Shown here in pieces: positions 1-64,000 of a stretch of 64,000 bases of DNA. Origin of the DNA: Ptychodera flava (lineage: Eukaryota; Hemichordata; Enteropneusta; Ptychoderidae). The stretch covers positions 12,209,441-12,273,440 of the forward strand of contig NC_091932.1 of NCBI RefSeq assembly GCF_041260155.1. The letters are read 5' to 3'. Position 1 is the first letter of the stretch. Every line of letters begins with the position of its first letter. The translations under genes and the position numbers were made by a program. Below the pieces are notes generated by a model. That model saw only the letters and a program-made list of their open reading frames with translations. It was not told where the DNA came from and ran no database searches.

Positions 1-700
1 TTTTGCGACGTCACAGTTCTGGAGCACATGATTACGTACGTCAATCATTAATATATCCGTTGTAAAGTTTACCTTTTATGCGTAGCCTCGTTTTCACCAT
101 GTTCCTTATGTTTTGTCAAATGATGTATTGAGCGTTATTAATGATATTATAAGCTATTAGTAGAATACAGAAAATGGACTCCCTAACCCCATCAAAATGC
201 ATAAATGATAGTAACGTTGAATTTAAAACATTAACCTAATTCTTCACTAAATATTGTACTTCCTATGTTTTGCTTCGGGGATTATAAACACTAAAGAATA
301 TTTTATCTAGGATCTGAGCTACAATGAAGCATAGAGGGATACGATACAGGAAAAATTTCTGAAAAGTATTTTCTTTCGTGCGACAAAAGTTACAGTGTTA
401 TGTAAAATGTCGTCAGTGCAAAATGAGGAAAAACAGGATGTTTCAATGGGAATGTCGCTAAGTGTTATATAAGGTTACACTGTGGTCATAGAAACAAAAT
501 ATGTTTTCCAAAAGTCACGTCAGCATGGTAAATCAAATGCATGCATTGTCCGTACAGTCAGAATGAAATTATGACTTCTCTGTAAAAATAATATGTTGTA
601 AACTTTGGTTTCGTTTGGTTAGGTCAGAGATAGTGCAATATAAATATTGTAATAATAGGAAGAGAAGTACAGTCAAAACGTCAATTTAGTAATCGAAAAC
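1..700 (-). promoter_or_regulatory. Distal part of a TRIM-array promoter module (type A)
   Basis: The window opens inside a module found five more times in this region. A CRE-like octamer (CGACGTCA on the plus strand, TGACGTCG on the minus) lies at 6-13. It is followed by the type A flank ATGATTACGTACGTCAATC at 28-46, also seen beside the CRE of genes 1, 2 and 3. Further out are the shared blocks around 235-300 (CACTAAATATTGTACTTCC) and 597-630 (TTGTAAACTTTGG). Exon 1 of the gene it serves must lie left of position 1, because in the other modules the splice donor is 165-190 bp on the low-coordinate side of the CRE. It therefore implies another array member outside the window. Function is inferred from position and conservation. 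Confidence 0.6.
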
Positions 701-984
701 AAGCTCAGACTAAATTGCATATTGTATAAATCGCAACTTCATGCACAAAATGACTTGACACATCAAGGACAGCTGGGGTTTCATATTTTATATGGTCTTT
801 GTTCCTGCATAATGTAGGCCTCCGGCCCTTATATGAAATTACAATATTCACGCGTCTTTTGAAAGACACGCATTTTTAACAGAAAAATCTGGCGTAACAT
901 ATCAGATTTACAGAGATAAAGGAAAAAAAGAAATAATTACTGTTTCTCTTTAATTCTGAGAGCGTGATAGATAAACAGTATTAA

Positions 985-1845
985 TTACGTTTGCACCACT
1001 TTATGTGAAAATATTACAATATCATCTGCATCTAACAACATAAACAGTTGAATTATAATCATCAGGTATAAACTGGATTCCAGATAAAAGGAATTTTCCA
1101 TCATCTTTGCCAGCTCATTTATGGAAAAACTAAACAAAATCGGGCCTAACATACAGCACTGACGTACACCTTTGTGCAGATCAAAATCATATGTTGTTAC
1201 ATTTTCAACAATGTCTCAATGCAATGCAATGTCTGCATACATTCCTTTCAACATATTTTTATCTTAGTTTTTATGTCAGACCGGTAAGTGGTCTTTTTCC
1301 CTGTTGGTTCTGAATAAATAATAGGAAATCATAAGAAATCTTCTCATAAATTTTCCCGTCAATGCCCTCTAGGGCTAATCTGTACAAAAGACGAGTTCTC
1401 ACGACAGAATAGAATGCCTTCTCAGAGTCAACGAAAAGACAATACAATTTACTTCCACTTCCCATTGGTAACGACTTTTGTATTATTGCAAATAATGTCA
1501 AAAAGTGATCTACTGTGGAGTATCCTTCCCGAAAGCCCGTTAGGCACTCCGGGATAGTTTTATTTTCTTTCGCCCATTCTTGTAGTCGTCCATTTAAGAT
1601 TCTGGTGAAAATCTTGTTAAATACATTAAAAAGTGTGATAGCCCTGTAATTTTCTGGTTTACTTGGATCACCTTTCTTGAATGATGGTACAATTTTACCA
1701 ACTGACCAATTACTAGGGAAGATACCCTGATGAAAAATGGAATTGTAAAGTTTATTTAAGAAAGGTAACAGGAATTCCGCTATTAACATATCTGGCTCTG
1801 CTGACATGTTACTTTTAAGTTTGCTCATTACTTTTATATTTCATT
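985..1845 (-). mobile_element. LINE (non-LTR retrotransposon) reverse transcriptase fragment
   Basis: The minus-strand reading frame at 1271-1828 encodes the start of a LINE-type RT: a decayed SNKSAGPD-like block, then GKIVPSFKKGDPSKPENYR, an NKIFTRIL segment, LTGFREGYSTVDH, and the FVDSEKAF form of motif A. The next RT blocks continue at lower coordinates in other frames: a GVRQ..LGPILFSFFINELA-like block near 1090-1180 and the catalytic motif near 990-1010, where Tyr of YADD is replaced to give LLDADDIVIFS. Endonuclease and 3' tail are absent, so this is a dead internal fragment with at least two frame changes. The motifs suit a Jockey/CR1-like clade, but the clade is not certain. No target-site duplication was found. 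Confidence 0.85.
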
Positions 1846-2499
1846 GTCTGTAATTGAACGATTTAAAATATCCGAGAAAGCGTCGCTATTGCTCTCGGGT
1901 ATGTGCAGCCTTAGTGTTACGAATAATTCTATGATCAACATGATAGGACACCTCTGTCGAATCAATAAGAAAAAAACACCAAAGAAACAATCGCTATCAA
2001 CATTTTGTACAATTAGTCACACATCAGTAACAAACTTGGTGGACTGGAATGACTTTCAATGTGTTTAAAAATGGCCGATAAATATACACCGTACTTAAAT
2101 CAAGCTATTTCTATATGCCAACATGGACTTCATAACTGTATCAAGATTGAAAAACAATACTAAAGCTAACTTAACGTAGAATACATCCCGGGAACATGTA
2201 TTCTTAAACTTACATTTTGTCAATACTTCTCTGGTTAACCGCTTCTTTGGACTCATTTTGAAACCCTTGACGTAAGAAAAGTTTTCATTATTTCAGGTTT
2301 TGAATAATGAAAAGTTTTTTCCTTATAGATAACATAGGGTCAGCAGAATTTCAATTATCAGTGAATATTAGTCAATTTGTTTCTCTATTACAAAACGTTG
2401 CACGTTGACCCTTGATTTATTACATCAGAAGTTGGTTGAAAGTTTCATTAAGGACAGTTTGAGCAACATTTATAATATTTCACTTTCGAGGATCGTAAT

Positions 2500-2760
2500 A
2501 CATAAATTAATCTCAAGTATCCGGATTCTTCACCAAATATTACGACAGCTGGAAATGTTGCAAGTTAATACGAAGGGGTTTATTTCATAGAACGAAATGT
2601 AAGAGGCGGAACTCTTTTTATGCAAATATCATCTTTTGTCTTCTATCATCACGGTACCATTATATGATAACTGAAGAAAGTTAGGAAATCTAAAAAAGCT
2701 CATTAGCAGATGTTGTAAACTTTGGTTTCGTTTGGTTTGGCAATATAGATATAGCAATAA
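2500..2760. repeat. Second partial copy of the distal promoter flank
   Basis: The block CCGGATTCTTCACCAAATAT near 2519 and TTGTAAACTTTGG near 2714 repeat landmarks already present at about 235 and 597. The same pair recurs near 24440/25408, 37344/37712 and 46188/46587. The left end thus holds two partial copies of this flank with the LINE fragment and unrelated sequence between them. The nearest explanation is an old partial tandem duplication of an array unit. No CRE or exon 1 accompanies this copy. Confidence 0.45.
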
Positions 2761-2787
2761 TGACAAGATACCATCTATCAACTACTT

Positions 2788-2810
2788 ACAACAACAACAA
2801 CAACAACAAA
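2788..2810. repeat. (CAA)n microsatellite
   Basis: About seven tandem ACA/CAA units on the plus strand, decaying into A-rich sequence. Confidence 0.9.
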
Positions 2811-4250
2811 AACAAAACCAACAAAAAGGTACACAATAAGATACCCTTGAAATAGCAAAGGCGTTTGGGTCTCTATATCCATTAAAACATCGCAGATGAC
2901 CCTAGCTTAATTTTAGTTTTGCCATTTATCATTTGCTGCACTATTTCCCCTAAACCTCGAATTGGAAGTCAACTAACTTATAGACTATATCAAAGACTTA
3001 TTGTAGACACTCGTATCTGAAATATTATTCTCAAGAATCACATGAAATCCAACCTTGAAAGAGTTTAGGGTAAGGATTATTGTGAAGTAAAACATATTGT
3101 CTTATATTATACTCAAAAGTCGAAAGGTTCAAGGTATATACACACAGAGAAACGGAAGCAAAGAAAATATGAGTACATGAGGATTTGTTCATGTAACAAT
3201 GGTGTCAATGAAATAGAAGAGGAATACAAACTTTTCTTTTTTGACAAATAGACTAGAGTCATGATGATTTCGATTACATAATCCTACGTCATTAACTATA
3301 TGGTCTCTCCATTCTCAATTCAATCATTGAAATGAAATATACTATATCTATCCTGAAACGACATGATTCGGGGGAAACTCCTTTATATATTCTACAAATT
3401 GTATCCTTCATTGGCTGCGGTGAAATTGTCAGTTGAATTGCTATTTCCACTTTTGCCGATTTTTATTTAGCATCTAATATGTGGCAGAATGATGTTAGTC
3501 ACTAACACTTCCATAATTGTGTTTTTGATCTGTTTGTCATGCATTGACGAGAACCTGTTAGGAACAGCACTAAATCTTTATTTAAAATAGGCATTAAAGC
3601 CGTCATACATTGTCAGAAACTCTCACCCTTGTCCATGAAAAATTCAAATTCGCACATAGTTTAGGTTTCACTGCCAGGAACATTTGTATACGATGCCTTT
3701 TCTCCCTACGTTGCGTTATTTTACTCTAGAGAACAATAGTGTAATGTCATGTGTGAATCATTTGATTTTTTCTGAAGAAGAACGAAGGGTTAGGCAGTAA
3801 CTCAAGTCATTTCTGTTTCGAAAGATAGCAACTATCAATACGTTTCACGTCGTCGGATGAAAGAAATATTTCGTACATAAAAAGAGATCAGCAATCAGTT
3901 TCAATCTCATCAATGTTTAACTTATATAAAAAAAAACATTACTTTCTTTCAGCTGTTGGAAAGTTAAGTAATCACTTTCAGAAAAGTGTGTGTATTTTTA
4001 TGAGACTCAGTTAAAAGTATGACATAAACCATTGTATAAGATTTTATCATAATTACACAGAACCTTTCAGATTTACCAGACAGGGTGCCCTGTGATCAGA
4101 TTTCACAATCAAAACCATACAGTTCTTCTCTTACACAGGCTTTTATGGACAAACATTGAAAATAAATATAGCTTGAAAGTTGTAGCAAGCACATTATACT
4201 GGATTGGTGATTGAAACATTCGACATTCTCTGATGAAAAAACGTCTTTTA
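2811..4250. other. Intergenic, no feature seen
   Basis: AT-rich sequence with no reading frame of credible length or family and no inverted repeat that stands out. Confidence 0.5.
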
Positions 4251-4259
4251 GTATGGCCC

Positions 4260-4660
4260 CATTGTTTGAAAAAAGTATTATGACAAAATTCGACAAAAAG
4301 CGTGAAAAATGTATTGTCAAATTTTACGAAAAAATTTCTGAAATATAAAACTTTCAAAACCAAAATACTGTTGGGTATTAATTCTATTTTTCATCCTAGT
4401 TTCGTTGAGTGTAAATATTATCAGCATCATTTTCTCAATCGACTCCTTTCCCCTACCTCGTTTGAGTATTTAGCATTTAGCGAATCGACAAATTTTGTCC
4501 GTGCAGGAAGTGCAATAGAATTGTCTACGCATGATGTCACGACCAGACTAATTCTATCGTCAACAATATTACAAGGAAGGTTATTCACCAGGAGCCTATG
4601 TCAGGCTGAGCACTTAATCGGTAAGTTACATAGTATCATTCTTTATAAGAGGATGTAGGC
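4260..4660 (+). repeat. Array-linked conserved block with plus-strand donor-like site (copy 1)
   Basis: This block resembles 38400-38750 and 55830-56030, each lying in the interval beyond a promoter module. Shared landmarks are GTATTATGA..ACAAAA at the start, TTTCAAAACCAAA, and a terminal GGTAAGTTACATA at about 4620. The terminal motif reads as a strong splice donor on the plus strand, opposite to the TRIM genes. A frame of 118 codons (4302-4658) crosses it, but its protein is not recognisable and is not clearly kept in the other copies. It may be an exon of an antisense or non-coding transcript, or simply duplicated flank. Confidence 0.4.
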
Positions 4661-5352
4661 TAAATAGACCAACATACTGTTAATTGATACGTATGCCCTA
4701 GCACTTCTTCATAAATGCGCGCATTTTATTTTCATGTCTGTATTTAAGCTTCGGGTACGGACAATTCAAAGAACAGCACTGCCCCTATCATTATAGAGTA
4801 AATTATTTGTTATTGCCTGTGGTGCTGACGAACTAAGTAAGGGTGTCTCAAAAATATGAACAGCACAATTATTCATCATGTCAAACTCATCACATTGCAG
4901 TTGCAGGGGAACGTCTTATGAAATAGTGAAAGCTCTCTACTGAAGTCTGATAGACCCGTAGCAATGCTCCTTCTATTAAGTCTGTGTCATCTCATACAAA
5001 TAATATACGATAAGTTAAAATTGTCTAAAATAAAAATCTAAAACAGTTGGTAGTCATGTCAGCAATAATTGAATGTCCTCTAGAGGTTCCTCTCCCGCCA
5101 AGTCGAAGTGAACTCTTCATTCAGCTTGCAATAACCCATTCAAAGGGTATTGCTAATCGTTTAGGAATCCAAATACCAGTTGATCACTTAGCATTTCGAA
5201 AGTGTCTCTTATGGTTAAGTGTACTGATGAAGGTAACGTAAGGACATATCTTTGTACTGTATGTAACGCAAACAGAGTTACACGCCAAAAGCGAAGCTGG
5301 TCAATGCCAGATGTAATCATCTTCACTCGGAGAAAAGCAAAAATTATTTTAT

Positions 5353-5361
<9 letters not shown>

Positions 5362-5435
<74 letters not shown>
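5362..5435. repeat. (GA)n microsatellite
   Basis: An uninterrupted run of 37 GA units, preceded by a short (TG)n. Confidence 0.97.
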
Positions 5436-5438
<3 letters not shown>

Positions 5439-6218
5439 GGTGTACACCTATTACACAGGTAGACTGCCTGAATATCCAAAATTGTAAGCGGCATGTTCAG
5501 TGTCATTGATGTCTCAAGTGTTTCAAAAATGGTCCAAACTTGGCTTGGCATCAGGAATATTGCGGAACTGGACAGATTAAGAGGGTATTTTCGCTATGCA
5601 AATGCTTGTTCAATTAACATCGGAAAGAAGTTGTGTACGCAGATACTGAGTGCATCTTTGACGGTGGTCCACATGGGACTGGTGAACATAAACCTATATG
5701 TGTTGTTGTCCAGCAGAGCAATGATGGCAAGCTTTCTTCTTTAAAGGTCAAAATATCATCTGGCCTACAAGACATTTCATTGTTTATGGAATACCTCAAA
5801 AGGCTTGCAGACACTATACAAAAGGGATTGTGGCCAAGGTGTTTTCTAAAAACAAATTAGAGAAGCTTTGCATCGGCAACAAGTGTGATTATTGTCAGCT
5901 GCAGAAACTGTTGGATTAAGCTACATGAAAATATGCCACAGTATTACTGCAATTGGTGTATCCCAAACTATGACGATAATGTGCTGATATAAGCCACTCG
6001 TAATTTGGATATGGATCCTTCTCCCATGGTTGCTTAAAATGGCACTGAGTTCATGAAGAAAGGCCAAATATTTTTTACGGAGGCAATTATGAAAATGACC
6101 TGAAGTTCCCAAATGAAGCAGTACGTTTCACAGACAGAACCATGTCAATGGAAGTAGCCTTGATGGAGTATTACACCGAAGCCTTGTTTCAGGACAGCTT
6201 TTCGCCACACAGATTAGA

Positions 6219-6267
6219 ACGTGGTGGCTATGGCCTATTTGACCGAAATCGGCCATACCCACCACGT
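6219..6267. repeat. Hairpin, 17 bp arms
   Basis: ACGTGGTGGCTATGGCC at 6219-6235 pairs with GGCCATACCCACCACGT at 6251-6267 with one mismatch across a 15 nt loop. It may mark the end of a foldback element; no target duplication was identified. Confidence 0.85.
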
Positions 6268-6383
6268 CCATTAAAGTTCATGAGTTTACCTTCCCCGTTT
6301 ACGCACTCACTTTATCGATGGAAATGGCCATTATGTCAGGTTGACAACCCCCACATGTGGGCAGCGAATTCAGATTACTCTTT

Positions 6384-6403
6384 GCATGGAGCTAGCTCCA
6401 TGC
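6384..6403. repeat. Perfect 20 bp palindrome
   Basis: GCATGGAGCTAGCTCCATGC is its own reverse complement. Relatives of its half-site (CATGGAGCTACCTCCATG near 7434, GCATGGAGGTACTAGCTCC near 6580) recur within 1 kb, so it belongs to a local repeat type. Confidence 0.9.
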
Positions 6404-6722
6404 TCTTTGTAAGACAGTTGCGATTCCGAATAATGTTGGTTTCACTAATTTCCCTACAATTACAACACTAACGTTCATCAAACAGGGAAAACTATGCAGA
6501 CCTAGCAAAGCCGTGTGTAATGACATTCGAAACACAATGAGCATGCAATGACCAAGATATTTCACAATGCTTGCCGTATAGCATGGAGGTACTAGCTCCG
6601 CTCCTGGCTCCATGACTAACTGCTAAGGTAGAAGAGAACTTTTTGCCTCCTAGGAGTACGCGTGACCAACAAATAAAGTCACGGAGGTTACTATTAAAGT
6701 AATTTTCTTTCATCGTAACAAC

Positions 6723-6824
6723 TGATGCGTGATGGTCAGCTATTAGCCCCACGGCCGGCATGAGTCATGAGTGCACGGCTATGACTATGCCGTAGCCGTA
6801 TTATAGCCCTGTCACGCATAGCAG
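6723..6824. repeat. Imperfect foldback of about 100 bp
   Basis: Arms of about 50 bp meet at the central palindrome GTGCAC (6771-6776). ATGCGTGA at the left end pairs with TCACGCAT at the right, and GCTATTA, ACGGC and GGCAT blocks are mirrored inside with small gaps. It resembles a short foldback MITE. Confidence 0.7.
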
Positions 6825-7672
6825 AGTAGCGCGTGTGTAGACGCCAAAGAAGTAGCCGAGGCCCTTCTTTTATTGTACATGTCGTCTTTGGTCCTTGCAA
6901 AATTTGCAGCCACCTAAGTCTGTGTACGGTGATTTGTGTTCGTCCACTGTGTTTCCCTCTATTGTGGTGGAGGGTAACATAGTGACTGGAACATGTTCAC
7001 ATAGGTCCACACAGCATCGTACCTATGGTGCATCAGAAAAACACGAGGGGGATTGAATGCATACAATTAGTACCTAGTTAAAGTTTGTGGCAACTCTTTA
7101 GAGAACACAAACTGACCCGAATCATTCCCGCTAGTATGAACAATCCATGTAAGCACAGATGTTGTCTGTGATGTGGGGGACATCATAGTTTCTTATTCAA
7201 TTGATCCATTGATTGATTGGACACCATGGAATTTAGTTTCTTTTTTCGGCCCAACCACATGTGATGCAAACTTGATTGTATTTTTATCTTTACTAAACTG
7301 ATATGACCGTCACCAACTTGAACAATTTGATGTCGATTTGTTGCAGTTCTAGCACCCCCAACATTCCCGACGGCTTCTCTATATTCTCGTTGCGAAACAT
7401 CCGGGTTTAGCGTGGCGATGGAGTCATTTGTTGCATGGAGCTACCTCCATGTTTGTTGAGTCATGTCATGGTGAAAACATAAGAATGCAATATATTCAAC
7501 GTTTCAATGTAGATGAATGTTCAGTTCTAATGTATGTCACACAATTTCTGTATCGTTTGCTGTCTTGTAGCGTCTGATCTAAATCTACCCCTATGTTAGA
7601 ACCCACTGAGAAGGAACTCGGCATGGCGTCTCAAACGAAACGTTTTAGTAGTGTAACAGCTTTTTGTAGTTT

Positions 7673-7732
7673 AGTTCAGAACATAGACAGTAGAGGGGGA
7701 CTTCCCCCTCTACTGTCTATGTTTAGAACTAC
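7673..7732. repeat. Near-perfect hairpin, 21 bp perfect core arms, 2 nt loop
   Basis: The 21 bases at 7681-7701, beginning AACATAGACAGTAG, pair perfectly with 7704-7724 around a CT loop. Past a two-base mismatch, TAGTTC (7673-7678) pairs with GAACTA (7727-7732). The loop is too short for a normal microRNA precursor. A recent foldback or palindromic junction is more likely. Confidence 0.95.
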
Positions 7733-10700
7733 TATTATATAGGCAACATGCTGACCAGTACATAGGCCTAGGGTAATTACAAATGCTCAGAACAGCCATT
7801 TTATCCAATCACATACGCGTTTCGTGAAAGGTGTCAAAACATTGGGCTGATCTAACATTTGTAGATAAACATCGAGAACAATAGTATTATGCATGTGTTA
7901 TAATCCCAAGCTGGCCAGTTTGTGTGGGGAAAAGTTGGAACGTTGATGGTTCCAGACGTGCTGGCAATACATAGTCCTGGTCGTGAGAAGTACATTTTAA
8001 TGTATGAATGGTTTTATTGCCCAATGATGTAAGACTGTATAGAGCTTCCTCGACACGATACTTTCTACAATCTATTTACTGAGAAGGCAAAAGCGATAAC
8101 AAAGTGCATTACATCAATGGCACCCCGGGGGTGCAAGACATCCCGCAATTATATGGCAAGTAACAGCATGAATTATGTCCCCCTCATGTTCGCTAACGTT
8201 ATTGGAAACTTTCAAGAGAAAACACGGCTCACTGCGCATTAGCTTGATTCCGCTCATTGTCTATCAACATCAGGATTTACATAAGATGCAATGTCGCTGT
8301 CAGATAAAACGCAACACTTTCGCGAGTACTTCATGAATTCGACAAAGTGGGGAAAGGGTCGCTGTCAGAAAAATTGCAACAACTTAGCTCGGTTATTGAA
8401 CTATTCTTTTTTACATGTGAGGGTGCGGTTTTGACTGTGATGTCTTCGCCAAGTGACTGGCTGCCGTACATTGTGAGTTCGAATCCGATGAACAATCTAC
8501 TGAATTTTAAAGTTGATTAAGGAGTTGGTGCAAATGCAGTTTACGCATTCGTGGAAGTAAAAGACAATGCGCAATGCACAATTTGAAGATGAAAGATGAA
8601 TGATCCCATCTGTGCAAAAGAAATTGGTCAGAACCCTGAAAAAGCTAATATGCTAAATAAATTACGTTATGCAAACAATCTTTACAATTTGGCAATGTAC
8701 CAGGCAACGAAAACATAACAAAAACGTTGGGCATGTCGGAAAATTTAGTACCAAAGAACCCCTGGCCAGTTGCTGGCTAACTTAAATGTTGTTGTAATCA
8801 CTCTTAAAAGTGTTTACATCTACCAAGATGTTTGCGTTCTCGACGATACGAGATATTTGCACTGATTTCGGAGAGCACAGCTCTTTAATACCTTAAGCAG
8901 TTAATTCATACGAGTACTCATACACCTAGAACTACTTTTCTTACTGTGTTTGCATTTTCATGGCACTTGATGGAAACTTCAGTAAACAAACAAACCATTA
9001 AGTCAGGCTAAAAAAAGTAGGAACAAACTCCAAATTGAAGAAACCATAACCTGACTAAAATTAAAACGACACTCGATTTTTGCCGATTCTCCGCTACAAT
9101 ACCATGGAAATGCGTTTGAATGCATGAACACGCACTATATAACCTTAATGTTAACGTCACAGTACCTCCATGCTGCACATTAAAGTGTTGATCAGATGAC
9201 TATTATAATGTTTCTTCTTTTACCAAGTCTCATGTAATGCTGAACCTTTCAACTTGTCGTATGCATGGCCCATTTCACACGATTTTGCACGGAAATCGCA
9301 CTCAGGCAGTTTGCGAAACACTAGCACTGTTACTTGAGAGAGCCAGAGGTGAATGACGAGGGTGTTACTATATATACCTTATGTTTCTAAGATGGTCGAA
9401 ACGATACAAATTAATGATTTAACCGGATACACCTCGACCATAATCTATCGATGTCGAAGTAAAGTGCATTTCCCAGTGACAGCTAACGATTTCATCAATA
9501 CTTTCCAAAAACCTTGCGACAGGACATTTGAACGTATATACGAAAATGCATAATAGTTTCGAATTCATGATTTCATGGTAATAGATGTGGAAGTCTGCTT
9601 CAGTGTCAAAGGACTTTGCGGCTTGTGTATAGTGTGATGAGTAAAGTGTGGCCAAGTGTTCCAATAGATTAAAACCAGAGGTCAGCAGAGCGTTCTCAAA
9701 GAACGATAAATAAAAGTACAGGCATTTATATTTTGCTCTTGACGTTTATTGCAAAATATGACACAACTCACTTGTGCTGATATAGCTTTCATTATACCCC
9801 TGTTCATATTTGCTTTCACGGTGATCACATAGGTCCGAAAAGCCATTCATTCATTGATACAGTCATATTTGACTGTGTCAGTAAGTTAGACAAGAACGTG
9901 TACAAAGATCTTGAACCAAGAGTAACAGTGATGTGACTTCGAAAGAAATTATTAAACTTGTACATTTAAACGTGTTCATTCTTTTTTGTAAATATCTTTC
10001 ACTTGCTACTTCACTTAGCAATTGCATGTACTGCTTTTTATGCAGATGATGCAACAAAAGCTATATGTCCTTTTAAATGAATTCAGAGCAGCCATGTGTT
10101 TCAAAATGAATGCGTGTTTTGAGTGAAAAATACTTAGACAGACTCCTCACAATAGTAAGAATAGTTTCACTGAAGACCATATCTTGCAAATGAAGTCCAA
10201 AACAATTTTCAAAGGATGAGTAGAAATGACCATGGAATATGTCTTACTTCTACTAAGCTGTCAAATCCATTGCATAAGCTTACATTCCAAACCATACATG
10301 AACAGAGTGACATTATAATGTAGCTGTTGAACAAGGAGATTTATGGATGATAGGTGTCGAAATAGTGCAGGCAATCTGTCAGTAAGTGCACTCTTTTGAA
10401 AAGTTCATGATCACCTTATGAAGAGAATTGATTTCTGCTTTCCCTGAAAGTAGTACCAGCTTACCTATTGCATCTGCTATTGGTGAATAATTATGATGTC
10501 ATATCTGATTATGATTGATAAAGCATCTTCAGATTGCATATCATTAGCTGCAGAAGACAGCTTGAAAGTGATTTTTTCATTTAATGGAACATTTCCCTCG
10601 TGGTTAGTGGCCAAGAGCTGCGTTTCACCTCCGGAAGGGACAATGGCAACGCAACTGACTAGTAAAGTGGTCTAAATTGGGAGACTGGCTGATTCACAAG

Positions 10701-13700
10701 AAGGGAAGTAGCATCCATGCATTGTTTGAAGTGGATTTTGATTATCCCTCGGAGGTGCACTTTGAACTTCCGCTGACACCACTTGACAAGTACTTTGGAC
10801 CAAACAGAAGGTGATTAATAACCTCAGTCCTTCCTCGACGTGAGTACGTACTTCATAAGGGAATGTTGGAAATCTACATAAGCATAGGCATGGGCACGCG
10901 CATGCAGAAGGTTTACAGGGGCTTAAAGTTCCATAAATGACAAGTTACATTCAGTTCGACACGGCTAAGCGAACTAAAGGAACAGCCGATTTCGAAAAGA
11001 ACTTCTACAAGATACAAGCAAGTATATTGTGACTTCTTGTTGTTTGCGGGATGAATATTATCATGTTGCGAATTTAAGATGTGTAAAGTATGAAAGAGAA
11101 CGTAACGGGATAAGCACCAACATTGCCTTATATTGCTATGGACGTGCCTAATATCACATGCATATATAGCAACACAGTACTAATGGTTTGCCATGAGTCC
11201 TCTTTATTTGTACGATTGTACACTTCTAATCTCCTTCAAAGACAATACTGTATTTATAAAGTAAACTTGCCATAAGATGGTTTTAACAAAGTTCTGGGAA
11301 CACTATTAATGTTGAATATTAATGGACAAAGTCCATCCATTAAACTGGTTTCAAATACTGTAACGTATAGACAGTAGTCTGGAATAGTATACTCTGTAAG
11401 AACAGTAGACTCCTTGCAGACTCTCTTTCGCTACCCGGCTACCATTACCTCACACTAACCTGCCCTCAACGGACAATTATAGCAAAGTGTATCGAGGCGT
11501 AGCGGAACAAATCCTATGGACTACTGGTTAGATAGGAATACGCCGACAACTTGATAAGACCTGAATATCATGTCGAAGCAACAACTCTGTTCCTAAGCAA
11601 TGTTAACAAAACATGATTATAAAAACAAGTCAGATCAAGTAACATAAAATACGACGTTGAAATTTCGAGGTCGAATAAAAAGCACTTTGGAAATCGGAGA
11701 CTTAGACCAAAACGTTTATATCGGACAAATCGCTTTGATAACCAAAAGAAGTAATATTTGGAAAATAAGGGAGAAAACGTGTAATAAACTTAACTTACGG
11801 GAGAATTGTTAAACGAATATACAAATACACCGACTGTTGATTTTGTTTCAACCGAGAATTACATTTAGATGAACTTTTCATACTCACATAGATGGCCAAA
11901 CGGTTTTGATTGCTGAGTATTTTGTTGTGTAAGTGGGCACCTCAGAGTGCAAATTTGAAGCCAATAGAAAAATTTCAAATTTCACACAATCTGATGGAGT
12001 TAGAGGTTCGTAGACATGCATAAGGGTGTCCAACTGACCAGTTTTGAGTAATCGTTTGCAACTTTGATTGACTTTAAAATTCCTGTAGAACAGTGAAAGC
12101 GGTATGCAATTATCTTTCAGCTACTGTTAAAACGTTCTCCCCTCTCACTCACTACATTTCCACTTTTCCTACATGGAAACACTCCCCACTGGCCCTCTCC
12201 CTTCAACAAAACTGTCAACTGTCCCTTTTTCTCCACATGATCTTACCCTCCCCATTAATACCACAACAACCAAATGCAACTCTATCTTTTTTGTCAGATG
12301 AGCAAATGAATGAAATTTTCCTGTCGCCTGCTGATGAAAAATTGCGTACCCATCAATAAACCACTTTCGAGTATTTTTTATCGCGAGGAGGTTCGTGAAA
12401 CTGGCCAGAGCAGTGTGCGACTTGCATATAGGGCAAGTGTATCGACCGGATGAAGCGAGATTCATACATTATGTGGTTCCGGACATAAATATTGAATAAC
12501 ACATAAGTTAAATGTTATCCTTCTTGCACAGACGACGATTTTCAACTAACTGAAATGTCTTGTCTGCTATAAGAAATATATTTACTTTTATATTCAATTA
12601 TACCACAGAATTGGCCATCAATCATTCGCTTCATTTCTGATAGAAAGAGCCTGGTGAAATGTTATACGCAATCCAGTAATATTTGAAAGATGTTTAGGAA
12701 AAGTTACATAGTTTAGTTATTTTGGAATTGAACTTATAACGTCATACCTAATGACACTGGATGTCTTCCAGCTATCGTCTTTGGATTTGTAATACTTAAC
12801 AATATCTAGCATAGTTTCTAAATGAAATGAATTTAATTTAGTGAGCGTAGATGATAACTTAAGAAGGTGTTAGTCAACTTCACACCCTCATAACTCTTAT
12901 TCAGTAAGTATCGGGAGTCGGAGCGGTCAACTTGACCCTGCGGTAAAGTGGCTAATTCCTGGCAATTTCCTTTAGGTATGAGCCATCGAGCTGATCTCAA
13001 TTTCAAATACAGTGAGGACAAAATGCGGCGATAAAAGGATGTAAAGAACTGAGGAAAATATTCTGGATGAAACTTTATAAGAGACCAAACTTTCAAAGCC
13101 CCAACACTATAGCATTCCCATGGAACTTTTCTTAAGTATTTACCTGTTTCTTAATTTACCGTGTTGAAATACCGAGTATTGGTCTGATCACAAAATGTGT
13201 TTATGTACGATTTGTAAAGTTATATTTGAAGAACAACGTAAGCATTAACCGCCTATTTTGAAAAAGGTGAAAACTTCTTGGGTAAGTGGCAATTTACACT
13301 ACATTATTGGATGAACATCCAGGAGTCAATGATACTGTTAATTGATACACTGTTATAAGATCAAATATACTGAAATATCACGTTAAGATGGGTTTAACCA
13401 TGTACACTAACACATGGCATTAGATTGTGAATCATTTAAAAGGGTTCGATACATGCGACTATTTCGCTTCATTACTTAAAGTACTTGATGATAACAATTC
13501 TATCAAAAATGGATCTTTACATGAACAGAAAGCACAATTGTAATTCAATGGTAGGCTTAATCTGATAAAGTACGTTAATGATATAAATTTAATGGTTTAA
13601 CATGAGGCGAAATATTTAAACTGCCGAAAACTTCCAAAATTACGTTATTGACATCTCCATGTTTAACCACTATAATGTTTGTTCACGTGATGCGTTTTTT

Positions 13701-13740
13701 AAATTTTGACGTGAAAATTATTTCTTAGTAAGTCGGTCGT
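7733..13740. other. Long intergenic stretch without recognised genes
   Basis: I see no supportable gene in these 6 kb. Short frames such as 9353-9553, 10493-10675 and 12093-12465 show no family motif and look like chance. A GC-rich palindrome (GCACCCC/GGGGGTGC) lies near 8120-8134. Part of the 3' end (about 13300-13400) resembles intergenic sequence near 4670 and 56030 (ATACTGTTAATTGATAC), so it belongs to the duplicated array flank. Confidence 0.5.
8430..8505 (+). repeat. tRNA-like (SINE head) candidate
   Basis: The segment GTGACTGGCTGCCGTAC...GAGTTCGAATCC carries a good RNA polymerase III B-box (GTTCGAATCC). It is shared with 26240-26290. The A-box side is poorly preserved and no cloverleaf can be drawn, so it is more likely the tRNA-derived head of a SINE than a tRNA gene. 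Confidence 0.35.
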
Positions 13741-13744
13741 TCGT

Positions 13745-14030
13745 CAGCTATTGTGTTCGCAATGAGGAATTCTCCTCCCCTTTGTGTAGTTAAGATTCAG
13801 GACTCGTGCTCATCACCACGGATACCACTTAAAGCATAAGACGAATTGCTTTGAAACATTGACCAAAGAAATGCAAACTGCCCGGCAAAAATGAAAACTA
13901 GAGCTTCAATGAGCCACTTGTGTGCCTATCTGACGATGCGATGACTTCGTCCATTACTTGTTTGTAGTTTATGACACAGATGATGTTCCAGAATCTACAT
14001 TCGGGTTGTGAAATAAGCGTTATTTCACTA
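13745..14030 (-). other. 3' flank of TRIM gene 1
   Basis: Sequence below the stop codon of gene 1 shares landmarks with the 3' flanks of gene 2 (39380-39620) and gene 4 (57640-57968), including ATTCAGGAYTCRTGCTCAT near 13794 and 39405. It probably contains the 3' UTR. No convincing AATAAA signal on the minus strand could be assigned. Confidence 0.45.
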
Positions 14031-16271
14031 TTATTGTGCAAAGACTTTAATGCAGTTTCTGTAGTGGTCAACTACTGCAACTCTGCAGGGAACATCATTG
14101 GTGAGGGTGATGCCATGCGGTGAACCAAGTCCGTCCTTATCGCCATCGATGCGACATATGTATCTGCCGTAGCTGGTATATTTCTGAACACGTTCGTTTT
14201 TGAGTTCAGCAATGTAAAGGTAACCTTTCAAATCAATTGCAACACCCAAAGGTCCTCGTAGCTGACTGTCTTCTGTACCGCTGCCGATCGAAGACAAAAA
14301 CTCGCAGTCTGCACTGATCATCCATACGCGGTTATTGTCATAATCGGATACAAATGAGATCCCCTGGCCATTTATAGCTAAGTATGCAGGTCCTCTGAAA
14401 TGTCCCCGCTTGGTGCCGTACTTTCCAAATGATTTGATGTGCTGGCCATCCGGGGTAAACTTTCGGACACAGTGACTTTTTTCCTTGTCTGTTCCTGCAA
14501 TCTTTCCATCCCAGTCAGTGACATAGACGCTGCCATCTAGAGGACTGACTGAAATTCCATAGGGGTACTTCAGGTCTTTTTGCCCGAAGAATCGATATAA
14601 TTGTCCATTCTCATCACTTACGACCACCCGGTTGTTGCCTACGTCTGTCATGAAGTATTCATCTTCAGTTGATATTGCTATACAACAGGGTTTGATTGGG
14701 TTCTTGAACAGCGTGAATGTGAAGGCTGCCTTGCACTTGCCATCTTTGTCAATTATTTGCACTCTGTTGTTGTTTGTGTCGCATGTGACCAAATCGCCGT
14801 GCTTGTTGGTGGCTATACCCTTTGGACCACTAAATTGACACTCATCTTTGCCCTTCGTACCAATATCTCTCACTAATCCTTTTGTAATCAGAATATCAAA
14901 AGGTGCCCCTGGTACTACTCGTCCAGCAATTGCTACTGTCACCCGGTATGTGCCTTCCACTCGGCCATGTACAGTAACCCTATGTGTTCCATCTCTATTG
15001 TCAAAGACGTTGAGATCTTCCCACGATCGCTCTCGTTTTGCTACCTTGGCCATGACTTCTTCATAAGGTATGATCAATTTTCCCGTGCTGTCTCTGGTCT
15101 TGATGATGACATCAACTGAGCCGCCAGTGAACAGCTGTTTAGGAGTATTTGCAAGTGAACAGTGCGGTACACTCACTTTTGATTGCAGCAATCCCAGCAT
15201 GCCACACTCTTCGATGCTACTCTTTGCCTTGAACTTGACAATGTCTGGTGGTTTCGGAGCTTTTGTTTCTGTCCTAGTCATTTTTTCGATACGGTTCACC
15301 ATCTCATCCTTGGAAGACAGGAGCTGTGCGGCAGTACCATGCAATATCATAGTTTCGATATGGCTGCATACACTGGAGATGTTGCTATGTTTGAATTCCA
15401 AGTCATGACTTTGCATCTCAGCTGTTTTGAGTTTTGTACCATAATCTTTTTTTAGCTCTTCTACCAATTTGTGCTGTTCCCTTCTTACCATTCTGATGAT
15501 ATCGTCTGCTTTTCCTCTTATCTTCTGTTCTTCTTCAAAGCAGTGTTTTCTCAGCTTATCTCTGTTGTCACCTGCCACAGATTTACATGCCCTACTCCTT
15601 GCCTCTTTAACTCGCAACTTCGTCAACATTTCTCTTAACTTCTTGATGTAATCGTCAGCCGCATCCTGCAGCTTTCTATGAGAACACTTAGGAATGCGAT
15701 GTTCAACGACAGTGCATTCTAAACAGACGGGAACTTGGCAAGTGTCGCAGTAAAACTTGATCACGTTCTCGGGATGAATGCTGCAGTAAACCATCATGTC
15801 AAGCCTAACATCATCGAATTTTTGTTCGTGGTAGTCACTTTGAGCCACAACTTTGTGGTTCTTTGTGGCTGGGACACTTTTGTGAGGCTTCGCGCATGAT
15901 TGGCAGAAATCTAAACTGCAATCAACACACCTGTGAGAAGCGGCATTTTCTTCACAACCTTCGCAGACTCCAGATATTTCATCGCGACCAGGTTCTCCTT
16001 GACAAACGATATCGAGCAACGAGCTGACAAAAAAGCTACTTTTTAACTCTTTCACTCCGCCATGAGATAGTTGACACGGTGTTTTACAAGTCGGACAAGC
16101 CAGCTCTGTTGCATTTTTTGTAAATTTCACCAGACACTCCCCACAAAACGTATGATGGCATGGTAGGATCTTGGGATTCTTGTACTGTTCAAGGCAGATT
16201 GCACAGGACAGGAAATCTTCACCAATTTTATTGAGAATTTTTAGCGACTGGGTACGAGTTAGCGTTGCCAT
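14031..16271 (-). CDS. TRIM-NHL protein 1 (TRIM2/3-like E3 ubiquitin ligase)
   Basis: A single coding exon of 746 residues. RING zinc ligands are C23, C26, C38, H40, C43, C46, C59 and C62. B-box 1 starts at C103/C106 and ends at H130/H139. B-box 2 runs from C163/H166 to H198. A coiled coil covers about 205-335, a filamin-type immunoglobulin repeat about 365-465 (GGSVDVIIKTRDSTGK...VPGAPFDI), and six NHL blades about 470-746, ending IKVFAQ. This is the TRIM2/3/71 (class VII) order. The family ligates ubiquitin through the RING, dimerises by the coiled coil and selects proteins or RNA through the NHL propeller. I chose the ATG at 16271 rather than an in-frame ATG 18 codons upstream: it matches the starts of the paralogues, has a good Kozak context (ACCATGG), and the upstream part lies across a splice acceptor at 16293/16294. 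Substrate unknown. Confidence 0.95.
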   Translation of the reverse strand: MATLTRTQSLKILNKIGEDFLSCAICLEQYKNPKILPCHHTFCGECLVKFTKNATELACPTCKTPCQLSHGGVKELKSSFFVSSLLDIVCQGEPGRDEISGVCEGCEENAASHRCVDCSLDFCQSCAKPHKSVPATKNHKVVAQSDYHEQKFDDVRLDMMVYCSIHPENVIKFYCDTCQVPVCLECTVVEHRIPKCSHRKLQDAADDYIKKLREMLTKLRVKEARSRACKSVAGDNRDKLRKHCFEEEQKIRGKADDIIRMVRREQHKLVEELKKDYGTKLKTAEMQSHDLEFKHSNISSVCSHIETMILHGTAAQLLSSKDEMVNRIEKMTRTETKAPKPPDIVKFKAKSSIEECGMLGLLQSKVSVPHCSLANTPKQLFTGGSVDVIIKTRDSTGKLIIPYEEVMAKVAKRERSWEDLNVFDNRDGTHRVTVHGRVEGTYRVTVAIAGRVVPGAPFDILITKGLVRDIGTKGKDECQFSGPKGIATNKHGDLVTCDTNNNRVQIIDKDGKCKAAFTFTLFKNPIKPCCIAISTEDEYFMTDVGNNRVVVSDENGQLYRFFGQKDLKYPYGISVSPLDGSVYVTDWDGKIAGTDKEKSHCVRKFTPDGQHIKSFGKYGTKRGHFRGPAYLAINGQGISFVSDYDNNRVWMISADCEFLSSIGSGTEDSQLRGPLGVAIDLKGYLYIAELKNERVQKYTSYGRYICRIDGDKDGLGSPHGITLTNDVPCRVAVVDHYRNCIKVFAQ

Positions 16272-16293
16272 GGTGTGAGTTGAGCTGTGACCA
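16272..16293 (-). promoter_or_regulatory. 5' UTR and splice acceptor of gene 1
   Basis: On the minus strand a pyrimidine tract (TTGTTTCCCTTCTCTTAG) runs into GGCAG followed by TGGTCACAGC and the ATG. Either CAG (exon from 16293) or the TAG four bases earlier (exon from 16297) could be used. The same YAG plus TGGTC-like junction stands 22-26 nt before the ATG in the paralogues, so the coding exon is preceded by an intron. Confidence 0.75.
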
Positions 16294-16574
16294 CTGCCTA
16301 AGAGAAGGGAAACAAGAATTTGCATTTAAAGTACTGTTATCTTAACTGTCAAAGTTTCATTTTCAAATAATATAGTTATAATGAAATATTATTTTCTCTC
16401 ACTAACATTTACAATGGAAACGACGGGGTGATGTGTGACCACTGTCTAAGAGAAAGGAAACAAGAATTGCGTTGAAAGTATTGTTATCTTAACTGTCAAA
16501 GTTTCATTTTCAAAATAATGTAGTTACAATGAAATATCATTTTCTCGCACTAACATTTAGAATGGAAACGACGA
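16287..16574. repeat. 148 bp tandem duplication containing the splice acceptor
   Basis: Copy 1 is 16287-16434 and copy 2 is 16435 to about 16574. Both begin GTGACCACTG and contain GTTATCTTAACTGTCAAAG. Each copy holds a minus-strand acceptor (TTAGGCAG and TTAGACAG), giving gene 1 two candidate acceptors. Genes 2 and 3 have this sequence once. Confidence 0.9.
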
Positions 16575-18615
16575 GGGAACGAAACAGGACAAGAGACCGT
16601 GCTCTACGAGACATTGTGAGATCTTTTGTCGTTATAAAGTTTGCGGGTTCTACCCTGTAATTACAGTCTCTCCATCCGTGAGGGACTGGGCTACAATACT
16701 GGACAAACTATTCTCTATCTTCAGTTAAAGTCATTACACAGCAATCTCTAATATTGGTTCCAAAATATGTAAAAAGATATTTTACTGACAAGAAATGATT
16801 AAAGGTGACCCGCTGTTTTCGAAAAGAAGACGACTGGTACATTGTCGAAAACCTTACCGCTCGCGTTAGTGCAACAGTAGGCTATCATCTACGTCGAATA
16901 ATTTACTCGATATCATTTATACAAGTTTCAAAAATATTCTGATTTTTGAATTTGCTTATGAAAATTTAAGGAAAACGAATGTGTCAAATTAGTAACATCT
17001 TGCATTTCGAAGATCAAGAAACATCTTTCAAACGATGCAGCATCCAAATTGTAACCCTCAAATAAAAATTGATATAATTATCTTTGACGTTTGCCATCAA
17101 CGCGTTTGTTTATTCCAAACAATTTGTAAATAATCGTCTAGTCAAACGTTAAGATTTGAGGGTCCTCAAAGGTGCAACAACGATCATAATTTTTTACTCA
17201 TTTCTACAGCTACATTGCCATAACATTTGCTGATTTTTTCAGTAATTGTTTTTTCAGTAATTGTGTTCTTTGTAAGGTGTACTATCCTATTCTTCAAATC
17301 GTGTGTACCGTTCTTGCAGACATACCTATTCTACTCCGCACTTAACATAATGTAGGGAGAAGAATACGAAAATGTACTCTTTTGTAAAACAAACATCAGA
17401 ACATAATGCATCTTTGTCAGAGTCCCTTTACAGTTCGTCGAATTTTGGAAATTCTTTCGTACTCTTGTCATTATCCGCAAAATTGGCACCGAAATCATTC
17501 TTCTTGGTTATCATTACTGTCATGTTTCTATATTTCTGCAATGTTGATTTTGATTCATGTTTTAGGATTTCTACTTTCTCGAGGTTTTAGCGTCCTTGAA
17601 CCCCATACATTTACAGTTGATTGGGACTATGGCATTAGTAGTACCAGAAATATCAGCAGGGAATCAACAACATAGCGGAACTCGTTTAAAAATTTTTTCC
17701 TTGTGTCATGGAGGAAATCTGCGCACTACCTCTATGTTGTTATTGAAGTACAACAGTTTTTCAAATTTGCTATCAAACATAGTTCAATTTATTCGTTTTG
17801 AGAGTCTGAAACAATATAATTGTAGCGCACTTCACCGGGAGAAGAGTAAAGTGATTATGCAAGTTCAGAGTAGCGCTATTGTATTCTTCTGGCTTCCAGT
17901 TTCCATAATGCTACGTAACACATAAATAGTTGGATATTTTCACCTTTACTGCCATTTCTATATGTGTACTTTTGTCTGCTTTTTAATTATATGCAAATTT
18001 TAGAGTTGATTAAATGTTTTAGTTAGAGTCAGTGTTACCTTGTTGATCTTATTCAGAAAATTCTTTTTGTCTGTATCTAATCATTATATTACTGATACGG
18101 CCATTACGTATCGCCATCAGTGACAATACGATTAGTTATCCACAATTCTCTTTGTTCACAACAATTTGACACTTAGAATGTAATTTAAAGATTATGCTAA
18201 AAGTATGCTCCAAGATGATTGATTAAGTTTAAATTCAAGAGTAAATTGAATAAGAAGACGATGTTTGTAGGCGCTAAAAATTATACTTTTCAACGTAAAG
18301 TTATCAGCAATTCAGATGGTCTCATAATATCACCTGTTAGACATGCAAATTTCCTTTATTATAAACATTTTTAAAAATCAATATCCTTTGCTTTGCCAAC
18401 ACAGATGCAACACATTCCATTAGTCTCCTTGACAAAAATGCATAGGGGTCAAAATTGTCTGTTGATAAAATCATAGAATCGCATTGTCCTCTGTGAAAAA
18501 GGGGTTGATCTTCTCACCATTCTAAGTGGGAAACAAGAAAGAAATGACCATCAAAATAATGCTGTCAGGAAATTGAAATGTCGATCAGGCTGTGCTATCT
18601 TACAGATAAATTTAC
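16575..18615 (-). other. 5' intron of gene 1, part near the coding exon
   Basis: Inferred intron sequence, aligning by landmarks with the gene 2 intron: ATTAGTTATCCACAATTCTC near 18132 matches ATTATCCATAATTCTC near 42985. Short plus-strand frames (17372-17925) have no recognisable product. Confidence 0.5.
17700..17910 (+). repeat. Dispersed repeat, copy 1
   Basis: GGAGGAAATCTGCGCACTAC near 17710, GGGAGAAG near 17840 and GTAGCGCTATTGTA near 17870 recur in order and similar spacing at 20905-21100. This suggests a roughly 200 bp MITE or SINE. The two copies are well diverged. Confidence 0.5.
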
Positions 18616-18802
18616 TTAGGGACTGGTCAGTTTTCTTCAGCCTGGGGGAGGGCCGGTGGATTATTTTTTGCCGACGTCAAAAAGTGGCTGACCCCCCCCC
18701 TATTCCAAATTTTGAAAACAGGGTGACCCCCCCTATTCCAAATTCTAAAACAGGGTGACCCCCCCCCCCCGGGTGCGACAAAGGTAAAACAAAAGATGGA
18801 CA

Positions 18803-18805
<3 letters not shown>

Positions 18806-18880
<75 letters not shown>
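18806..18880. repeat. (TA)n microsatellite
   Basis: A continuous TA run inside the TIR element. Confidence 0.95.
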
Positions 18881-18886
<6 letters not shown>

Positions 18887-19591
18887 TTTACATTTTACAT
18901 ATATTTATATTTAAATAGTCATTCTATGTTTTTAGTGAAATTGTTGACATGTCAGTTGTAAGATAGGAATTTCAAAGTGTCAATCTTAAAGTTTAAATAC
19001 AGTACATTTTGAATGAGCTGTATTTTGAATGAGCTGTGAATGTATTTCACACTTTCTCTGCTTAACCAGATGTCCTGAACTGTTGTACAGAAATGGATGT
19101 CAATCATTAATATCAAAGAGGAAAAGCAGTGAATCAAAAACTTTGATGGGTGTTAAGACTTGCCAACCATCCAATTAAATCTACTGAGGAGCCATAGAGA
19201 GCTTTTTTAGCCAAATCTGATGTGTACAGTGTCTGAGAGGACCTTTTCTTGTGTAACATTGAAACCATAAAAGCACAGCTAATAATGACAAAAACCGCCT
19301 TTTTAAACTGTTATTTTGTTCATAAAAAGCATCTTTCTACAGAAAACCTATGAAACAAAGGAAAATAATTGCATCAATGAGAAGGAAAGATATCTTGTCA
19401 TTTTTCTATCTCTAAAATAAGTCACTATCAATATATATTGTGAAATATTTGTGCATGTTGGCTTTCCTCATACTGAATTCTCACAGAGAGAACAGAAAAG
19501 TATCAGGAATTTGTCATCCTTTCATAAGAAATGCAGATTTCATAATGGTACACTTTCACTTAGCAAACATCAAGATATCTCTGAAAGTATG

Positions 19592-19850
19592 GCGCCCGAA
19601 GGGCGCACCAAAAATATGAAACATCCTGTTATCTCTGATATATATGCCTTGTATATTAAAGTCATGCACCTGAAGGGCATGCTGAAAGATGTATGATATA
19701 TTAAAGTAATGAGCTTGAAGAGCACGCTGAAAAATATTGAACATACAGATATCTCTGATGTATGTATGCTTGATATGTTAAAGTTGGGCGTGCTGAAAAA
19801 TATGACTGATTATTAAAGTTACGCGCCCGAAGGGCGCGCCGAAAAATACC
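19592..19850. repeat. Minisatellite with GC hairpin in each unit
   Basis: About five diverged units of 38-78 bp, each built from a hairpin of the type GCGCCC-GAA-GGGCGC, then CGCCGAAAAATATGA and a TATTAAAGT spacer. Outer units keep the perfect hairpin; inner units have decayed. Confidence 0.8.
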
Positions 19851-20058
19851 ACTGAATGATGAATTTTGTGGCTGACACTAGCATTTAGGCAATGATGAGC
19901 CTGTGTCAAAATTCAAAACACACTGACCCCCCCTATTGGGCATTTCAAAAACATGGTGACCCCCCCCCCCCTATCACCAAAGTCAAAAACAGGGTGACCC
20001 CCCCCCCATGAATCCACCGGCCCCCCCCCCCCCCAGGCTGAAGAAACTGACCAGTCCC

Positions 20059-23000
20059 TTAAGTTAAATGAGTGGTCTCAGTGGATACGGATCCAGGAGA
20101 AGTATGGATAACATCACTTACTGTGACATGTAGTGTCTTATAAAAGTTGTTTGTTCAAATTGTCATTGTTTAACTTTTACTGGAAAAGAAAGACTCGACT
20201 CGCGTTTTCTTTCTTCGTAAAGCGCGATATCCAACACTTAGAAAGAATTATATTACACACTTTTAATACATCATACACTTTCTCTTGCCTTTGAGGATAC
20301 CATTGTCAGAAAATTTGCGGAGATTCTCGGAACAACAATGCTCCTTCTCTACCTCCATTATACGTTAATCCACTGTGGTTTTTTCTTGATAGTAAGATTT
20401 ACAAACAGGCTCTACTTTCTGTTTTATTGTAAATATAACGGCAAACTAAGATATGGTCACAAGAAGACGCACAAAGTCCCCCATCCGTATGCCTACACAT
20501 TATTTGCTATCATTAATTTCTTGAGGGAAAACGAACCCACTTATAGCCCGCCAGAGATGCGTGGATTAAAATGTGAATAGTGATCGTGCATTTCATGGTC
20601 TGACTCACACGTGTTTTGGACATTCTTTTAATAAAATGTACTTTGTCATAATACTCAACTCGAAGGGAACTGATGAACCATTTTGAAAATGGGGTAATTT
20701 TCTATTTTGAAATTTGCCTATATCATAATATTTCATGATCTTGATACATTTGCGTCCTTGGATGCTATAAATCCAGCGATACTTTTTTCGATTAGGACTA
20801 TAATAATACTGCCGCCCAACAAATACCAGCCATAAAATACCAGCACGGTATCAACAAAATGGCGTAACACTACACAGTCATAATGCACCCAATAGCCTAT
20901 CCTTATAAGGGAGGAAATCTGCGTGATACCTCCATGTTTTCATCGTTTTACAACCACTTGCCTTCCATATTGAGACCTTTAATTTCGTTTATCTATGGCA
21001 TGGGTCTGAAAACAATAGCAATGTAGTACACACAGGGAGAAGTGAGAATTGATGCGGCAAGTCAAAGTGGCGCTATTGTAACTTTGCGGATTTTATTTCA
21101 ACAAAGCGATATCTCTCAGAAACATCTGGATATTTTCATTATTTTATGTTACCATTACTTTCCCTGCTTTCGTGATTCTCATGAAATCGCCGGTGCTGAG
21201 TTGTACGTCACAGACACGGTCACGATGCCTGATGGAATAAGGACATAGTTCAACTCTGCACCATGGAATCTTATTCACTGGTTCCCTTATTTGATAACTC
21301 TACATTGCCTCATCAAACATCTTGTTGGGAACACGTAGATGGCCTTTTGCTTAGTCTCACGTCAAGACTATCTTAAGTATGGAATATCTTATCTTGAGTG
21401 GGAATGGTCAGAAATATGACACGCCGCAATTTAACCGTCTTTCATGATTTAACATGTTTTTTGTGAAGTTGAAATTTATACAGACGTTTAGTACAGATAT
21501 CCCGATCATACTTTTGTTTTAGTTTTATCGAAGCTTTTATTTTAAATAAAATTCAGTACTTTGTAGATTTTCTTTTGTACTGTGACGTCCAGGTCCAGAT
21601 ATCCAGGCCATACCCTCGTCTCTGTTATCCAGCGACGTGAAAACGTTCACGAAAGCAGAAAGCAGAAAGGGGTTGTTAATTGTGTTTGAATTGCAACTCT
21701 CAGATCGAATGCGACACCCGGACAGAGTTTACTTGACGCTGGTTACGAATTACCACGGGTGATAGTCCCTAATTTGCCGAGTAGCAAACATAATCAGATA
21801 CATACCTTATGATAGTCACTTTTACATGCCTTGGCTACCATCCACTGACTGAAGTATCGTCGGCTTGAAAGTTATATCTGTGACTTAGTTGCATGTGTAA
21901 ATATCTCTAGCTATGTAGTTGGCTTTGGCTACAGTTCAGCAACAAAGACTCACACCTCGTCAGAACACAAGCTTGAAGTGTCAAGAATAATGGATTTTAA
22001 AACTGCGATTTTTATTTGTATTCTTCAAATCTACATAAAACAATGACCGGAAGCTTTATGCGTTCGTGTTTCATGACTTTAATGTTGTGGGTACTAGTCG
22101 TTGGGTTCGTACGCGATGTCATAACGCTCCTTGCAAATCTTAATCTAATTATATGATCACGTGTTTCAACCTGTCACCATGCTAAGCCTAACGCAGAACT
22201 GCAACACCAGGTACTACTTTATGAAATGGCTATGTTGGAAGATGCACTTTATTTTGGAAATAGAGGCTATATATACAAAACATTATTGAGGAACATACTT
22301 ACAGATGATCTAGATGATCCTATTAACAAACCTACAATCGACAATTCTCTTATTCCATCCAATTCTCTTATTCCATGAAATACACAGTTGCCAGACAATA
22401 TGGAATCAAGATTCAAACAATCACAAACCTAAATAATTATCATTAGTAGGCAAGGTACCTTCACTGCTACACAATAACATTATCTGTTCGACTGGGTGCA
22501 GTGACAACCATGCCTGTTTCATGAGCAAGGGTAACACATTTTATAGCTCCGCTATTTCCCAAACCCACAATGTCATACGGCCAATTCATGATAGTCTTCT
22601 GTTCGACAAAGTTTCGAGTCAAACATTAAGTGAAATGTAAAATTGTTGTTAAACGGTGTGCACCGGTGTTTCGTTAATGAATATAGCCTAGATCTGCAGT
22701 TTTTACTCTACTCAACATGTAACAATTATTGATTTTCTACGTGATACAGTACCCACCTAAAATCAACCATCAACTAAATATGCTGATCACGCATTATGAC
22801 TGTGCGTTACGCAAAATTCAATAAATTTTCAATCGGATCTGAACTCTCAATGTACGACACCTAAATCCCCAACGTAAATTAGTGGTTCAATGACCGAGCT
22901 AAGTTGTAAAAATTTTCTGGCCACGATCACTACACACACTGTAGAGTTCGCGAAGTACTCGTACATAGATACTCGCCATCATACATCGCCCACAATCTAA

Positions 23001-24037
23001 TCAAAGCAATGAATACATGGCTTAACTGGGCTTCGGATTGCCTAAGTGACAGTTCTGTCCATCAGCAGAACTTTATCTACCCAGGGTTCGTTCCGCGGCG
23101 ACATGGTGTTATGTTATATAGCCGTTGTAGCTTACAACAGCCCATACCAAAACGAAAACATCAGAAGATGCATGTTTTGCATTCAATCGTCATACTGACA
23201 AGAACAGAGATTTGTTAGCAATTTTTTTGCGATATAGGTTCTTATGTGTTCAAGCGATGCAGTTAGAGACGATGATTACATTTTTGCAAACACTAATATC
23301 ACATCTACATTGACATACTGTACAATAGATAGTAAAACACCACCAAATTTAAGTAATTTAAGTATGAGAGGGAGACTATGTAACGACCTTTTCCACTTGT
23401 GATCCACTTGCGATCGGAACATACACAAACGCCAGTGACATATACGCATAAACAAAGGTACAGAGTTTGACTTACTCTAAGATATATATAGCTGATTTAG
23501 TAGAAAGTATAAATTGAGTGTCTTTTGGTCACTTAAAAGTGCGTCAGAAGAGACAGAGAGGGAGGGACAGTGTCATATCAGGAAGGAATCAACAACATGG
23601 CAGTTTGGCTTTATTGTCAATAACTTAAGATGCATCTGTTGCACCAGATACTTCTCAACTAAAAGTGCTGTAAAATGTCACTTGTAAAAACTATATATAT
23701 AGTTACATTATCCTCCAGACGTAATACTAAGAATTTTCGCTGTTAGTAGTATATGTTTTTCTATCGTACGAAATTCCTAAAACAACAATAGAAAAGGCGA
23801 ACTTGCTACTGTAGACTGGCTTGCACAGACATAAGAAATCCGCCGTTTTTCTATTTTTATCTCATTGAGTTAATGCCAGTAGCTTGATTTTGCGCGAAAG
23901 AACGGTCTGGTTGGTTGGAGTGTCGAAATATGTCTTGAACACGAAAAACATCATAACACAATAAGCCACCTCGTTCCATTCGTAAAACCAACACTGCTCA
24001 TTAAAGTAAGCTTCCCTCTAATAAAGCAGAACGTTAC
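20059..24037 (-). other. 5' intron of gene 1, part near exon 1
   Basis: No gene recognised. The last 500 bp (about 23500-24037) align by landmarks with the ends of the gene 2 and gene 3 introns (CATTAAAGYAAG..TAATAAAG just before the donor), supporting a shared 5' leader. Short frames at 20338-20580, 21042-21248 and 23009-23218 look like chance. Confidence 0.5.
20905..21110 (+). repeat. Dispersed repeat, copy 2
   Basis: Partner of 17700-17910: GGAGGAAATCTGCGTGATAC near 20911, GGGAGAAG near 21032 and GTGGCGCTATTGTA near 21068. Confidence 0.5.
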
Positions 24038-24219
24038 CTGACTTCTTCGCTATTCAAAATGTTACACCAATGCCAAAAGCTGTGGTCACATTGTCGAAGA
24101 GCTTGCATGTAACACTTTTTGTTTCAGCTTAAGATTGTGGTGTTCGGCGGAATGTAGAGCCAGCAGTGACAATCACTACTTAGTTCCAAGGTACATAAAA
24201 GCGAAAATTTGCTACGTCA
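24038..24219 (-). promoter_or_regulatory. Promoter and exon 1 module, type A, probably for gene 1
   Basis: Read on the minus strand: a CRE-like site TGACGTAG (24212-24219), a TATA-like CTTTTATGT (24193-24201), then a leader that ends AGAAGTCAG followed by GTAACG, a good donor with its GT at 24036-24037. The gene 1 acceptor is 7.7 kb away, making an intron of about 7744 bp enlarged by the TIR element. The spacing of CRE, TATA-like stretch and donor matches the other modules. A start of transcription near 24170 is inferred from the TATA-like site. Confidence 0.6.
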
Positions 24220-25500
24220 CAGTTTTACGTGCATATGATCACGTACGCCAATCTTAATTACGGCTTTTATTTAGAAAAGTTGTTATGCCTATTCTCGTTT
24301 CAATCACAGCATATATATACTTTTCACAAAATGTATTGAACGTAAGTTAAACAAGGTACGCGTAAAGATCAGGACAATAAACTCGATAAGCTCATTAAAT
24401 GAGGAGAATGATACCGACTTTGATTCTAGTGATCTGATGCGCCCGCATTCTCCACCAAATATTGCACTTCAGGATTATTTACACTCAAGAATGAAGTACA
24501 TATGGAAGGATACGATACAGTATGACAATAAACTGGTCCAATAATCGTTTCGATTCAAGGTAATACATTACCAGGTCCATAGGACATTTGTGATTTACAA
24601 ATTTAAGTAGGACCATCTTGAACCACTGACAGTTAGTGGCGGTACCAGGTGTCCGGAATGGGTAAGTGTACCCTGCTAGCATGCTACACCGGCCAGGATT
24701 GGTCCAAAAATTGTCTAAATATTGTATGAAATGATACAGTATATGAATCACTGTATTAAGTCAAAGCCGGGAATGCTGTCGCTATAATCATTTGAGTGAT
24801 CGAGGTGTCATATTTGGCCACAATGTCATCATGTCGACTGTAGAACTTTGTGAAAGTCCTCACGAGTCTTTTTGATGTGTATCCCTGTCCCACCAGTTTT
24901 GATACCAATGAGTTCTGTCTCATTTGAAATTCAGCGTAGGAATCACATGCCCCTCAATATCTGAGAAGTTGAAACACGTACACACCATAAGCAGGTGCAG
25001 ATGGAATATTACTTGACAAGTGGGGATAATTTATGATTTCAAAATCTAAATCATCCCTTTGTCATACAGCTTAGTGTGTAGCCCATTAGTACCCACTTGT
25101 AGGAACAGATCAAGATATGAAGCTGAGTTCTTACCTTCGGTTGTTTCTTTGATTTTCAACTCTGAACGATATTTGAATGACAGTTTCTGCAAAGATCACA
25201 TCTTTTCTGTAAAGAGACGCCAGTGCAAATAAAGGGAAGATAGGATGTCCAAATTACGAAATCGCTAAAGACCATAGAAGGTTACTCTGTAGTCATATTA
25301 ACATGCTCTTAATATTTTCCAATACTCACTTCAGCATTGAAAATCACAGGAAAGCATGCATTGTCTATGCACTCAGGCACACTTACGACTTCCCTGTAGT
25401 GGGAATATGTTGTAAACATTCGTTTCGTTTTGTGAGATTAGAGATACCATGGCGGCTGTGGTATGAGTCATAAAGTGTCAACATCAAATATAGTAATCGA
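24220..25500. repeat. Duplicated distal promoter flank (type A)
   Basis: Carries the type A block GATCACGTACGCCAATC (24238-24254) with a CCAAT-like core. Landmarks CCACCAAATATTGCACTTC near 24452 and TTGTAAACATTCG near 25410 are shared with the flanks at 1-700 and 46000-46620. No gene seen. Confidence 0.55.
24640..24700 (-). repeat. Dispersed repeat, inverted relative to 62850-62900
   Basis: On the minus strand this reads GTGTAGCATGCTAGCAGGGT then CTTACCCATTCCGGACAC. Nearly the same 45-50 bases occur on the plus strand near 62850-62895. It interrupts the duplicated promoter flank and may be the tail of a retroposed element. Confidence 0.55.
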
Positions 25501-27160
25501 AAATAAGCCTATAAAAAGTTACATGTTCAAAATACAATTTGTGTGCAAAACAGATATTTGACATAAAAGGACAATTAAAGATTTCACATTGATGTACATA
25601 TACTGTATTTCCCAAGACAAATGATTTCTTTTAGGTTTCCCATTTATCATTTGTAACGTCATTATCTTGGAAGTCAACCTCGAAGGATCACTTTTAGGCA
25701 AGAGTTCAACTGGGCCATCGTACCTTAAATCAACGGGGAGGGGGGCATACCTCACAGATATCATATCAAATCCGATTCCGTAAGGACTTAGAGTTCGGAT
25801 TAGGGTTATTATTAGGGTAAACGTACATTGAAAGCATATTAATGTATTCAGACAGGATCACGCACAAAAAATTTACTGTACGCATATCGCGTGGACAGAA
25901 GGATGTATTGAAGATTATATGATACACTCATGATGATCATAATTACAGCATGCTACATCATATAATACTGAAATCGATCTCCCCTGTTTGCTTGACCTTT
26001 ATTTAAGTAAATACGAAATATGAAAATACCTTGTTAGGGAAAAATTATTTAATATTAGATGTTCCTTCTACCTTTATATCAATTTTCATTTTTCATTGAA
26101 AAAGATGCAAAGTAATACCAGACACAAACAATTCTGTATTGTATTCTTTTGGTACATGTTATTTTTGTGAACGTAACCCGGTTATTGAACCACCCGTTTA
26201 CGAGAGTGAGGATTTGGCCAGGTGGTTCTGGCTGTTGCTAATCCACTAGGTGACTGGCTGCCGTACCTTGTTCGTTCGAACCCTAATAAAACACCGTATT
26301 ATCTCGCATTGACGATGAATTTATACAAGCAGCAATAGCTGTTTGTTTCCAATGGTATAGAATTGCAGAGACTTGGCATTCAAGACGTCAAAAATTATAA
26401 TGAGAAACTTGTAACCTGGTCCATAAGAAAATAAAATCCATACACCAATGTACTTGATACCGAATGTCATTTCAAACTTGAGAACAAAATTGTGATGAAG
26501 ATTAAATTATTTGATCTCGTCTTGAGAAGAACCAGTGGGTATGATGGGAAATAGTTTCTGTTTCGAACCGAAGCTGTCAGTGATGAATTTGATGTCACCG
26601 GATGAAGGATATACTCTGCATGCACATTAGAGATGAAAGTTTTATCTTATCAATATCAATAGGCCAAACCCGGAATTCGAATCGGCCACGGTACAAACAA
26701 AGCCATGTGCGCAAACGCGCACAGACGTACGTGTATTTCCATACGCGTTCAGTACACATGAGGGTTTGTTTGTACCGGCATCACGTGATTATTTGGGCGT
26801 ACTGAGTATGTAGAACGGCGTACGCATCGCGTCCTTTTTATTCCGGAGTAGAACCATTGATACGAGAAATCGATTTACATAATGCGATATTTTTCAGAAG
26901 AGCAAGAGGTAACCTTCAGAATATTGTAGTTTGTAGAAGTTGTGAGGATCAGTCCAACTATAGTCAGTAGTCAGTAGTCACAGAAGAAAAAGTAGCCGGA
27001 CTTGACAATATAAAACTTGGCTTTGGAAAACCAACTCAAGTCCCAATGCATTTTAAAAGGTTGGCTTTTTTATTGCTAAAAACCCGACGTTTCAGCTGTG
27101 CAACAGGTTCGGGATACTTGGACAAGGGCTTGAAGCCCATTCTGCTGTCCCCACACGAGC
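25501..27160. other. Intergenic, no gene seen
   Basis: Nothing recognisable except the tRNA-like head near 26205-26290. The frames at 27036-27228 on both strands are chance overlaps at the edge of pseudogene P1. Confidence 0.45.
26205..26290 (+). repeat. tRNA-like (SINE head) candidate
   Basis: TTTGGCCAGGTGGTTCTGG resembles an A-box region and CGTTCGAACCC an RNA polymerase III B-box. GGTGACTGGCTGCCGTAC is shared with 8450-8475. The variable region is too long for a functional tRNA, so a tRNA-derived SINE is likelier. Confidence 0.4.
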
Positions 27161-27164
27161 GTTT

Positions 27165-28092
27165 AAGAGTTTCGGGGCTTTTTTCTGTCTTGGCTAGTTT
27201 GTCGATAAAGTTCACCATTCTCTTTTAAGACAGGAGTTGTGCGGCACTTCTACGCTGTATCACAGTTTCGGTATGACTGAATACACCGTGCGTGTGCATT
27301 CCAAGTCATGAAGTTTAATCTTGGCTGTTTTCAGCATTGTACCATAATCAGGCTTTATCTCTTTAACAAGCCTGTGCTATTCCCTTTTTATCATCATCAT
27401 AAGCTCGCCCGCAGTCCCTCATATCCGCCGTTCTTCTTCAAGGCAACGTTTCTTGTCCCTTTTGTCACCTACTCCACAGATTTACATACACTGCTTTTTA
27501 CGTCTTTGATTCTCAATTTTCTTAACATTTCTGTAACTTTTTGAGGTAGTCACCAGCCGCATCCTCCAGCTTTTTATTGGGCTACTTAGGAACGTGATGT
27601 TCCAGGACAGTGCATTCTAAAAAGACAGGATTTCGCGAGTGTCGAGGTAAAACTTGACCACATTCTCGGATGACTGCTGCAGTAAACTGTTGAGTCTAGT
27701 GGGATATCAGATAACATTGCTTCGGGTACTCATTGTATGTCACACCTTTGTAGTTCCTAGTTGCTAGGACAGTCGTGTGAGTCTTTGTGCATGATTGCCA
27801 CAAATCATAACTACAATCAACACATTTGTGAGGTAGGGCATTTTCTTCACAACCGTCACGACTAGACATTCTTTGACATACGATAGCAAAAAGCGGATAA
27901 AAAGATACTTTTCAGTTACTTATTAAAGGCACTTTTCGCGATCCCTGGGATCGCCTTTGTTCTAGTCTGTAAGAGGATTATGGAGGTGTGATAGCCTTTT
28001 GTTTTCCATTGAAATTGTAATCTGGTGGTTAAATTTTCTGATGAGACAATCTGGTGCCAACAAAGGCCTTTAAAGCAATCAACAGACAAAGC
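27165..28092 (-). pseudogene. TRIM-NHL pseudogene P1 (B-boxes and coiled coil only)
   Basis: Aligns by eye with gene 1 from about 15262 to 16075: the coiled-coil segment near 27170-27540, B-box 2 near 27570-27670 and B-box 1 near 27770-27870. It then runs into the linker before B-box 1. RING, filamin and NHL parts are missing and the frame is broken many times by small insertions and deletions. The B-box part looks closest to gene 2. The linker (CAATCAACAGACAAAG near 28077) is of the gene 4 type, shared with P3. It is interrupted by a 151 bp TTAA-flanked insertion. Confidence 0.85.
27923..28073. mobile_element. Small TTAA-flanked MITE inside P1
   Basis: The element begins TTAAAGGCAC and ends GGCCTTTAA. 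Removing it restores alignment of P1 with P3: P1 reads TTTTCAGTTACTTA before it and GCAATCAACAGACA after it, while P3 reads TTTTCAACTGCTTAACCCAATCAACAGACA with no insert. TTAA targets are typical of piggyBac and Kolobok groups. An internal hairpin (GCGATCC-CTG-GGATCGC) lies at 27938-27954. Confidence 0.65.
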
Positions 28093-28289
28093 AGAGTAGC
28101 GTATAGGGAAAGATACATACCGTTATTTAATTATATTAACATATCAACTCAGGTTGGCAATCAATTGCTTAAGCTATAATCGCGTTCAGAGATTGTGCTG
28201 CGGACTTGGGTTGCATTACGTCATCTGTTTTGGTTGAAATTAACTTTTTTCGCAAAATCCACCGGCACAAAAGCCCGTTGTGCAAAGCA

Positions 28290-28985
28290 AACATATACTT
28301 AAATAGTGCAGTTTTATTTCCATCATTTATATCTATAGGAAATAATGACCAGAAAGTAAAACTCGTTTAAACCTTTGTTAGTTTTTATTGTCTATTTATG
28401 AGTATGTTACTTGTTTTCTTTTTGCGTGTTGCAACGCACAGCCTTCTTTCAAGGCCTTAAACAGAGTTCCGTGTATTTTCCAATTATTCACGAATAGATA
28501 ATATCAAGGTAGTATCATCTGTGTTAGGTTATGTATTTTGGAAATAATGGCTTCAAATAATATTATTAAGGACCCTATCACCAAAACATCCTTACAGATG
28601 ATCTTAGCAACTAACCCACAATCGATAATGCCTTTTCCTCAAGCCCCCGAGGGGTGTCTTCCTATATTTGCATATGCATAATGTGCCGCCTGAGTTAAAA
28701 ACGTCTACCTATGTGTTCGCCATCAAGTGACCAATAGTAAGTATTTTAGTTTCCTCTCTTATTTACCAACATAAAGGGCAATATGATGAAAAAACTGACA
28801 ATTGTACAGGTTTATTTTGAAAAGTAACCTGTTTTGATGGCTTATATTCGCATTCCTTCAAATTGGCGTAGTCCCAGCATTTAACGTTTTCATCATTCCA
28901 CATCAAAAATACCGAAATCGTCTCTAGACACAATTGATGGGGAAGATGGTTCAATGCTTGAGTGCTACAAAATTGACACATTTGT
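28290..28985 (-). repeat. Graveyard unit A (duplicated intron-like segment)
   Basis: Shared with unit B (31790-34360 minus its insert) and unit C (34920-35460). Landmarks are ATTTATATCTATAGGAAA, TTATGAGTATGTTACTTG, GATAATGCCTT, CCCAGCATTTAACG and AAAATTGACA. Its first part also matches sequence about 550 bp upstream of the gene 3 ATG (ATCTACAGGAAACAATG near 52650), so it descends from TRIM 5' intron sequence. Confidence 0.65.
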
Positions 28986-29366
28986 AGCAATAAATCTTGA
29001 CTGAGTTCTTGGAATGACTACTGCAGTAAGTTGACATTTTCTTCACAACCTTCACAGAACCCAGGTACCTCATCACAACTGGGCATTGTTAGATTTATGA
29101 TATTGAGCAGAGAGCCGATAAAAAACTACTTTTCAACTGCTTAGCCCCGTCAACAGACAGCAAGTATGGTGTTTTACAAGTATGGCAAACCAGCATTTTG
29201 CCTTTCCCTAAAATGTCTTAAGACACCCTAGCCCCCCCCCCCCCAATTTATATGATAGCATGGTAGCATCCTACGACTTTTATGCTGTTCACAACATACT
29301 CGATTGGTAATCTTAACCAATTTAGCAAGAGTTTTCTGTGAGGTGGGGACGGGTTACGTTTGCCAT
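28985..29366 (-). pseudogene. TRIM-NHL pseudogene P2 (RING end)
   Basis: Contains the decayed start of a TRIM gene: the old ATG at 29364-29366, the RING region near 29170-29330 and the B-box 1 Cys cluster near 29030-29060. Everything after B-box 1 is lost. A C-rich slip tract at 29233-29245 sits in the RING. Its linker (TCAACAGACAGC near 29150) matches gene 4 and P3 rather than genes 1-3, marking it as type B. Confidence 0.8.
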
Positions 29367-29829
29367 TACATTGAACTTGTGACAACTGCTTTGAAGATTG
29401 AAGAAAATACAAGTTATAATTGAAATATTACATTTTATTAGTTTTGAGATATGCTTTAAACACATTTGATCATTCCGTCTCGACCGATTAATACTCACAT
29501 GGTAAAAATTGGGTTGGCCTGAACTTGGAGAATTAAATGACCATGGTGTTTTTTATTTATCCTTAACTACACATATTAATGTATTTTCATTATTTGTTTT
29601 ATAGGACCGGGTAAAATGTAATATCCTGTCCTAGTCCAATATAATGACGAAATACCAAGAGTTCGACTTGTCGACATTGTTTGCATATGCCACAATACAA
29701 AATTTCAAATGTCAGCAACAGCATCACATACCTTGCACAATGATTTGTGTCGGCAAGACTAATTGGTTGATATTGTACCATATATATGACTGGTGAATAA
29801 GCAATTTACTTTTTTGTAAGCAAAAAAAA

Positions 29830-31640
29830 TTAATCACTATGAAAAGTGACAGCCAATGTCCCTAGACGGCGTCGTTCTAGAATTACTGGTTTTCGGATAA
29901 GTATTTCTTTGCCTAATCGAACACGGTCAGTTTATGCACCGTCCCTCCACCCACCGGTCTGGAAACAGCTCCTCTTTCTTTGTTCCGATGCGCGTTACGG
30001 GTAAACGTATCAATTACAAAAAAACCGTGAATCTCTTACACCCTAGAGGTGACAAGTACGTGAATTTGCATGAAAAGTATGCTAATTTTAACCAAAATGA
30101 CCAGAATACACTGCGCTATTCACTACAGCGATTTTGCTAATAAACTTGTCGATATTGTGACACAAACGTTTCGATATTGAGGTGGGAGGCTCAAGGTTCT
30201 TTCACATTTTAATACATAAAAATTTATTTCTTTTCAAAGCTTTTGCGTACTCTTTTGGCCTCCAAAACAGATTGAGCTTGCAAGGAATCGCTGCTAGACA
30301 ACTGTACGCGACTGTACCCCTAAGTCTTAAAACGGATAAACAAAGACACAAACAAAAGCGCTAGCCCAAAAATCATCGTTTCGGACAAAAAACATCAAAA
30401 TAAGTGTCTCACCATTCGTAAAATATCGTAAATTTAATGTTCAATGACTGAAATATGCTGAGTGGGATTAGATTCAAATGTGGAAGGGAGAAAAAACTTC
30501 GTGACCGAAGAACCAACGTGTCGCGATCAAAGTTTCAAAATGGCGTCGCGGCAAACTCAACAGCATTCCGAAACATCGAAAGCATAAATTTCGAGTAATG
30601 TTAGGATGAAAATCGATTCTAGAAATAAACTTTTAGGAAAGTATACACCTCGCAAGTCAAATTTACGGGGAATTTTACGGGTTGATTGGCAATTTTCGTT
30701 GTTCAAAAAACGCGTGGCCGACGTATGGTGGCCGCCATCTTGATTTTTAACACAAATGCATCGTCGAAAACTCTGGCGTTTTCTACAACAGAACAGAGTA
30801 AACGACAAAAAAATGCATACTACCAATTTAAAGATCCCCATCGCTGATTGATCACGCCAAATTCGTTTCGATTTATCATTATTTCTACAAGTGAAAGGGG
30901 GGAAAACTTTCGTACTATAAGGTGCCTCTTCCTACCTAGCGAGGTCAAATTTGGTGGGCGAAAATTCGACGGAAAAACACGGAATATCATAGACGAAAAT
31001 CTAAAAGAAATTACTCTCAATAAACACAGTTTCTCTGTTGTAGCAGAAATCCTGGCTATGGTAACATTTGCATCAGTAACGCGCTTCGTACCAACGGTAG
31101 AGCAATTAACACCTTTAAACAATAGCGCACGTGTCGCGTTTCAGACCGGTGGGTGGAGGGACGGTGGTTTATGTTACATTTGCTTTATCGCTGTATACAA
31201 AAATGTATTTCAACCGTTTAGCACCTTGGCGAATGGGGAAGATATAGGATACTGCATATGACTGCGGCCTTAGAAAGCACTCAGTTTCGAGAGAGTGGAT
31301 ATTATACGACGGTATAATCTTTAAAAAAACATTTCAAAACTATTATTGATGGCCAAAAGCCGATGATACTCAAGTATTTACTCTGCCTAATCAAACACGG
31401 TCAGTTTCTGTGTTACATTTTATCTATTCTTGTCTGTACAAATGTTTTTAAACTGTTTAATTAATTTATTGTACATGAAAGAAACCGGACACAGCATACA
31501 ACACGCTTGGTGTCGACAATGGATAACCGATCGCGGTCAAAAGGCACTAAATCTTTATTAGCTATTTATTATATGGCAGTATAATCTAAGAGAACATTTC
31601 AAAAAATATTTATAATGATCAAAATCCGACGACAGGAACA
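29830..31640. repeat. Tandem repeat of about 270 bp, one unit split by a transposon
   Basis: CAAACACGGTCAGTTTCTGT at 31390 repeats CGAACACGGTCAGTTT at 29918. GGTATAATCT..AACATTTCAAAA near 31310 repeats at about 31580, a spacing of roughly 271 bp. The first unit is split at 29936/31167 by the 1230 bp element; the second is intact and serves as its empty site. Confidence 0.7.
29937..31166. mobile_element. 1230 bp TIR element with 7 bp target duplication
   Basis: Perfect 25 bp terminal inverted repeats (29937-29961 and 31142-31166) begin CACCGTCCCTCCACCC. They are flanked by identical GTTTATG copies at 29930-29936 and 31167-31173. A related sequence near 31384-31445 represents the uninterrupted target. 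Internal frames (up to 137 codons) show no transposase motif, so it is probably non-autonomous. A 7 bp duplication does not fit the commonest superfamilies. Dada-type elements use 6-7 bp, but this assignment is only a guess. Confidence 0.9.
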
Positions 31641-31891
31641 GTATTAAAAAACATAAAAAAACTGAAGCACAATACATTTTGATGCTCTGCCGAAATCTAA
31701 AAGTCCGCAAATGATTTCATACGCCATTGCACGGAAGTAGTATCTTTTTACCCCGTTTTCATTGTCGTGCACAACAAATTATACTGAAACATTGCAATTT
31801 TATTGACATCATTTATATCTACAGGAAACAACGACGAGAACTAAAACTCGTTTTAACCTTTTTTAGTTTTTATGCATTTTTATGAGTATGT

Positions 31892-31940
31892 CACGTGTGT
31901 AAACACGTGGGCTATTGTCATAGCGATGTCTGTCTGTCTG

Positions 31941-31971
<31 letters not shown>

Positions 31972-33528
31972 TAGTGTGTGTGTGTGTTGTGTGTGTGTGT
32001 GTGTGTCTGTCTGTCTGTCTGTTTACACGATAACTCAAAAACGCCTGAACGGATTCAAGTCAGATTTGGTACACAGGTACCATGTGCTACTTGCAAGAAC
32101 TGATTAGATTTTGGTTAGTGTGGCTTGCATATTAATGAAGTTATGCAATATCGTTTTTTTCCATACAATGGTTTCCCTATGGCGATGGTAATGACAGTGT
32201 AGACATATATCAAGAAATACTGCACAAAATTTCATGAAACTTTTCACAGATGACAATCTAAGAACATTATGATGATACTGTGAGTGTCATGTCAATTATC
32301 TGCTCATTTGCATATATAATGAACTTTTGTTATTAGTCATATAACTCCGATATAACTTCACCAAATGTGATGCAATCTGCTGCAGATACTGATCCGACTG
32401 ATATCTAACTGTAGTGTAAAGCATTAAGTAGCGTGAAATTAATTAAGGGTTCATTTGCATATTTAATGAACTTTGTAATTAGGTATATAACTCTGAAATT
32501 ACGGCACCCAAGTCAGTGAAATTGGGTACAGATATTGTTTTGATAAATATCTAATTGTACTGAGAAGCATTTGGCAGTGTCAAGTTAACAAATAGGTCAT
32601 TTGCATATTTTATGAAGTTTAGTAATTAGCGATATAACTGCAAAATAACTGCACCAAATGTTATGAAATCTGCTGCAGATACTGATCCGACAGATATCTA
32701 ATTGTGGTGTAGAGCATTTAGTTATGTGAAGTTAATTAGAGGTTCATTTGCATATTTAATGAACTTTGTAATTAGTGATATTACTCCAAAATTACAGCGT
32801 TAAATTTGATGAAACTTGCTACAGATGTGGATCTGATAAATATCCAATTGTACTGAGAAGCATTGACCACTGTCAAGTTAATAATTAGCTCATTTGCATA
32901 TTCCATGAAGTCTTATAATTAGTCATATAACTCCGAAATAACTGCATCAAATGTGATGAAAACTGCTGCACATACTGATACGACAGATATCTAACTGTGT
33001 TGTAAAGCATTTAGTAGTGTAAAGTTAATTAAGGTTTCATTTGCATATTTAAATAACTTTGTAATTAGGTATATAACTCTGAAATTTCGGCACTAAAATT
33101 TGGTGAAACGTGCCACAGATATTGATTTGATAAATATTTAATTGTGCTATGAATCATTGAACAGTGTCAAGCACTTTTATGGATGGACCGTGTGTCAAAT
33201 TAATGTAGGGTTTATTTGCATATTTAATGAACTTTGTAATAAGTGACATTACTCTAAAATTACAGCATTAAATTAAATAAAACGTGCTACAAATGTTGAT
33301 CTGATGGATATCTAATTGTCCATAAAGCATTGAGCAGTATCAAGTTAATTGACAGCTCACTTGCATATTAAATAAAGTTTTGTAATTCGTGATTTAACTC
33401 TGAGAGTACTGTGCGAAGTTTAAAAAAAGCCTGCTACATATAGTGATAACATATATCTTATTGTTCTGTGAAGCGTACTACTATTAATTAAACTGTTGTA
33501 AACACGTGAGCATATTCAGTTCATATGC
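31892..33528. mobile_element. 1637 bp inserted repeat block with an array of about 146 bp units
   Basis: The block is bounded by the 15 bp direct repeat TTTTTATGAGTATGT (31877-31891 and 33529-33543). That is the single-copy sequence of units A and C, so the block is an insertion. It opens with TGTAAACACGTGGGC and (TG)n, then ATAACTCAAAAACGCCTGAA, and continues as about nine units containing TTTGCATATTTAATGAA. Occurrences near 32131, 32308, 32456, 32603, 32748, 32893, 33038, 33217 and 33362 give a spacing mostly of 145-148 bp. Some units alternate GAAC and GAAG, hinting at a two-unit higher-order repeat. TGTAAACACGTGAGC recurs at the far end. Confidence 0.85.
31927..32022. repeat. (TG)n / (TGTC)n microsatellite
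   Basis: TCTG units flank two TG runs at the left end of the inserted block. Confidence 0.95.
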
Positions 33529-34360
33529 TTTTTATGAGTATGTTACCTGTTTTCTTTTCTTGTGTGATGCAACGCACAGTCCTCTTTCAAAATCTTAAAA
33601 TAATGAAATTATCGTGTATTTTCAATTTATTCACAAATAGATAATGTCAACGCAATATCATCTGTGTTAGGTTATGCATTTTGAAATAATGGCTACAAAC
33701 GCAATATTGTTCTGGATACGGATGATCCTAGCAACTACACCATACTCGATAATGCCTTCCCCTCAAGCACCGGGAGAGAGGAGATCTCCCTACTCGATAA
33801 TGCCTTCCCCTCAAGCACCGGGAGAGAGGAGATCTCCCTATATTTGCATATTCATGGTGTGCTGTCCCAGTTGAAAACATCTACCCATGTATTCGCAATC
33901 AATTTACCCATGGCACGTATTTTGGTCAAAATAATCCCAATAGTTACGGAGTTCATCTTAATGCCTTATGAAATTATAAAACGTCAAAAATGTTCACTAG
34001 ACTAGAATAGTATCATGTAAATCGTGACTGACAAGGTCTTGGCAAAATTTGGCAATATCTTCTGATCATTTGGAATCAATACTAAGCGGGAAGATTTTCC
34101 TAAGTTAACGGAATATTTACTCTCTTATCGACCGATGTAAAAGGCGATGTGATGACAAACTGACCATTGTACAGGTTTTTCTTTTGAAAAAGTGAACCAT
34201 TTAGGCGGCTTATATTCGCGCTCCTTCCTATTGGATCAGCCCCAGGATACAACGTTTTCATCCTTACACATCAAAAATGCCCGAAATCCTGAATCGCCAA
34301 TGGATACAATTGCTGAGGAAGATGCAATGCTTAGGCAACTATAAAATTGACATAGTTGTC
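33529..34360 (-). repeat. Graveyard unit B, remainder after the insertion
   Basis: Continues the unit A-like segment: TTATGAGTATGTTACCTG, GTGATGCAACGCACAG, TCGATAATGCCTTCCCC, CAACGTTTTCATCCTTAC and AAAATTGACA. It ends where pseudogene P3 begins. No function seen. Confidence 0.6.
33743..33838. repeat. Exact 48 bp tandem duplication
   Basis: The segment starting TACTCGATAATGCC occurs twice without a mismatch (33743-33790 and 33791-33838). Units A and C have it once, so the duplication is young. Confidence 0.97.
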
Positions 34361-34880
34361 GCAGCAAAACTTGCCTACGTTCTCGAGATGACAGCTGCAG
34401 TAAATTGTGGAGTCTAGAAGAATATCAGATAACGTTGCTTCGTGGTACTTACTGTCACAACTTTGTGGTTTCTGGTGGCTGGGGCACTTTTGTTAGGCTT
34501 CGTGCATGATCGGCAGAAATCTAAACTACAATGAAGGAATGTGGGAAATGGCATTTTCTTCACAACCTTCACAGAGCCAAGGTTTCTCAAAACGACTGGA
34601 AATTATTTGATATACGATATTGAGCAGAGATCTGATAAAAACCTACTTTTCAACTGCTTAACCCAATCAACAGACAGCGGAAATGGCGTCTTACAAGTAC
34701 GACGAACCATTGCTGTTGCCTTTCCCACAAATGTCGCCATACGCCCCCACAAATTATATGATGGCATGGTGGCATCCTAGGATTTTTGTGCTGTTCACAA
34801 CAGATTACACAGGACATGAAATCTTAACCAATTTTATTAAGAACTTTCTGCGAGTAGGGACGGGCTAGGCAACGCCGACA
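34360..34880 (-). pseudogene. TRIM-NHL pseudogene P3 (RING to B-box 2)
   Basis: Decayed 5' part of a TRIM gene: RING near 34690-34850, linker near 34600-34680, B-box 1 near 34470-34570 and the start of B-box 2 near 34370-34420. Its end toward the old start (GGGACGGGCTAGGCAACG) no longer shows a clean ATG and acceptor. The RING/linker (CAATCAACAGACAGCGG) resembles gene 4, while the segment between the B-boxes (GAATATCAGATAACGTTGC) resembles gene 2. Coiled coil, filamin and NHL parts are missing and the frame is broken repeatedly. Confidence 0.85.
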
Positions 34881-34919
34881 ATGTACATTATGAGCAAGTA
34901 TATACAGAACAGTTAGCTC

Positions 34920-35460
34920 AAAAGCTTGTGATGCAAAACAAATATATACTTACACATTGACAATATTTATATCTACAGGAAACAACGAGCAGAAACTTAA
35001 TTCATTGTAATCTCTGTTAGTTATTGTGTGTTTTTTATGAGTATATTACTTGTTTTCTGGTTTGTGTATTGCAACGTACAGCCCTCTTAAAATCTTAAAC
35101 TAATTAAGTTATCGTGTGTTTTCCAATCATTCACATCTTCGTGCTAGGTTAAAAAATTTTATAATGGCTACAAACACAATATTGTTTAGGGCTATATCAT
35201 CAAATCATCCATACTATTGACCCTAGCAGCTAACCAACACTAGATAATGCCTTCCCCTCAAGATCCGGGGGGTGGAGGTACTCCCTATATTTGCCTAGTC
35301 ATGGTGTGTCGCCCCAGCATTCAACGTACGTTTTCATCCTTCCGCATCAAAATGCCCGAAATCCTGAATCGTCACTGGACACAATTTTTCGGCCTTGGAG
35401 AAGATGGTTGATTGCTTAGACAACTTCAAAATTGACAAATTTCCAGTGTGAGCGAACGTA
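34920..35460 (-). repeat. Graveyard unit C
   Basis: Third copy of the A/B segment: ATTTATATCTACAGGAAAC, TTATGAGTATATTACTTG, AGATAATGCCTTCCCC, CCAGCATTCAACG and AAAATTGACA. No RING remnant follows it. Confidence 0.65.
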
Positions 35461-36938
35461 AGTACACAATTACATAACACGATCTTCTCCTCTGCCAAAA
35501 ACTGTGGCATCTACGCTATAACAGACTTCATGAAGAAGGCGAATAAGCTTTATAGCTGTTCATAACATTGAAGGCGGTTTCCATTATCGTTCAAATGTTT
35601 TAAAGCAATATATTCGACGAAGTTTTGGGTCGAAAGTTCAGTCAAATACGATGTTTTGTACGGCGGCGTGCACCATATTGTTTGAACGAATGCAGCCGAA
35701 ATTTAGGGTCTCTGCATTGATTAATTAATTATTGTTAGAGAGGGAACATCATTATTTCTACGTCATGCAGTATCTTGTTAAAATGAAACATGAACTTGGA
35801 AGAGGGCCGCATTCCTTGTTTCCGTCCTCATAGTTTTTCAACAACGTACCAACTGGGGAAAAGCACATTAGTTTAGAAACACAGTCATGGGTATGCCACA
35901 TAACTAACTTCGTAGCTGCTTTATCTGTCTCTGCCATTGAAGTTAAAGTTATGTGAAAGTAGTTTTGAAAATGTTATCAACTTTCCTCTTGCAGTAGACG
36001 ATTAAATTATTTGCAGCGTTCCCTTCCCGTTTTGGGGTATGATGCAATAAACGAAATGTTGTTGACAACTGTTTCACAAACAGCATAGCAATATTCTGAG
36101 TGGGGGTGGGGGGACGGGGTTCTAATTATGTAGTAAGCTCTTGAACGTGGATAATGAGGATTAGAGTTAAATTTTGCAGGACTGATTGGTGGAGCTGTCT
36201 GTGACAAAGATTATTCTGTGTGTAGTGAAAAAGACAGAGACAGTGAATCTACTGGTCCAAACACTACCATTAGGGCTATGTTGACCTCCAGCTACTACTG
36301 CATTAACTAGTAAAACCACTACCACTTTAAGTATCAGGGGTAGAGCGCCGACAGTGAGCGGTTGGATCTGACCACACATATGCTACGTGAAATATAGGTA
36401 CTAAAGCATGCAGATCAACCTGTGCTGTGATATATCTGACTTTGACAGATAATTATAAAATGATTGTCTTTGATTGGTTAAAGATAAGTCATACGAGAAA
36501 CAATGGGAACGAGGGGGTAATACAGGATGTTTGGAAGAAACTGGCGAGATTGCAATCCAAATATATCGCCAAGGAATTAAAGTGTCTATTTTACTCAATA
36601 TTGTTCAACTCAAAATGGCGGCGGCAGTTTCACTTTTAAAAGCCATAAGTGTGTAGATGTCATCCGCCACACATGACATTGATATTTCCTCTACATTCCT
36701 TTTTATTGAAGAGAACGAATATCAAAAACTTACTTGCGCAGAAATGAGACACCGTCTTGTAAGAAGTTCAGTCTCATATTGTAAATCAGCTTGATACAGT
36801 AAAATATCATGTTATAGTGGGTTAAAGTATAAAAATGTATCATGCATCATAGATGTAAAACTAGTCATATCGCTTCGTTCATAAAGCTGTCGACGCTGCT
36901 CATCAAAATAAACTTTTCTGTAATAAAGTAGTACTTAC
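35461..36938 (-). other. Former 5' intron sequence upstream of P3
   Basis: No gene seen. The last part shares landmarks with the introns of genes 2 and 3 (TGATTGTCTTTGATTGG near 36460 versus 53160; AAGTAGTACTTACC at the donor). This suggests it was the 5' intron of the gene that became P3. Confidence 0.5.
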
Positions 36939-37116
36939 CTTATATCGTTGCCTGTCAAAATGTTACATCAATACCAAAGAATGTCACTTCATCGCAGGTT
37001 GAATGTAAAACACTTTAGATTCAGCTTCGGTTTGGTGGTGTAACTGTTACGTTAAGTCAACAGTGAAATTCGCCACTAACATTCCAGCTAAATATAACTG
37101 AAATTCAATGACGTCA
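36939..37116 (-). promoter_or_regulatory. Orphan promoter and exon 1 module, type B
   Basis: Minus strand: a perfect CRE TGACGTCA at 37109-37116, a TATA-like GTTATATTTAG at 37088-37098, then a leader ending GATATAAG followed by GTAAGTAC, a strong donor with GT at 36937-36938. The nearest coding sequence downstream is the decayed copy P3, so this promoter has lost its gene. Beyond the CRE it shares AATCAGTATTTCA, and inside it AACTGAAATT, with the gene 4 module. Whether it still fires is unknown. Confidence 0.6.
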
Positions 37117-39622
37117 TAGTTTCACGTGTGTTAATCAGTATTTCAGGTTGTTTAAGAGTATGCTTTTAATGGCAATATCTCTTCACGGTTATCATGCATT
37201 TTAATCGCTTTCCCTATATGCTTATCACAAAAGGCATAACTCCTAAAAGTGAATGAATCACGTTACCGATCAATGGCGACAAAACATATTCCTTAACTAC
37301 ATTTAGGTATAACAATAAAACTACCGCGGATTATAAAAATAGCCGGATTTTCCATTAAATGATATACATCCGGGATTTTGTGTCGGATATAACCGACAAT
37401 GAGGTGTGCAGAATATGATAGAGCACAGATTTGTGAATTATATTTTACTGAATGTGACAGAAATTAGAACGCAAAACGACTATCTCTGCAAAGATCAAAT
37501 CTTGTGCAGTGAAAAAGTGCCTGTTTCTTGAAGCACTCTGTGTAACTTGAAAACAGACACGCCCGAATATCAGAATGAAGAAATCCCAAAAGCCTTTTTT
37601 ATAATTTCAATGCCTTATATTTAAATGTCCAATAGTTACTTCCGCATAGAAAATCAAATGCATGCATGCATTACAGTCAGGCAAGCTTACGACTTCCCCC
37701 TTAAAAGGAATATGTTGTGGGCTTGGTTTCGTTTGATTAGGTGAGAGGAAGTTTAATATAAACATTGACAACAATATCTAGTTACGGACAACCCAAACTT
37801 CAATTATACTGTACCGAGGTTCTAATCGAAAAACAGCTCAGACAAAAATCAAAAGTAACAAAATGTAATTACCATGCTAAAACAAAGACGTCATATAATC
37901 GCATCAGATCCGATCTTGAAAGTGTTCAGTGTTAGGGTAAGGTAAGGCTAGGTTACAGAACTATTCTAAAGGAAACCAGCTGGAAAGGAACCTTTAAGGA
38001 AGCTTGTTCTTCCTTCTAATATATTCATAAACTATCAGAAACTAACACAGAAAATAACCTGTATACATATCGGGTGTACAGCAGGATTACTTCATACAAC
38101 AGTTTTCGGCAATAACAGAGAAGAATGTGTACGTTTTAAACAATTTCCGTATGGCACACTCACGACGGTTTTGTTTACACACTGGTACGTCATATAAAGA
38201 CGTCCCTACCTTAAAGCGGGGCTTTTAAAATTTTGGCTAAAACATAATTTTAAAGGCAACTGGAATTTCAATTTTTCAATATAAAGGTAAGACGCTAGAT
38301 ACACGTATTTGTCATTTGTCAGTCGCTATGCCCATTCTATTTCTCTGAAAAACATTTTTAACGGAAAAACCTGATGTGAATCACTTGCTTAATTAAAAGT
38401 ATTATGATGACAAAATGGACGACAAAAGAGTGTAAACAACTGGAGCAAATTCTGTACGGTAAACATTTACAAATTTCAAAACCAAAGTATCGTAGCCTAT
38501 TTATCCTGTGTTTTCTTTGTGCTTTGTTCAGTGTATCATGATGGATTTTCGATCTGCTCCGTCTACCTTGTGTGATTATCTAATATTTGGATTGTCAGCA
38601 AAATTGATCTTGGTGTAAGATGCAATTTATTATTCACGGCTATTACAAGTCCGGAGAAGTATTCATTTGTGAAAAATGTAACGTTTCTTGTACAGCAACA
38701 GCCATGTAAGTCGCATAATAATATAATAATATATATCAGAGGTCGTACATTACAGGGACTAAGATACAGTCAATTGATACATGTATAAAAGATTCAAAAA
38801 TGTTAAAACATTCGGGTAACTTAGTTTTGGGTTGTAATAAAGAGTAACAAAGCTAGCAAGAAAATCATCTTATAGTTAATCGCACAGTTAGTTAGATACA
38901 TTCTACGATTACAATTCATTAAATACTTAACACGTTATTGTGAATATTTCACACTCCACAATTTACAGTTACATAATATTCCCATAAACAGAGAGCATTT
39001 TTCCTAATTCAATCGTAGAATAGATAGTAAACATTACATCTCAATTACTGATTCCATATAGAGAATCCAGTTTCTCAATTTCAAGGATATAATACTTTCT
39101 ATGTGGGCTTTATGTGGGCTTTATATACAAAGGTTATGAACATCTCCCAATAAAATGTCGCCAAGGTTTCAACCGTTATGCTTACACAGTGTAACGTGTA
39201 GATAAATGTTGCTCTGCTTGTAATTATTGATTAAGTCTTTTGTTACCGTTGTTGTGTAGCTGTTGTGTTACTGAAAAGGAATCATCCCTGTAAATTTAAA
39301 CTTTGTAGCATTAGGCATACATGTATTTCGTTGTGGAGTGCCTCTGTAGGTTCAAGTAATAAGGTGATGTTCAGTTCACGATCCATCTGGACCAATTTAT
39401 AAATTCAGGATTCATGCTCATTACCATTGATACCACGCAAAAATATTCCTTGTTTTGTATCAACATGTAAAATATTCAGCAGTTAAACCAGTGGCGTCAA
39501 TATATAAATTGTGTTCTTCTCAAGCGCATGTATAGTTTCGTCCGTTCACCATTTGCAGGTTGTGATGTAGACGGTATTTCACTTAGTTGTTTTAAGTCTG
39601 TGAATTAGGTAGTATTTCACCA
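37117..39622. repeat. Distal promoter flank and intergenic array sequence
   Basis: Holds the duplicated flank (CCGGATTTTCCATTAAATG near 37344; TTGTGGGCTTGGTTTCG near 37713), then conserved block copy 2 (38400-38750), then the probable 3' flank of gene 2 from about 39230. No other gene seen. Confidence 0.5.
38400..38750 (+). repeat. Array-linked conserved block (copy 2)
   Basis: Matches 4260-4660 and 55830-56030: GTATTATGATGACAAAATGG at the start, TTTCAAAACCAAAG near 38475, TGCAATTTATTATTCAC near 38620, and GTAAGTCGCATA near 38707 where the other copies have the donor-like GGTAAGTTRCATA. It ends with ATATATCAGAGG, shared with the copy near 56010. Confidence 0.5.
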
Positions 39623-41866
39623 TTATTGCGCAAAGACTTTAATGCAATCATTGTCGTGGTCAACCACTGCCACTCTGCAGGGATCTGTGTTAATCAGAGC
39701 GACACCATATGGTGAACGTAGTCCGTCCTTATCGCCGTCGATACGACATACGAATATGCCGTTGCTGGTGAATTTCTGAACACGTCCGTTTTTGAGCTCA
39801 GCAATGTACAGGTAACCACGCCAATCAATTGCAATACCCAAAGGCCCACATAGCATACCGTTTTCTGTGCCACAGCTTCCGATCGAATACAGAAACGTGC
39901 CGTCTATGCTGATCACCAAAATTCGGTTGTTGTCGTAATCGGATATAAATGCCTCTCCCTGTCGATTTATAGCTATAAATGCAGGTCCTCTGAAATGTCC
40001 TCCCTTAGTGCCATACTTTCCGATAGATTTTATGTGTTTGCCATCCTGTGTAAATTTCCGGACACAGTGGCTGTTTTCCTTGTCTGTTCCTGCAACCAAT
40101 CCATCCCAGTCAGTGACATAGACGCTGCCATCTAGAGGACTGATTGCAATTCCATAGGCGTACTTCAGATCCTCCTGACCAAATAATCGACATAATTGTC
40201 CATTCTCATCACTTACAATCACTCGATTGTTTCCTACGTCTGTCATGAAGTATTCATCATCTGTTGATATTGCTATACTGCATGGTTTGATTGGGTTCTT
40301 GAACGACATGAACGTAAAGGCTGATTTGAAATTTCCATCTTTGTCAATTATTTGTGCCCTGTTGTTGTTTGTGTCGCATGTGACCAACTTACCGTGTCTG
40401 TTAGTGGCTATACCAGATGGACCACTAAACTGACACTCTTCTTTGCCTTTTGTACCGATATCTGTAATGAATCCTTTCATTACTAGAATATCAAAAGGTG
40501 CTCCTGGTACTTCTCGTCCAGCAATTGCTACTGTCACTCGATATGTGCCTTCTACTCGGCCATGTACTGTAACCCTGTGTGTTCCATCTCTATTGTCAAA
40601 GACACTGAGGTCTTCCCACGGATCCTCTCCTTTTGCTAACTTTGCCGTTACTTCTTCATAGGATATGACCAATTTTCCTGTGCTGTCCCTAGTCTTAATG
40701 ATGAGGTCAACTGAGCCGCCAGTAAACAGCTGTTTCGGTATATTTTCAAGTGAACAGTGCAGTACACTCACTTTTGATTGCAGCATTCCCAGCATACCAC
40801 CCTCTCCAATACTACTCTTGGCCTTGAATTTGACAATGTCTGGAGGTTTTGGGGGTTTGGTTTCTGTCTTGACCAATTTTTCGATGCAGTTCACCATCTC
40901 TTCCTTGGAAGACAGGAGCTGTGTTACACTTCCATGCGTTATCACAGTCTCTATATGGCTGCATAAACTGGAGATGGTGCCTTGTTTGAATTCGAAGTCA
41001 TAACATCGCATCTCTGCTGTTTTTAATTTTGAAGCATAATCTGCCTTTAACTCTTCAACCAATCTGTGCTGTTCCCTTCTGATCATTGTGATCATTTCAT
41101 CTGTTGTCCGTCTTATCCTCTGTTCTTCTTCATGGCAGTGTTTTGTCAGCTTGTCTCTGTTGTCGCCTGCCACAGATTTACATATCCTATACCTTGTTTC
41201 TTTGATTTTCATCTTCTTCAATATTTCTCCCAACTTCTTGGTGTAATCGTCAGCTGCATCCTGCAGCTTTCTATAGGAACAGTTGGGAACGCGATGTTCT
41301 AGGACAGCGCATTCTAAACAGATGGGAACTTGACATGTGTCGCAGAAAAACTTGACCGCGTTCTCTGGATGACTGCTGCAGTAAACTGTTGAGTCTAGCC
41401 GAATATCAGACAACATTGCTTCGCGGTACTCACCGTATGTTACAACTTTGTGGTTCCTGGTGGCTGGGACAGTCTTGTGAGGCTTCGTGCATGATTGGCA
41501 GAAATCTAATCCACAATCAACACATCTGTGAGAGACGACATTTTCTTGGCAACCTTCACAGACTCCGGGTATATCTTTATGACCAGGCATTCCTTGACTA
41601 AAGATATCGAGCAGCGAGCTGATGAAAAAGCTAGTTTTCAACTCGTTTACTCTGCCATGAGATAGTTGACACGACGTTTTACAAGTAGGACAAACCAGCT
41701 CTGTTGCATTTCTCGAAAGTTTAACTAGACACTCCCCACAAAATGTGTGATGGCACGGCAGGATCTTGGGACTCTTGTACTGTTCGCGACAGATGGCACA
41801 GGACAGGAAATCTTCACCAATTTTTCTGAGAACTTTTATTGAATTGGCACGTGTTAGCTTTGCCAT
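39623..41866 (-). CDS. TRIM-NHL protein 2 (TRIM2/3-like E3 ubiquitin ligase)
   Basis: 747 residues in one coding exon, with domain positions matching gene 1: RING C23-C62 complete, B-box 1 C103-H139, B-box 2 from C163, coiled coil about 205-335, filamin repeat about 365-465, and six NHL blades to the end (IKVFAQ). Oddity: the last zinc ligand of B-box 2, His198 in the paralogues (CSHRK), is Tyr here (CSYRK). This may loosen that zinc site. The ATG at 41866 has a strong Kozak context (ACCATGG); an upstream in-frame ATG at 41911 lies beyond the acceptor at 41889/41890 and was rejected. The segment between the B-boxes (141-160) differs most among paralogues. Probably a cytoplasmic ubiquitin ligase, substrate unknown. 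Confidence 0.95.
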   Translation of the reverse strand: MAKLTRANSIKVLRKIGEDFLSCAICREQYKSPKILPCHHTFCGECLVKLSRNATELVCPTCKTSCQLSHGRVNELKTSFFISSLLDIFSQGMPGHKDIPGVCEGCQENVVSHRCVDCGLDFCQSCTKPHKTVPATRNHKVVTYGEYREAMLSDIRLDSTVYCSSHPENAVKFFCDTCQVPICLECAVLEHRVPNCSYRKLQDAADDYTKKLGEILKKMKIKETRYRICKSVAGDNRDKLTKHCHEEEQRIRRTTDEMITMIRREQHRLVEELKADYASKLKTAEMRCYDFEFKQGTISSLCSHIETVITHGSVTQLLSSKEEMVNCIEKLVKTETKPPKPPDIVKFKAKSSIGEGGMLGMLQSKVSVLHCSLENIPKQLFTGGSVDLIIKTRDSTGKLVISYEEVTAKLAKGEDPWEDLSVFDNRDGTHRVTVHGRVEGTYRVTVAIAGREVPGAPFDILVMKGFITDIGTKGKEECQFSGPSGIATNRHGKLVTCDTNNNRAQIIDKDGNFKSAFTFMSFKNPIKPCSIAISTDDEYFMTDVGNNRVIVSDENGQLCRLFGQEDLKYAYGIAISPLDGSVYVTDWDGLVAGTDKENSHCVRKFTQDGKHIKSIGKYGTKGGHFRGPAFIAINRQGEAFISDYDNNRILVISIDGTFLYSIGSCGTENGMLCGPLGIAIDWRGYLYIAELKNGRVQKFTSNGIFVCRIDGDKDGLRSPYGVALINTDPCRVAVVDHDNDCIKVFAQ

Positions 41867-44800
41867 GGTGTGAATTGAAGGTACGACCGCTGCATAAAAG
41901 AATGAAGACAAGAATTTGTTTTGAAAGATTTGTTCACTTTACTTTCAAAATTGCATTTTCGAAAAATATAACGAAGTATTGTTTTATTGCTCTAACATTT
42001 GCAATGTAAAACGACGAAGGAGTAGAATCAGGACAATAGACAATGATACACGACACTTTACGAGATCTTTCTTTTAATGACCTTTGCAGTTTGTACCCTT
42101 TACTCATATTTCCTCAGTCCACCAGAGTATATGATATACAAGACAGGTCAGTCGTTCAGTTTCTTCAGTTATACGGACAACAAAAACATCGGTGAAGTAT
42201 CTACTCGTGTACAGATACTTCACCGTCAAAAATGGTCAAAATTGACCTGTTCTCCTTGATTTACACAACAAGAAGCCGGCTGGCACAGTATTGAACGAAG
42301 TACTGTGCCAGATAGCGAGACGAGTATGTAAGCGCCGATATCTAATTGCTTCTATATTAGACACTGTTAATACAATTTTTCACAAACTATACTTCTGTTT
42401 GAATTTTCTTATGAACATTTTCGGGAAAGCTAGAGAGGCGAATATGTTACACCGAACATATCCAAAAAACGCTGAATAGTAAGCCCAAAATTACAATTTA
42501 AATCGTTGTTTTTGACATTTATCATTAACAGAAGTCGTTTTCTTCCGTGAAGACTGATGAATAATCGTCTTGTAAAAGGTTTTGGTCCGAGAGCTCTTAG
42601 AGTTAAAACAATGACGATGCTGTCCTCATACTTAAAAGGTACATTTTTTGTAACTTTTGCCATAGTTTACTTTAATTTTGTTGTGTTTGTAAAACGTAAT
42701 TTCAACATTTTTTCTTTAAAACATGAAATTTCCTAGGCGTACGGAAATACCTAGTATTCAGTTTGTCTACACAGTAGGTACATGTTTAATGTATTGCGTT
42801 ATTGTTGAGGCATGAACATATTAGCCCGGACTAGAATTGATTTGTCAATAATAACTTTGCATAAAGTGTGCAATGAGGTTTTTTGCTTCTTATATCAAAT
42901 ATTTTAGGGAAGGGACTCGGAAATTTACAATAATTCACTGTGAAGATAGCAGCCTGCAATTTACATATTTGGCATAAGACTACTAATTATCCATAATTCT
43001 CTTTGATTTACAGCCTTGAAAATGTCCAATCCGAGATGTTGTCATGTAGAACAAAAAATATAATGAAATATTGTAACAGTTAATCTACTGGGCAGGATCC
43101 CCTTAAGGATTTAAAAGATGAGGAATGCAATGCAATGATAGGAATTGTCGGAACAGTTCTAAGCTGTACAATTTGTGAATCTTACACGATTTGATATATT
43201 CTTCTTAATGTGAAATACATAATTCTTTACATCTTGTTCATATGACCTTGTGTCATTGTTTTTCAGCGACGTACGTTTTCGAAAAAGCAATGTTGTTTAT
43301 GTTTTATAGACGATTTGTATTTTTGTCATCCCTACCGATGTCCAACATGTCATTCTGTTAGAGTGTACCAGATTCTGTTTTAACATATTACATCGATTAT
43401 AGCAGCTGTCGAGTAGCCAACGCACATACACATACCATACGCTAGCCACCTTAACCTGTTATTTGCAAGGATCGACATTCATTGACTGAAGCATGCTCGG
43501 TTTTTCTTCTTGTACCATTGCATTGGGTCGCATGTGGAATGATTTCGAACCATGTTATCAATTTGCGCTAAAATTCAGCAACTATGGCGCACAAACCACG
43601 AGATAGAGAGCTTTGGTGTTGAAGCGAAAACGGTACGACTTCAATCACATCGTTGAATTTACAGGAACAATTGCCGAAACTTTATTTATGTATGTTTGAT
43701 GTAGCTTTGGTTATGCTGTCTTTTTTATTTGGGTAGCCTATTTACAAATGTTAATCTGTGTAAAAGACCGTTATCTGATAATTGACGCGCGGGTGATATT
43801 ACTGAAAAATATGTATGCATTTGGGCTAAGTAAATGGAATCTATAGAATTGTCATTTTTTCTTATTCATATTTGTCATAACAAGGGAGTATAAGTCTGAA
43901 CGTGCTGTAAATAAATTCGATGAAAAGGCATGCAGATATCAGATAGACGTATGCGATTGTGTAACAACAGACTTGAGAAATTCTTCTCTTCAAAATTCTC
44001 TTCTGGGAAAGACTGCAAATCTCAAACCAAGCACAACCCCTGTCAAGTGACAATAGTGTAGGTCTTTGCATATTGTCCTCTGAATGGAAAATATATGTTC
44101 TAATGAGAGCCCTTTGAACTATAATATGGCAAGGCGAGTATGGATGACCACATGACAGACCATACGATATGAGCTTTACTTTGGAAATAGAGCCTATGTA
44201 CACAAAATATTTAGGAATATATCTAGCTTACAGGTTGTCCTATATACTAAACCCACATTCAAAAATTCCCTGTATCGAAACTTACTCAAAATGCCCTTCA
44301 TCTTCACCTGACATAGTTGTTAGATAACATTGATTCAAGATTTAGACAACAGCAAAATATACTCAAATTTCCAGTTTGAACAATAGTAAATAAATAACTG
44401 CTCGATAACATAATCCGTAAGGTTCTAAAAGATGCAACAGAAACCATACGTAACTGACCTCATGAACAAGGCTGATTCATTTTACACCTCCTCTATTCTA
44501 CAAACTTATCATGTTATTAAGCCTAGTAACATAACTTCTAAGACCGAAATATAGTTGCACTCCCGTTTGTCATTAACTATCAGATGTACAGTCTGAACAG
44601 TTTGCCATTGTTGGATCAAGCGATTGATTGTGCTCTACTCCAAGAAGTTTCGGGTCAAATATTCAACCACACTTTACAAATTTATTGAGACAACGTGCAC
44701 AAATATTCCCTGAATGAATGCTGCCTTAATCTGTGGTTGTTATACTCATAATTACATTTCATTAAAGGCAGCAAATGCATAGCTTTCCCACATTATGCAC

Positions 44801-45792
44801 CACGTTCTCAAACTTAGCCATGAACTGAGATGACTTCGATGCTGCATTATGAGTGTGTATATTGCAAAAAATATTTTTCAACATTTCTTTTTACAAAGTG
44901 ACGCTACTACAGTGTGTAGTATTCGTCGATTTTGTTGCCCACTAGAGTAAGCTGTAATTCTGACAATGACCAAGATGTGTTTTTAATTTTTTGTGATAAA
45001 GGTTTTTGCGGCTTTCAAGTGAAGGAGATAGAGAAGGGGGCTCTAATTCTTCAAACTCTACCGTCACAGACACTTTTGCCTAGTGGTGCAATAAGTGGTA
45101 AACCACTACCAATGTATTCGTGTTATTGTTGGTGATAAGACAGTTCCAGTAGTTTGCGGTGGGATCTGAGCATACATATTGGCCAATGACATGTGCACAC
45201 ATGTCACATACTTAAGTATAGAATTAACCTTACTCTGTGAAAAGGCTTATTTTGGTGGAAATGTATAAAATAGACTGTATCTAATTGGTTAAAGATGCGT
45301 CGCTTCAGACAGAGTGAGAACAATACGTAAACACAAGATACCAGAAAGAATCCAAAAAGATAGCGACCTGGCTTCAGTGTCAAATGATTAACGTGCATCT
45401 ATATTGTGAACTCGTCCTAAACTTAAAATGATAGCAATAAATTTACTTGTAAAACTTGTTTAGTCTGCGTACATATGATACTCAAGACGTTAAATCAAGA
45501 TCTTCTGGCTTAAAAATATCTTTGTCTTGCAGGAAATAAAAAAAAAAGATAAAAACAGCAGAAAAGGCAGATCTGGTTACTTTAAATCGATAAGGGCAGA
45601 GGGGAGAAACGGGTAATTCTCTTCTTTGGTCATAAAGAGTAAATGCAACTAGTGCAAATGATGGTCTGGTGGGTTTTAGTGTCAAAGTGTGTCACCAAAA
45701 CGATGTCAAAATACCATTAGCTGCATGGTTCCATTTATATCACCGACTCTACACATTAAAGCAAGTTTTTCTGTAAAAAAGTAGTGCATTAC
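41867..45792 (-). other. 5' UTR junction and inferred intron of gene 2
   Basis: The acceptor on the minus strand is TCATTCTTTTATGCAG followed by CGGTCGTAC, exon from 41889, 23 nt before the ATG. The intron to the donor at 45791-45792 is about 3.9 kb. Its landmarks near 42985 and 45240-45380 are shared with the introns of genes 1 and 3. Frames at 42077-42663, 43862-44203 and 44932-45398 show no known domain and are not called. Confidence 0.6.
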
Positions 45793-45961
45793 CTGACTTC
45801 TGCGCTGGTCAAAATGCTGCACCAATACCAAACAATGTTGTCTTGTCGCATGAAAAACTTATAGTTTCAGCTTACGTTATGTGGTGTTTGGTGCAAGGTA
45901 GAGTTAACATTGATATTTTCACCCAGTTCCTGGCTAGATAAAACCTAATCGTGCGACGTCA
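45793..45961 (-). promoter_or_regulatory. Promoter and exon 1 module, type A, for gene 2
   Basis: Minus strand: CRE-like TGACGTCG at 45954-45961, TATA-like GGTTTTATCTAG at 45934-45945, then a leader ending GCAGAAGTCAG followed by GTAATG (GT at 45791-45792). The leader also carries GGTATTGGTGCAGCATTTTG, close to the leaders of the 24.0 and 36.9 kb modules. CRE-to-donor distance is about 170 bp. Confidence 0.65.
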
Positions 45962-47880
45962 CAGTTTCACGACCATATTATTATCACGTACATCAATCAT
46001 TATAACAGTTGATGAGAAGTACATTTTTATGCTTAGTTGTAAAAGTGTTTTGTCGTTTTAATCACATTTGCTGTATTTTTCACAAATGCTATTAATATAA
46101 TCACAGTATAGTTCGACAAAATGGACTCCTGAACGTCATCAAGGCAATGGAATGATACTGTCCTTGGTTTCGTCGATCCAAATTACCCGGATTTTCCACC
46201 GGGAATTACACTTCCGGTTATGCGCTTCAGAAATCATATGCAATCGAGAAAGTTTTTCTCGAGGATCCATGCCACTATAAAGTAAGGAAGTATATGATAA
46301 AACAAAGATTTTCTGACAGTATTTTATTGCATGCAACAAGAGGTACAATGCAGAACGAAAATCTCTGCAAACGTCACATCTGTGGGCGTCCCTTAAAATG
46401 TTTGTGGCAATTTGAGAAGAGGTAGGATGTATGATCGAGGAAATCGCTGCAGGTCATGTAAGTTACACTGTAGTATGGACATACACTTAATGTTTACAAT
46501 AGTCACTTCAGCATAGTAAATAAAATGCATGCATGCATTGTCCTTGTTGTCAGACACACGTACGACTTCCCTCTACACAGAATACGTCGTAAACTTTGGT
46601 TTCGTCTGGTTTGGTCAGATTCAGTCCAGTATAAACAATGAAACAAAGACAGAAACAAACATATTATACCAGAGGTTTTTAATCAAAATCAGGTCAAACA
46701 ACAATCCTCCGTGGCAAAATACAATTTGAATGCAAAGAAAATTGCTTCATATACAAGGACGGTTAATTTTTCATATTAATGTACAATTTACAGAATGTTC
46801 AATGACCCAAGATCACTTTTAGGTTTCCGTTTTCACTACTGCGTTCTCATCCTAAGTTTTCAAATTTAAATCAGGTGGCGATACAGACAAATACACTAAC
46901 ATCATTCATGGTACAGGAGCAAAGTCAGTCTAGTATCATTCTACTAGGGAAATAATTGGCCAAATAGCGGAAAATTGGCCAGGGTCTGTCCGATCCGTAT
47001 ACCGGTTGGAGCAATACAAATTGCCAAAGTGATTTTCAAGCCCAGCTCAGTACTCAACGTTTTATACCACCCAAAATCACCGGGTAACAGTGACTATGAT
47101 CAATGCCTGCGAAAGCCAAATATTCGGATTGAAACCACACTACAGGAAAACAATTAAGTAGCATTACTAAACGAAGACTGATGACATAGAAATAAGGTGA
47201 ATGTGTCTGTGTTGCAATCGAAAATAACTCCCTAAATTCGGAGTTTCACACTTGCACTGAGCAAGAAAAATAGGAATTAACTTACATTGAAAAACAAGTA
47301 TGAAAATTCTTCAAACTTCTTAACAACCTAGAGTAGTATTTGAGTTTTAGATGATTTATCTATCTGTATTTTGTTACGGATTCTACTCGGAAAAATACTG
47401 ACAAAATGCCATTTTGGTACGGTGGAAAAAATGGTGTCAAAGAGACGCTTCGCTCCTATGCTAAGAGGTAAAATTGGACGGCGAAAGTACAACAAATAAC
47501 ATAACATAACATATGTCAATTTTGTTCATGTTAATGATATCACATTTTGATATATATATATAAATACAGATGACTTTTTTAGCACAGCATTTACTTTTCT
47601 CGGCCGACATTTTTTAACCTAAATACACCCTGAACATACCTAGTAAGTTGCCACCCACATTTATGCGCAGTCGTAGTTTATAGAACTTTGACAATGCGCA
47701 TGTGTCGTAACTAGGTTGACGATAGCAGATAACACACATGTCTGATAGTTGGCAAAACCAATCATTAAAAACTGCACAGTGCTTCATTCACAATGAATCT
47801 CAATGGTAGAATATCACCCTGCTGTATTTTTCCGGAAATGCCTTTAATATTTCAGACAGATAGACATAATACTTGAGGGA
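45962..47880. repeat. Distal promoter flank (type A) and intergenic sequence
   Basis: Type A flank ATCACGTACATCAATCATTA near 45983, then CCGGATTTTCCACC near 46190, AAATGCATGCATGCATTG near 46520 and CGTAAACTTTGGTTTCG near 46587, all shared with other units. From about 46700 on nothing recognisable; frames at 46975-47157 and 47328-47519 are not supported. Confidence 0.5.
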
Positions 47881-47881
47881 A

Positions 47882-47884
<3 letters not shown>

Positions 47885-47946
<62 letters not shown>
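47885..47946. repeat. (TA)n microsatellite
   Basis: About 31 AT units. Confidence 0.95.
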
Positions 47947-47949
<3 letters not shown>

Positions 47950-49343
47950 AATTTTCAATGATACATGAGGTAGAAGGAAAAGCAATGCGATGTCAGGGGT
48001 ATATAACAAAGACAATACAGACAAAAATATATATTCATGAATTTATTACATCTACTTTGTATTTTGAAGACATTTCATGAAAATCGTCAAATTTATCATA
48101 TGCAGGTATAACAAAATTTTAAAGCCATAAGGTGCAGCTGATCATGGCACCTAATGATATGGTATCATAGGATATAAGTAAAGGATGCAAGACACTGTGA
48201 ATTTCAAATATTGTAAAACAACCCTGTTACGTGGTTTATAGCTGTACATAGTATTAAATGCAGCTAGTGAGAAAGCCATGGTACATGTGACAGTGAATCC
48301 CACTTAAGAGTTCGATACAACCCCTGAACGCATTTCATTATTGCTCCAGGACAAGTATTGGACCCTTATGAACCATGAGTTCTCTGCAAACAACTGTGTT
48401 TGTAATCCCATTTCGTATATATTTCCTGAAAGCCGAGACATTAATAAATGTGGTGATTTGTATTTTAAGATCATTGTTTATATGTTGATCACCTCACAAT
48501 AAATTTGACTAACCTCTGAAGAGTCGGTATTTACCTGCCGCTGTACAAGCAATGCATCTGTGTCATTGACAACATACTGAACTCGAAAAAGCTATGTAGG
48601 ATTTTTCATTTCCAGATAACTATTTCTAGTCAAAGACTCTTAAAATGTATTAGAGTAGGAATTAAACATGTACGCATATTTTGTAATGTAAATACAATAG
48701 CTTTTGATCATGCAAGTTTCGACAAGGATAACTGCGGCTTTCGTACAATGGAAGGTAAAAACTGATTATTAGAGGTTATTCAAATTTGCTGTCACGTAAG
48801 ATATTATGCACTGTAAAGACATTACAAGCTCAGTTCTTTACAGAGAATCCATTGGTTTAAAGGGTCCAATAGTTGTCCTGGAATCTCCACTCCTTTCACG
48901 TATATTAAGAACAATAAATTCGTCTTTCTTCACATTTATAGAAAGCACTTTCCCACTTAGATAGTACGATAAGTAGTATCTTGATTTAACGATTTTATGA
49001 GGAAGGGGTCAATTTTCTAATTTCAATAGAATATCTTCTACAGGGACTTTTACGAATGTACAAGGGCGCGAAGTCTAAGTATACGCAGTGTAATCTTTTA
49101 ATACATGTGCCAAGAATATGATTATCTGGATAAGTTCGTCGTTACTGTTGTTGTCAAGCTGTTGTTGTCAAGCTGTTGTTTTCGCAACAACACGCTTCTT
49201 TGAGTAGAGTAAGGTAAGAGCGATTACATGATGTTCGCACTACAGTATATCCGGACAAATTTACAACTTCAGAACTACTGTTTATGACAATAGCTATCAT
49301 GCTAATATGTAGTTTATTTGCACGAGATTATGACCAGCACATA

Positions 49344-49432
<89 letters not shown>

Positions 49433-49840
49433 TGCGTACATGAAGTGAATTTGTTAACTCCGAGTGGTATACAAGTCGCTGACGGTATAGTGTAATTCTT
49501 GAATAGAACGTAAAAGTATGAATTATTCCCAAGCTTAGAACTTGTGCGAGTTCCAACAGTGCTATATCGTGAATATAGTTATTTTCAGTCTCGACCAATC
49601 GGATTGTTGCATTTGCGCCATCAATATAGCGGTATGATATAATATATAAAATATCAAGCAAAAATGTAACCTGTAGTTCAAATATACCACATTTGTACCT
49701 CTGGTAAACACCTTGATTTAATCAATTAGTAATTTCTTAGTTTTGAAAGTAGATGGTATTTCATCGAGTAGTTTTCAGTTTGTGAAGCAGGTGGTGTTCC
49801 ATTGTCTACTGCCAGTTTTGGAAGTAGATTGCATTTCACC
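47947..49840. other. Intergenic sequence and 3' flank of gene 3
   Basis: No gene seen. TCGTCGTTACTGTTGTTGTC near 49136 and later sequence correspond to the 3' flank of genes 2 and 4. A short duplication (GTCAAGCTGTTGTT) lies near 49151-49180. Confidence 0.45.
49341..49428. repeat. (TA)n microsatellite
   Basis: A TA run with one phase slip, in the 3' flank of gene 3. Confidence 0.95.
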
Positions 49841-49841
49841 A

Positions 49842-52085
49842 CTATTGTGCAAAGACTTTAATGCAGTCCCTGTCATGATCAACCACTGCCACTCTACAGG
49901 GAACATCATTGGTGAGGGTAATGCCATGTGGTCTACAGAGTCCGTCTTCATCCATGTCGATACGAGATACGAATATACCACTGCTGGTGAATTTCTGAAC
50001 ACGTTTGTTTGTCACCTCAGTAATGTACAGATATCCGTCGCCATCGATGGCAAGACCCAAAGGCCCGCATAGTTGACCCTCGTCTGTACCATGGCTGCCG
50101 ATCGAACACAAAAACTCACAGTCTGCTGTGATCACCCATACACGACAATTATTAAAATCTGAAACAAATACCACCCCCTGATTACTTACAGCGACATATG
50201 CTGGTCCTCTGAACTGGCCACGCTTTGTGCCATACTTTCCAATGGATTTGATGTGCTGACCACCCCGTGTAAATTTCCGGACACAGTGACTGTTTTCCTT
50301 CTTTGTCCCTGCTAACTTGCCATCCCAATCCGTTACATATACAGTGCCGTCCAGAGGACTGATTGCAATTCCGTGAGGGTATTTTAGGTCTGCCTGACCA
50401 AAGAACCTGCATAATTGACCATTCTCATCACTGACAATCACTCGGCTGTTCCCCACATCTGTCATGAAGTATTCATTATCTGTTGATACTGCTATACAAC
50501 AGGGTCTGATTGGCTTCTTGAAATGCGAAAATGTAAAGGCTAATTTGAAATTTCCATCTTTGTCAATTATTTGTACTCTGTTGTTGTCCCTGTCACATAT
50601 GACCAAATCGCTGTGCCGGTTAATGGCTATACCCATCGGACCACTAAATTGACAAGTATCTTCGCCCGTTATACCGATATTCTTTATGAATCCTTTTGTT
50701 ATCATAATATCAAAGGGTGCCCCTGGTACTAATTCTCCAGCAATTGCCACTGTCACCCAATATATGCCTACCTCTCGGCCATGCACAGTTACTGTAAGTG
50801 TACCATCTTCATTGTCGAAAACGCCAAGGTCTTCCCATGATCCCTCTCGTTTTGCTAACTTTGCAGTGACTTCTTCATAAGGTATGACCAATTTTCCCAT
50901 GCTGTCCCTAGTCTTGATGATCACGTCAACTGAGCCACCGGTGAAAAGTTGTTTAGAAATATTTTCAACCGAACAGTGCTGTACACTCACTTTTGATTGC
51001 AGCATTCCAAGAATGCCTTGCTCTTCGATGTCACTCATGGCCTTGAATTTGACAATGTCTGGTGGTTTCAGCGCTGTTGTTTTTGCCATGGCCAATTTTT
51101 CGATGCTGTTCACCATCTCTTCCTTGGAAGACAGAAGCTGTGCGGCACTTCCATGCAATATCACAGTTTCGATGTGGCTACGTACACTGGAAATTTGACC
51201 ATATTTGAAGTTCAGTTCATCAATTTGCATCTCTGCTCTTTCAACTTTTGTCCCGTAAACTGTTTTTAACTCCTCGATCAGTCTGTGCTGTTCCTGTGTC
51301 ATCATCCTGACAATCTCGTCTGCCATCCCTCTTATACTCTGTTCTTCTTCACGGCAATGCTTCCTCAACTGATCTCTGTAGTCGTCTGCTACATATTTAC
51401 TTACCTCGCATCTCGCTTCCTTCACTCTTAGCTTCGCTAACATTTCCTTTAATTTCATGGTATAGTCGTCAGCTGCGTCTTGCAGCTTTCTATGGGAACA
51501 AGTGGGAACACAATGTTCAACGAAAGTGCATTCTAAACAGACGGGAACTTGGCAAGTGTCGCAGTAAAACTTGACCATACTTTTAGGGTGACTGCTGCAG
51601 TAAACCGTAGAATCAAGCAGAATGTCAGATAATTTTCCATCGCCGTACTCACTGTGTGCCACAACTTTGTGGTTTCTGGTTGCTGGAACCGTTTTATGTG
51701 GCTTAGTGCATGACTGACAAAAATTTAAACTACAATCAACACATCTGTGAGAGGCGGCATTTTCTCCACAACCTTCACAGACTCCGGGTATGTCATCACG
51801 ACCAGGCATTCCCTGATAAATGATGTCGAGCAGCGAACTAATAAAAAAGCTACTTTTTAGCTCTTCCACTCCGCCATGAGATAATTGACATGGTGTTTTA
51901 CAAGTTGGACAAACAAGCTCTTTTGCCTTTCCCATGAATGTCGTCAGACACTCCGCACAAAACGTGTGATGGCATGGCAGGATCTTGGGATTCTTGTACT
52001 GTTCAAGACAGATTGCACAAGATAGGAAATCTTCACCAATTTTACTCAGAATTTTCTGCGATTGGGCGCTGGTTAGCTTAGCCAT
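49842..52085 (-). CDS. TRIM-NHL protein 3 (TRIM2/3-like E3 ubiquitin ligase)
   Basis: 747 residues in one coding exon. RING C23-C62, B-box 1 C103-H139 and B-box 2 C163-H198 keep all zinc ligands. Then come the coiled coil (about 205-335), a filamin repeat whose strands differ from genes 1 and 2 (EDGTLTVTVHGREVGIYWV), and six NHL blades ending IKVFAQ. The start at 52085 (MAKLTSAQ) matches gene 2 (MAKLTRAN). An in-frame ATG eight codons upstream lies across the acceptor at 52108/52109. Likely a ubiquitin ligase of the TRIM2/3/71 type; target unknown. Its promoter module is about 2 kb upstream, the shortest leader intron of the four. Confidence 0.95.
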   Translation of the reverse strand: MAKLTSAQSQKILSKIGEDFLSCAICLEQYKNPKILPCHHTFCAECLTTFMGKAKELVCPTCKTPCQLSHGGVEELKSSFFISSLLDIIYQGMPGRDDIPGVCEGCGENAASHRCVDCSLNFCQSCTKPHKTVPATRNHKVVAHSEYGDGKLSDILLDSTVYCSSHPKSMVKFYCDTCQVPVCLECTFVEHCVPTCSHRKLQDAADDYTMKLKEMLAKLRVKEARCEVSKYVADDYRDQLRKHCREEEQSIRGMADEIVRMMTQEQHRLIEELKTVYGTKVERAEMQIDELNFKYGQISSVRSHIETVILHGSAAQLLSSKEEMVNSIEKLAMAKTTALKPPDIVKFKAMSDIEEQGILGMLQSKVSVQHCSVENISKQLFTGGSVDVIIKTRDSMGKLVIPYEEVTAKLAKREGSWEDLGVFDNEDGTLTVTVHGREVGIYWVTVAIAGELVPGAPFDIMITKGFIKNIGITGEDTCQFSGPMGIAINRHSDLVICDRDNNRVQIIDKDGNFKLAFTFSHFKKPIRPCCIAVSTDNEYFMTDVGNSRVIVSDENGQLCRFFGQADLKYPHGIAISPLDGTVYVTDWDGKLAGTKKENSHCVRKFTRGGQHIKSIGKYGTKRGQFRGPAYVAVSNQGVVFVSDFNNCRVWVITADCEFLCSIGSHGTDEGQLCGPLGLAIDGDGYLYITEVTNKRVQKFTSSGIFVSRIDMDEDGLCRPHGITLTNDVPCRVAVVDHDRDCIKVFAQ

Positions 52086-53050
52086 GATATTAGTTGAAGA
52101 TGTGACCACTGCCTAAGGTAATGGAAAAAAGAATTTGTTTTGAAATAGTTATTCACTTTACTGTCGAAGTTATATTTTCGAGAAAAAAAAACATAATTAT
52201 AATTAAGTATCCTTTTTTCGCTCTAACAGTAACAATGTAAAACGACGAGGAAGCAGAAAGAGAACAGCAGCCAATGCGGACTAGACATTATAAGATATTT
52301 CGTTGTTCTGACGTTTGCAGACACTCATATTTTCCACTGTGCGAGATAGCGCAGCGAGTTGTCATTCGCTAATTTCAAATTAATTTTGTAGTAGATAATA
52401 TTCATTCAAGGTTTCACAGATTATATTGTTTTTTGAAGTTGCTAATGATATTTTGAGGAAAGGTAGAGTGTCAAATAATTCACATCTTGCATTACAAAGA
52501 TCAGAAGAAACTTTCATGAATGCGGCATCTAAGTTGTAACCATAACATAACATTTTTATAATTCTTTTTTACGTTTGCTAATTATACTTTTGTTTATTCC
52601 ACCGTAATTGATGAATAATCCTCTTGTGCAATTTTATTTACAACCTTAAAATCTACAGGAAACAATGGTCGGAACTCTGTCTGTGCAAGTATCATGTCTT
52701 TTCTTTTTTATGTTTAAGCTGTTTACAAATAAGCAGCCATCGCGATAGAGTAAAGTCTAAAGATAGCTAAACTTCTTGTTGAAGACCGATTTAATTATGA
52801 CAGTATTATGCCTATAGATGAAATTGATTTGAGAAATTTTGATGATTTCCCTTCAAACTTTCCTTCTGAGAAAAATAACTATCAATTCCATAGCGATCAA
52901 TGCATTGCAAAATGACTGTGGTACACAAGTAGGTATTTTTGCAATTGTCCTTCAATGGAAATTAAATATTCTCATTGGAGTCAACCGAATGTCAATAGTT
53001 GAAGTCGAATTCCAATGACCACAGGACACGGGCGCGACAGAAGTGTGGGG

Positions 53051-53085
53051 AGACAGACACAGAGACAGACAGACAGACAGACAGA
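53051..53085. repeat. (GACA)n microsatellite
   Basis: About eight GACA units with one interruption. Confidence 0.9.
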
Positions 53086-53619
53086 GCATATACAGAAGTC
53101 TCTGGCTTAAAACTTACCGGTACTTTGTGGTATAGCTGATTTTAGCGGGAAATATAAAGCTGATTGTCTTTAATTTGTTGTTATGAGTCATACAAACGAA
53201 ACACAATGGGTACGGTGCGTAAACATAACGGGAAGGAACGAAAAAGATGACAGCCCAACTTCGTTGTCAAGAAATTATGATGTTCTGTATTATTACTCAA
53301 CCTAATATTGGATGGCGATAATGTCACTTGTAAACACTGTATTGCTTGTATATATTATCCTCCAGACTTGACACTTGGATTCTCCGCCGTAAGCTTTTCT
53401 TATCAAATGCACAAAAACAGAACATCTACAATGGAAAGGCGGACTTTGCTAATTGGATCGATTTGCACAGACATGAGAATAAAATCATTCTCTTTTTGGA
53501 CCTACTTGAGTAAATGCCACCAGTTTGATATAGTGCGAGAAAATGCTGGTTGGGTGAAGTGTCGAAACTTGTCATGGGCATGATTGATGTCAAAACCGAC
53601 ATTGCTCATTAAAGCCGCA

Positions 53620-54060
53620 ATTTTCAATCCCAGGTTCTCACATTAGTGGAGTTCTCCTCCCAGGCAAACACTTGGCAAATACGATGTTTGATTTCTATAA
53701 CATTAACTACACAAACTGATCGCAACCTTTTGTCACCTTTTCCCGATCGTACAAGCGTTGGATTGACGGTCGGCTCAAATCATTGATTTCCCACCACCAA
53801 CGGTCGAATTTCCTAAAAAATCGTCTTCCAGTCGCGTTAGAATTTGAATATAACCACAGTGTTCGATCGGCAACAGCTTCACGTTGATCGCTTGGCAGTT
53901 TGTCTGCATTTTTGGGGCCGGAAAAAAACAAAAAGTGGCGTTTTCTGGAGCGTGTGCCCACGTGTTGCCTGAGTTTGGTGTCCAGTTACACAGTGAATGC
54001 CGCCATAGATTAGCGCCCTTTTAAAGGGAGGCTCCTCCTTTAAGGTGAGCCTTTCTCTAA
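53620..54060. mobile_element. Probable MITE inserted beside exon 1 of gene 3
   Basis: In the modules of genes 1 and 2, CATTAAAG is separated from the donor by 30-40 bp. Here about 430 bp intervene. The extra sequence has imperfect inverted ends: CTCACATTAGTGGAG near 53637 against CTCCTTTAAGGTGAG near 54037. A minus-strand frame of 84 codons inside (53707-53961) has no known domain. No target duplication was settled. Confidence 0.5.
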
Positions 54061-54091
54061 TACAGTATAACACAATAAAGTATGCCCTTAC

Positions 54092-54253
54092 CTGGCTCTT
54101 TCGTTCGGCAAAATGCTACACCATGTTGCTGCAAACCTTGCGTGTTGAACTTCTTGTTTCAGCCTAAGCTCGATGGTATTGTGTCAGGTAGTGTCAGTAG
54201 TGATATTCGCTACTTAGTTCCTACCTACATAACAACGAAATTTTGCGACGTCA
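54092..54253 (-). promoter_or_regulatory. Promoter and exon 1 module, type A, for gene 3
   Basis: Minus strand: CRE-like TGACGTCG at 54246-54253, a weak AT-rich GTTGTTATGTAGG at about 54223-54235 in the TATA position, then a leader ending AAAGAGCCAG followed by GTAAGGGC (GT at 54090-54091). CRE-to-donor distance is about 163 bp. Confidence 0.6.
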
Positions 54254-56423
54254 CAGTTTCGATGAGCATTTGATCACGTACGACAGCCATTATTGTGGCT
54301 AAGGAGAAGTTCACTTTTATGCTGAGGTATGATAGTGTTTATCGTTAAAATCACACTCTTTATGTTTTTCACAAAGTAAACTAAACGTCAATTAATCTAG
54401 CTGTGCGTCAGAGTCAGGAAAATGGACCTCATCAAGTCAGAAAAATGATTCTATCGGTGACTTTATCAATCAGAAGTACCCCGATTCTCCACTAAATAAT
54501 ACATCCTCGTTTACAACGTCGGGATCATACACACTCGGGAATGTTTTTCTCGAGGATTTGAGCTACAATGAAGTTAATATGAATGGATATGATAGAGCAC
54601 CGGTTCGTGAACAGTATTTCATTGCATGTGACAACAGGTACGATGTACAATGACTATCTCTGCATATATTACATCTTGTACTGTAAAAATGTGCCTGTGA
54701 ATTGCTGCTTGCAAATTGAGGAGAGTTGAAAAACGTTGAAGCTCATATAAGATACATTTCAAGGACATCGACATGCTCTTACATGTTTCGAATAGCCACT
54801 TCAGCACGGTAAATCAAATGCGTGCATGCATTATTCTTGCATCAATATCTCTTATAAAAAATGGCTTGAAAACTCTCTCATACTATATACTTTCATAAAG
54901 CACATAATGTAAAGTTTAGTATGATAGCAAAAGTTTCCTGGAAGGATGAAGTGATACATGTTTTGGTAAGAAAACCTTAATTGTTGTATTAACGATAAAA
55001 ATAATTCAGAACAAAGACTTTATGCTACTACTAGACTAGTATGGAACGCAATATATCATTTAAAACTAGAGTATGTGTAATAAAACGGCAATTCTGTTTT
55101 CATTATCTATTCTCATTAAGATAAGTAAAATTATATGACTTTTATTCAAAATGTAAGAATTTTATTGCCGAACAAATGGTTTTGAACAAAATACACTGTG
55201 GTATGTGCGACGCCATGTTACACGTTTGATATATTCCACAGAAAAATCTGAAAGCTGAAGGGGAGATTTACAAGACGTTTTTCCTTTTGATAGCTCTCGC
55301 GACCGGCTAACTGGTACGCATGCGCCACTACAGAAGGATAGGACAATATTCCTTGACCTCATAGTCGCCGTCGTTGCATTTCTACAGTGCTTAAGAATGT
55401 GTCATTACATGTCAAGGCCCAAACTTCAGTATTTTTTGAGTAATCAAGATTTGCAAACAATAAAGTTAACAAGATATTGCGATGGCTGTACAACTTAAAA
55501 TTCACATAAAAAGCCATCAATATGTCAATAGTTAGCAGTCATCATGACGTGTCAAGGACCACCATCCTAGCACAAAGTACGCTTGGTAGCCGGGCTCAGC
55601 GAACTCCCCCGCGGGCAGTGAGGCCATCAACCCATGTGGAAGAAGACTGAGTGTCTCACAAAATACCTACTATCAAAAGCCATGTACTATTACAGTAAAC
55701 TGCCACTTTCAAGTGAAATTGTACTTTCAATGCTTTTCTGCTCAGCCCTATTGTGATATCATACTCCTAGGTGATACGACACAGGAAATTAGTGATCTTG
55801 TGCCACATTGTTTGAATATATAAATATTTGTCAATAAAAATTGTCCGTACGCGGCGTGCAATTTATTGTCCACTGATGATTTCACGTCCAGACAAGAATT
55901 CATTTGTCAGCAGTAGTACAACTTTTGCTGTGTTTACATCGATGGTCAATTACAAGCTAAGCCCTTCATTGGTAAGTTGCATACTTATAATTATAGTATA
56001 TATCAGAGGACAAAGATAAAGACGACAGCGATACTGTTCATTGATACACTACCAAATGATTCAAATTAGTAAAACAATCAATTTACCTAGATTGTGGCTG
56101 TAAAGGGTAGCAGAGCTGGTCGCAAAAAAAAATTCTAATCGCACAACCACGTTCAGTGTAGTCTATGATGTCAATTCTAAAAAAAAATAATGAACATATG
56201 GAGAATATTTCGACTTCGAGATTTAATCATTACATATATATCACATAATCAGGAATACCATTGAAATGCGACCGTAGATTAGATACAAAAGTACCATCTT
56301 AACTTACTTGTTCAGCAGGGGCGAGGTCAATTTTGTTACTTTTAAGGGATAGAATACTTTCTTTGAGGGCTTTTCATTATTTATTTATTTATTTAAACTT
56401 TATAAATCGGGTAAACATCCTTA
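54254..56423. repeat. Distal promoter flank (type A), conserved block 3 and intergenic sequence
   Basis: TTTGATCACGTACGACAGCC near 54267, CCCCGATTCTCCACTAAAT near 54479 and AAATGCGTGCATGCATTA near 54815 are shared with the other flanks. The TTGTAAAC block is missing. Conserved block copy 3 is at 55830-56030. No protein-coding gene is supported. Confidence 0.5.
55830..56030 (+). repeat. Array-linked conserved block with donor-like site (copy 3)
   Basis: TGCAATTTATTGTCCACTGA near 55857 and GAATTCATTTGTCAGCAG near 55897 match copy 2. TTGGTAAGTTGCATA near 55974 matches the donor-like end of copy 1. ATATATCAGAGG closes it as in copy 2. Confidence 0.5.
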
Positions 56424-56574
56424 GGTACCGTTCAGTTTTTACGGCCGGGGGGGGGGGCCGGCAAAATCCAGGGGGGGGGGGTCATCAAAATTTTGGAATC
56501 CGCAAAGGGGGGTCATCGCTTTTTCACTGGTAGGAAAGGGGGGGTCACCACATTTTCAAAAACATAATACCAAC

Positions 56575-57000
56575 AATAAAGTTCACTTTATGCCATTGCC
56601 ATGATCGACCCTCTTTACCGGCGGGCCGCCTTCGGCGGCCCACTACAATAAATATACATTATGTATTACCCATGACCCTCTTAACGGGCAGACGCCTTTG
56701 GCGGCCCACTCCAATTAGGTTTACTTCATGCAATGGCCATGATCGACCCTCTTTACCGGCGGGCCGCAATAAATTGACTTTATGTAATACCCCACGGCAA
56801 TCTTAATGGCCGTGCGCCTTCAGCAGCCCTGTCCAGTAAAGTCTACTTTATGCAATAGCCATGATCGACCCTCTTTACCGGTGGTACCGGTGGCCCACTA
56901 GAATAAAGTTGACTTTACGTAATGGCCCATGACCCTCTTAACCGGAGGGCTGCCTTTGGCGAACCACTCCAATAAAGTTCACTTTATACAATGTCCATGG
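56575..57000. repeat. Minisatellite of about 75 bp units with GC hairpins
   Basis: About six units of the form AATAAAGTTCACTTTATGC, CATGATCGACCCTCTTTACC and a hairpin GGGCCGCC-TTC-GGCGGCCC. Units partly alternate between GATCGACCCTC and CCATGACCCTC types, suggesting dimers. Confidence 0.85.
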
Positions 57001-57064
57001 ACATGAGTTGTCTATGGAAATGAAGTTAAAAATTGCCTTACAGTCGTCCTAATTAACAGACATT

Positions 57065-57165
57065 TCAATGGATGTGGCTGAGAAGTTTGTGCACTGGCAT
57101 CTCTGCTACACGAATAAAGTGCGCGGCGTACCGGAGTTCAAATCCAAACCATGCGGGTAAATTTG
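57065..57165 (+). repeat. tRNA-like (SINE head) candidate inside the TIR element
   Basis: GTGGCTGAGAAGTTTGTGC resembles an A-box and GGAGTTCAAATCCAAACC a B-box, about 50 bases apart. The order suits a serine- or leucine-type tRNA relic. No closed acceptor stem was found. Confidence 0.35.
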
Positions 57166-57342
57166 ACGTATGGGTTTTAGTTATTTTTAAGCGGGGGGGG
57201 GGGGGGTCATCAATTTTTTTCGTCTGACAAAGGGGGGGTCATCTTTTTTTCACGAAAAATGCAGGGGGGGTCTATATTTTTTTGAACACCGGCGACAAGA
57301 GTTGCCGCCCCCCCCCCCCAGCCGTAAAAACTGAACGCTCCC

Positions 57343-57968
57343 TACAGGAAACCTGGTAACATAAATGCTGATATTCCGCAGGGCCCTCTGTAACATACAA
57401 AGTACACAAGAAATACAATTACAAGGCACAGAAACATACAGCTTTTGAAGTGCTCTTGACATCTTTCGATATGCGGCCACTACGGTTTCAACCATTATGT
57501 TCATACAGTGTAATGTGTACTTAAATGTTGTCATGCATGCCATTTTCTATAGTTACTGTAACAGTTGTTCTTCGGTTGTTGTTTTAGCAAGGAGGAGATA
57601 TCCCTTAAGTTTGTAACTTTAAACTCTTGAGGATTGGGAATGCATGTGTTTTGTTGTCGAGCGCCATCGTAGTTGACAACATGCACCTTTGGACCACAGT
57701 CCATCTTGGCCAACTTATAGCTAAATGACTCATGCTTATAATCATAGATATCATACTAAAATATTGTAAAGAAATATTAGCAAAATATTCTCTGCAAAAA
57801 GTAACCCGTAGCTTCAATATACGACATTGTGTACTTTGGCGCGAAGCTATACTTCATCAATTAGTCGTTTTCATTTTGTAAAGCAGATGATTTTTCCACT
57901 CAGTTGTTAACATTTCGTGGAGTACATTCTATTTCACTAATTACATTCAGTGTATGATGTAGCTCGTA
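57343..57968 (-). other. 3' flank of gene 4
   Basis: Shares landmarks with the 3' flanks of genes 1 and 2 (GTTGTTTTAGCAAGGAG near 57580; GACTCATGCTTATAATCAT near 57726). Probably includes the 3' UTR. Frames at 57250-57817 are not supported. Confidence 0.45.
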
Positions 57969-60212
57969 TTATTGTGCAAAGACTTTAATGCAGTCATTGT
58001 CGTGATCAGCTACGACCACTCTACAGGGAATATTATTGGTTAGGGCAATACCATGTGGTGAACGGAGTCCGTCCTTTTCTCCATCGATCCGAGATACGAA
58101 TATGCCGTTGCTAGTAAATTTCTGAACACGTTTGTTTGTGACCTCAGAAATGTACAGATACCCCTTCCAATCAATTGCAACACCCAAAGGTCCTCTTACG
58201 TGAACGTCCTCTCTACCGTAGCTGCCAATCAAACACAAAAACTCACAGTCTTCACTGATCACCCATATGCGATTATTGCTATAATCTGATACAAATGCCA
58301 TCCCTTGGCTATTTATAGCTAAATATGCAGGTCCTCTGAAATGTCCCCGCTTGGTGCCATACTTCCCAAAGGATCTGATGTACTGGCCATCCTTCGTGAA
58401 TTTCCGGACACAGTGGCTGTCTGCCTTGTCTGTTCCTGCAACCTTTGCATCCCAGTCTGTGACATATACAGTGTCATCTAAAGGACTAATTGCAATTCCA
58501 TGGGGGTATTTCAGTTCTGCATGACCAAAGAATTGATAGAATTGTCCATTCTCATCACTAACAACCACTCGATTGTTGCTTATGTCCGTAATTAAGTATT
58601 CATCATCTTTTGATATCGCTATACAACATGGTTCGATTGGCCTCTCGAACGATGTGAATGTAAAGGCTGATTTGAAATTCCCATCTATGTCAATTATTTG
58701 CACTCTGTTGTTGTCCTTGTCACATGTTACAAAATCACCGACCCGGTTAATGGCTATTCCCATTGGTCCATCAAATTGACACTTATCCTTCCCCTTTGTA
58801 CCAATTTCCCTTACGAATCCTTTCGTTATGAGAATGTCAAAGGGTGCCCCTGGTACCGGTTCTCCGGCAATTGTTACTGTCACTCGATATGTGCCTTCCA
58901 TTCGGCCATGTATAGTAACTGTATGTGTTCCGTTTTCATTGTTTAAAACATTGAGTTCTTCCAATAATCCCATTCGTTTTTCTAACTTGACGGTGATTTC
59001 TTCGTCGGGTATGACCAATTTTCCCGTGCTGTCCCTCGTCTTGATGATCAGGTCGACTGAGCCGCCAGTAAACAGCTGTTTAGGAGTACTTTCAATCAAA
59101 CAATGCTGTACACTCACTTTTGATTGCAGCATTCCTAGCATGCTACACTCTCCGATGTCGCACGTAGCCTTGAATTTTACAGTGTCTAGTGGTGTCAGTG
59201 CTGTTCTTTTCGCCATGGTCAATTTTTCGATTCGGTTCACTATCTCTCCCTTGGAAGACAGGAGCTGCGTGGCACTACCAAGCTGCATCACTGTTTCGAT
59301 GTGGCTGCATAAACTGGAGATGTTACCAAGTTTGAATTCCAATTCGTTAATTTGCGTTTCTGCCGTTTTTAGTTTTGTATCATAATCTGTCTTTAACTCT
59401 TCGATCAGTCTGTCTTGTTCCCTTCTTATCATCCTGGCAATCTTGTCTGCCGACCCTCTTATATTCTGTTCTTCTTCATGACAGTGTTTTCTCAGCTTGT
59501 CTCTGTTGTCGCCTGCTACATATTTACTGACATCACATCTCGCTTCTTTGACTTTCAACTTTGTCAACATATCTCTCAACGTCTTGACGCTGTCATCAGC
59601 CGCCTCCTGCAGCTTTCTATGAGAACATTTAGGAACACGATGTTCGATGACAATGCATTCTAAACAGACCGGAACTTGGCAAGTGTCACAGTAAAACTTG
59701 ACCACGTCCTCTGGATGACTGCTGCAGTAAAGTGTTGAGTCTATCCTAATATTCAATGATTTCGCTTCTTGGTACTCTTCGTTTGTAACAATTTTGTGGT
59801 TCTTAGTTGCTGGGACAGTCTTGTGAGGTTTCGTGCATGCTTGGCAGAAATCTAACCCACAATCAAGACATCTGTGAGAGGCGGCATTTTCTTCACAACC
59901 TTCACAGACTCCAGGTACTTCGTCACGACCAGGCGTTTCCTGACATACAATATCGAGCAGAGAGCTGATAAAATAACTACTTTTCAAATGCTTCACGCCA
60001 TCAGCAGACAGAGGACATGGTGTGTAACAAGTCGGACAAATCATCTCTGTTTCCTTTCCCACAAATGTTGTCAGGCACTTTTCACAAAATGTGTGGTGGC
60101 ATGGCAGGATCTTCGGTTTTTTGTACCGTTCAAAACAGATTGGACAGGATAGGAAACCTTCACCACTTTTACAAGGACTTGTCTGCGAGCAAATACGAGT
60201 AATTTCTGCCAT
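57969..60212 (-). CDS. TRIM-NHL protein 4 (TRIM2/3-like E3 ubiquitin ligase, type B)
   Basis: 747 residues in one coding exon. RING (CPICFERYKKPKILPCHHTF) C23-C62, B-box 1 C103-H139 and B-box 2 C163-H198 keep all ligands. Coiled coil about 205-335, filamin repeat about 365-465, six NHL blades ending IKVFAQ. It is the most divergent intact copy: the N-terminus is MAEITRICSQ rather than MAKLTxAxS, and the linker after the RING reads CPLSADGVKHLKSSYF instead of CQLSHGGVxELKSSFF. The linker DNA matches pseudogenes P2 and P3. The ATG at 60212 is the first in frame and lies 26 nt from the acceptor. Expected role is ubiquitin ligation with the NHL propeller as recognition surface; substrate unknown. 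Confidence 0.95.
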   Translation of the reverse strand: MAEITRICSQTSPCKSGEGFLSCPICFERYKKPKILPCHHTFCEKCLTTFVGKETEMICPTCYTPCPLSADGVKHLKSSYFISSLLDIVCQETPGRDEVPGVCEGCEENAASHRCLDCGLDFCQACTKPHKTVPATKNHKIVTNEEYQEAKSLNIRIDSTLYCSSHPEDVVKFYCDTCQVPVCLECIVIEHRVPKCSHRKLQEAADDSVKTLRDMLTKLKVKEARCDVSKYVAGDNRDKLRKHCHEEEQNIRGSADKIARMIRREQDRLIEELKTDYDTKLKTAETQINELEFKLGNISSLCSHIETVMQLGSATQLLSSKGEIVNRIEKLTMAKRTALTPLDTVKFKATCDIGECSMLGMLQSKVSVQHCLIESTPKQLFTGGSVDLIIKTRDSTGKLVIPDEEITVKLEKRMGLLEELNVLNNENGTHTVTIHGRMEGTYRVTVTIAGEPVPGAPFDILITKGFVREIGTKGKDKCQFDGPMGIAINRVGDFVTCDKDNNRVQIIDIDGNFKSAFTFTSFERPIEPCCIAISKDDEYLITDISNNRVVVSDENGQFYQFFGHAELKYPHGIAISPLDDTVYVTDWDAKVAGTDKADSHCVRKFTKDGQYIRSFGKYGTKRGHFRGPAYLAINSQGMAFVSDYSNNRIWVISEDCEFLCLIGSYGREDVHVRGPLGVAIDWKGYLYISEVTNKRVQKFTSNGIFVSRIDGEKDGLRSPHGIALTNNIPCRVVVADHDNDCIKVFAQ

Positions 60213-60238
60213 TATCAGGGTTGAAGATGTAAAGCTAC
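60213..60238 (-). promoter_or_regulatory. 5' UTR and splice acceptor of gene 4
   Basis: Minus strand: TTGTTTTCATTCTTGTAG followed by GTAGCTTTAC, exon from 60238, 26 nt before the ATG. This is the same arrangement as genes 1-3, although the exon sequence differs. Confidence 0.75.
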
Positions 60239-60327
60239 CTACAAGAATGAAAACAAGAAGTTGATATTTAAGTTAATGATATTGATCATTCGGTTTTATT
60301 GTATGGTGAAACGTTGTTGTCTAACAT

Positions 60328-60657
60328 TTAAAGCGACAAAGAAGGCCATTTTTCATTAATTTTATTTGATGCAAATACTTCTTATATTGTTTGACATGTT
60401 GACATACTGAATAAATGGGTGACCATGCACATATTCGACCCCAGTTTTAGACAAATTAAATGAAAACATTGCGAAAATGAATAAATGGTCTTGAACATTA
60501 ATTCATTTTCGCGAATGTTTCATGTATCGGGTCTAAAACCGGGGTCGAATATAAGCATAGTCACCCATTCACTCAGTAGTTTTCAACATGTCAAACAAAA
60601 TAAGTAGTATCTCGCATCAAACAAATTCATGCAAAATGGCCGACTTTGTCCCTTTAA
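60328..60657. mobile_element. 330 bp foldback MITE with TTAA ends
   Basis: Two arms of about 150 bp form nearly the whole element. TTAAAGCGACAAAG at the left is mirrored by CTTTGTCCCTTTAA at the right, and TTTGACATGTTGA, GGGTGAC, TATTCGACCCC and GCGAAAATGAAT all recur in inverse order. TTAA at both ends points to piggyBac or Kolobok-type mobilisation. It lies in the 5' intron about 90 bp from the gene 4 acceptor. In the pre-mRNA it would form a long hairpin. Confidence 0.92.
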
Positions 60658-62619
60658 GGTCGAAACAACATGGGAACGTACACACAACAATAGAGCATGC
60701 AACACGAGTCATCACGAGATCTTTCGTTGTAATGACCTGTACGCGAAAAACCTTAAAACAAAGGACAAACAGCTCACCATCATCAGTCCAGTAGTACACA
60801 AAAATATCCGATCTTAGTTCAACTACTTGTGTATAGACACCCTAATGTCACACGACAGACAGCCACCCATACCTTGGTTGAAATTTTGCCACGCCTATGT
60901 CCTCAACAGTGTTTACGTATCATGATGTATTCGGAATTTGCTGGTAAAAAATTGTATGAAAGTTAAAATGTCAAATGAGACATATATTTGCGTTTAAAAA
61001 TCCAGAAGAATTCTCATATTAAAAAAGACATTAAGATTTTGTTGCCAACATTTACAAAATATATGACTCACTTTAAAAGGGCCACAGTAGGGTATGAATT
61101 AATAATATGTTTGTCTCACGACACAACATCATTTGAAGGGTCCGTGCTCTTTACAACAACATGGAAAGTCACTCTTCGGACCTTGAAGTCAAGTTATGTT
61201 ACTGCCCAGGATTGCATATCGCCCCTGCGGTCAGATAACTAGCAAATAAAAGTGGTAGTTGGATGTGAACCCCAAACCAACTCAGAAGCTGACAGCTTAT
61301 CTTAATCCGGAAATCAAATCTTTTACACGTCCTTAAATCCACTATCTGTAACTATGAGGCCAGGACTCCCGTACACACACAAGGTACAGACTGCCTCTCA
61401 CTCAGAGTTTAATCTTACTGTCCGTTGTCTGTCACCACGGTAAAGCGTTGTTCCTGTGGAAGCTTCGCTAACAAATGCATTTCAGGATCATCTTTTATGG
61501 CTTTCCATCGAATGTTTGGCGACGATTCCAGTGGTCACTGACAGTCAAACTGACTTGGGCTGATTAGGATGATAATAAACCATGCACTGTTGTTTGTAGC
61601 CTACACTTTTCAGAATAGTCATTCGATGGCGGAAAGCAGAACGTTTTTGTAATCGACCACTATCGTAGCCTACCGCTGCCGACATAAATTGAAAAATGTG
61701 ACGCCGTACCCAGTCAGAGTCCGGCAATACGAAGACAGTCATCAGAAAAAATGGAGCGATAAAGAAGAGCCGCTGATACCATTTAACTGTCTGAAAAACT
61801 TGCGATCAGTTTGGAAGACAGCATAGTTCACCCGGTAAATGACTATTTGTGAAATTTACCTGATGTACTGTAAATTGTAATAAAAGTTGTAGTGTCAGGA
61901 TGCGCCACAGGTTTGGTCAAGTGGTTTTTTGTTTCATTTTGGACAAGAATTTTGCTGAGATTTGTACGGTTTTATGAGTTTAGGGGTTATTGTTCCGACT
62001 AGTGTAGAAAAATGTACAAGTGCCACGAAATCACGAAGTGATCGAATTTGCAAAGTTGCGACTTTGACTTGGGGATGTTATGCTTGTAATGGCAGCGAAG
62101 GAAAGGAGACATGCATGCATGCATGAGGACGCGTTATATATTGTATCAAACGAGATGCACTGTGCCAATTGGTTATGTCGATGTGCTTGAAGGAGAGAAA
62201 TCTTAGACAAAAGCGTAAACTAGTCTAAATTGGAGATCGGAGTCTAAATTGGAATCTATATCGAAGAGTGTTTCATATTTTTAATAGAAAAAAATGATAC
62301 CCTAATTGTTGGCGTAATGCGTTTCGACGGTCGACAAATACAAGTTTTGAAATTTGGCTTAGAAACGCATAAAGACAACCTTTATGTAGCTATTTCAACG
62401 GCCTTTCTGCTACCCGGGTGCCTGAAACAAGCCTGTAAGCTGGAAATCAAGCACTCGTGGCTGGAAGTGCTATGGCAGCTTGTCAGCAGTGTGGCAAAGT
62501 TCATCGTACGCGAACATTATGTTGAAATGACACAATAGACAACATGACGACATTTTCCCATACTGATTCCTAATGATTCCCGTTGATGCAAATGAGCTAT
62601 AATTCGTGGTAACCAGGTA

Positions 62620-62900
62620 TACATGTCAATGTGTAGGCACTTAAAGCTAGTGAGACAGGGATTTTCCCTAAGTAGATTGGCTAGATCTTTTAAGAAGTTC
62701 TATCGTAGACATGGAGATCATGTATCCAAAAATGACAAATCAGTTACTCATATAATGAGAGACAGTATTCCTGGCTTTCACAAAAGTGATTTGGCAGCTT
62801 GCTGAACTACTGTACAATTATTCTGCCATGACGGCTCAATCATGATGGCGGGTGTAGCATGCTAGCAGTGTACGCTTACCCATTCCGGACACACTGATTT
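62620..62900 (+). mobile_element. Retroelement-like remnant with dispersed tail
   Basis: The 60-codon frame at 62623-62805 (LVRQGFSLSRLARSFKKFYR) resembles short C-terminal extensions found after reverse transcriptases of invertebrate retroelements; the family is not determined. It is followed by GTGTAGCATGCTAGCAGTGT and ACCCATTCCGGACAC, which recur inverted at 24640-24700, then by a (GT)n run at 62910-62934. Confidence 0.4.
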
Positions 62901-63287
62901 GTAAGTGTGGTGTGTGTGTTTGTGTGTGTGTGTGTTTTGGTTTTTGGTGATTTACTTGCCTTGAATGATAACGATTGCTCTTATCGATTTGATGTCATAT
63001 AAGCATACACAAACACCTTAGGTCGAGATAAACACAGGTCTTAACAAAGCCTATTTTACGTAGACAAGATAAAATACTTTTCATTGATCAGTGTAGTAAA
63101 GTCGTAGGGAAAAGAAAACAATGCATGAACACAAAATGCCAGAAAAGAACGACAAGGTATCTCTGTACAACTTTCCAACTTCACGTTTTAAAAACTATTG
63201 AGTGAGTATCGCGATCTTCCTTTGTGATATTTAGGATTTCCACTGTACCCGTAATATTTTTTCAAACAAAGCAAAATCAAATAGAAA

Positions 63288-63371
63288 ATCATCATCATCA
63301 CCACCATCAACACCATCACCACCATCACCACCACCACCACCACCAACACCAACAACAACAACAACAACAAG
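63288..63371. repeat. (ATC)n/(ACC)n/(ACA)n compound microsatellite
   Basis: A run of triplets drifting from ATC to ACC to ACA. Confidence 0.95.
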
Positions 63372-63595
63372 AATGAAAAGGACTCAATAACGCAAAGCGG
63401 TTACTTCTAATCGGCTTGTGTGCGGATGGGGATAAAGTATTTTCGTCCTATGAAGTGAATTCCGTCAGCTCGATATTTTTAGAGTAAAACAAGTTGGTTA
63501 TTAAAATTGTCCACTATATCAAGAACGTGAGGCCCAGGAGTTAAACTGACAGTGTTCATGAAAGTAACCTTTTCCACAATAAAGTTCTAACTTAC

Positions 63596-63781
63596 CTGAT
63601 TTATTTCTCAGACAGTATGCCACACCAATACCGGAGGATGCAGTCAAGTGATAAAATCGATATTAATTACTGAGTTTCAGCTTCAGCTTGTAGCTATAAA
63701 GGCGTCTGTTGTAAAGGACATAAAGCAGTGATATTCGCCGATTAGTAGCCAGCTGGCTGTAACTGAAATTTGGTGACATCA
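63596..63781 (-). promoter_or_regulatory. Promoter and exon 1 module, type B, for gene 4
   Basis: CRE-like TGACATCA on the plus strand at 63774-63781 (one change from TGACGTCA). The segment CTGTAACTGAAATTTGG beside it matches the orphan module at 37.1 kb. The leader ends GAAATAAATCAG followed by GTAAGTTAG (GT at 63594-63595), a strong donor. Beyond the CRE lies GGCCAATCAGTATTTC with a CCAAT box. CRE-to-donor distance is about 187 bp. No clear TATA box. Confidence 0.6.
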
Positions 63782-64000
63782 GAGCTTCGTGGGTAAATTG
63801 CCGTGTAGGCCAATCAGTATTTCAAAGTGTTACAAAGTACATGTGTCATATTAATTTGTAACCATGTTTATAGTTTTAAAACAGTGCTTATATGTAATTA
63901 TTGTAATATGTATTAAACGTACATAAATCAAGATACGTAAATAGGTCAACATGGACCTCTGAATTGTGTTAAGTATTTTTCCAATAGATTTAATACATGG
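63782..64000. repeat. Start of the distal flank of the gene 4 module
   Basis: Type B flank up to the window end; TCAACATGGACCTCTGAATT near 63947 resembles AAATGGACTCCTGAACG near 46119. The unit continues beyond the window. Confidence 0.45.

What the first reader, a model, noticed from the sequence alone, without database searches (positions are those of the whole stretch)
24036..63781. A repeated promoter/exon-1 module drives each array member
Five complete modules (24.04-24.22, 36.94-37.12, 45.79-45.96, 54.09-54.25, 63.59-63.78 kb) and one cut by the window start share, on the minus strand, a CRE-like site, an AT-rich or TATA-like stretch, and a splice donor 163-187 bp downstream. Each intact gene has a matching acceptor 22-26 nt before its ATG. 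The donor and acceptor positions are seen directly; joint use is inferred. A CRE would make the cluster responsive to CREB/ATF signalling as a block, unusual for a TRIM expansion.
Basis: partly seen in the sequence, partly recalled or inferred. Interest (0 to 1): 0.75.

Follow-up and report, generated by a model that had tools for sequence, protein, structure and literature searches.

The report
Inherited promoters of duplicated TRIM genes
Each copy in this row of duplicated animal-type TRIM genes carries its own inherited stretch that looks like a promoter and a short non-coding first exon, which is ordinary for tandem duplicates; that the whole row answers to CREB signalling is not shown.

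Summary
Five homologous 5' modules (a sixth is cut by the window start) lie one per unit on the minus strand of a tandem TRIM-NHL array; leave-one-out profiles recover each at E 2.6e-37 to 1.8e-18. Their donors rank 1, 2, 3, 46 and 61 of 3906 GT sites, and acceptor-like sites lie 22-27 nt before all four intact start codons. I add an initiator-like TCA[AC]T 52 nt after the CRE-like site in four of five modules, 50 in the fifth, and a further shared block upstream. Best reading: a non-coding exon 1 behind a proximal bZIP-site, weak-TATA, initiator promoter, copied with each gene by tandem duplication. CREB control as a block is weakly supported. The only perfect TGACGTCA belongs to a unit whose gene is broken; the module of one intact gene has neither a TGACG half-site nor a TATA-like stretch; and the modules descend from one ancestor, so one inherited site is all that needs explaining. 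No RNA data, relatives or organism name were available. New member of a known kind.

The parts
24031..24240 (-). module of the 16 kb gene: TGACGTAG at 24219, CTTTTATG TATA-like, initiator-like A at 24167, exon 1 of 130 nt, donor CAG|GTAACG
36934..37137 (-). module of the broken unit: perfect TGACGTCA at 37116, TTATATTTA, initiator-like A at 37064, exon 1 of 126 nt, donor AAG|GTAAGT
45786..45982 (-). module of the 41 kb gene: TGACGTCG at 45961, TTTTATC, initiator-like A at 45911, exon 1 of 119 nt, donor CAG|GTAATG
54085..54275 (-). module of the 52 kb gene: TGACGTCG at 54253, TGTTATG, initiator-like A at 54201, exon 1 of 110 nt, donor CAG|GTAAGG
63589..63802 (-). module of the 60 kb gene: TGATGTCA at 63781 (no TGACG half-site), no TATA-like stretch, initiator-like A at 63729, exon 1 of 134 nt, donor CAG|GTAAGT
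1..39 (-). sixth module, cut by the window start: TGACGTCG at 13
14031..16271 (-). intact single-exon TRIM-NHL coding sequence (746 aa); acceptor at 16297 or 16293
39623..41866 (-). intact single-exon TRIM-NHL coding sequence; acceptor at 41889
49842..52085 (-). intact single-exon TRIM-NHL coding sequence; acceptor at 52112
57969..60212 (-). intact single-exon TRIM-NHL coding sequence (747 aa); acceptor at 60238
27162..34901 (-). three broken TRIM pieces (34.9-34.3, 29.4-28.8, 27.9-27.2 kb) downstream of the 37 kb module; each has in-frame stops in some of its tblastn matches, and no match reaches beyond residue 364
46364..46752 (-). distal upstream block, no long open frame seen; counterparts at 380-763, 25186-25552, 37485-37896 and 54659-54951

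Best explanation
Each unit of this tandem array is a TRIM-NHL gene with an uninterrupted coding sequence and its own RNA polymerase II promoter and non-coding first exon, copied together when the units duplicated. Inferred working: a bZIP-type (CRE/ATF-like) site about 52 nt upstream, a weak TATA-like stretch near -31 and a TCA[AC]T initiator set the start. A leader exon of 110-134 nt ends in a strong donor and is spliced over 2.0-7.7 kb to an acceptor 22-27 nt before the ATG. Shown: homology, motif positions, spacing, donor and acceptor quality. Inferred: start site, splicing, binding of any factor, co-expression. The bZIP site probably serves as a general proximal promoter element; its decay in one copy suggests that regulation has begun to diverge between members.
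For: Leave-one-out recovery of all five modules, minus strand, one per unit. Donors rank 1, 2, 3, 46 and 61 of 3906 GT sites on that strand; the best acceptor of each intact gene ranks 2, 14, 17 and 21 of 3480 AG sites. A profile of the acceptor region, made from the four intact genes, also finds the doubled copy at 16522-16430 (E 3.1e-17), the broken copy at 29420-29347 (E 4.3e-5) and weakly 52881-52818 (E 0.011). CRE-like T to initiator-like A is 52 nt in 4 of 5 modules and 50 in the fifth, while exon 1 is 110 to 134 nt. Aligned gap runs: 2 in 66 columns around CRE to initiator, 31 in 257 upstream, 17 in 155 in exon 1. The three separate best conserved 6-mers are the donor, an exon 1 motif and TGACGT. 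A distal block is shared by five units, as whole-unit duplication predicts.
Against: Substitution identity of the core (0.58-0.82, ten pairs) is not clearly above fourfold-site identity of the genes (0.61-0.70, six pairs), so constraint rests on motif clustering and indels. The first 53 intron columns have as few gap runs (2) as the core. Other non-coding stretches are also shared by some units at about 70-75% (one search was cut in the output). TCA[AC]T occurs 2.9 times per kb on this strand and I picked it after seeing the alignment. The best module tree of the four units with intact genes joins the 46 and 63 kb modules (support 64), whereas the coding tree is (16 kb, 41 kb)(52 kb, 60 kb) with support 100: co-duplication is not confirmed by trees and weakly contradicted. 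Splice weights were recalled, not trained on this organism. No transcript data.
Confidence: 0.85

Rival explanations
1. CREB/ATF signalling switches the whole cluster on as a block through the shared CRE (an addition to the best explanation, not exclusive of it).
For: TGACGT in 5 of 6 modules at a proximal place (-52 or -50 from the initiator-like A), and within the best conserved 12-column window of the island (max by shuffling P 0.0044). PMC3671974 (passages) reports CREB binding enriched from 500 bp upstream to 200 bp downstream of start sites.
Against: The 60 kb gene's module has TGATGTCA and no TATA-like stretch; the 16 kb gene's has only a half-site; the perfect site belongs to the broken unit. 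Octamers within one mismatch occur 36 times in 64 kb; TGACGT occurs 35 times against about 27 expected. PMC3671974 (section 5 part 1) cites studies in which CREB binds a large share of promoters not induced by cAMP, and finds TATA boxes only weakly tied to responsive targets (passage). Other bZIP proteins bind similar sites (recalled).
Confidence: 0.12
2. The module is a leftover of duplication with no present function; similarity is only shared ancestry.
For: Core identity is close to that of fourfold sites; one module is well preserved although its gene is broken.
Against: Intact coding genes need a promoter (general knowledge); all five donors rank in the best 61 of 3906; clustering of invariant 6-mers P 0.002; nearby intron and far upstream sequence aligns worse across the five units.
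Confidence: 0.07
3. The module is a 3' control element or insulator of the neighbour that lies upstream of it rather than the promoter of the gene downstream.
For: Modules also lie 2.5-3.9 kb past the stop codon of the intact genes ending at 39623, 49842 and 57969 (by subtraction).
Against: The donor points to the downstream gene and acceptors sit before each ATG; for the module at the window start the next stop codon upstream is 14 kb away.
Confidence: 0.03
4. The module is a dispersed mobile element that happened to land near each gene.
For: It is repeated.
Against: One copy per unit, all minus strand, at the same relative place, none elsewhere in the window at E below 1.9, and shared sequence continues past the edges.
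Confidence: 0.02

Closest known systems
Ly49 gene family cis-regulation (mouse; PMC11156856, abstract and outline seen)
   Same: A recently expanded tandem family with proximal control elements in different states among members, explained there by loss of element activity in some lineages; there some genes are also cross-regulated by elements of other members.
   Different: Receptors, not TRIM ligases; there epigenome data show activity, here only sequence. In that paper CRE means cis-regulatory element, not cAMP response element.
TRIM class VII / subfamily C genes (TRIM2, TRIM3, TRIM71; PMC3503706, passages seen)
   Same: RING, B-box, filamin and NHL domains; solved relatives include Drosophila Thin, TRIM71, TRIM2 and TRIM3.
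   Different: A tandem array of single-exon coding sequences; of the 60 solved chains shown of 107 matched, none covers the whole protein.
CRE-containing proximal promoters bound by CREB (PMC3671974, passages and section 5 part 1 seen)
   Same: TGACGTCA within one mismatch in 5 of 6 modules, half-site TGACG in 5 of 6 (not the same five), close to the inferred start.
   Different: No binding or cAMP response known here; one module lacks the half-site, another has only the half-site.

Membership tests
TRIM-NHL (class VII / subfamily C) | RING domain | tested here: met
   PF00097 and PF13445 above cut-off in both proteins scanned, 2 of the 4 intact genes
TRIM-NHL (class VII / subfamily C) | B-box | tested here: met
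   PF00643 above cut-off, two stretches, in 2 of 2 scanned
TRIM-NHL (class VII / subfamily C) | coiled coil | not tested
   no coiled-coil prediction was run
TRIM-NHL (class VII / subfamily C) | filamin and NHL repeats | tested here: met
   PF00630 and PF01436 above cut-off in 2 of 2 scanned; NHL structures of Thin, TRIM71, TRIM2 and TRIM3 match the 60 kb protein, the one searched
CRE promoter regulated by CREB/ATF | TGACGTCA or TGACG half-site near the start | tested here: inconclusive
   half-site in 5 of 6 modules, missing in the 63 kb one; octamer within one mismatch in 5 of 6; start site only inferred
CRE promoter regulated by CREB/ATF | cAMP response and CREB occupancy | not testable with these tools
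   needs ChIP and stimulation
TATA/initiator core promoter | TATA-like box about 30 nt before an initiator | tested here: inconclusive
   weak TATA-like, by eye, in 4 of 5; TCA[AC]T in 5 of 5 at 50-52 nt from the CRE-like site; no start site data
5' UTR intron with non-coding exon 1 | strong donor and an acceptor before the ATG | tested here: met
   5 of 5 donors and 4 of 4 intact genes, with splice weights recalled from memory
5' UTR intron with non-coding exon 1 | observed junctions | not testable with these tools
   no RNA data

The most novel reading that the evidence does not exclude
The 37 kb module, the best preserved by motif (perfect TGACGTCA, best TATA-like stretch by eye, third-ranked donor) although its own gene is broken, is kept as a live orphan promoter: it makes an alternative leader spliced about 20.6 kb onto the 16 kb gene, or a non-coding RNA, and acts as a shared control element of the array, while the individual promoters decay at different rates. 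Cross-regulation between members is on record for Ly49 (PMC11156856, abstract).
Probability: 0.08. Interest if true: 0.45.

Novelty: new member of a known kind. Interest (0 to 1): 0.22.

Why it matters
It gives a testable gene model (exon 1, intron, start) for a tandem TRIM-NHL array that gene finding from open frames would begin at the ATG, and a small natural series of related promoters in different states of decay. Block CREB control would be of interest for how such expansions are regulated, but it is not shown.

Tried and rejected
Relatives: the 60 kb gene's protein against viral contigs (1 pattern match, none confirmed), and the alignment of all four proteins against genome contigs (29, none confirmed) and viral contigs (149, none confirmed). 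So no cross-species test of the modules was possible. The window's own genome is not held. No Rfam match at gathering threshold and no tRNA.

Trees: the best module tree has support 64 and differs from the coding tree, so co-duplication versus exchange between units is left open (the 37 kb module was left out because its gene is broken).

IRF-like half-site AANNGAAA (recalled motif), read on the opposite strand at -39: 3 of 5 modules, absent in two, against about 0.1 expected per 60 bp; not claimed. Coding exon 1 or a shared uORF: exon 1 of the four units with intact genes was printed; by eye its ATGs are not at shared places, so I set this aside without a formal test. The tiling search was cut in the output; I used only the part shown. 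Stop-to-stop frames of 90 aa or more were listed but those outside the TRIM genes were not searched for domains.

Papers: searches; two returned none. Among the rows listed in 18 (20 of 34), 22 (15 of 98) and 26 (9 of 9) I saw, from title and abstract start, no paper on a CRE-driven TRIM array; that is no proof that none exists.
Full report
What is there. The window looks eukaryotic (intact TRIM genes; GC 0.379, CpG observed/expected 0.81); no genome is held and the organism is unknown. On the minus strand lie four intact, single-exon TRIM genes. The two scanned carry RING, B-box, filamin and NHL domains, and the 60 kb protein matches solved NHL structures of Drosophila Thin, TRIM71, TRIM2 and TRIM3. 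Three broken TRIM pieces lie at 34.9-34.3, 29.4-28.8 and 27.9-27.2 kb. Pairwise, the intact genes are 68-76% identical in protein and 61-70% at fourfold sites.

Check of the modules. The five modules align. Profiles built from four find the fifth at E 2.6e-37 to 1.8e-18; the next best hit is the cut copy at the window start, and all other hits have E 1.9 or more. CRE-like octamers begin at 24219, 37116, 45961, 54253, 63781 and 13. Two corrections: the last exon base of the 37 kb module is 36939, and the better acceptor of the 52 kb gene is 52112.

More than shared ancestry alone. In the 531-column island the best separate 6-mers are AGGTAA (donor), GCTGAA (exon 1) and TGACGT. Three separate peaks at that level against 0.28 in shuffled columns gives P 0.002. 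The shuffle breaks up any neighbour effects, so the P value is a guide only. The CRE octamer as a whole ranks 18 of 524 eight-column windows; its last two bases vary.

Promoter geometry. A TCA[AC]T initiator-like site lies 52 nt after the first CRE base in four modules and 50 in the fifth; a TATA-like stretch around -31 is seen, by eye, in four of five. Gap runs: 2 in 66 columns there, 31 in 257 upstream, 17 in 155 in exon 1, 2 in the 53 intron columns. The last number means that low indel density is not unique to the core. The initiator was picked after seeing the alignment, and TCA[AC]T occurs 2.9 times per kb on the strand.

Splicing. With textbook weights recalled from memory, the donors rank 1, 2, 3, 46 and 61 of 3906 GT sites and the best acceptors 2, 14, 17 and 21 of 3480 AG sites. 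Introns would be 2.0 to 7.7 kb. The region before the ATG of the 16 kb gene is tandemly duplicated at 91%; the acceptor profile finds that second copy, the broken copy at 29.4 kb, and weakly (E 0.011) a stretch at 52.8 kb.

Wider unit. A second block lies 0.37-1.33 kb upstream of the CRE-like site in five units (the 63 kb unit runs off the window). Its profile scores them at E 4.8e-103 to 2.5e-57, but they are the sequences it was built from; a sixth, partial match lies at 2771-2710 (E 1.2e-5). Other non-coding stretches, such as 16909-17142 against 52394-52627 (73%), are shared by fewer units.

Constraint. Core substitution identity (0.58-0.82 over ten pairs) is near fourfold identity (0.61-0.70 over six pairs). 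I therefore do not claim a slow rate, only preserved motifs and spacing. The module tree (support 64) does not agree with the firm coding tree, which leaves room for exchange between units.

CREB. By the rule of PMC3671974 (passages) an octamer within one mismatch is a full CRE and TGACG a half CRE. Five of six modules pass as full by count (the 63 kb one by TGATGTCA, which has no half-site), and the 24 kb one is half only. The window holds 36 such octamers, 21 with an intact half-site, modules included. The perfect site belongs to a broken unit. The same paper (section 5 part 1) cites studies in which CREB binds a large share of promoters not induced by cAMP. So a bZIP-type site is likely part of the ancestral promoter; block control by CREB is a guess.

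Known kind. Tandem families whose members differ in proximal control elements are known, for example Ly49 (PMC11156856, abstract and outline). PMC3503706 (passages) notes rapid tandem expansions among animal TRIM genes.

Noticed in passing
380-763, 25186-25552, 37485-37896, 46364-46752, 54659-54951, minus strand: A shared block upstream of each of five modules, not named in the finding; possible distal promoter or enhancer. A partial sixth match at 2771-2710 (E 1.2e-5).
   Followed up: partly
16286-16428 and 16434-16576: Tandem duplicate (91%) of the acceptor region before the 16 kb gene.
   Followed up: partly
60328-60657: Imperfect palindrome (82% self-complementary match) within the presumed intron of the 60 kb gene; possibly a small inverted-repeat element.
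   Followed up: no
32283-33474 and 56574-56999: Internal repeats, satellite-like, between TRIM pieces and units.
   Followed up: no
24130, 37027, 45873, 54165, 63683 (first base), minus strand: Exon 1 motif AAGCTGAAAC (exact in 3 of 5, one change in the other two), GCTGAA invariant in all five modules; role unknown.
   Followed up: partly
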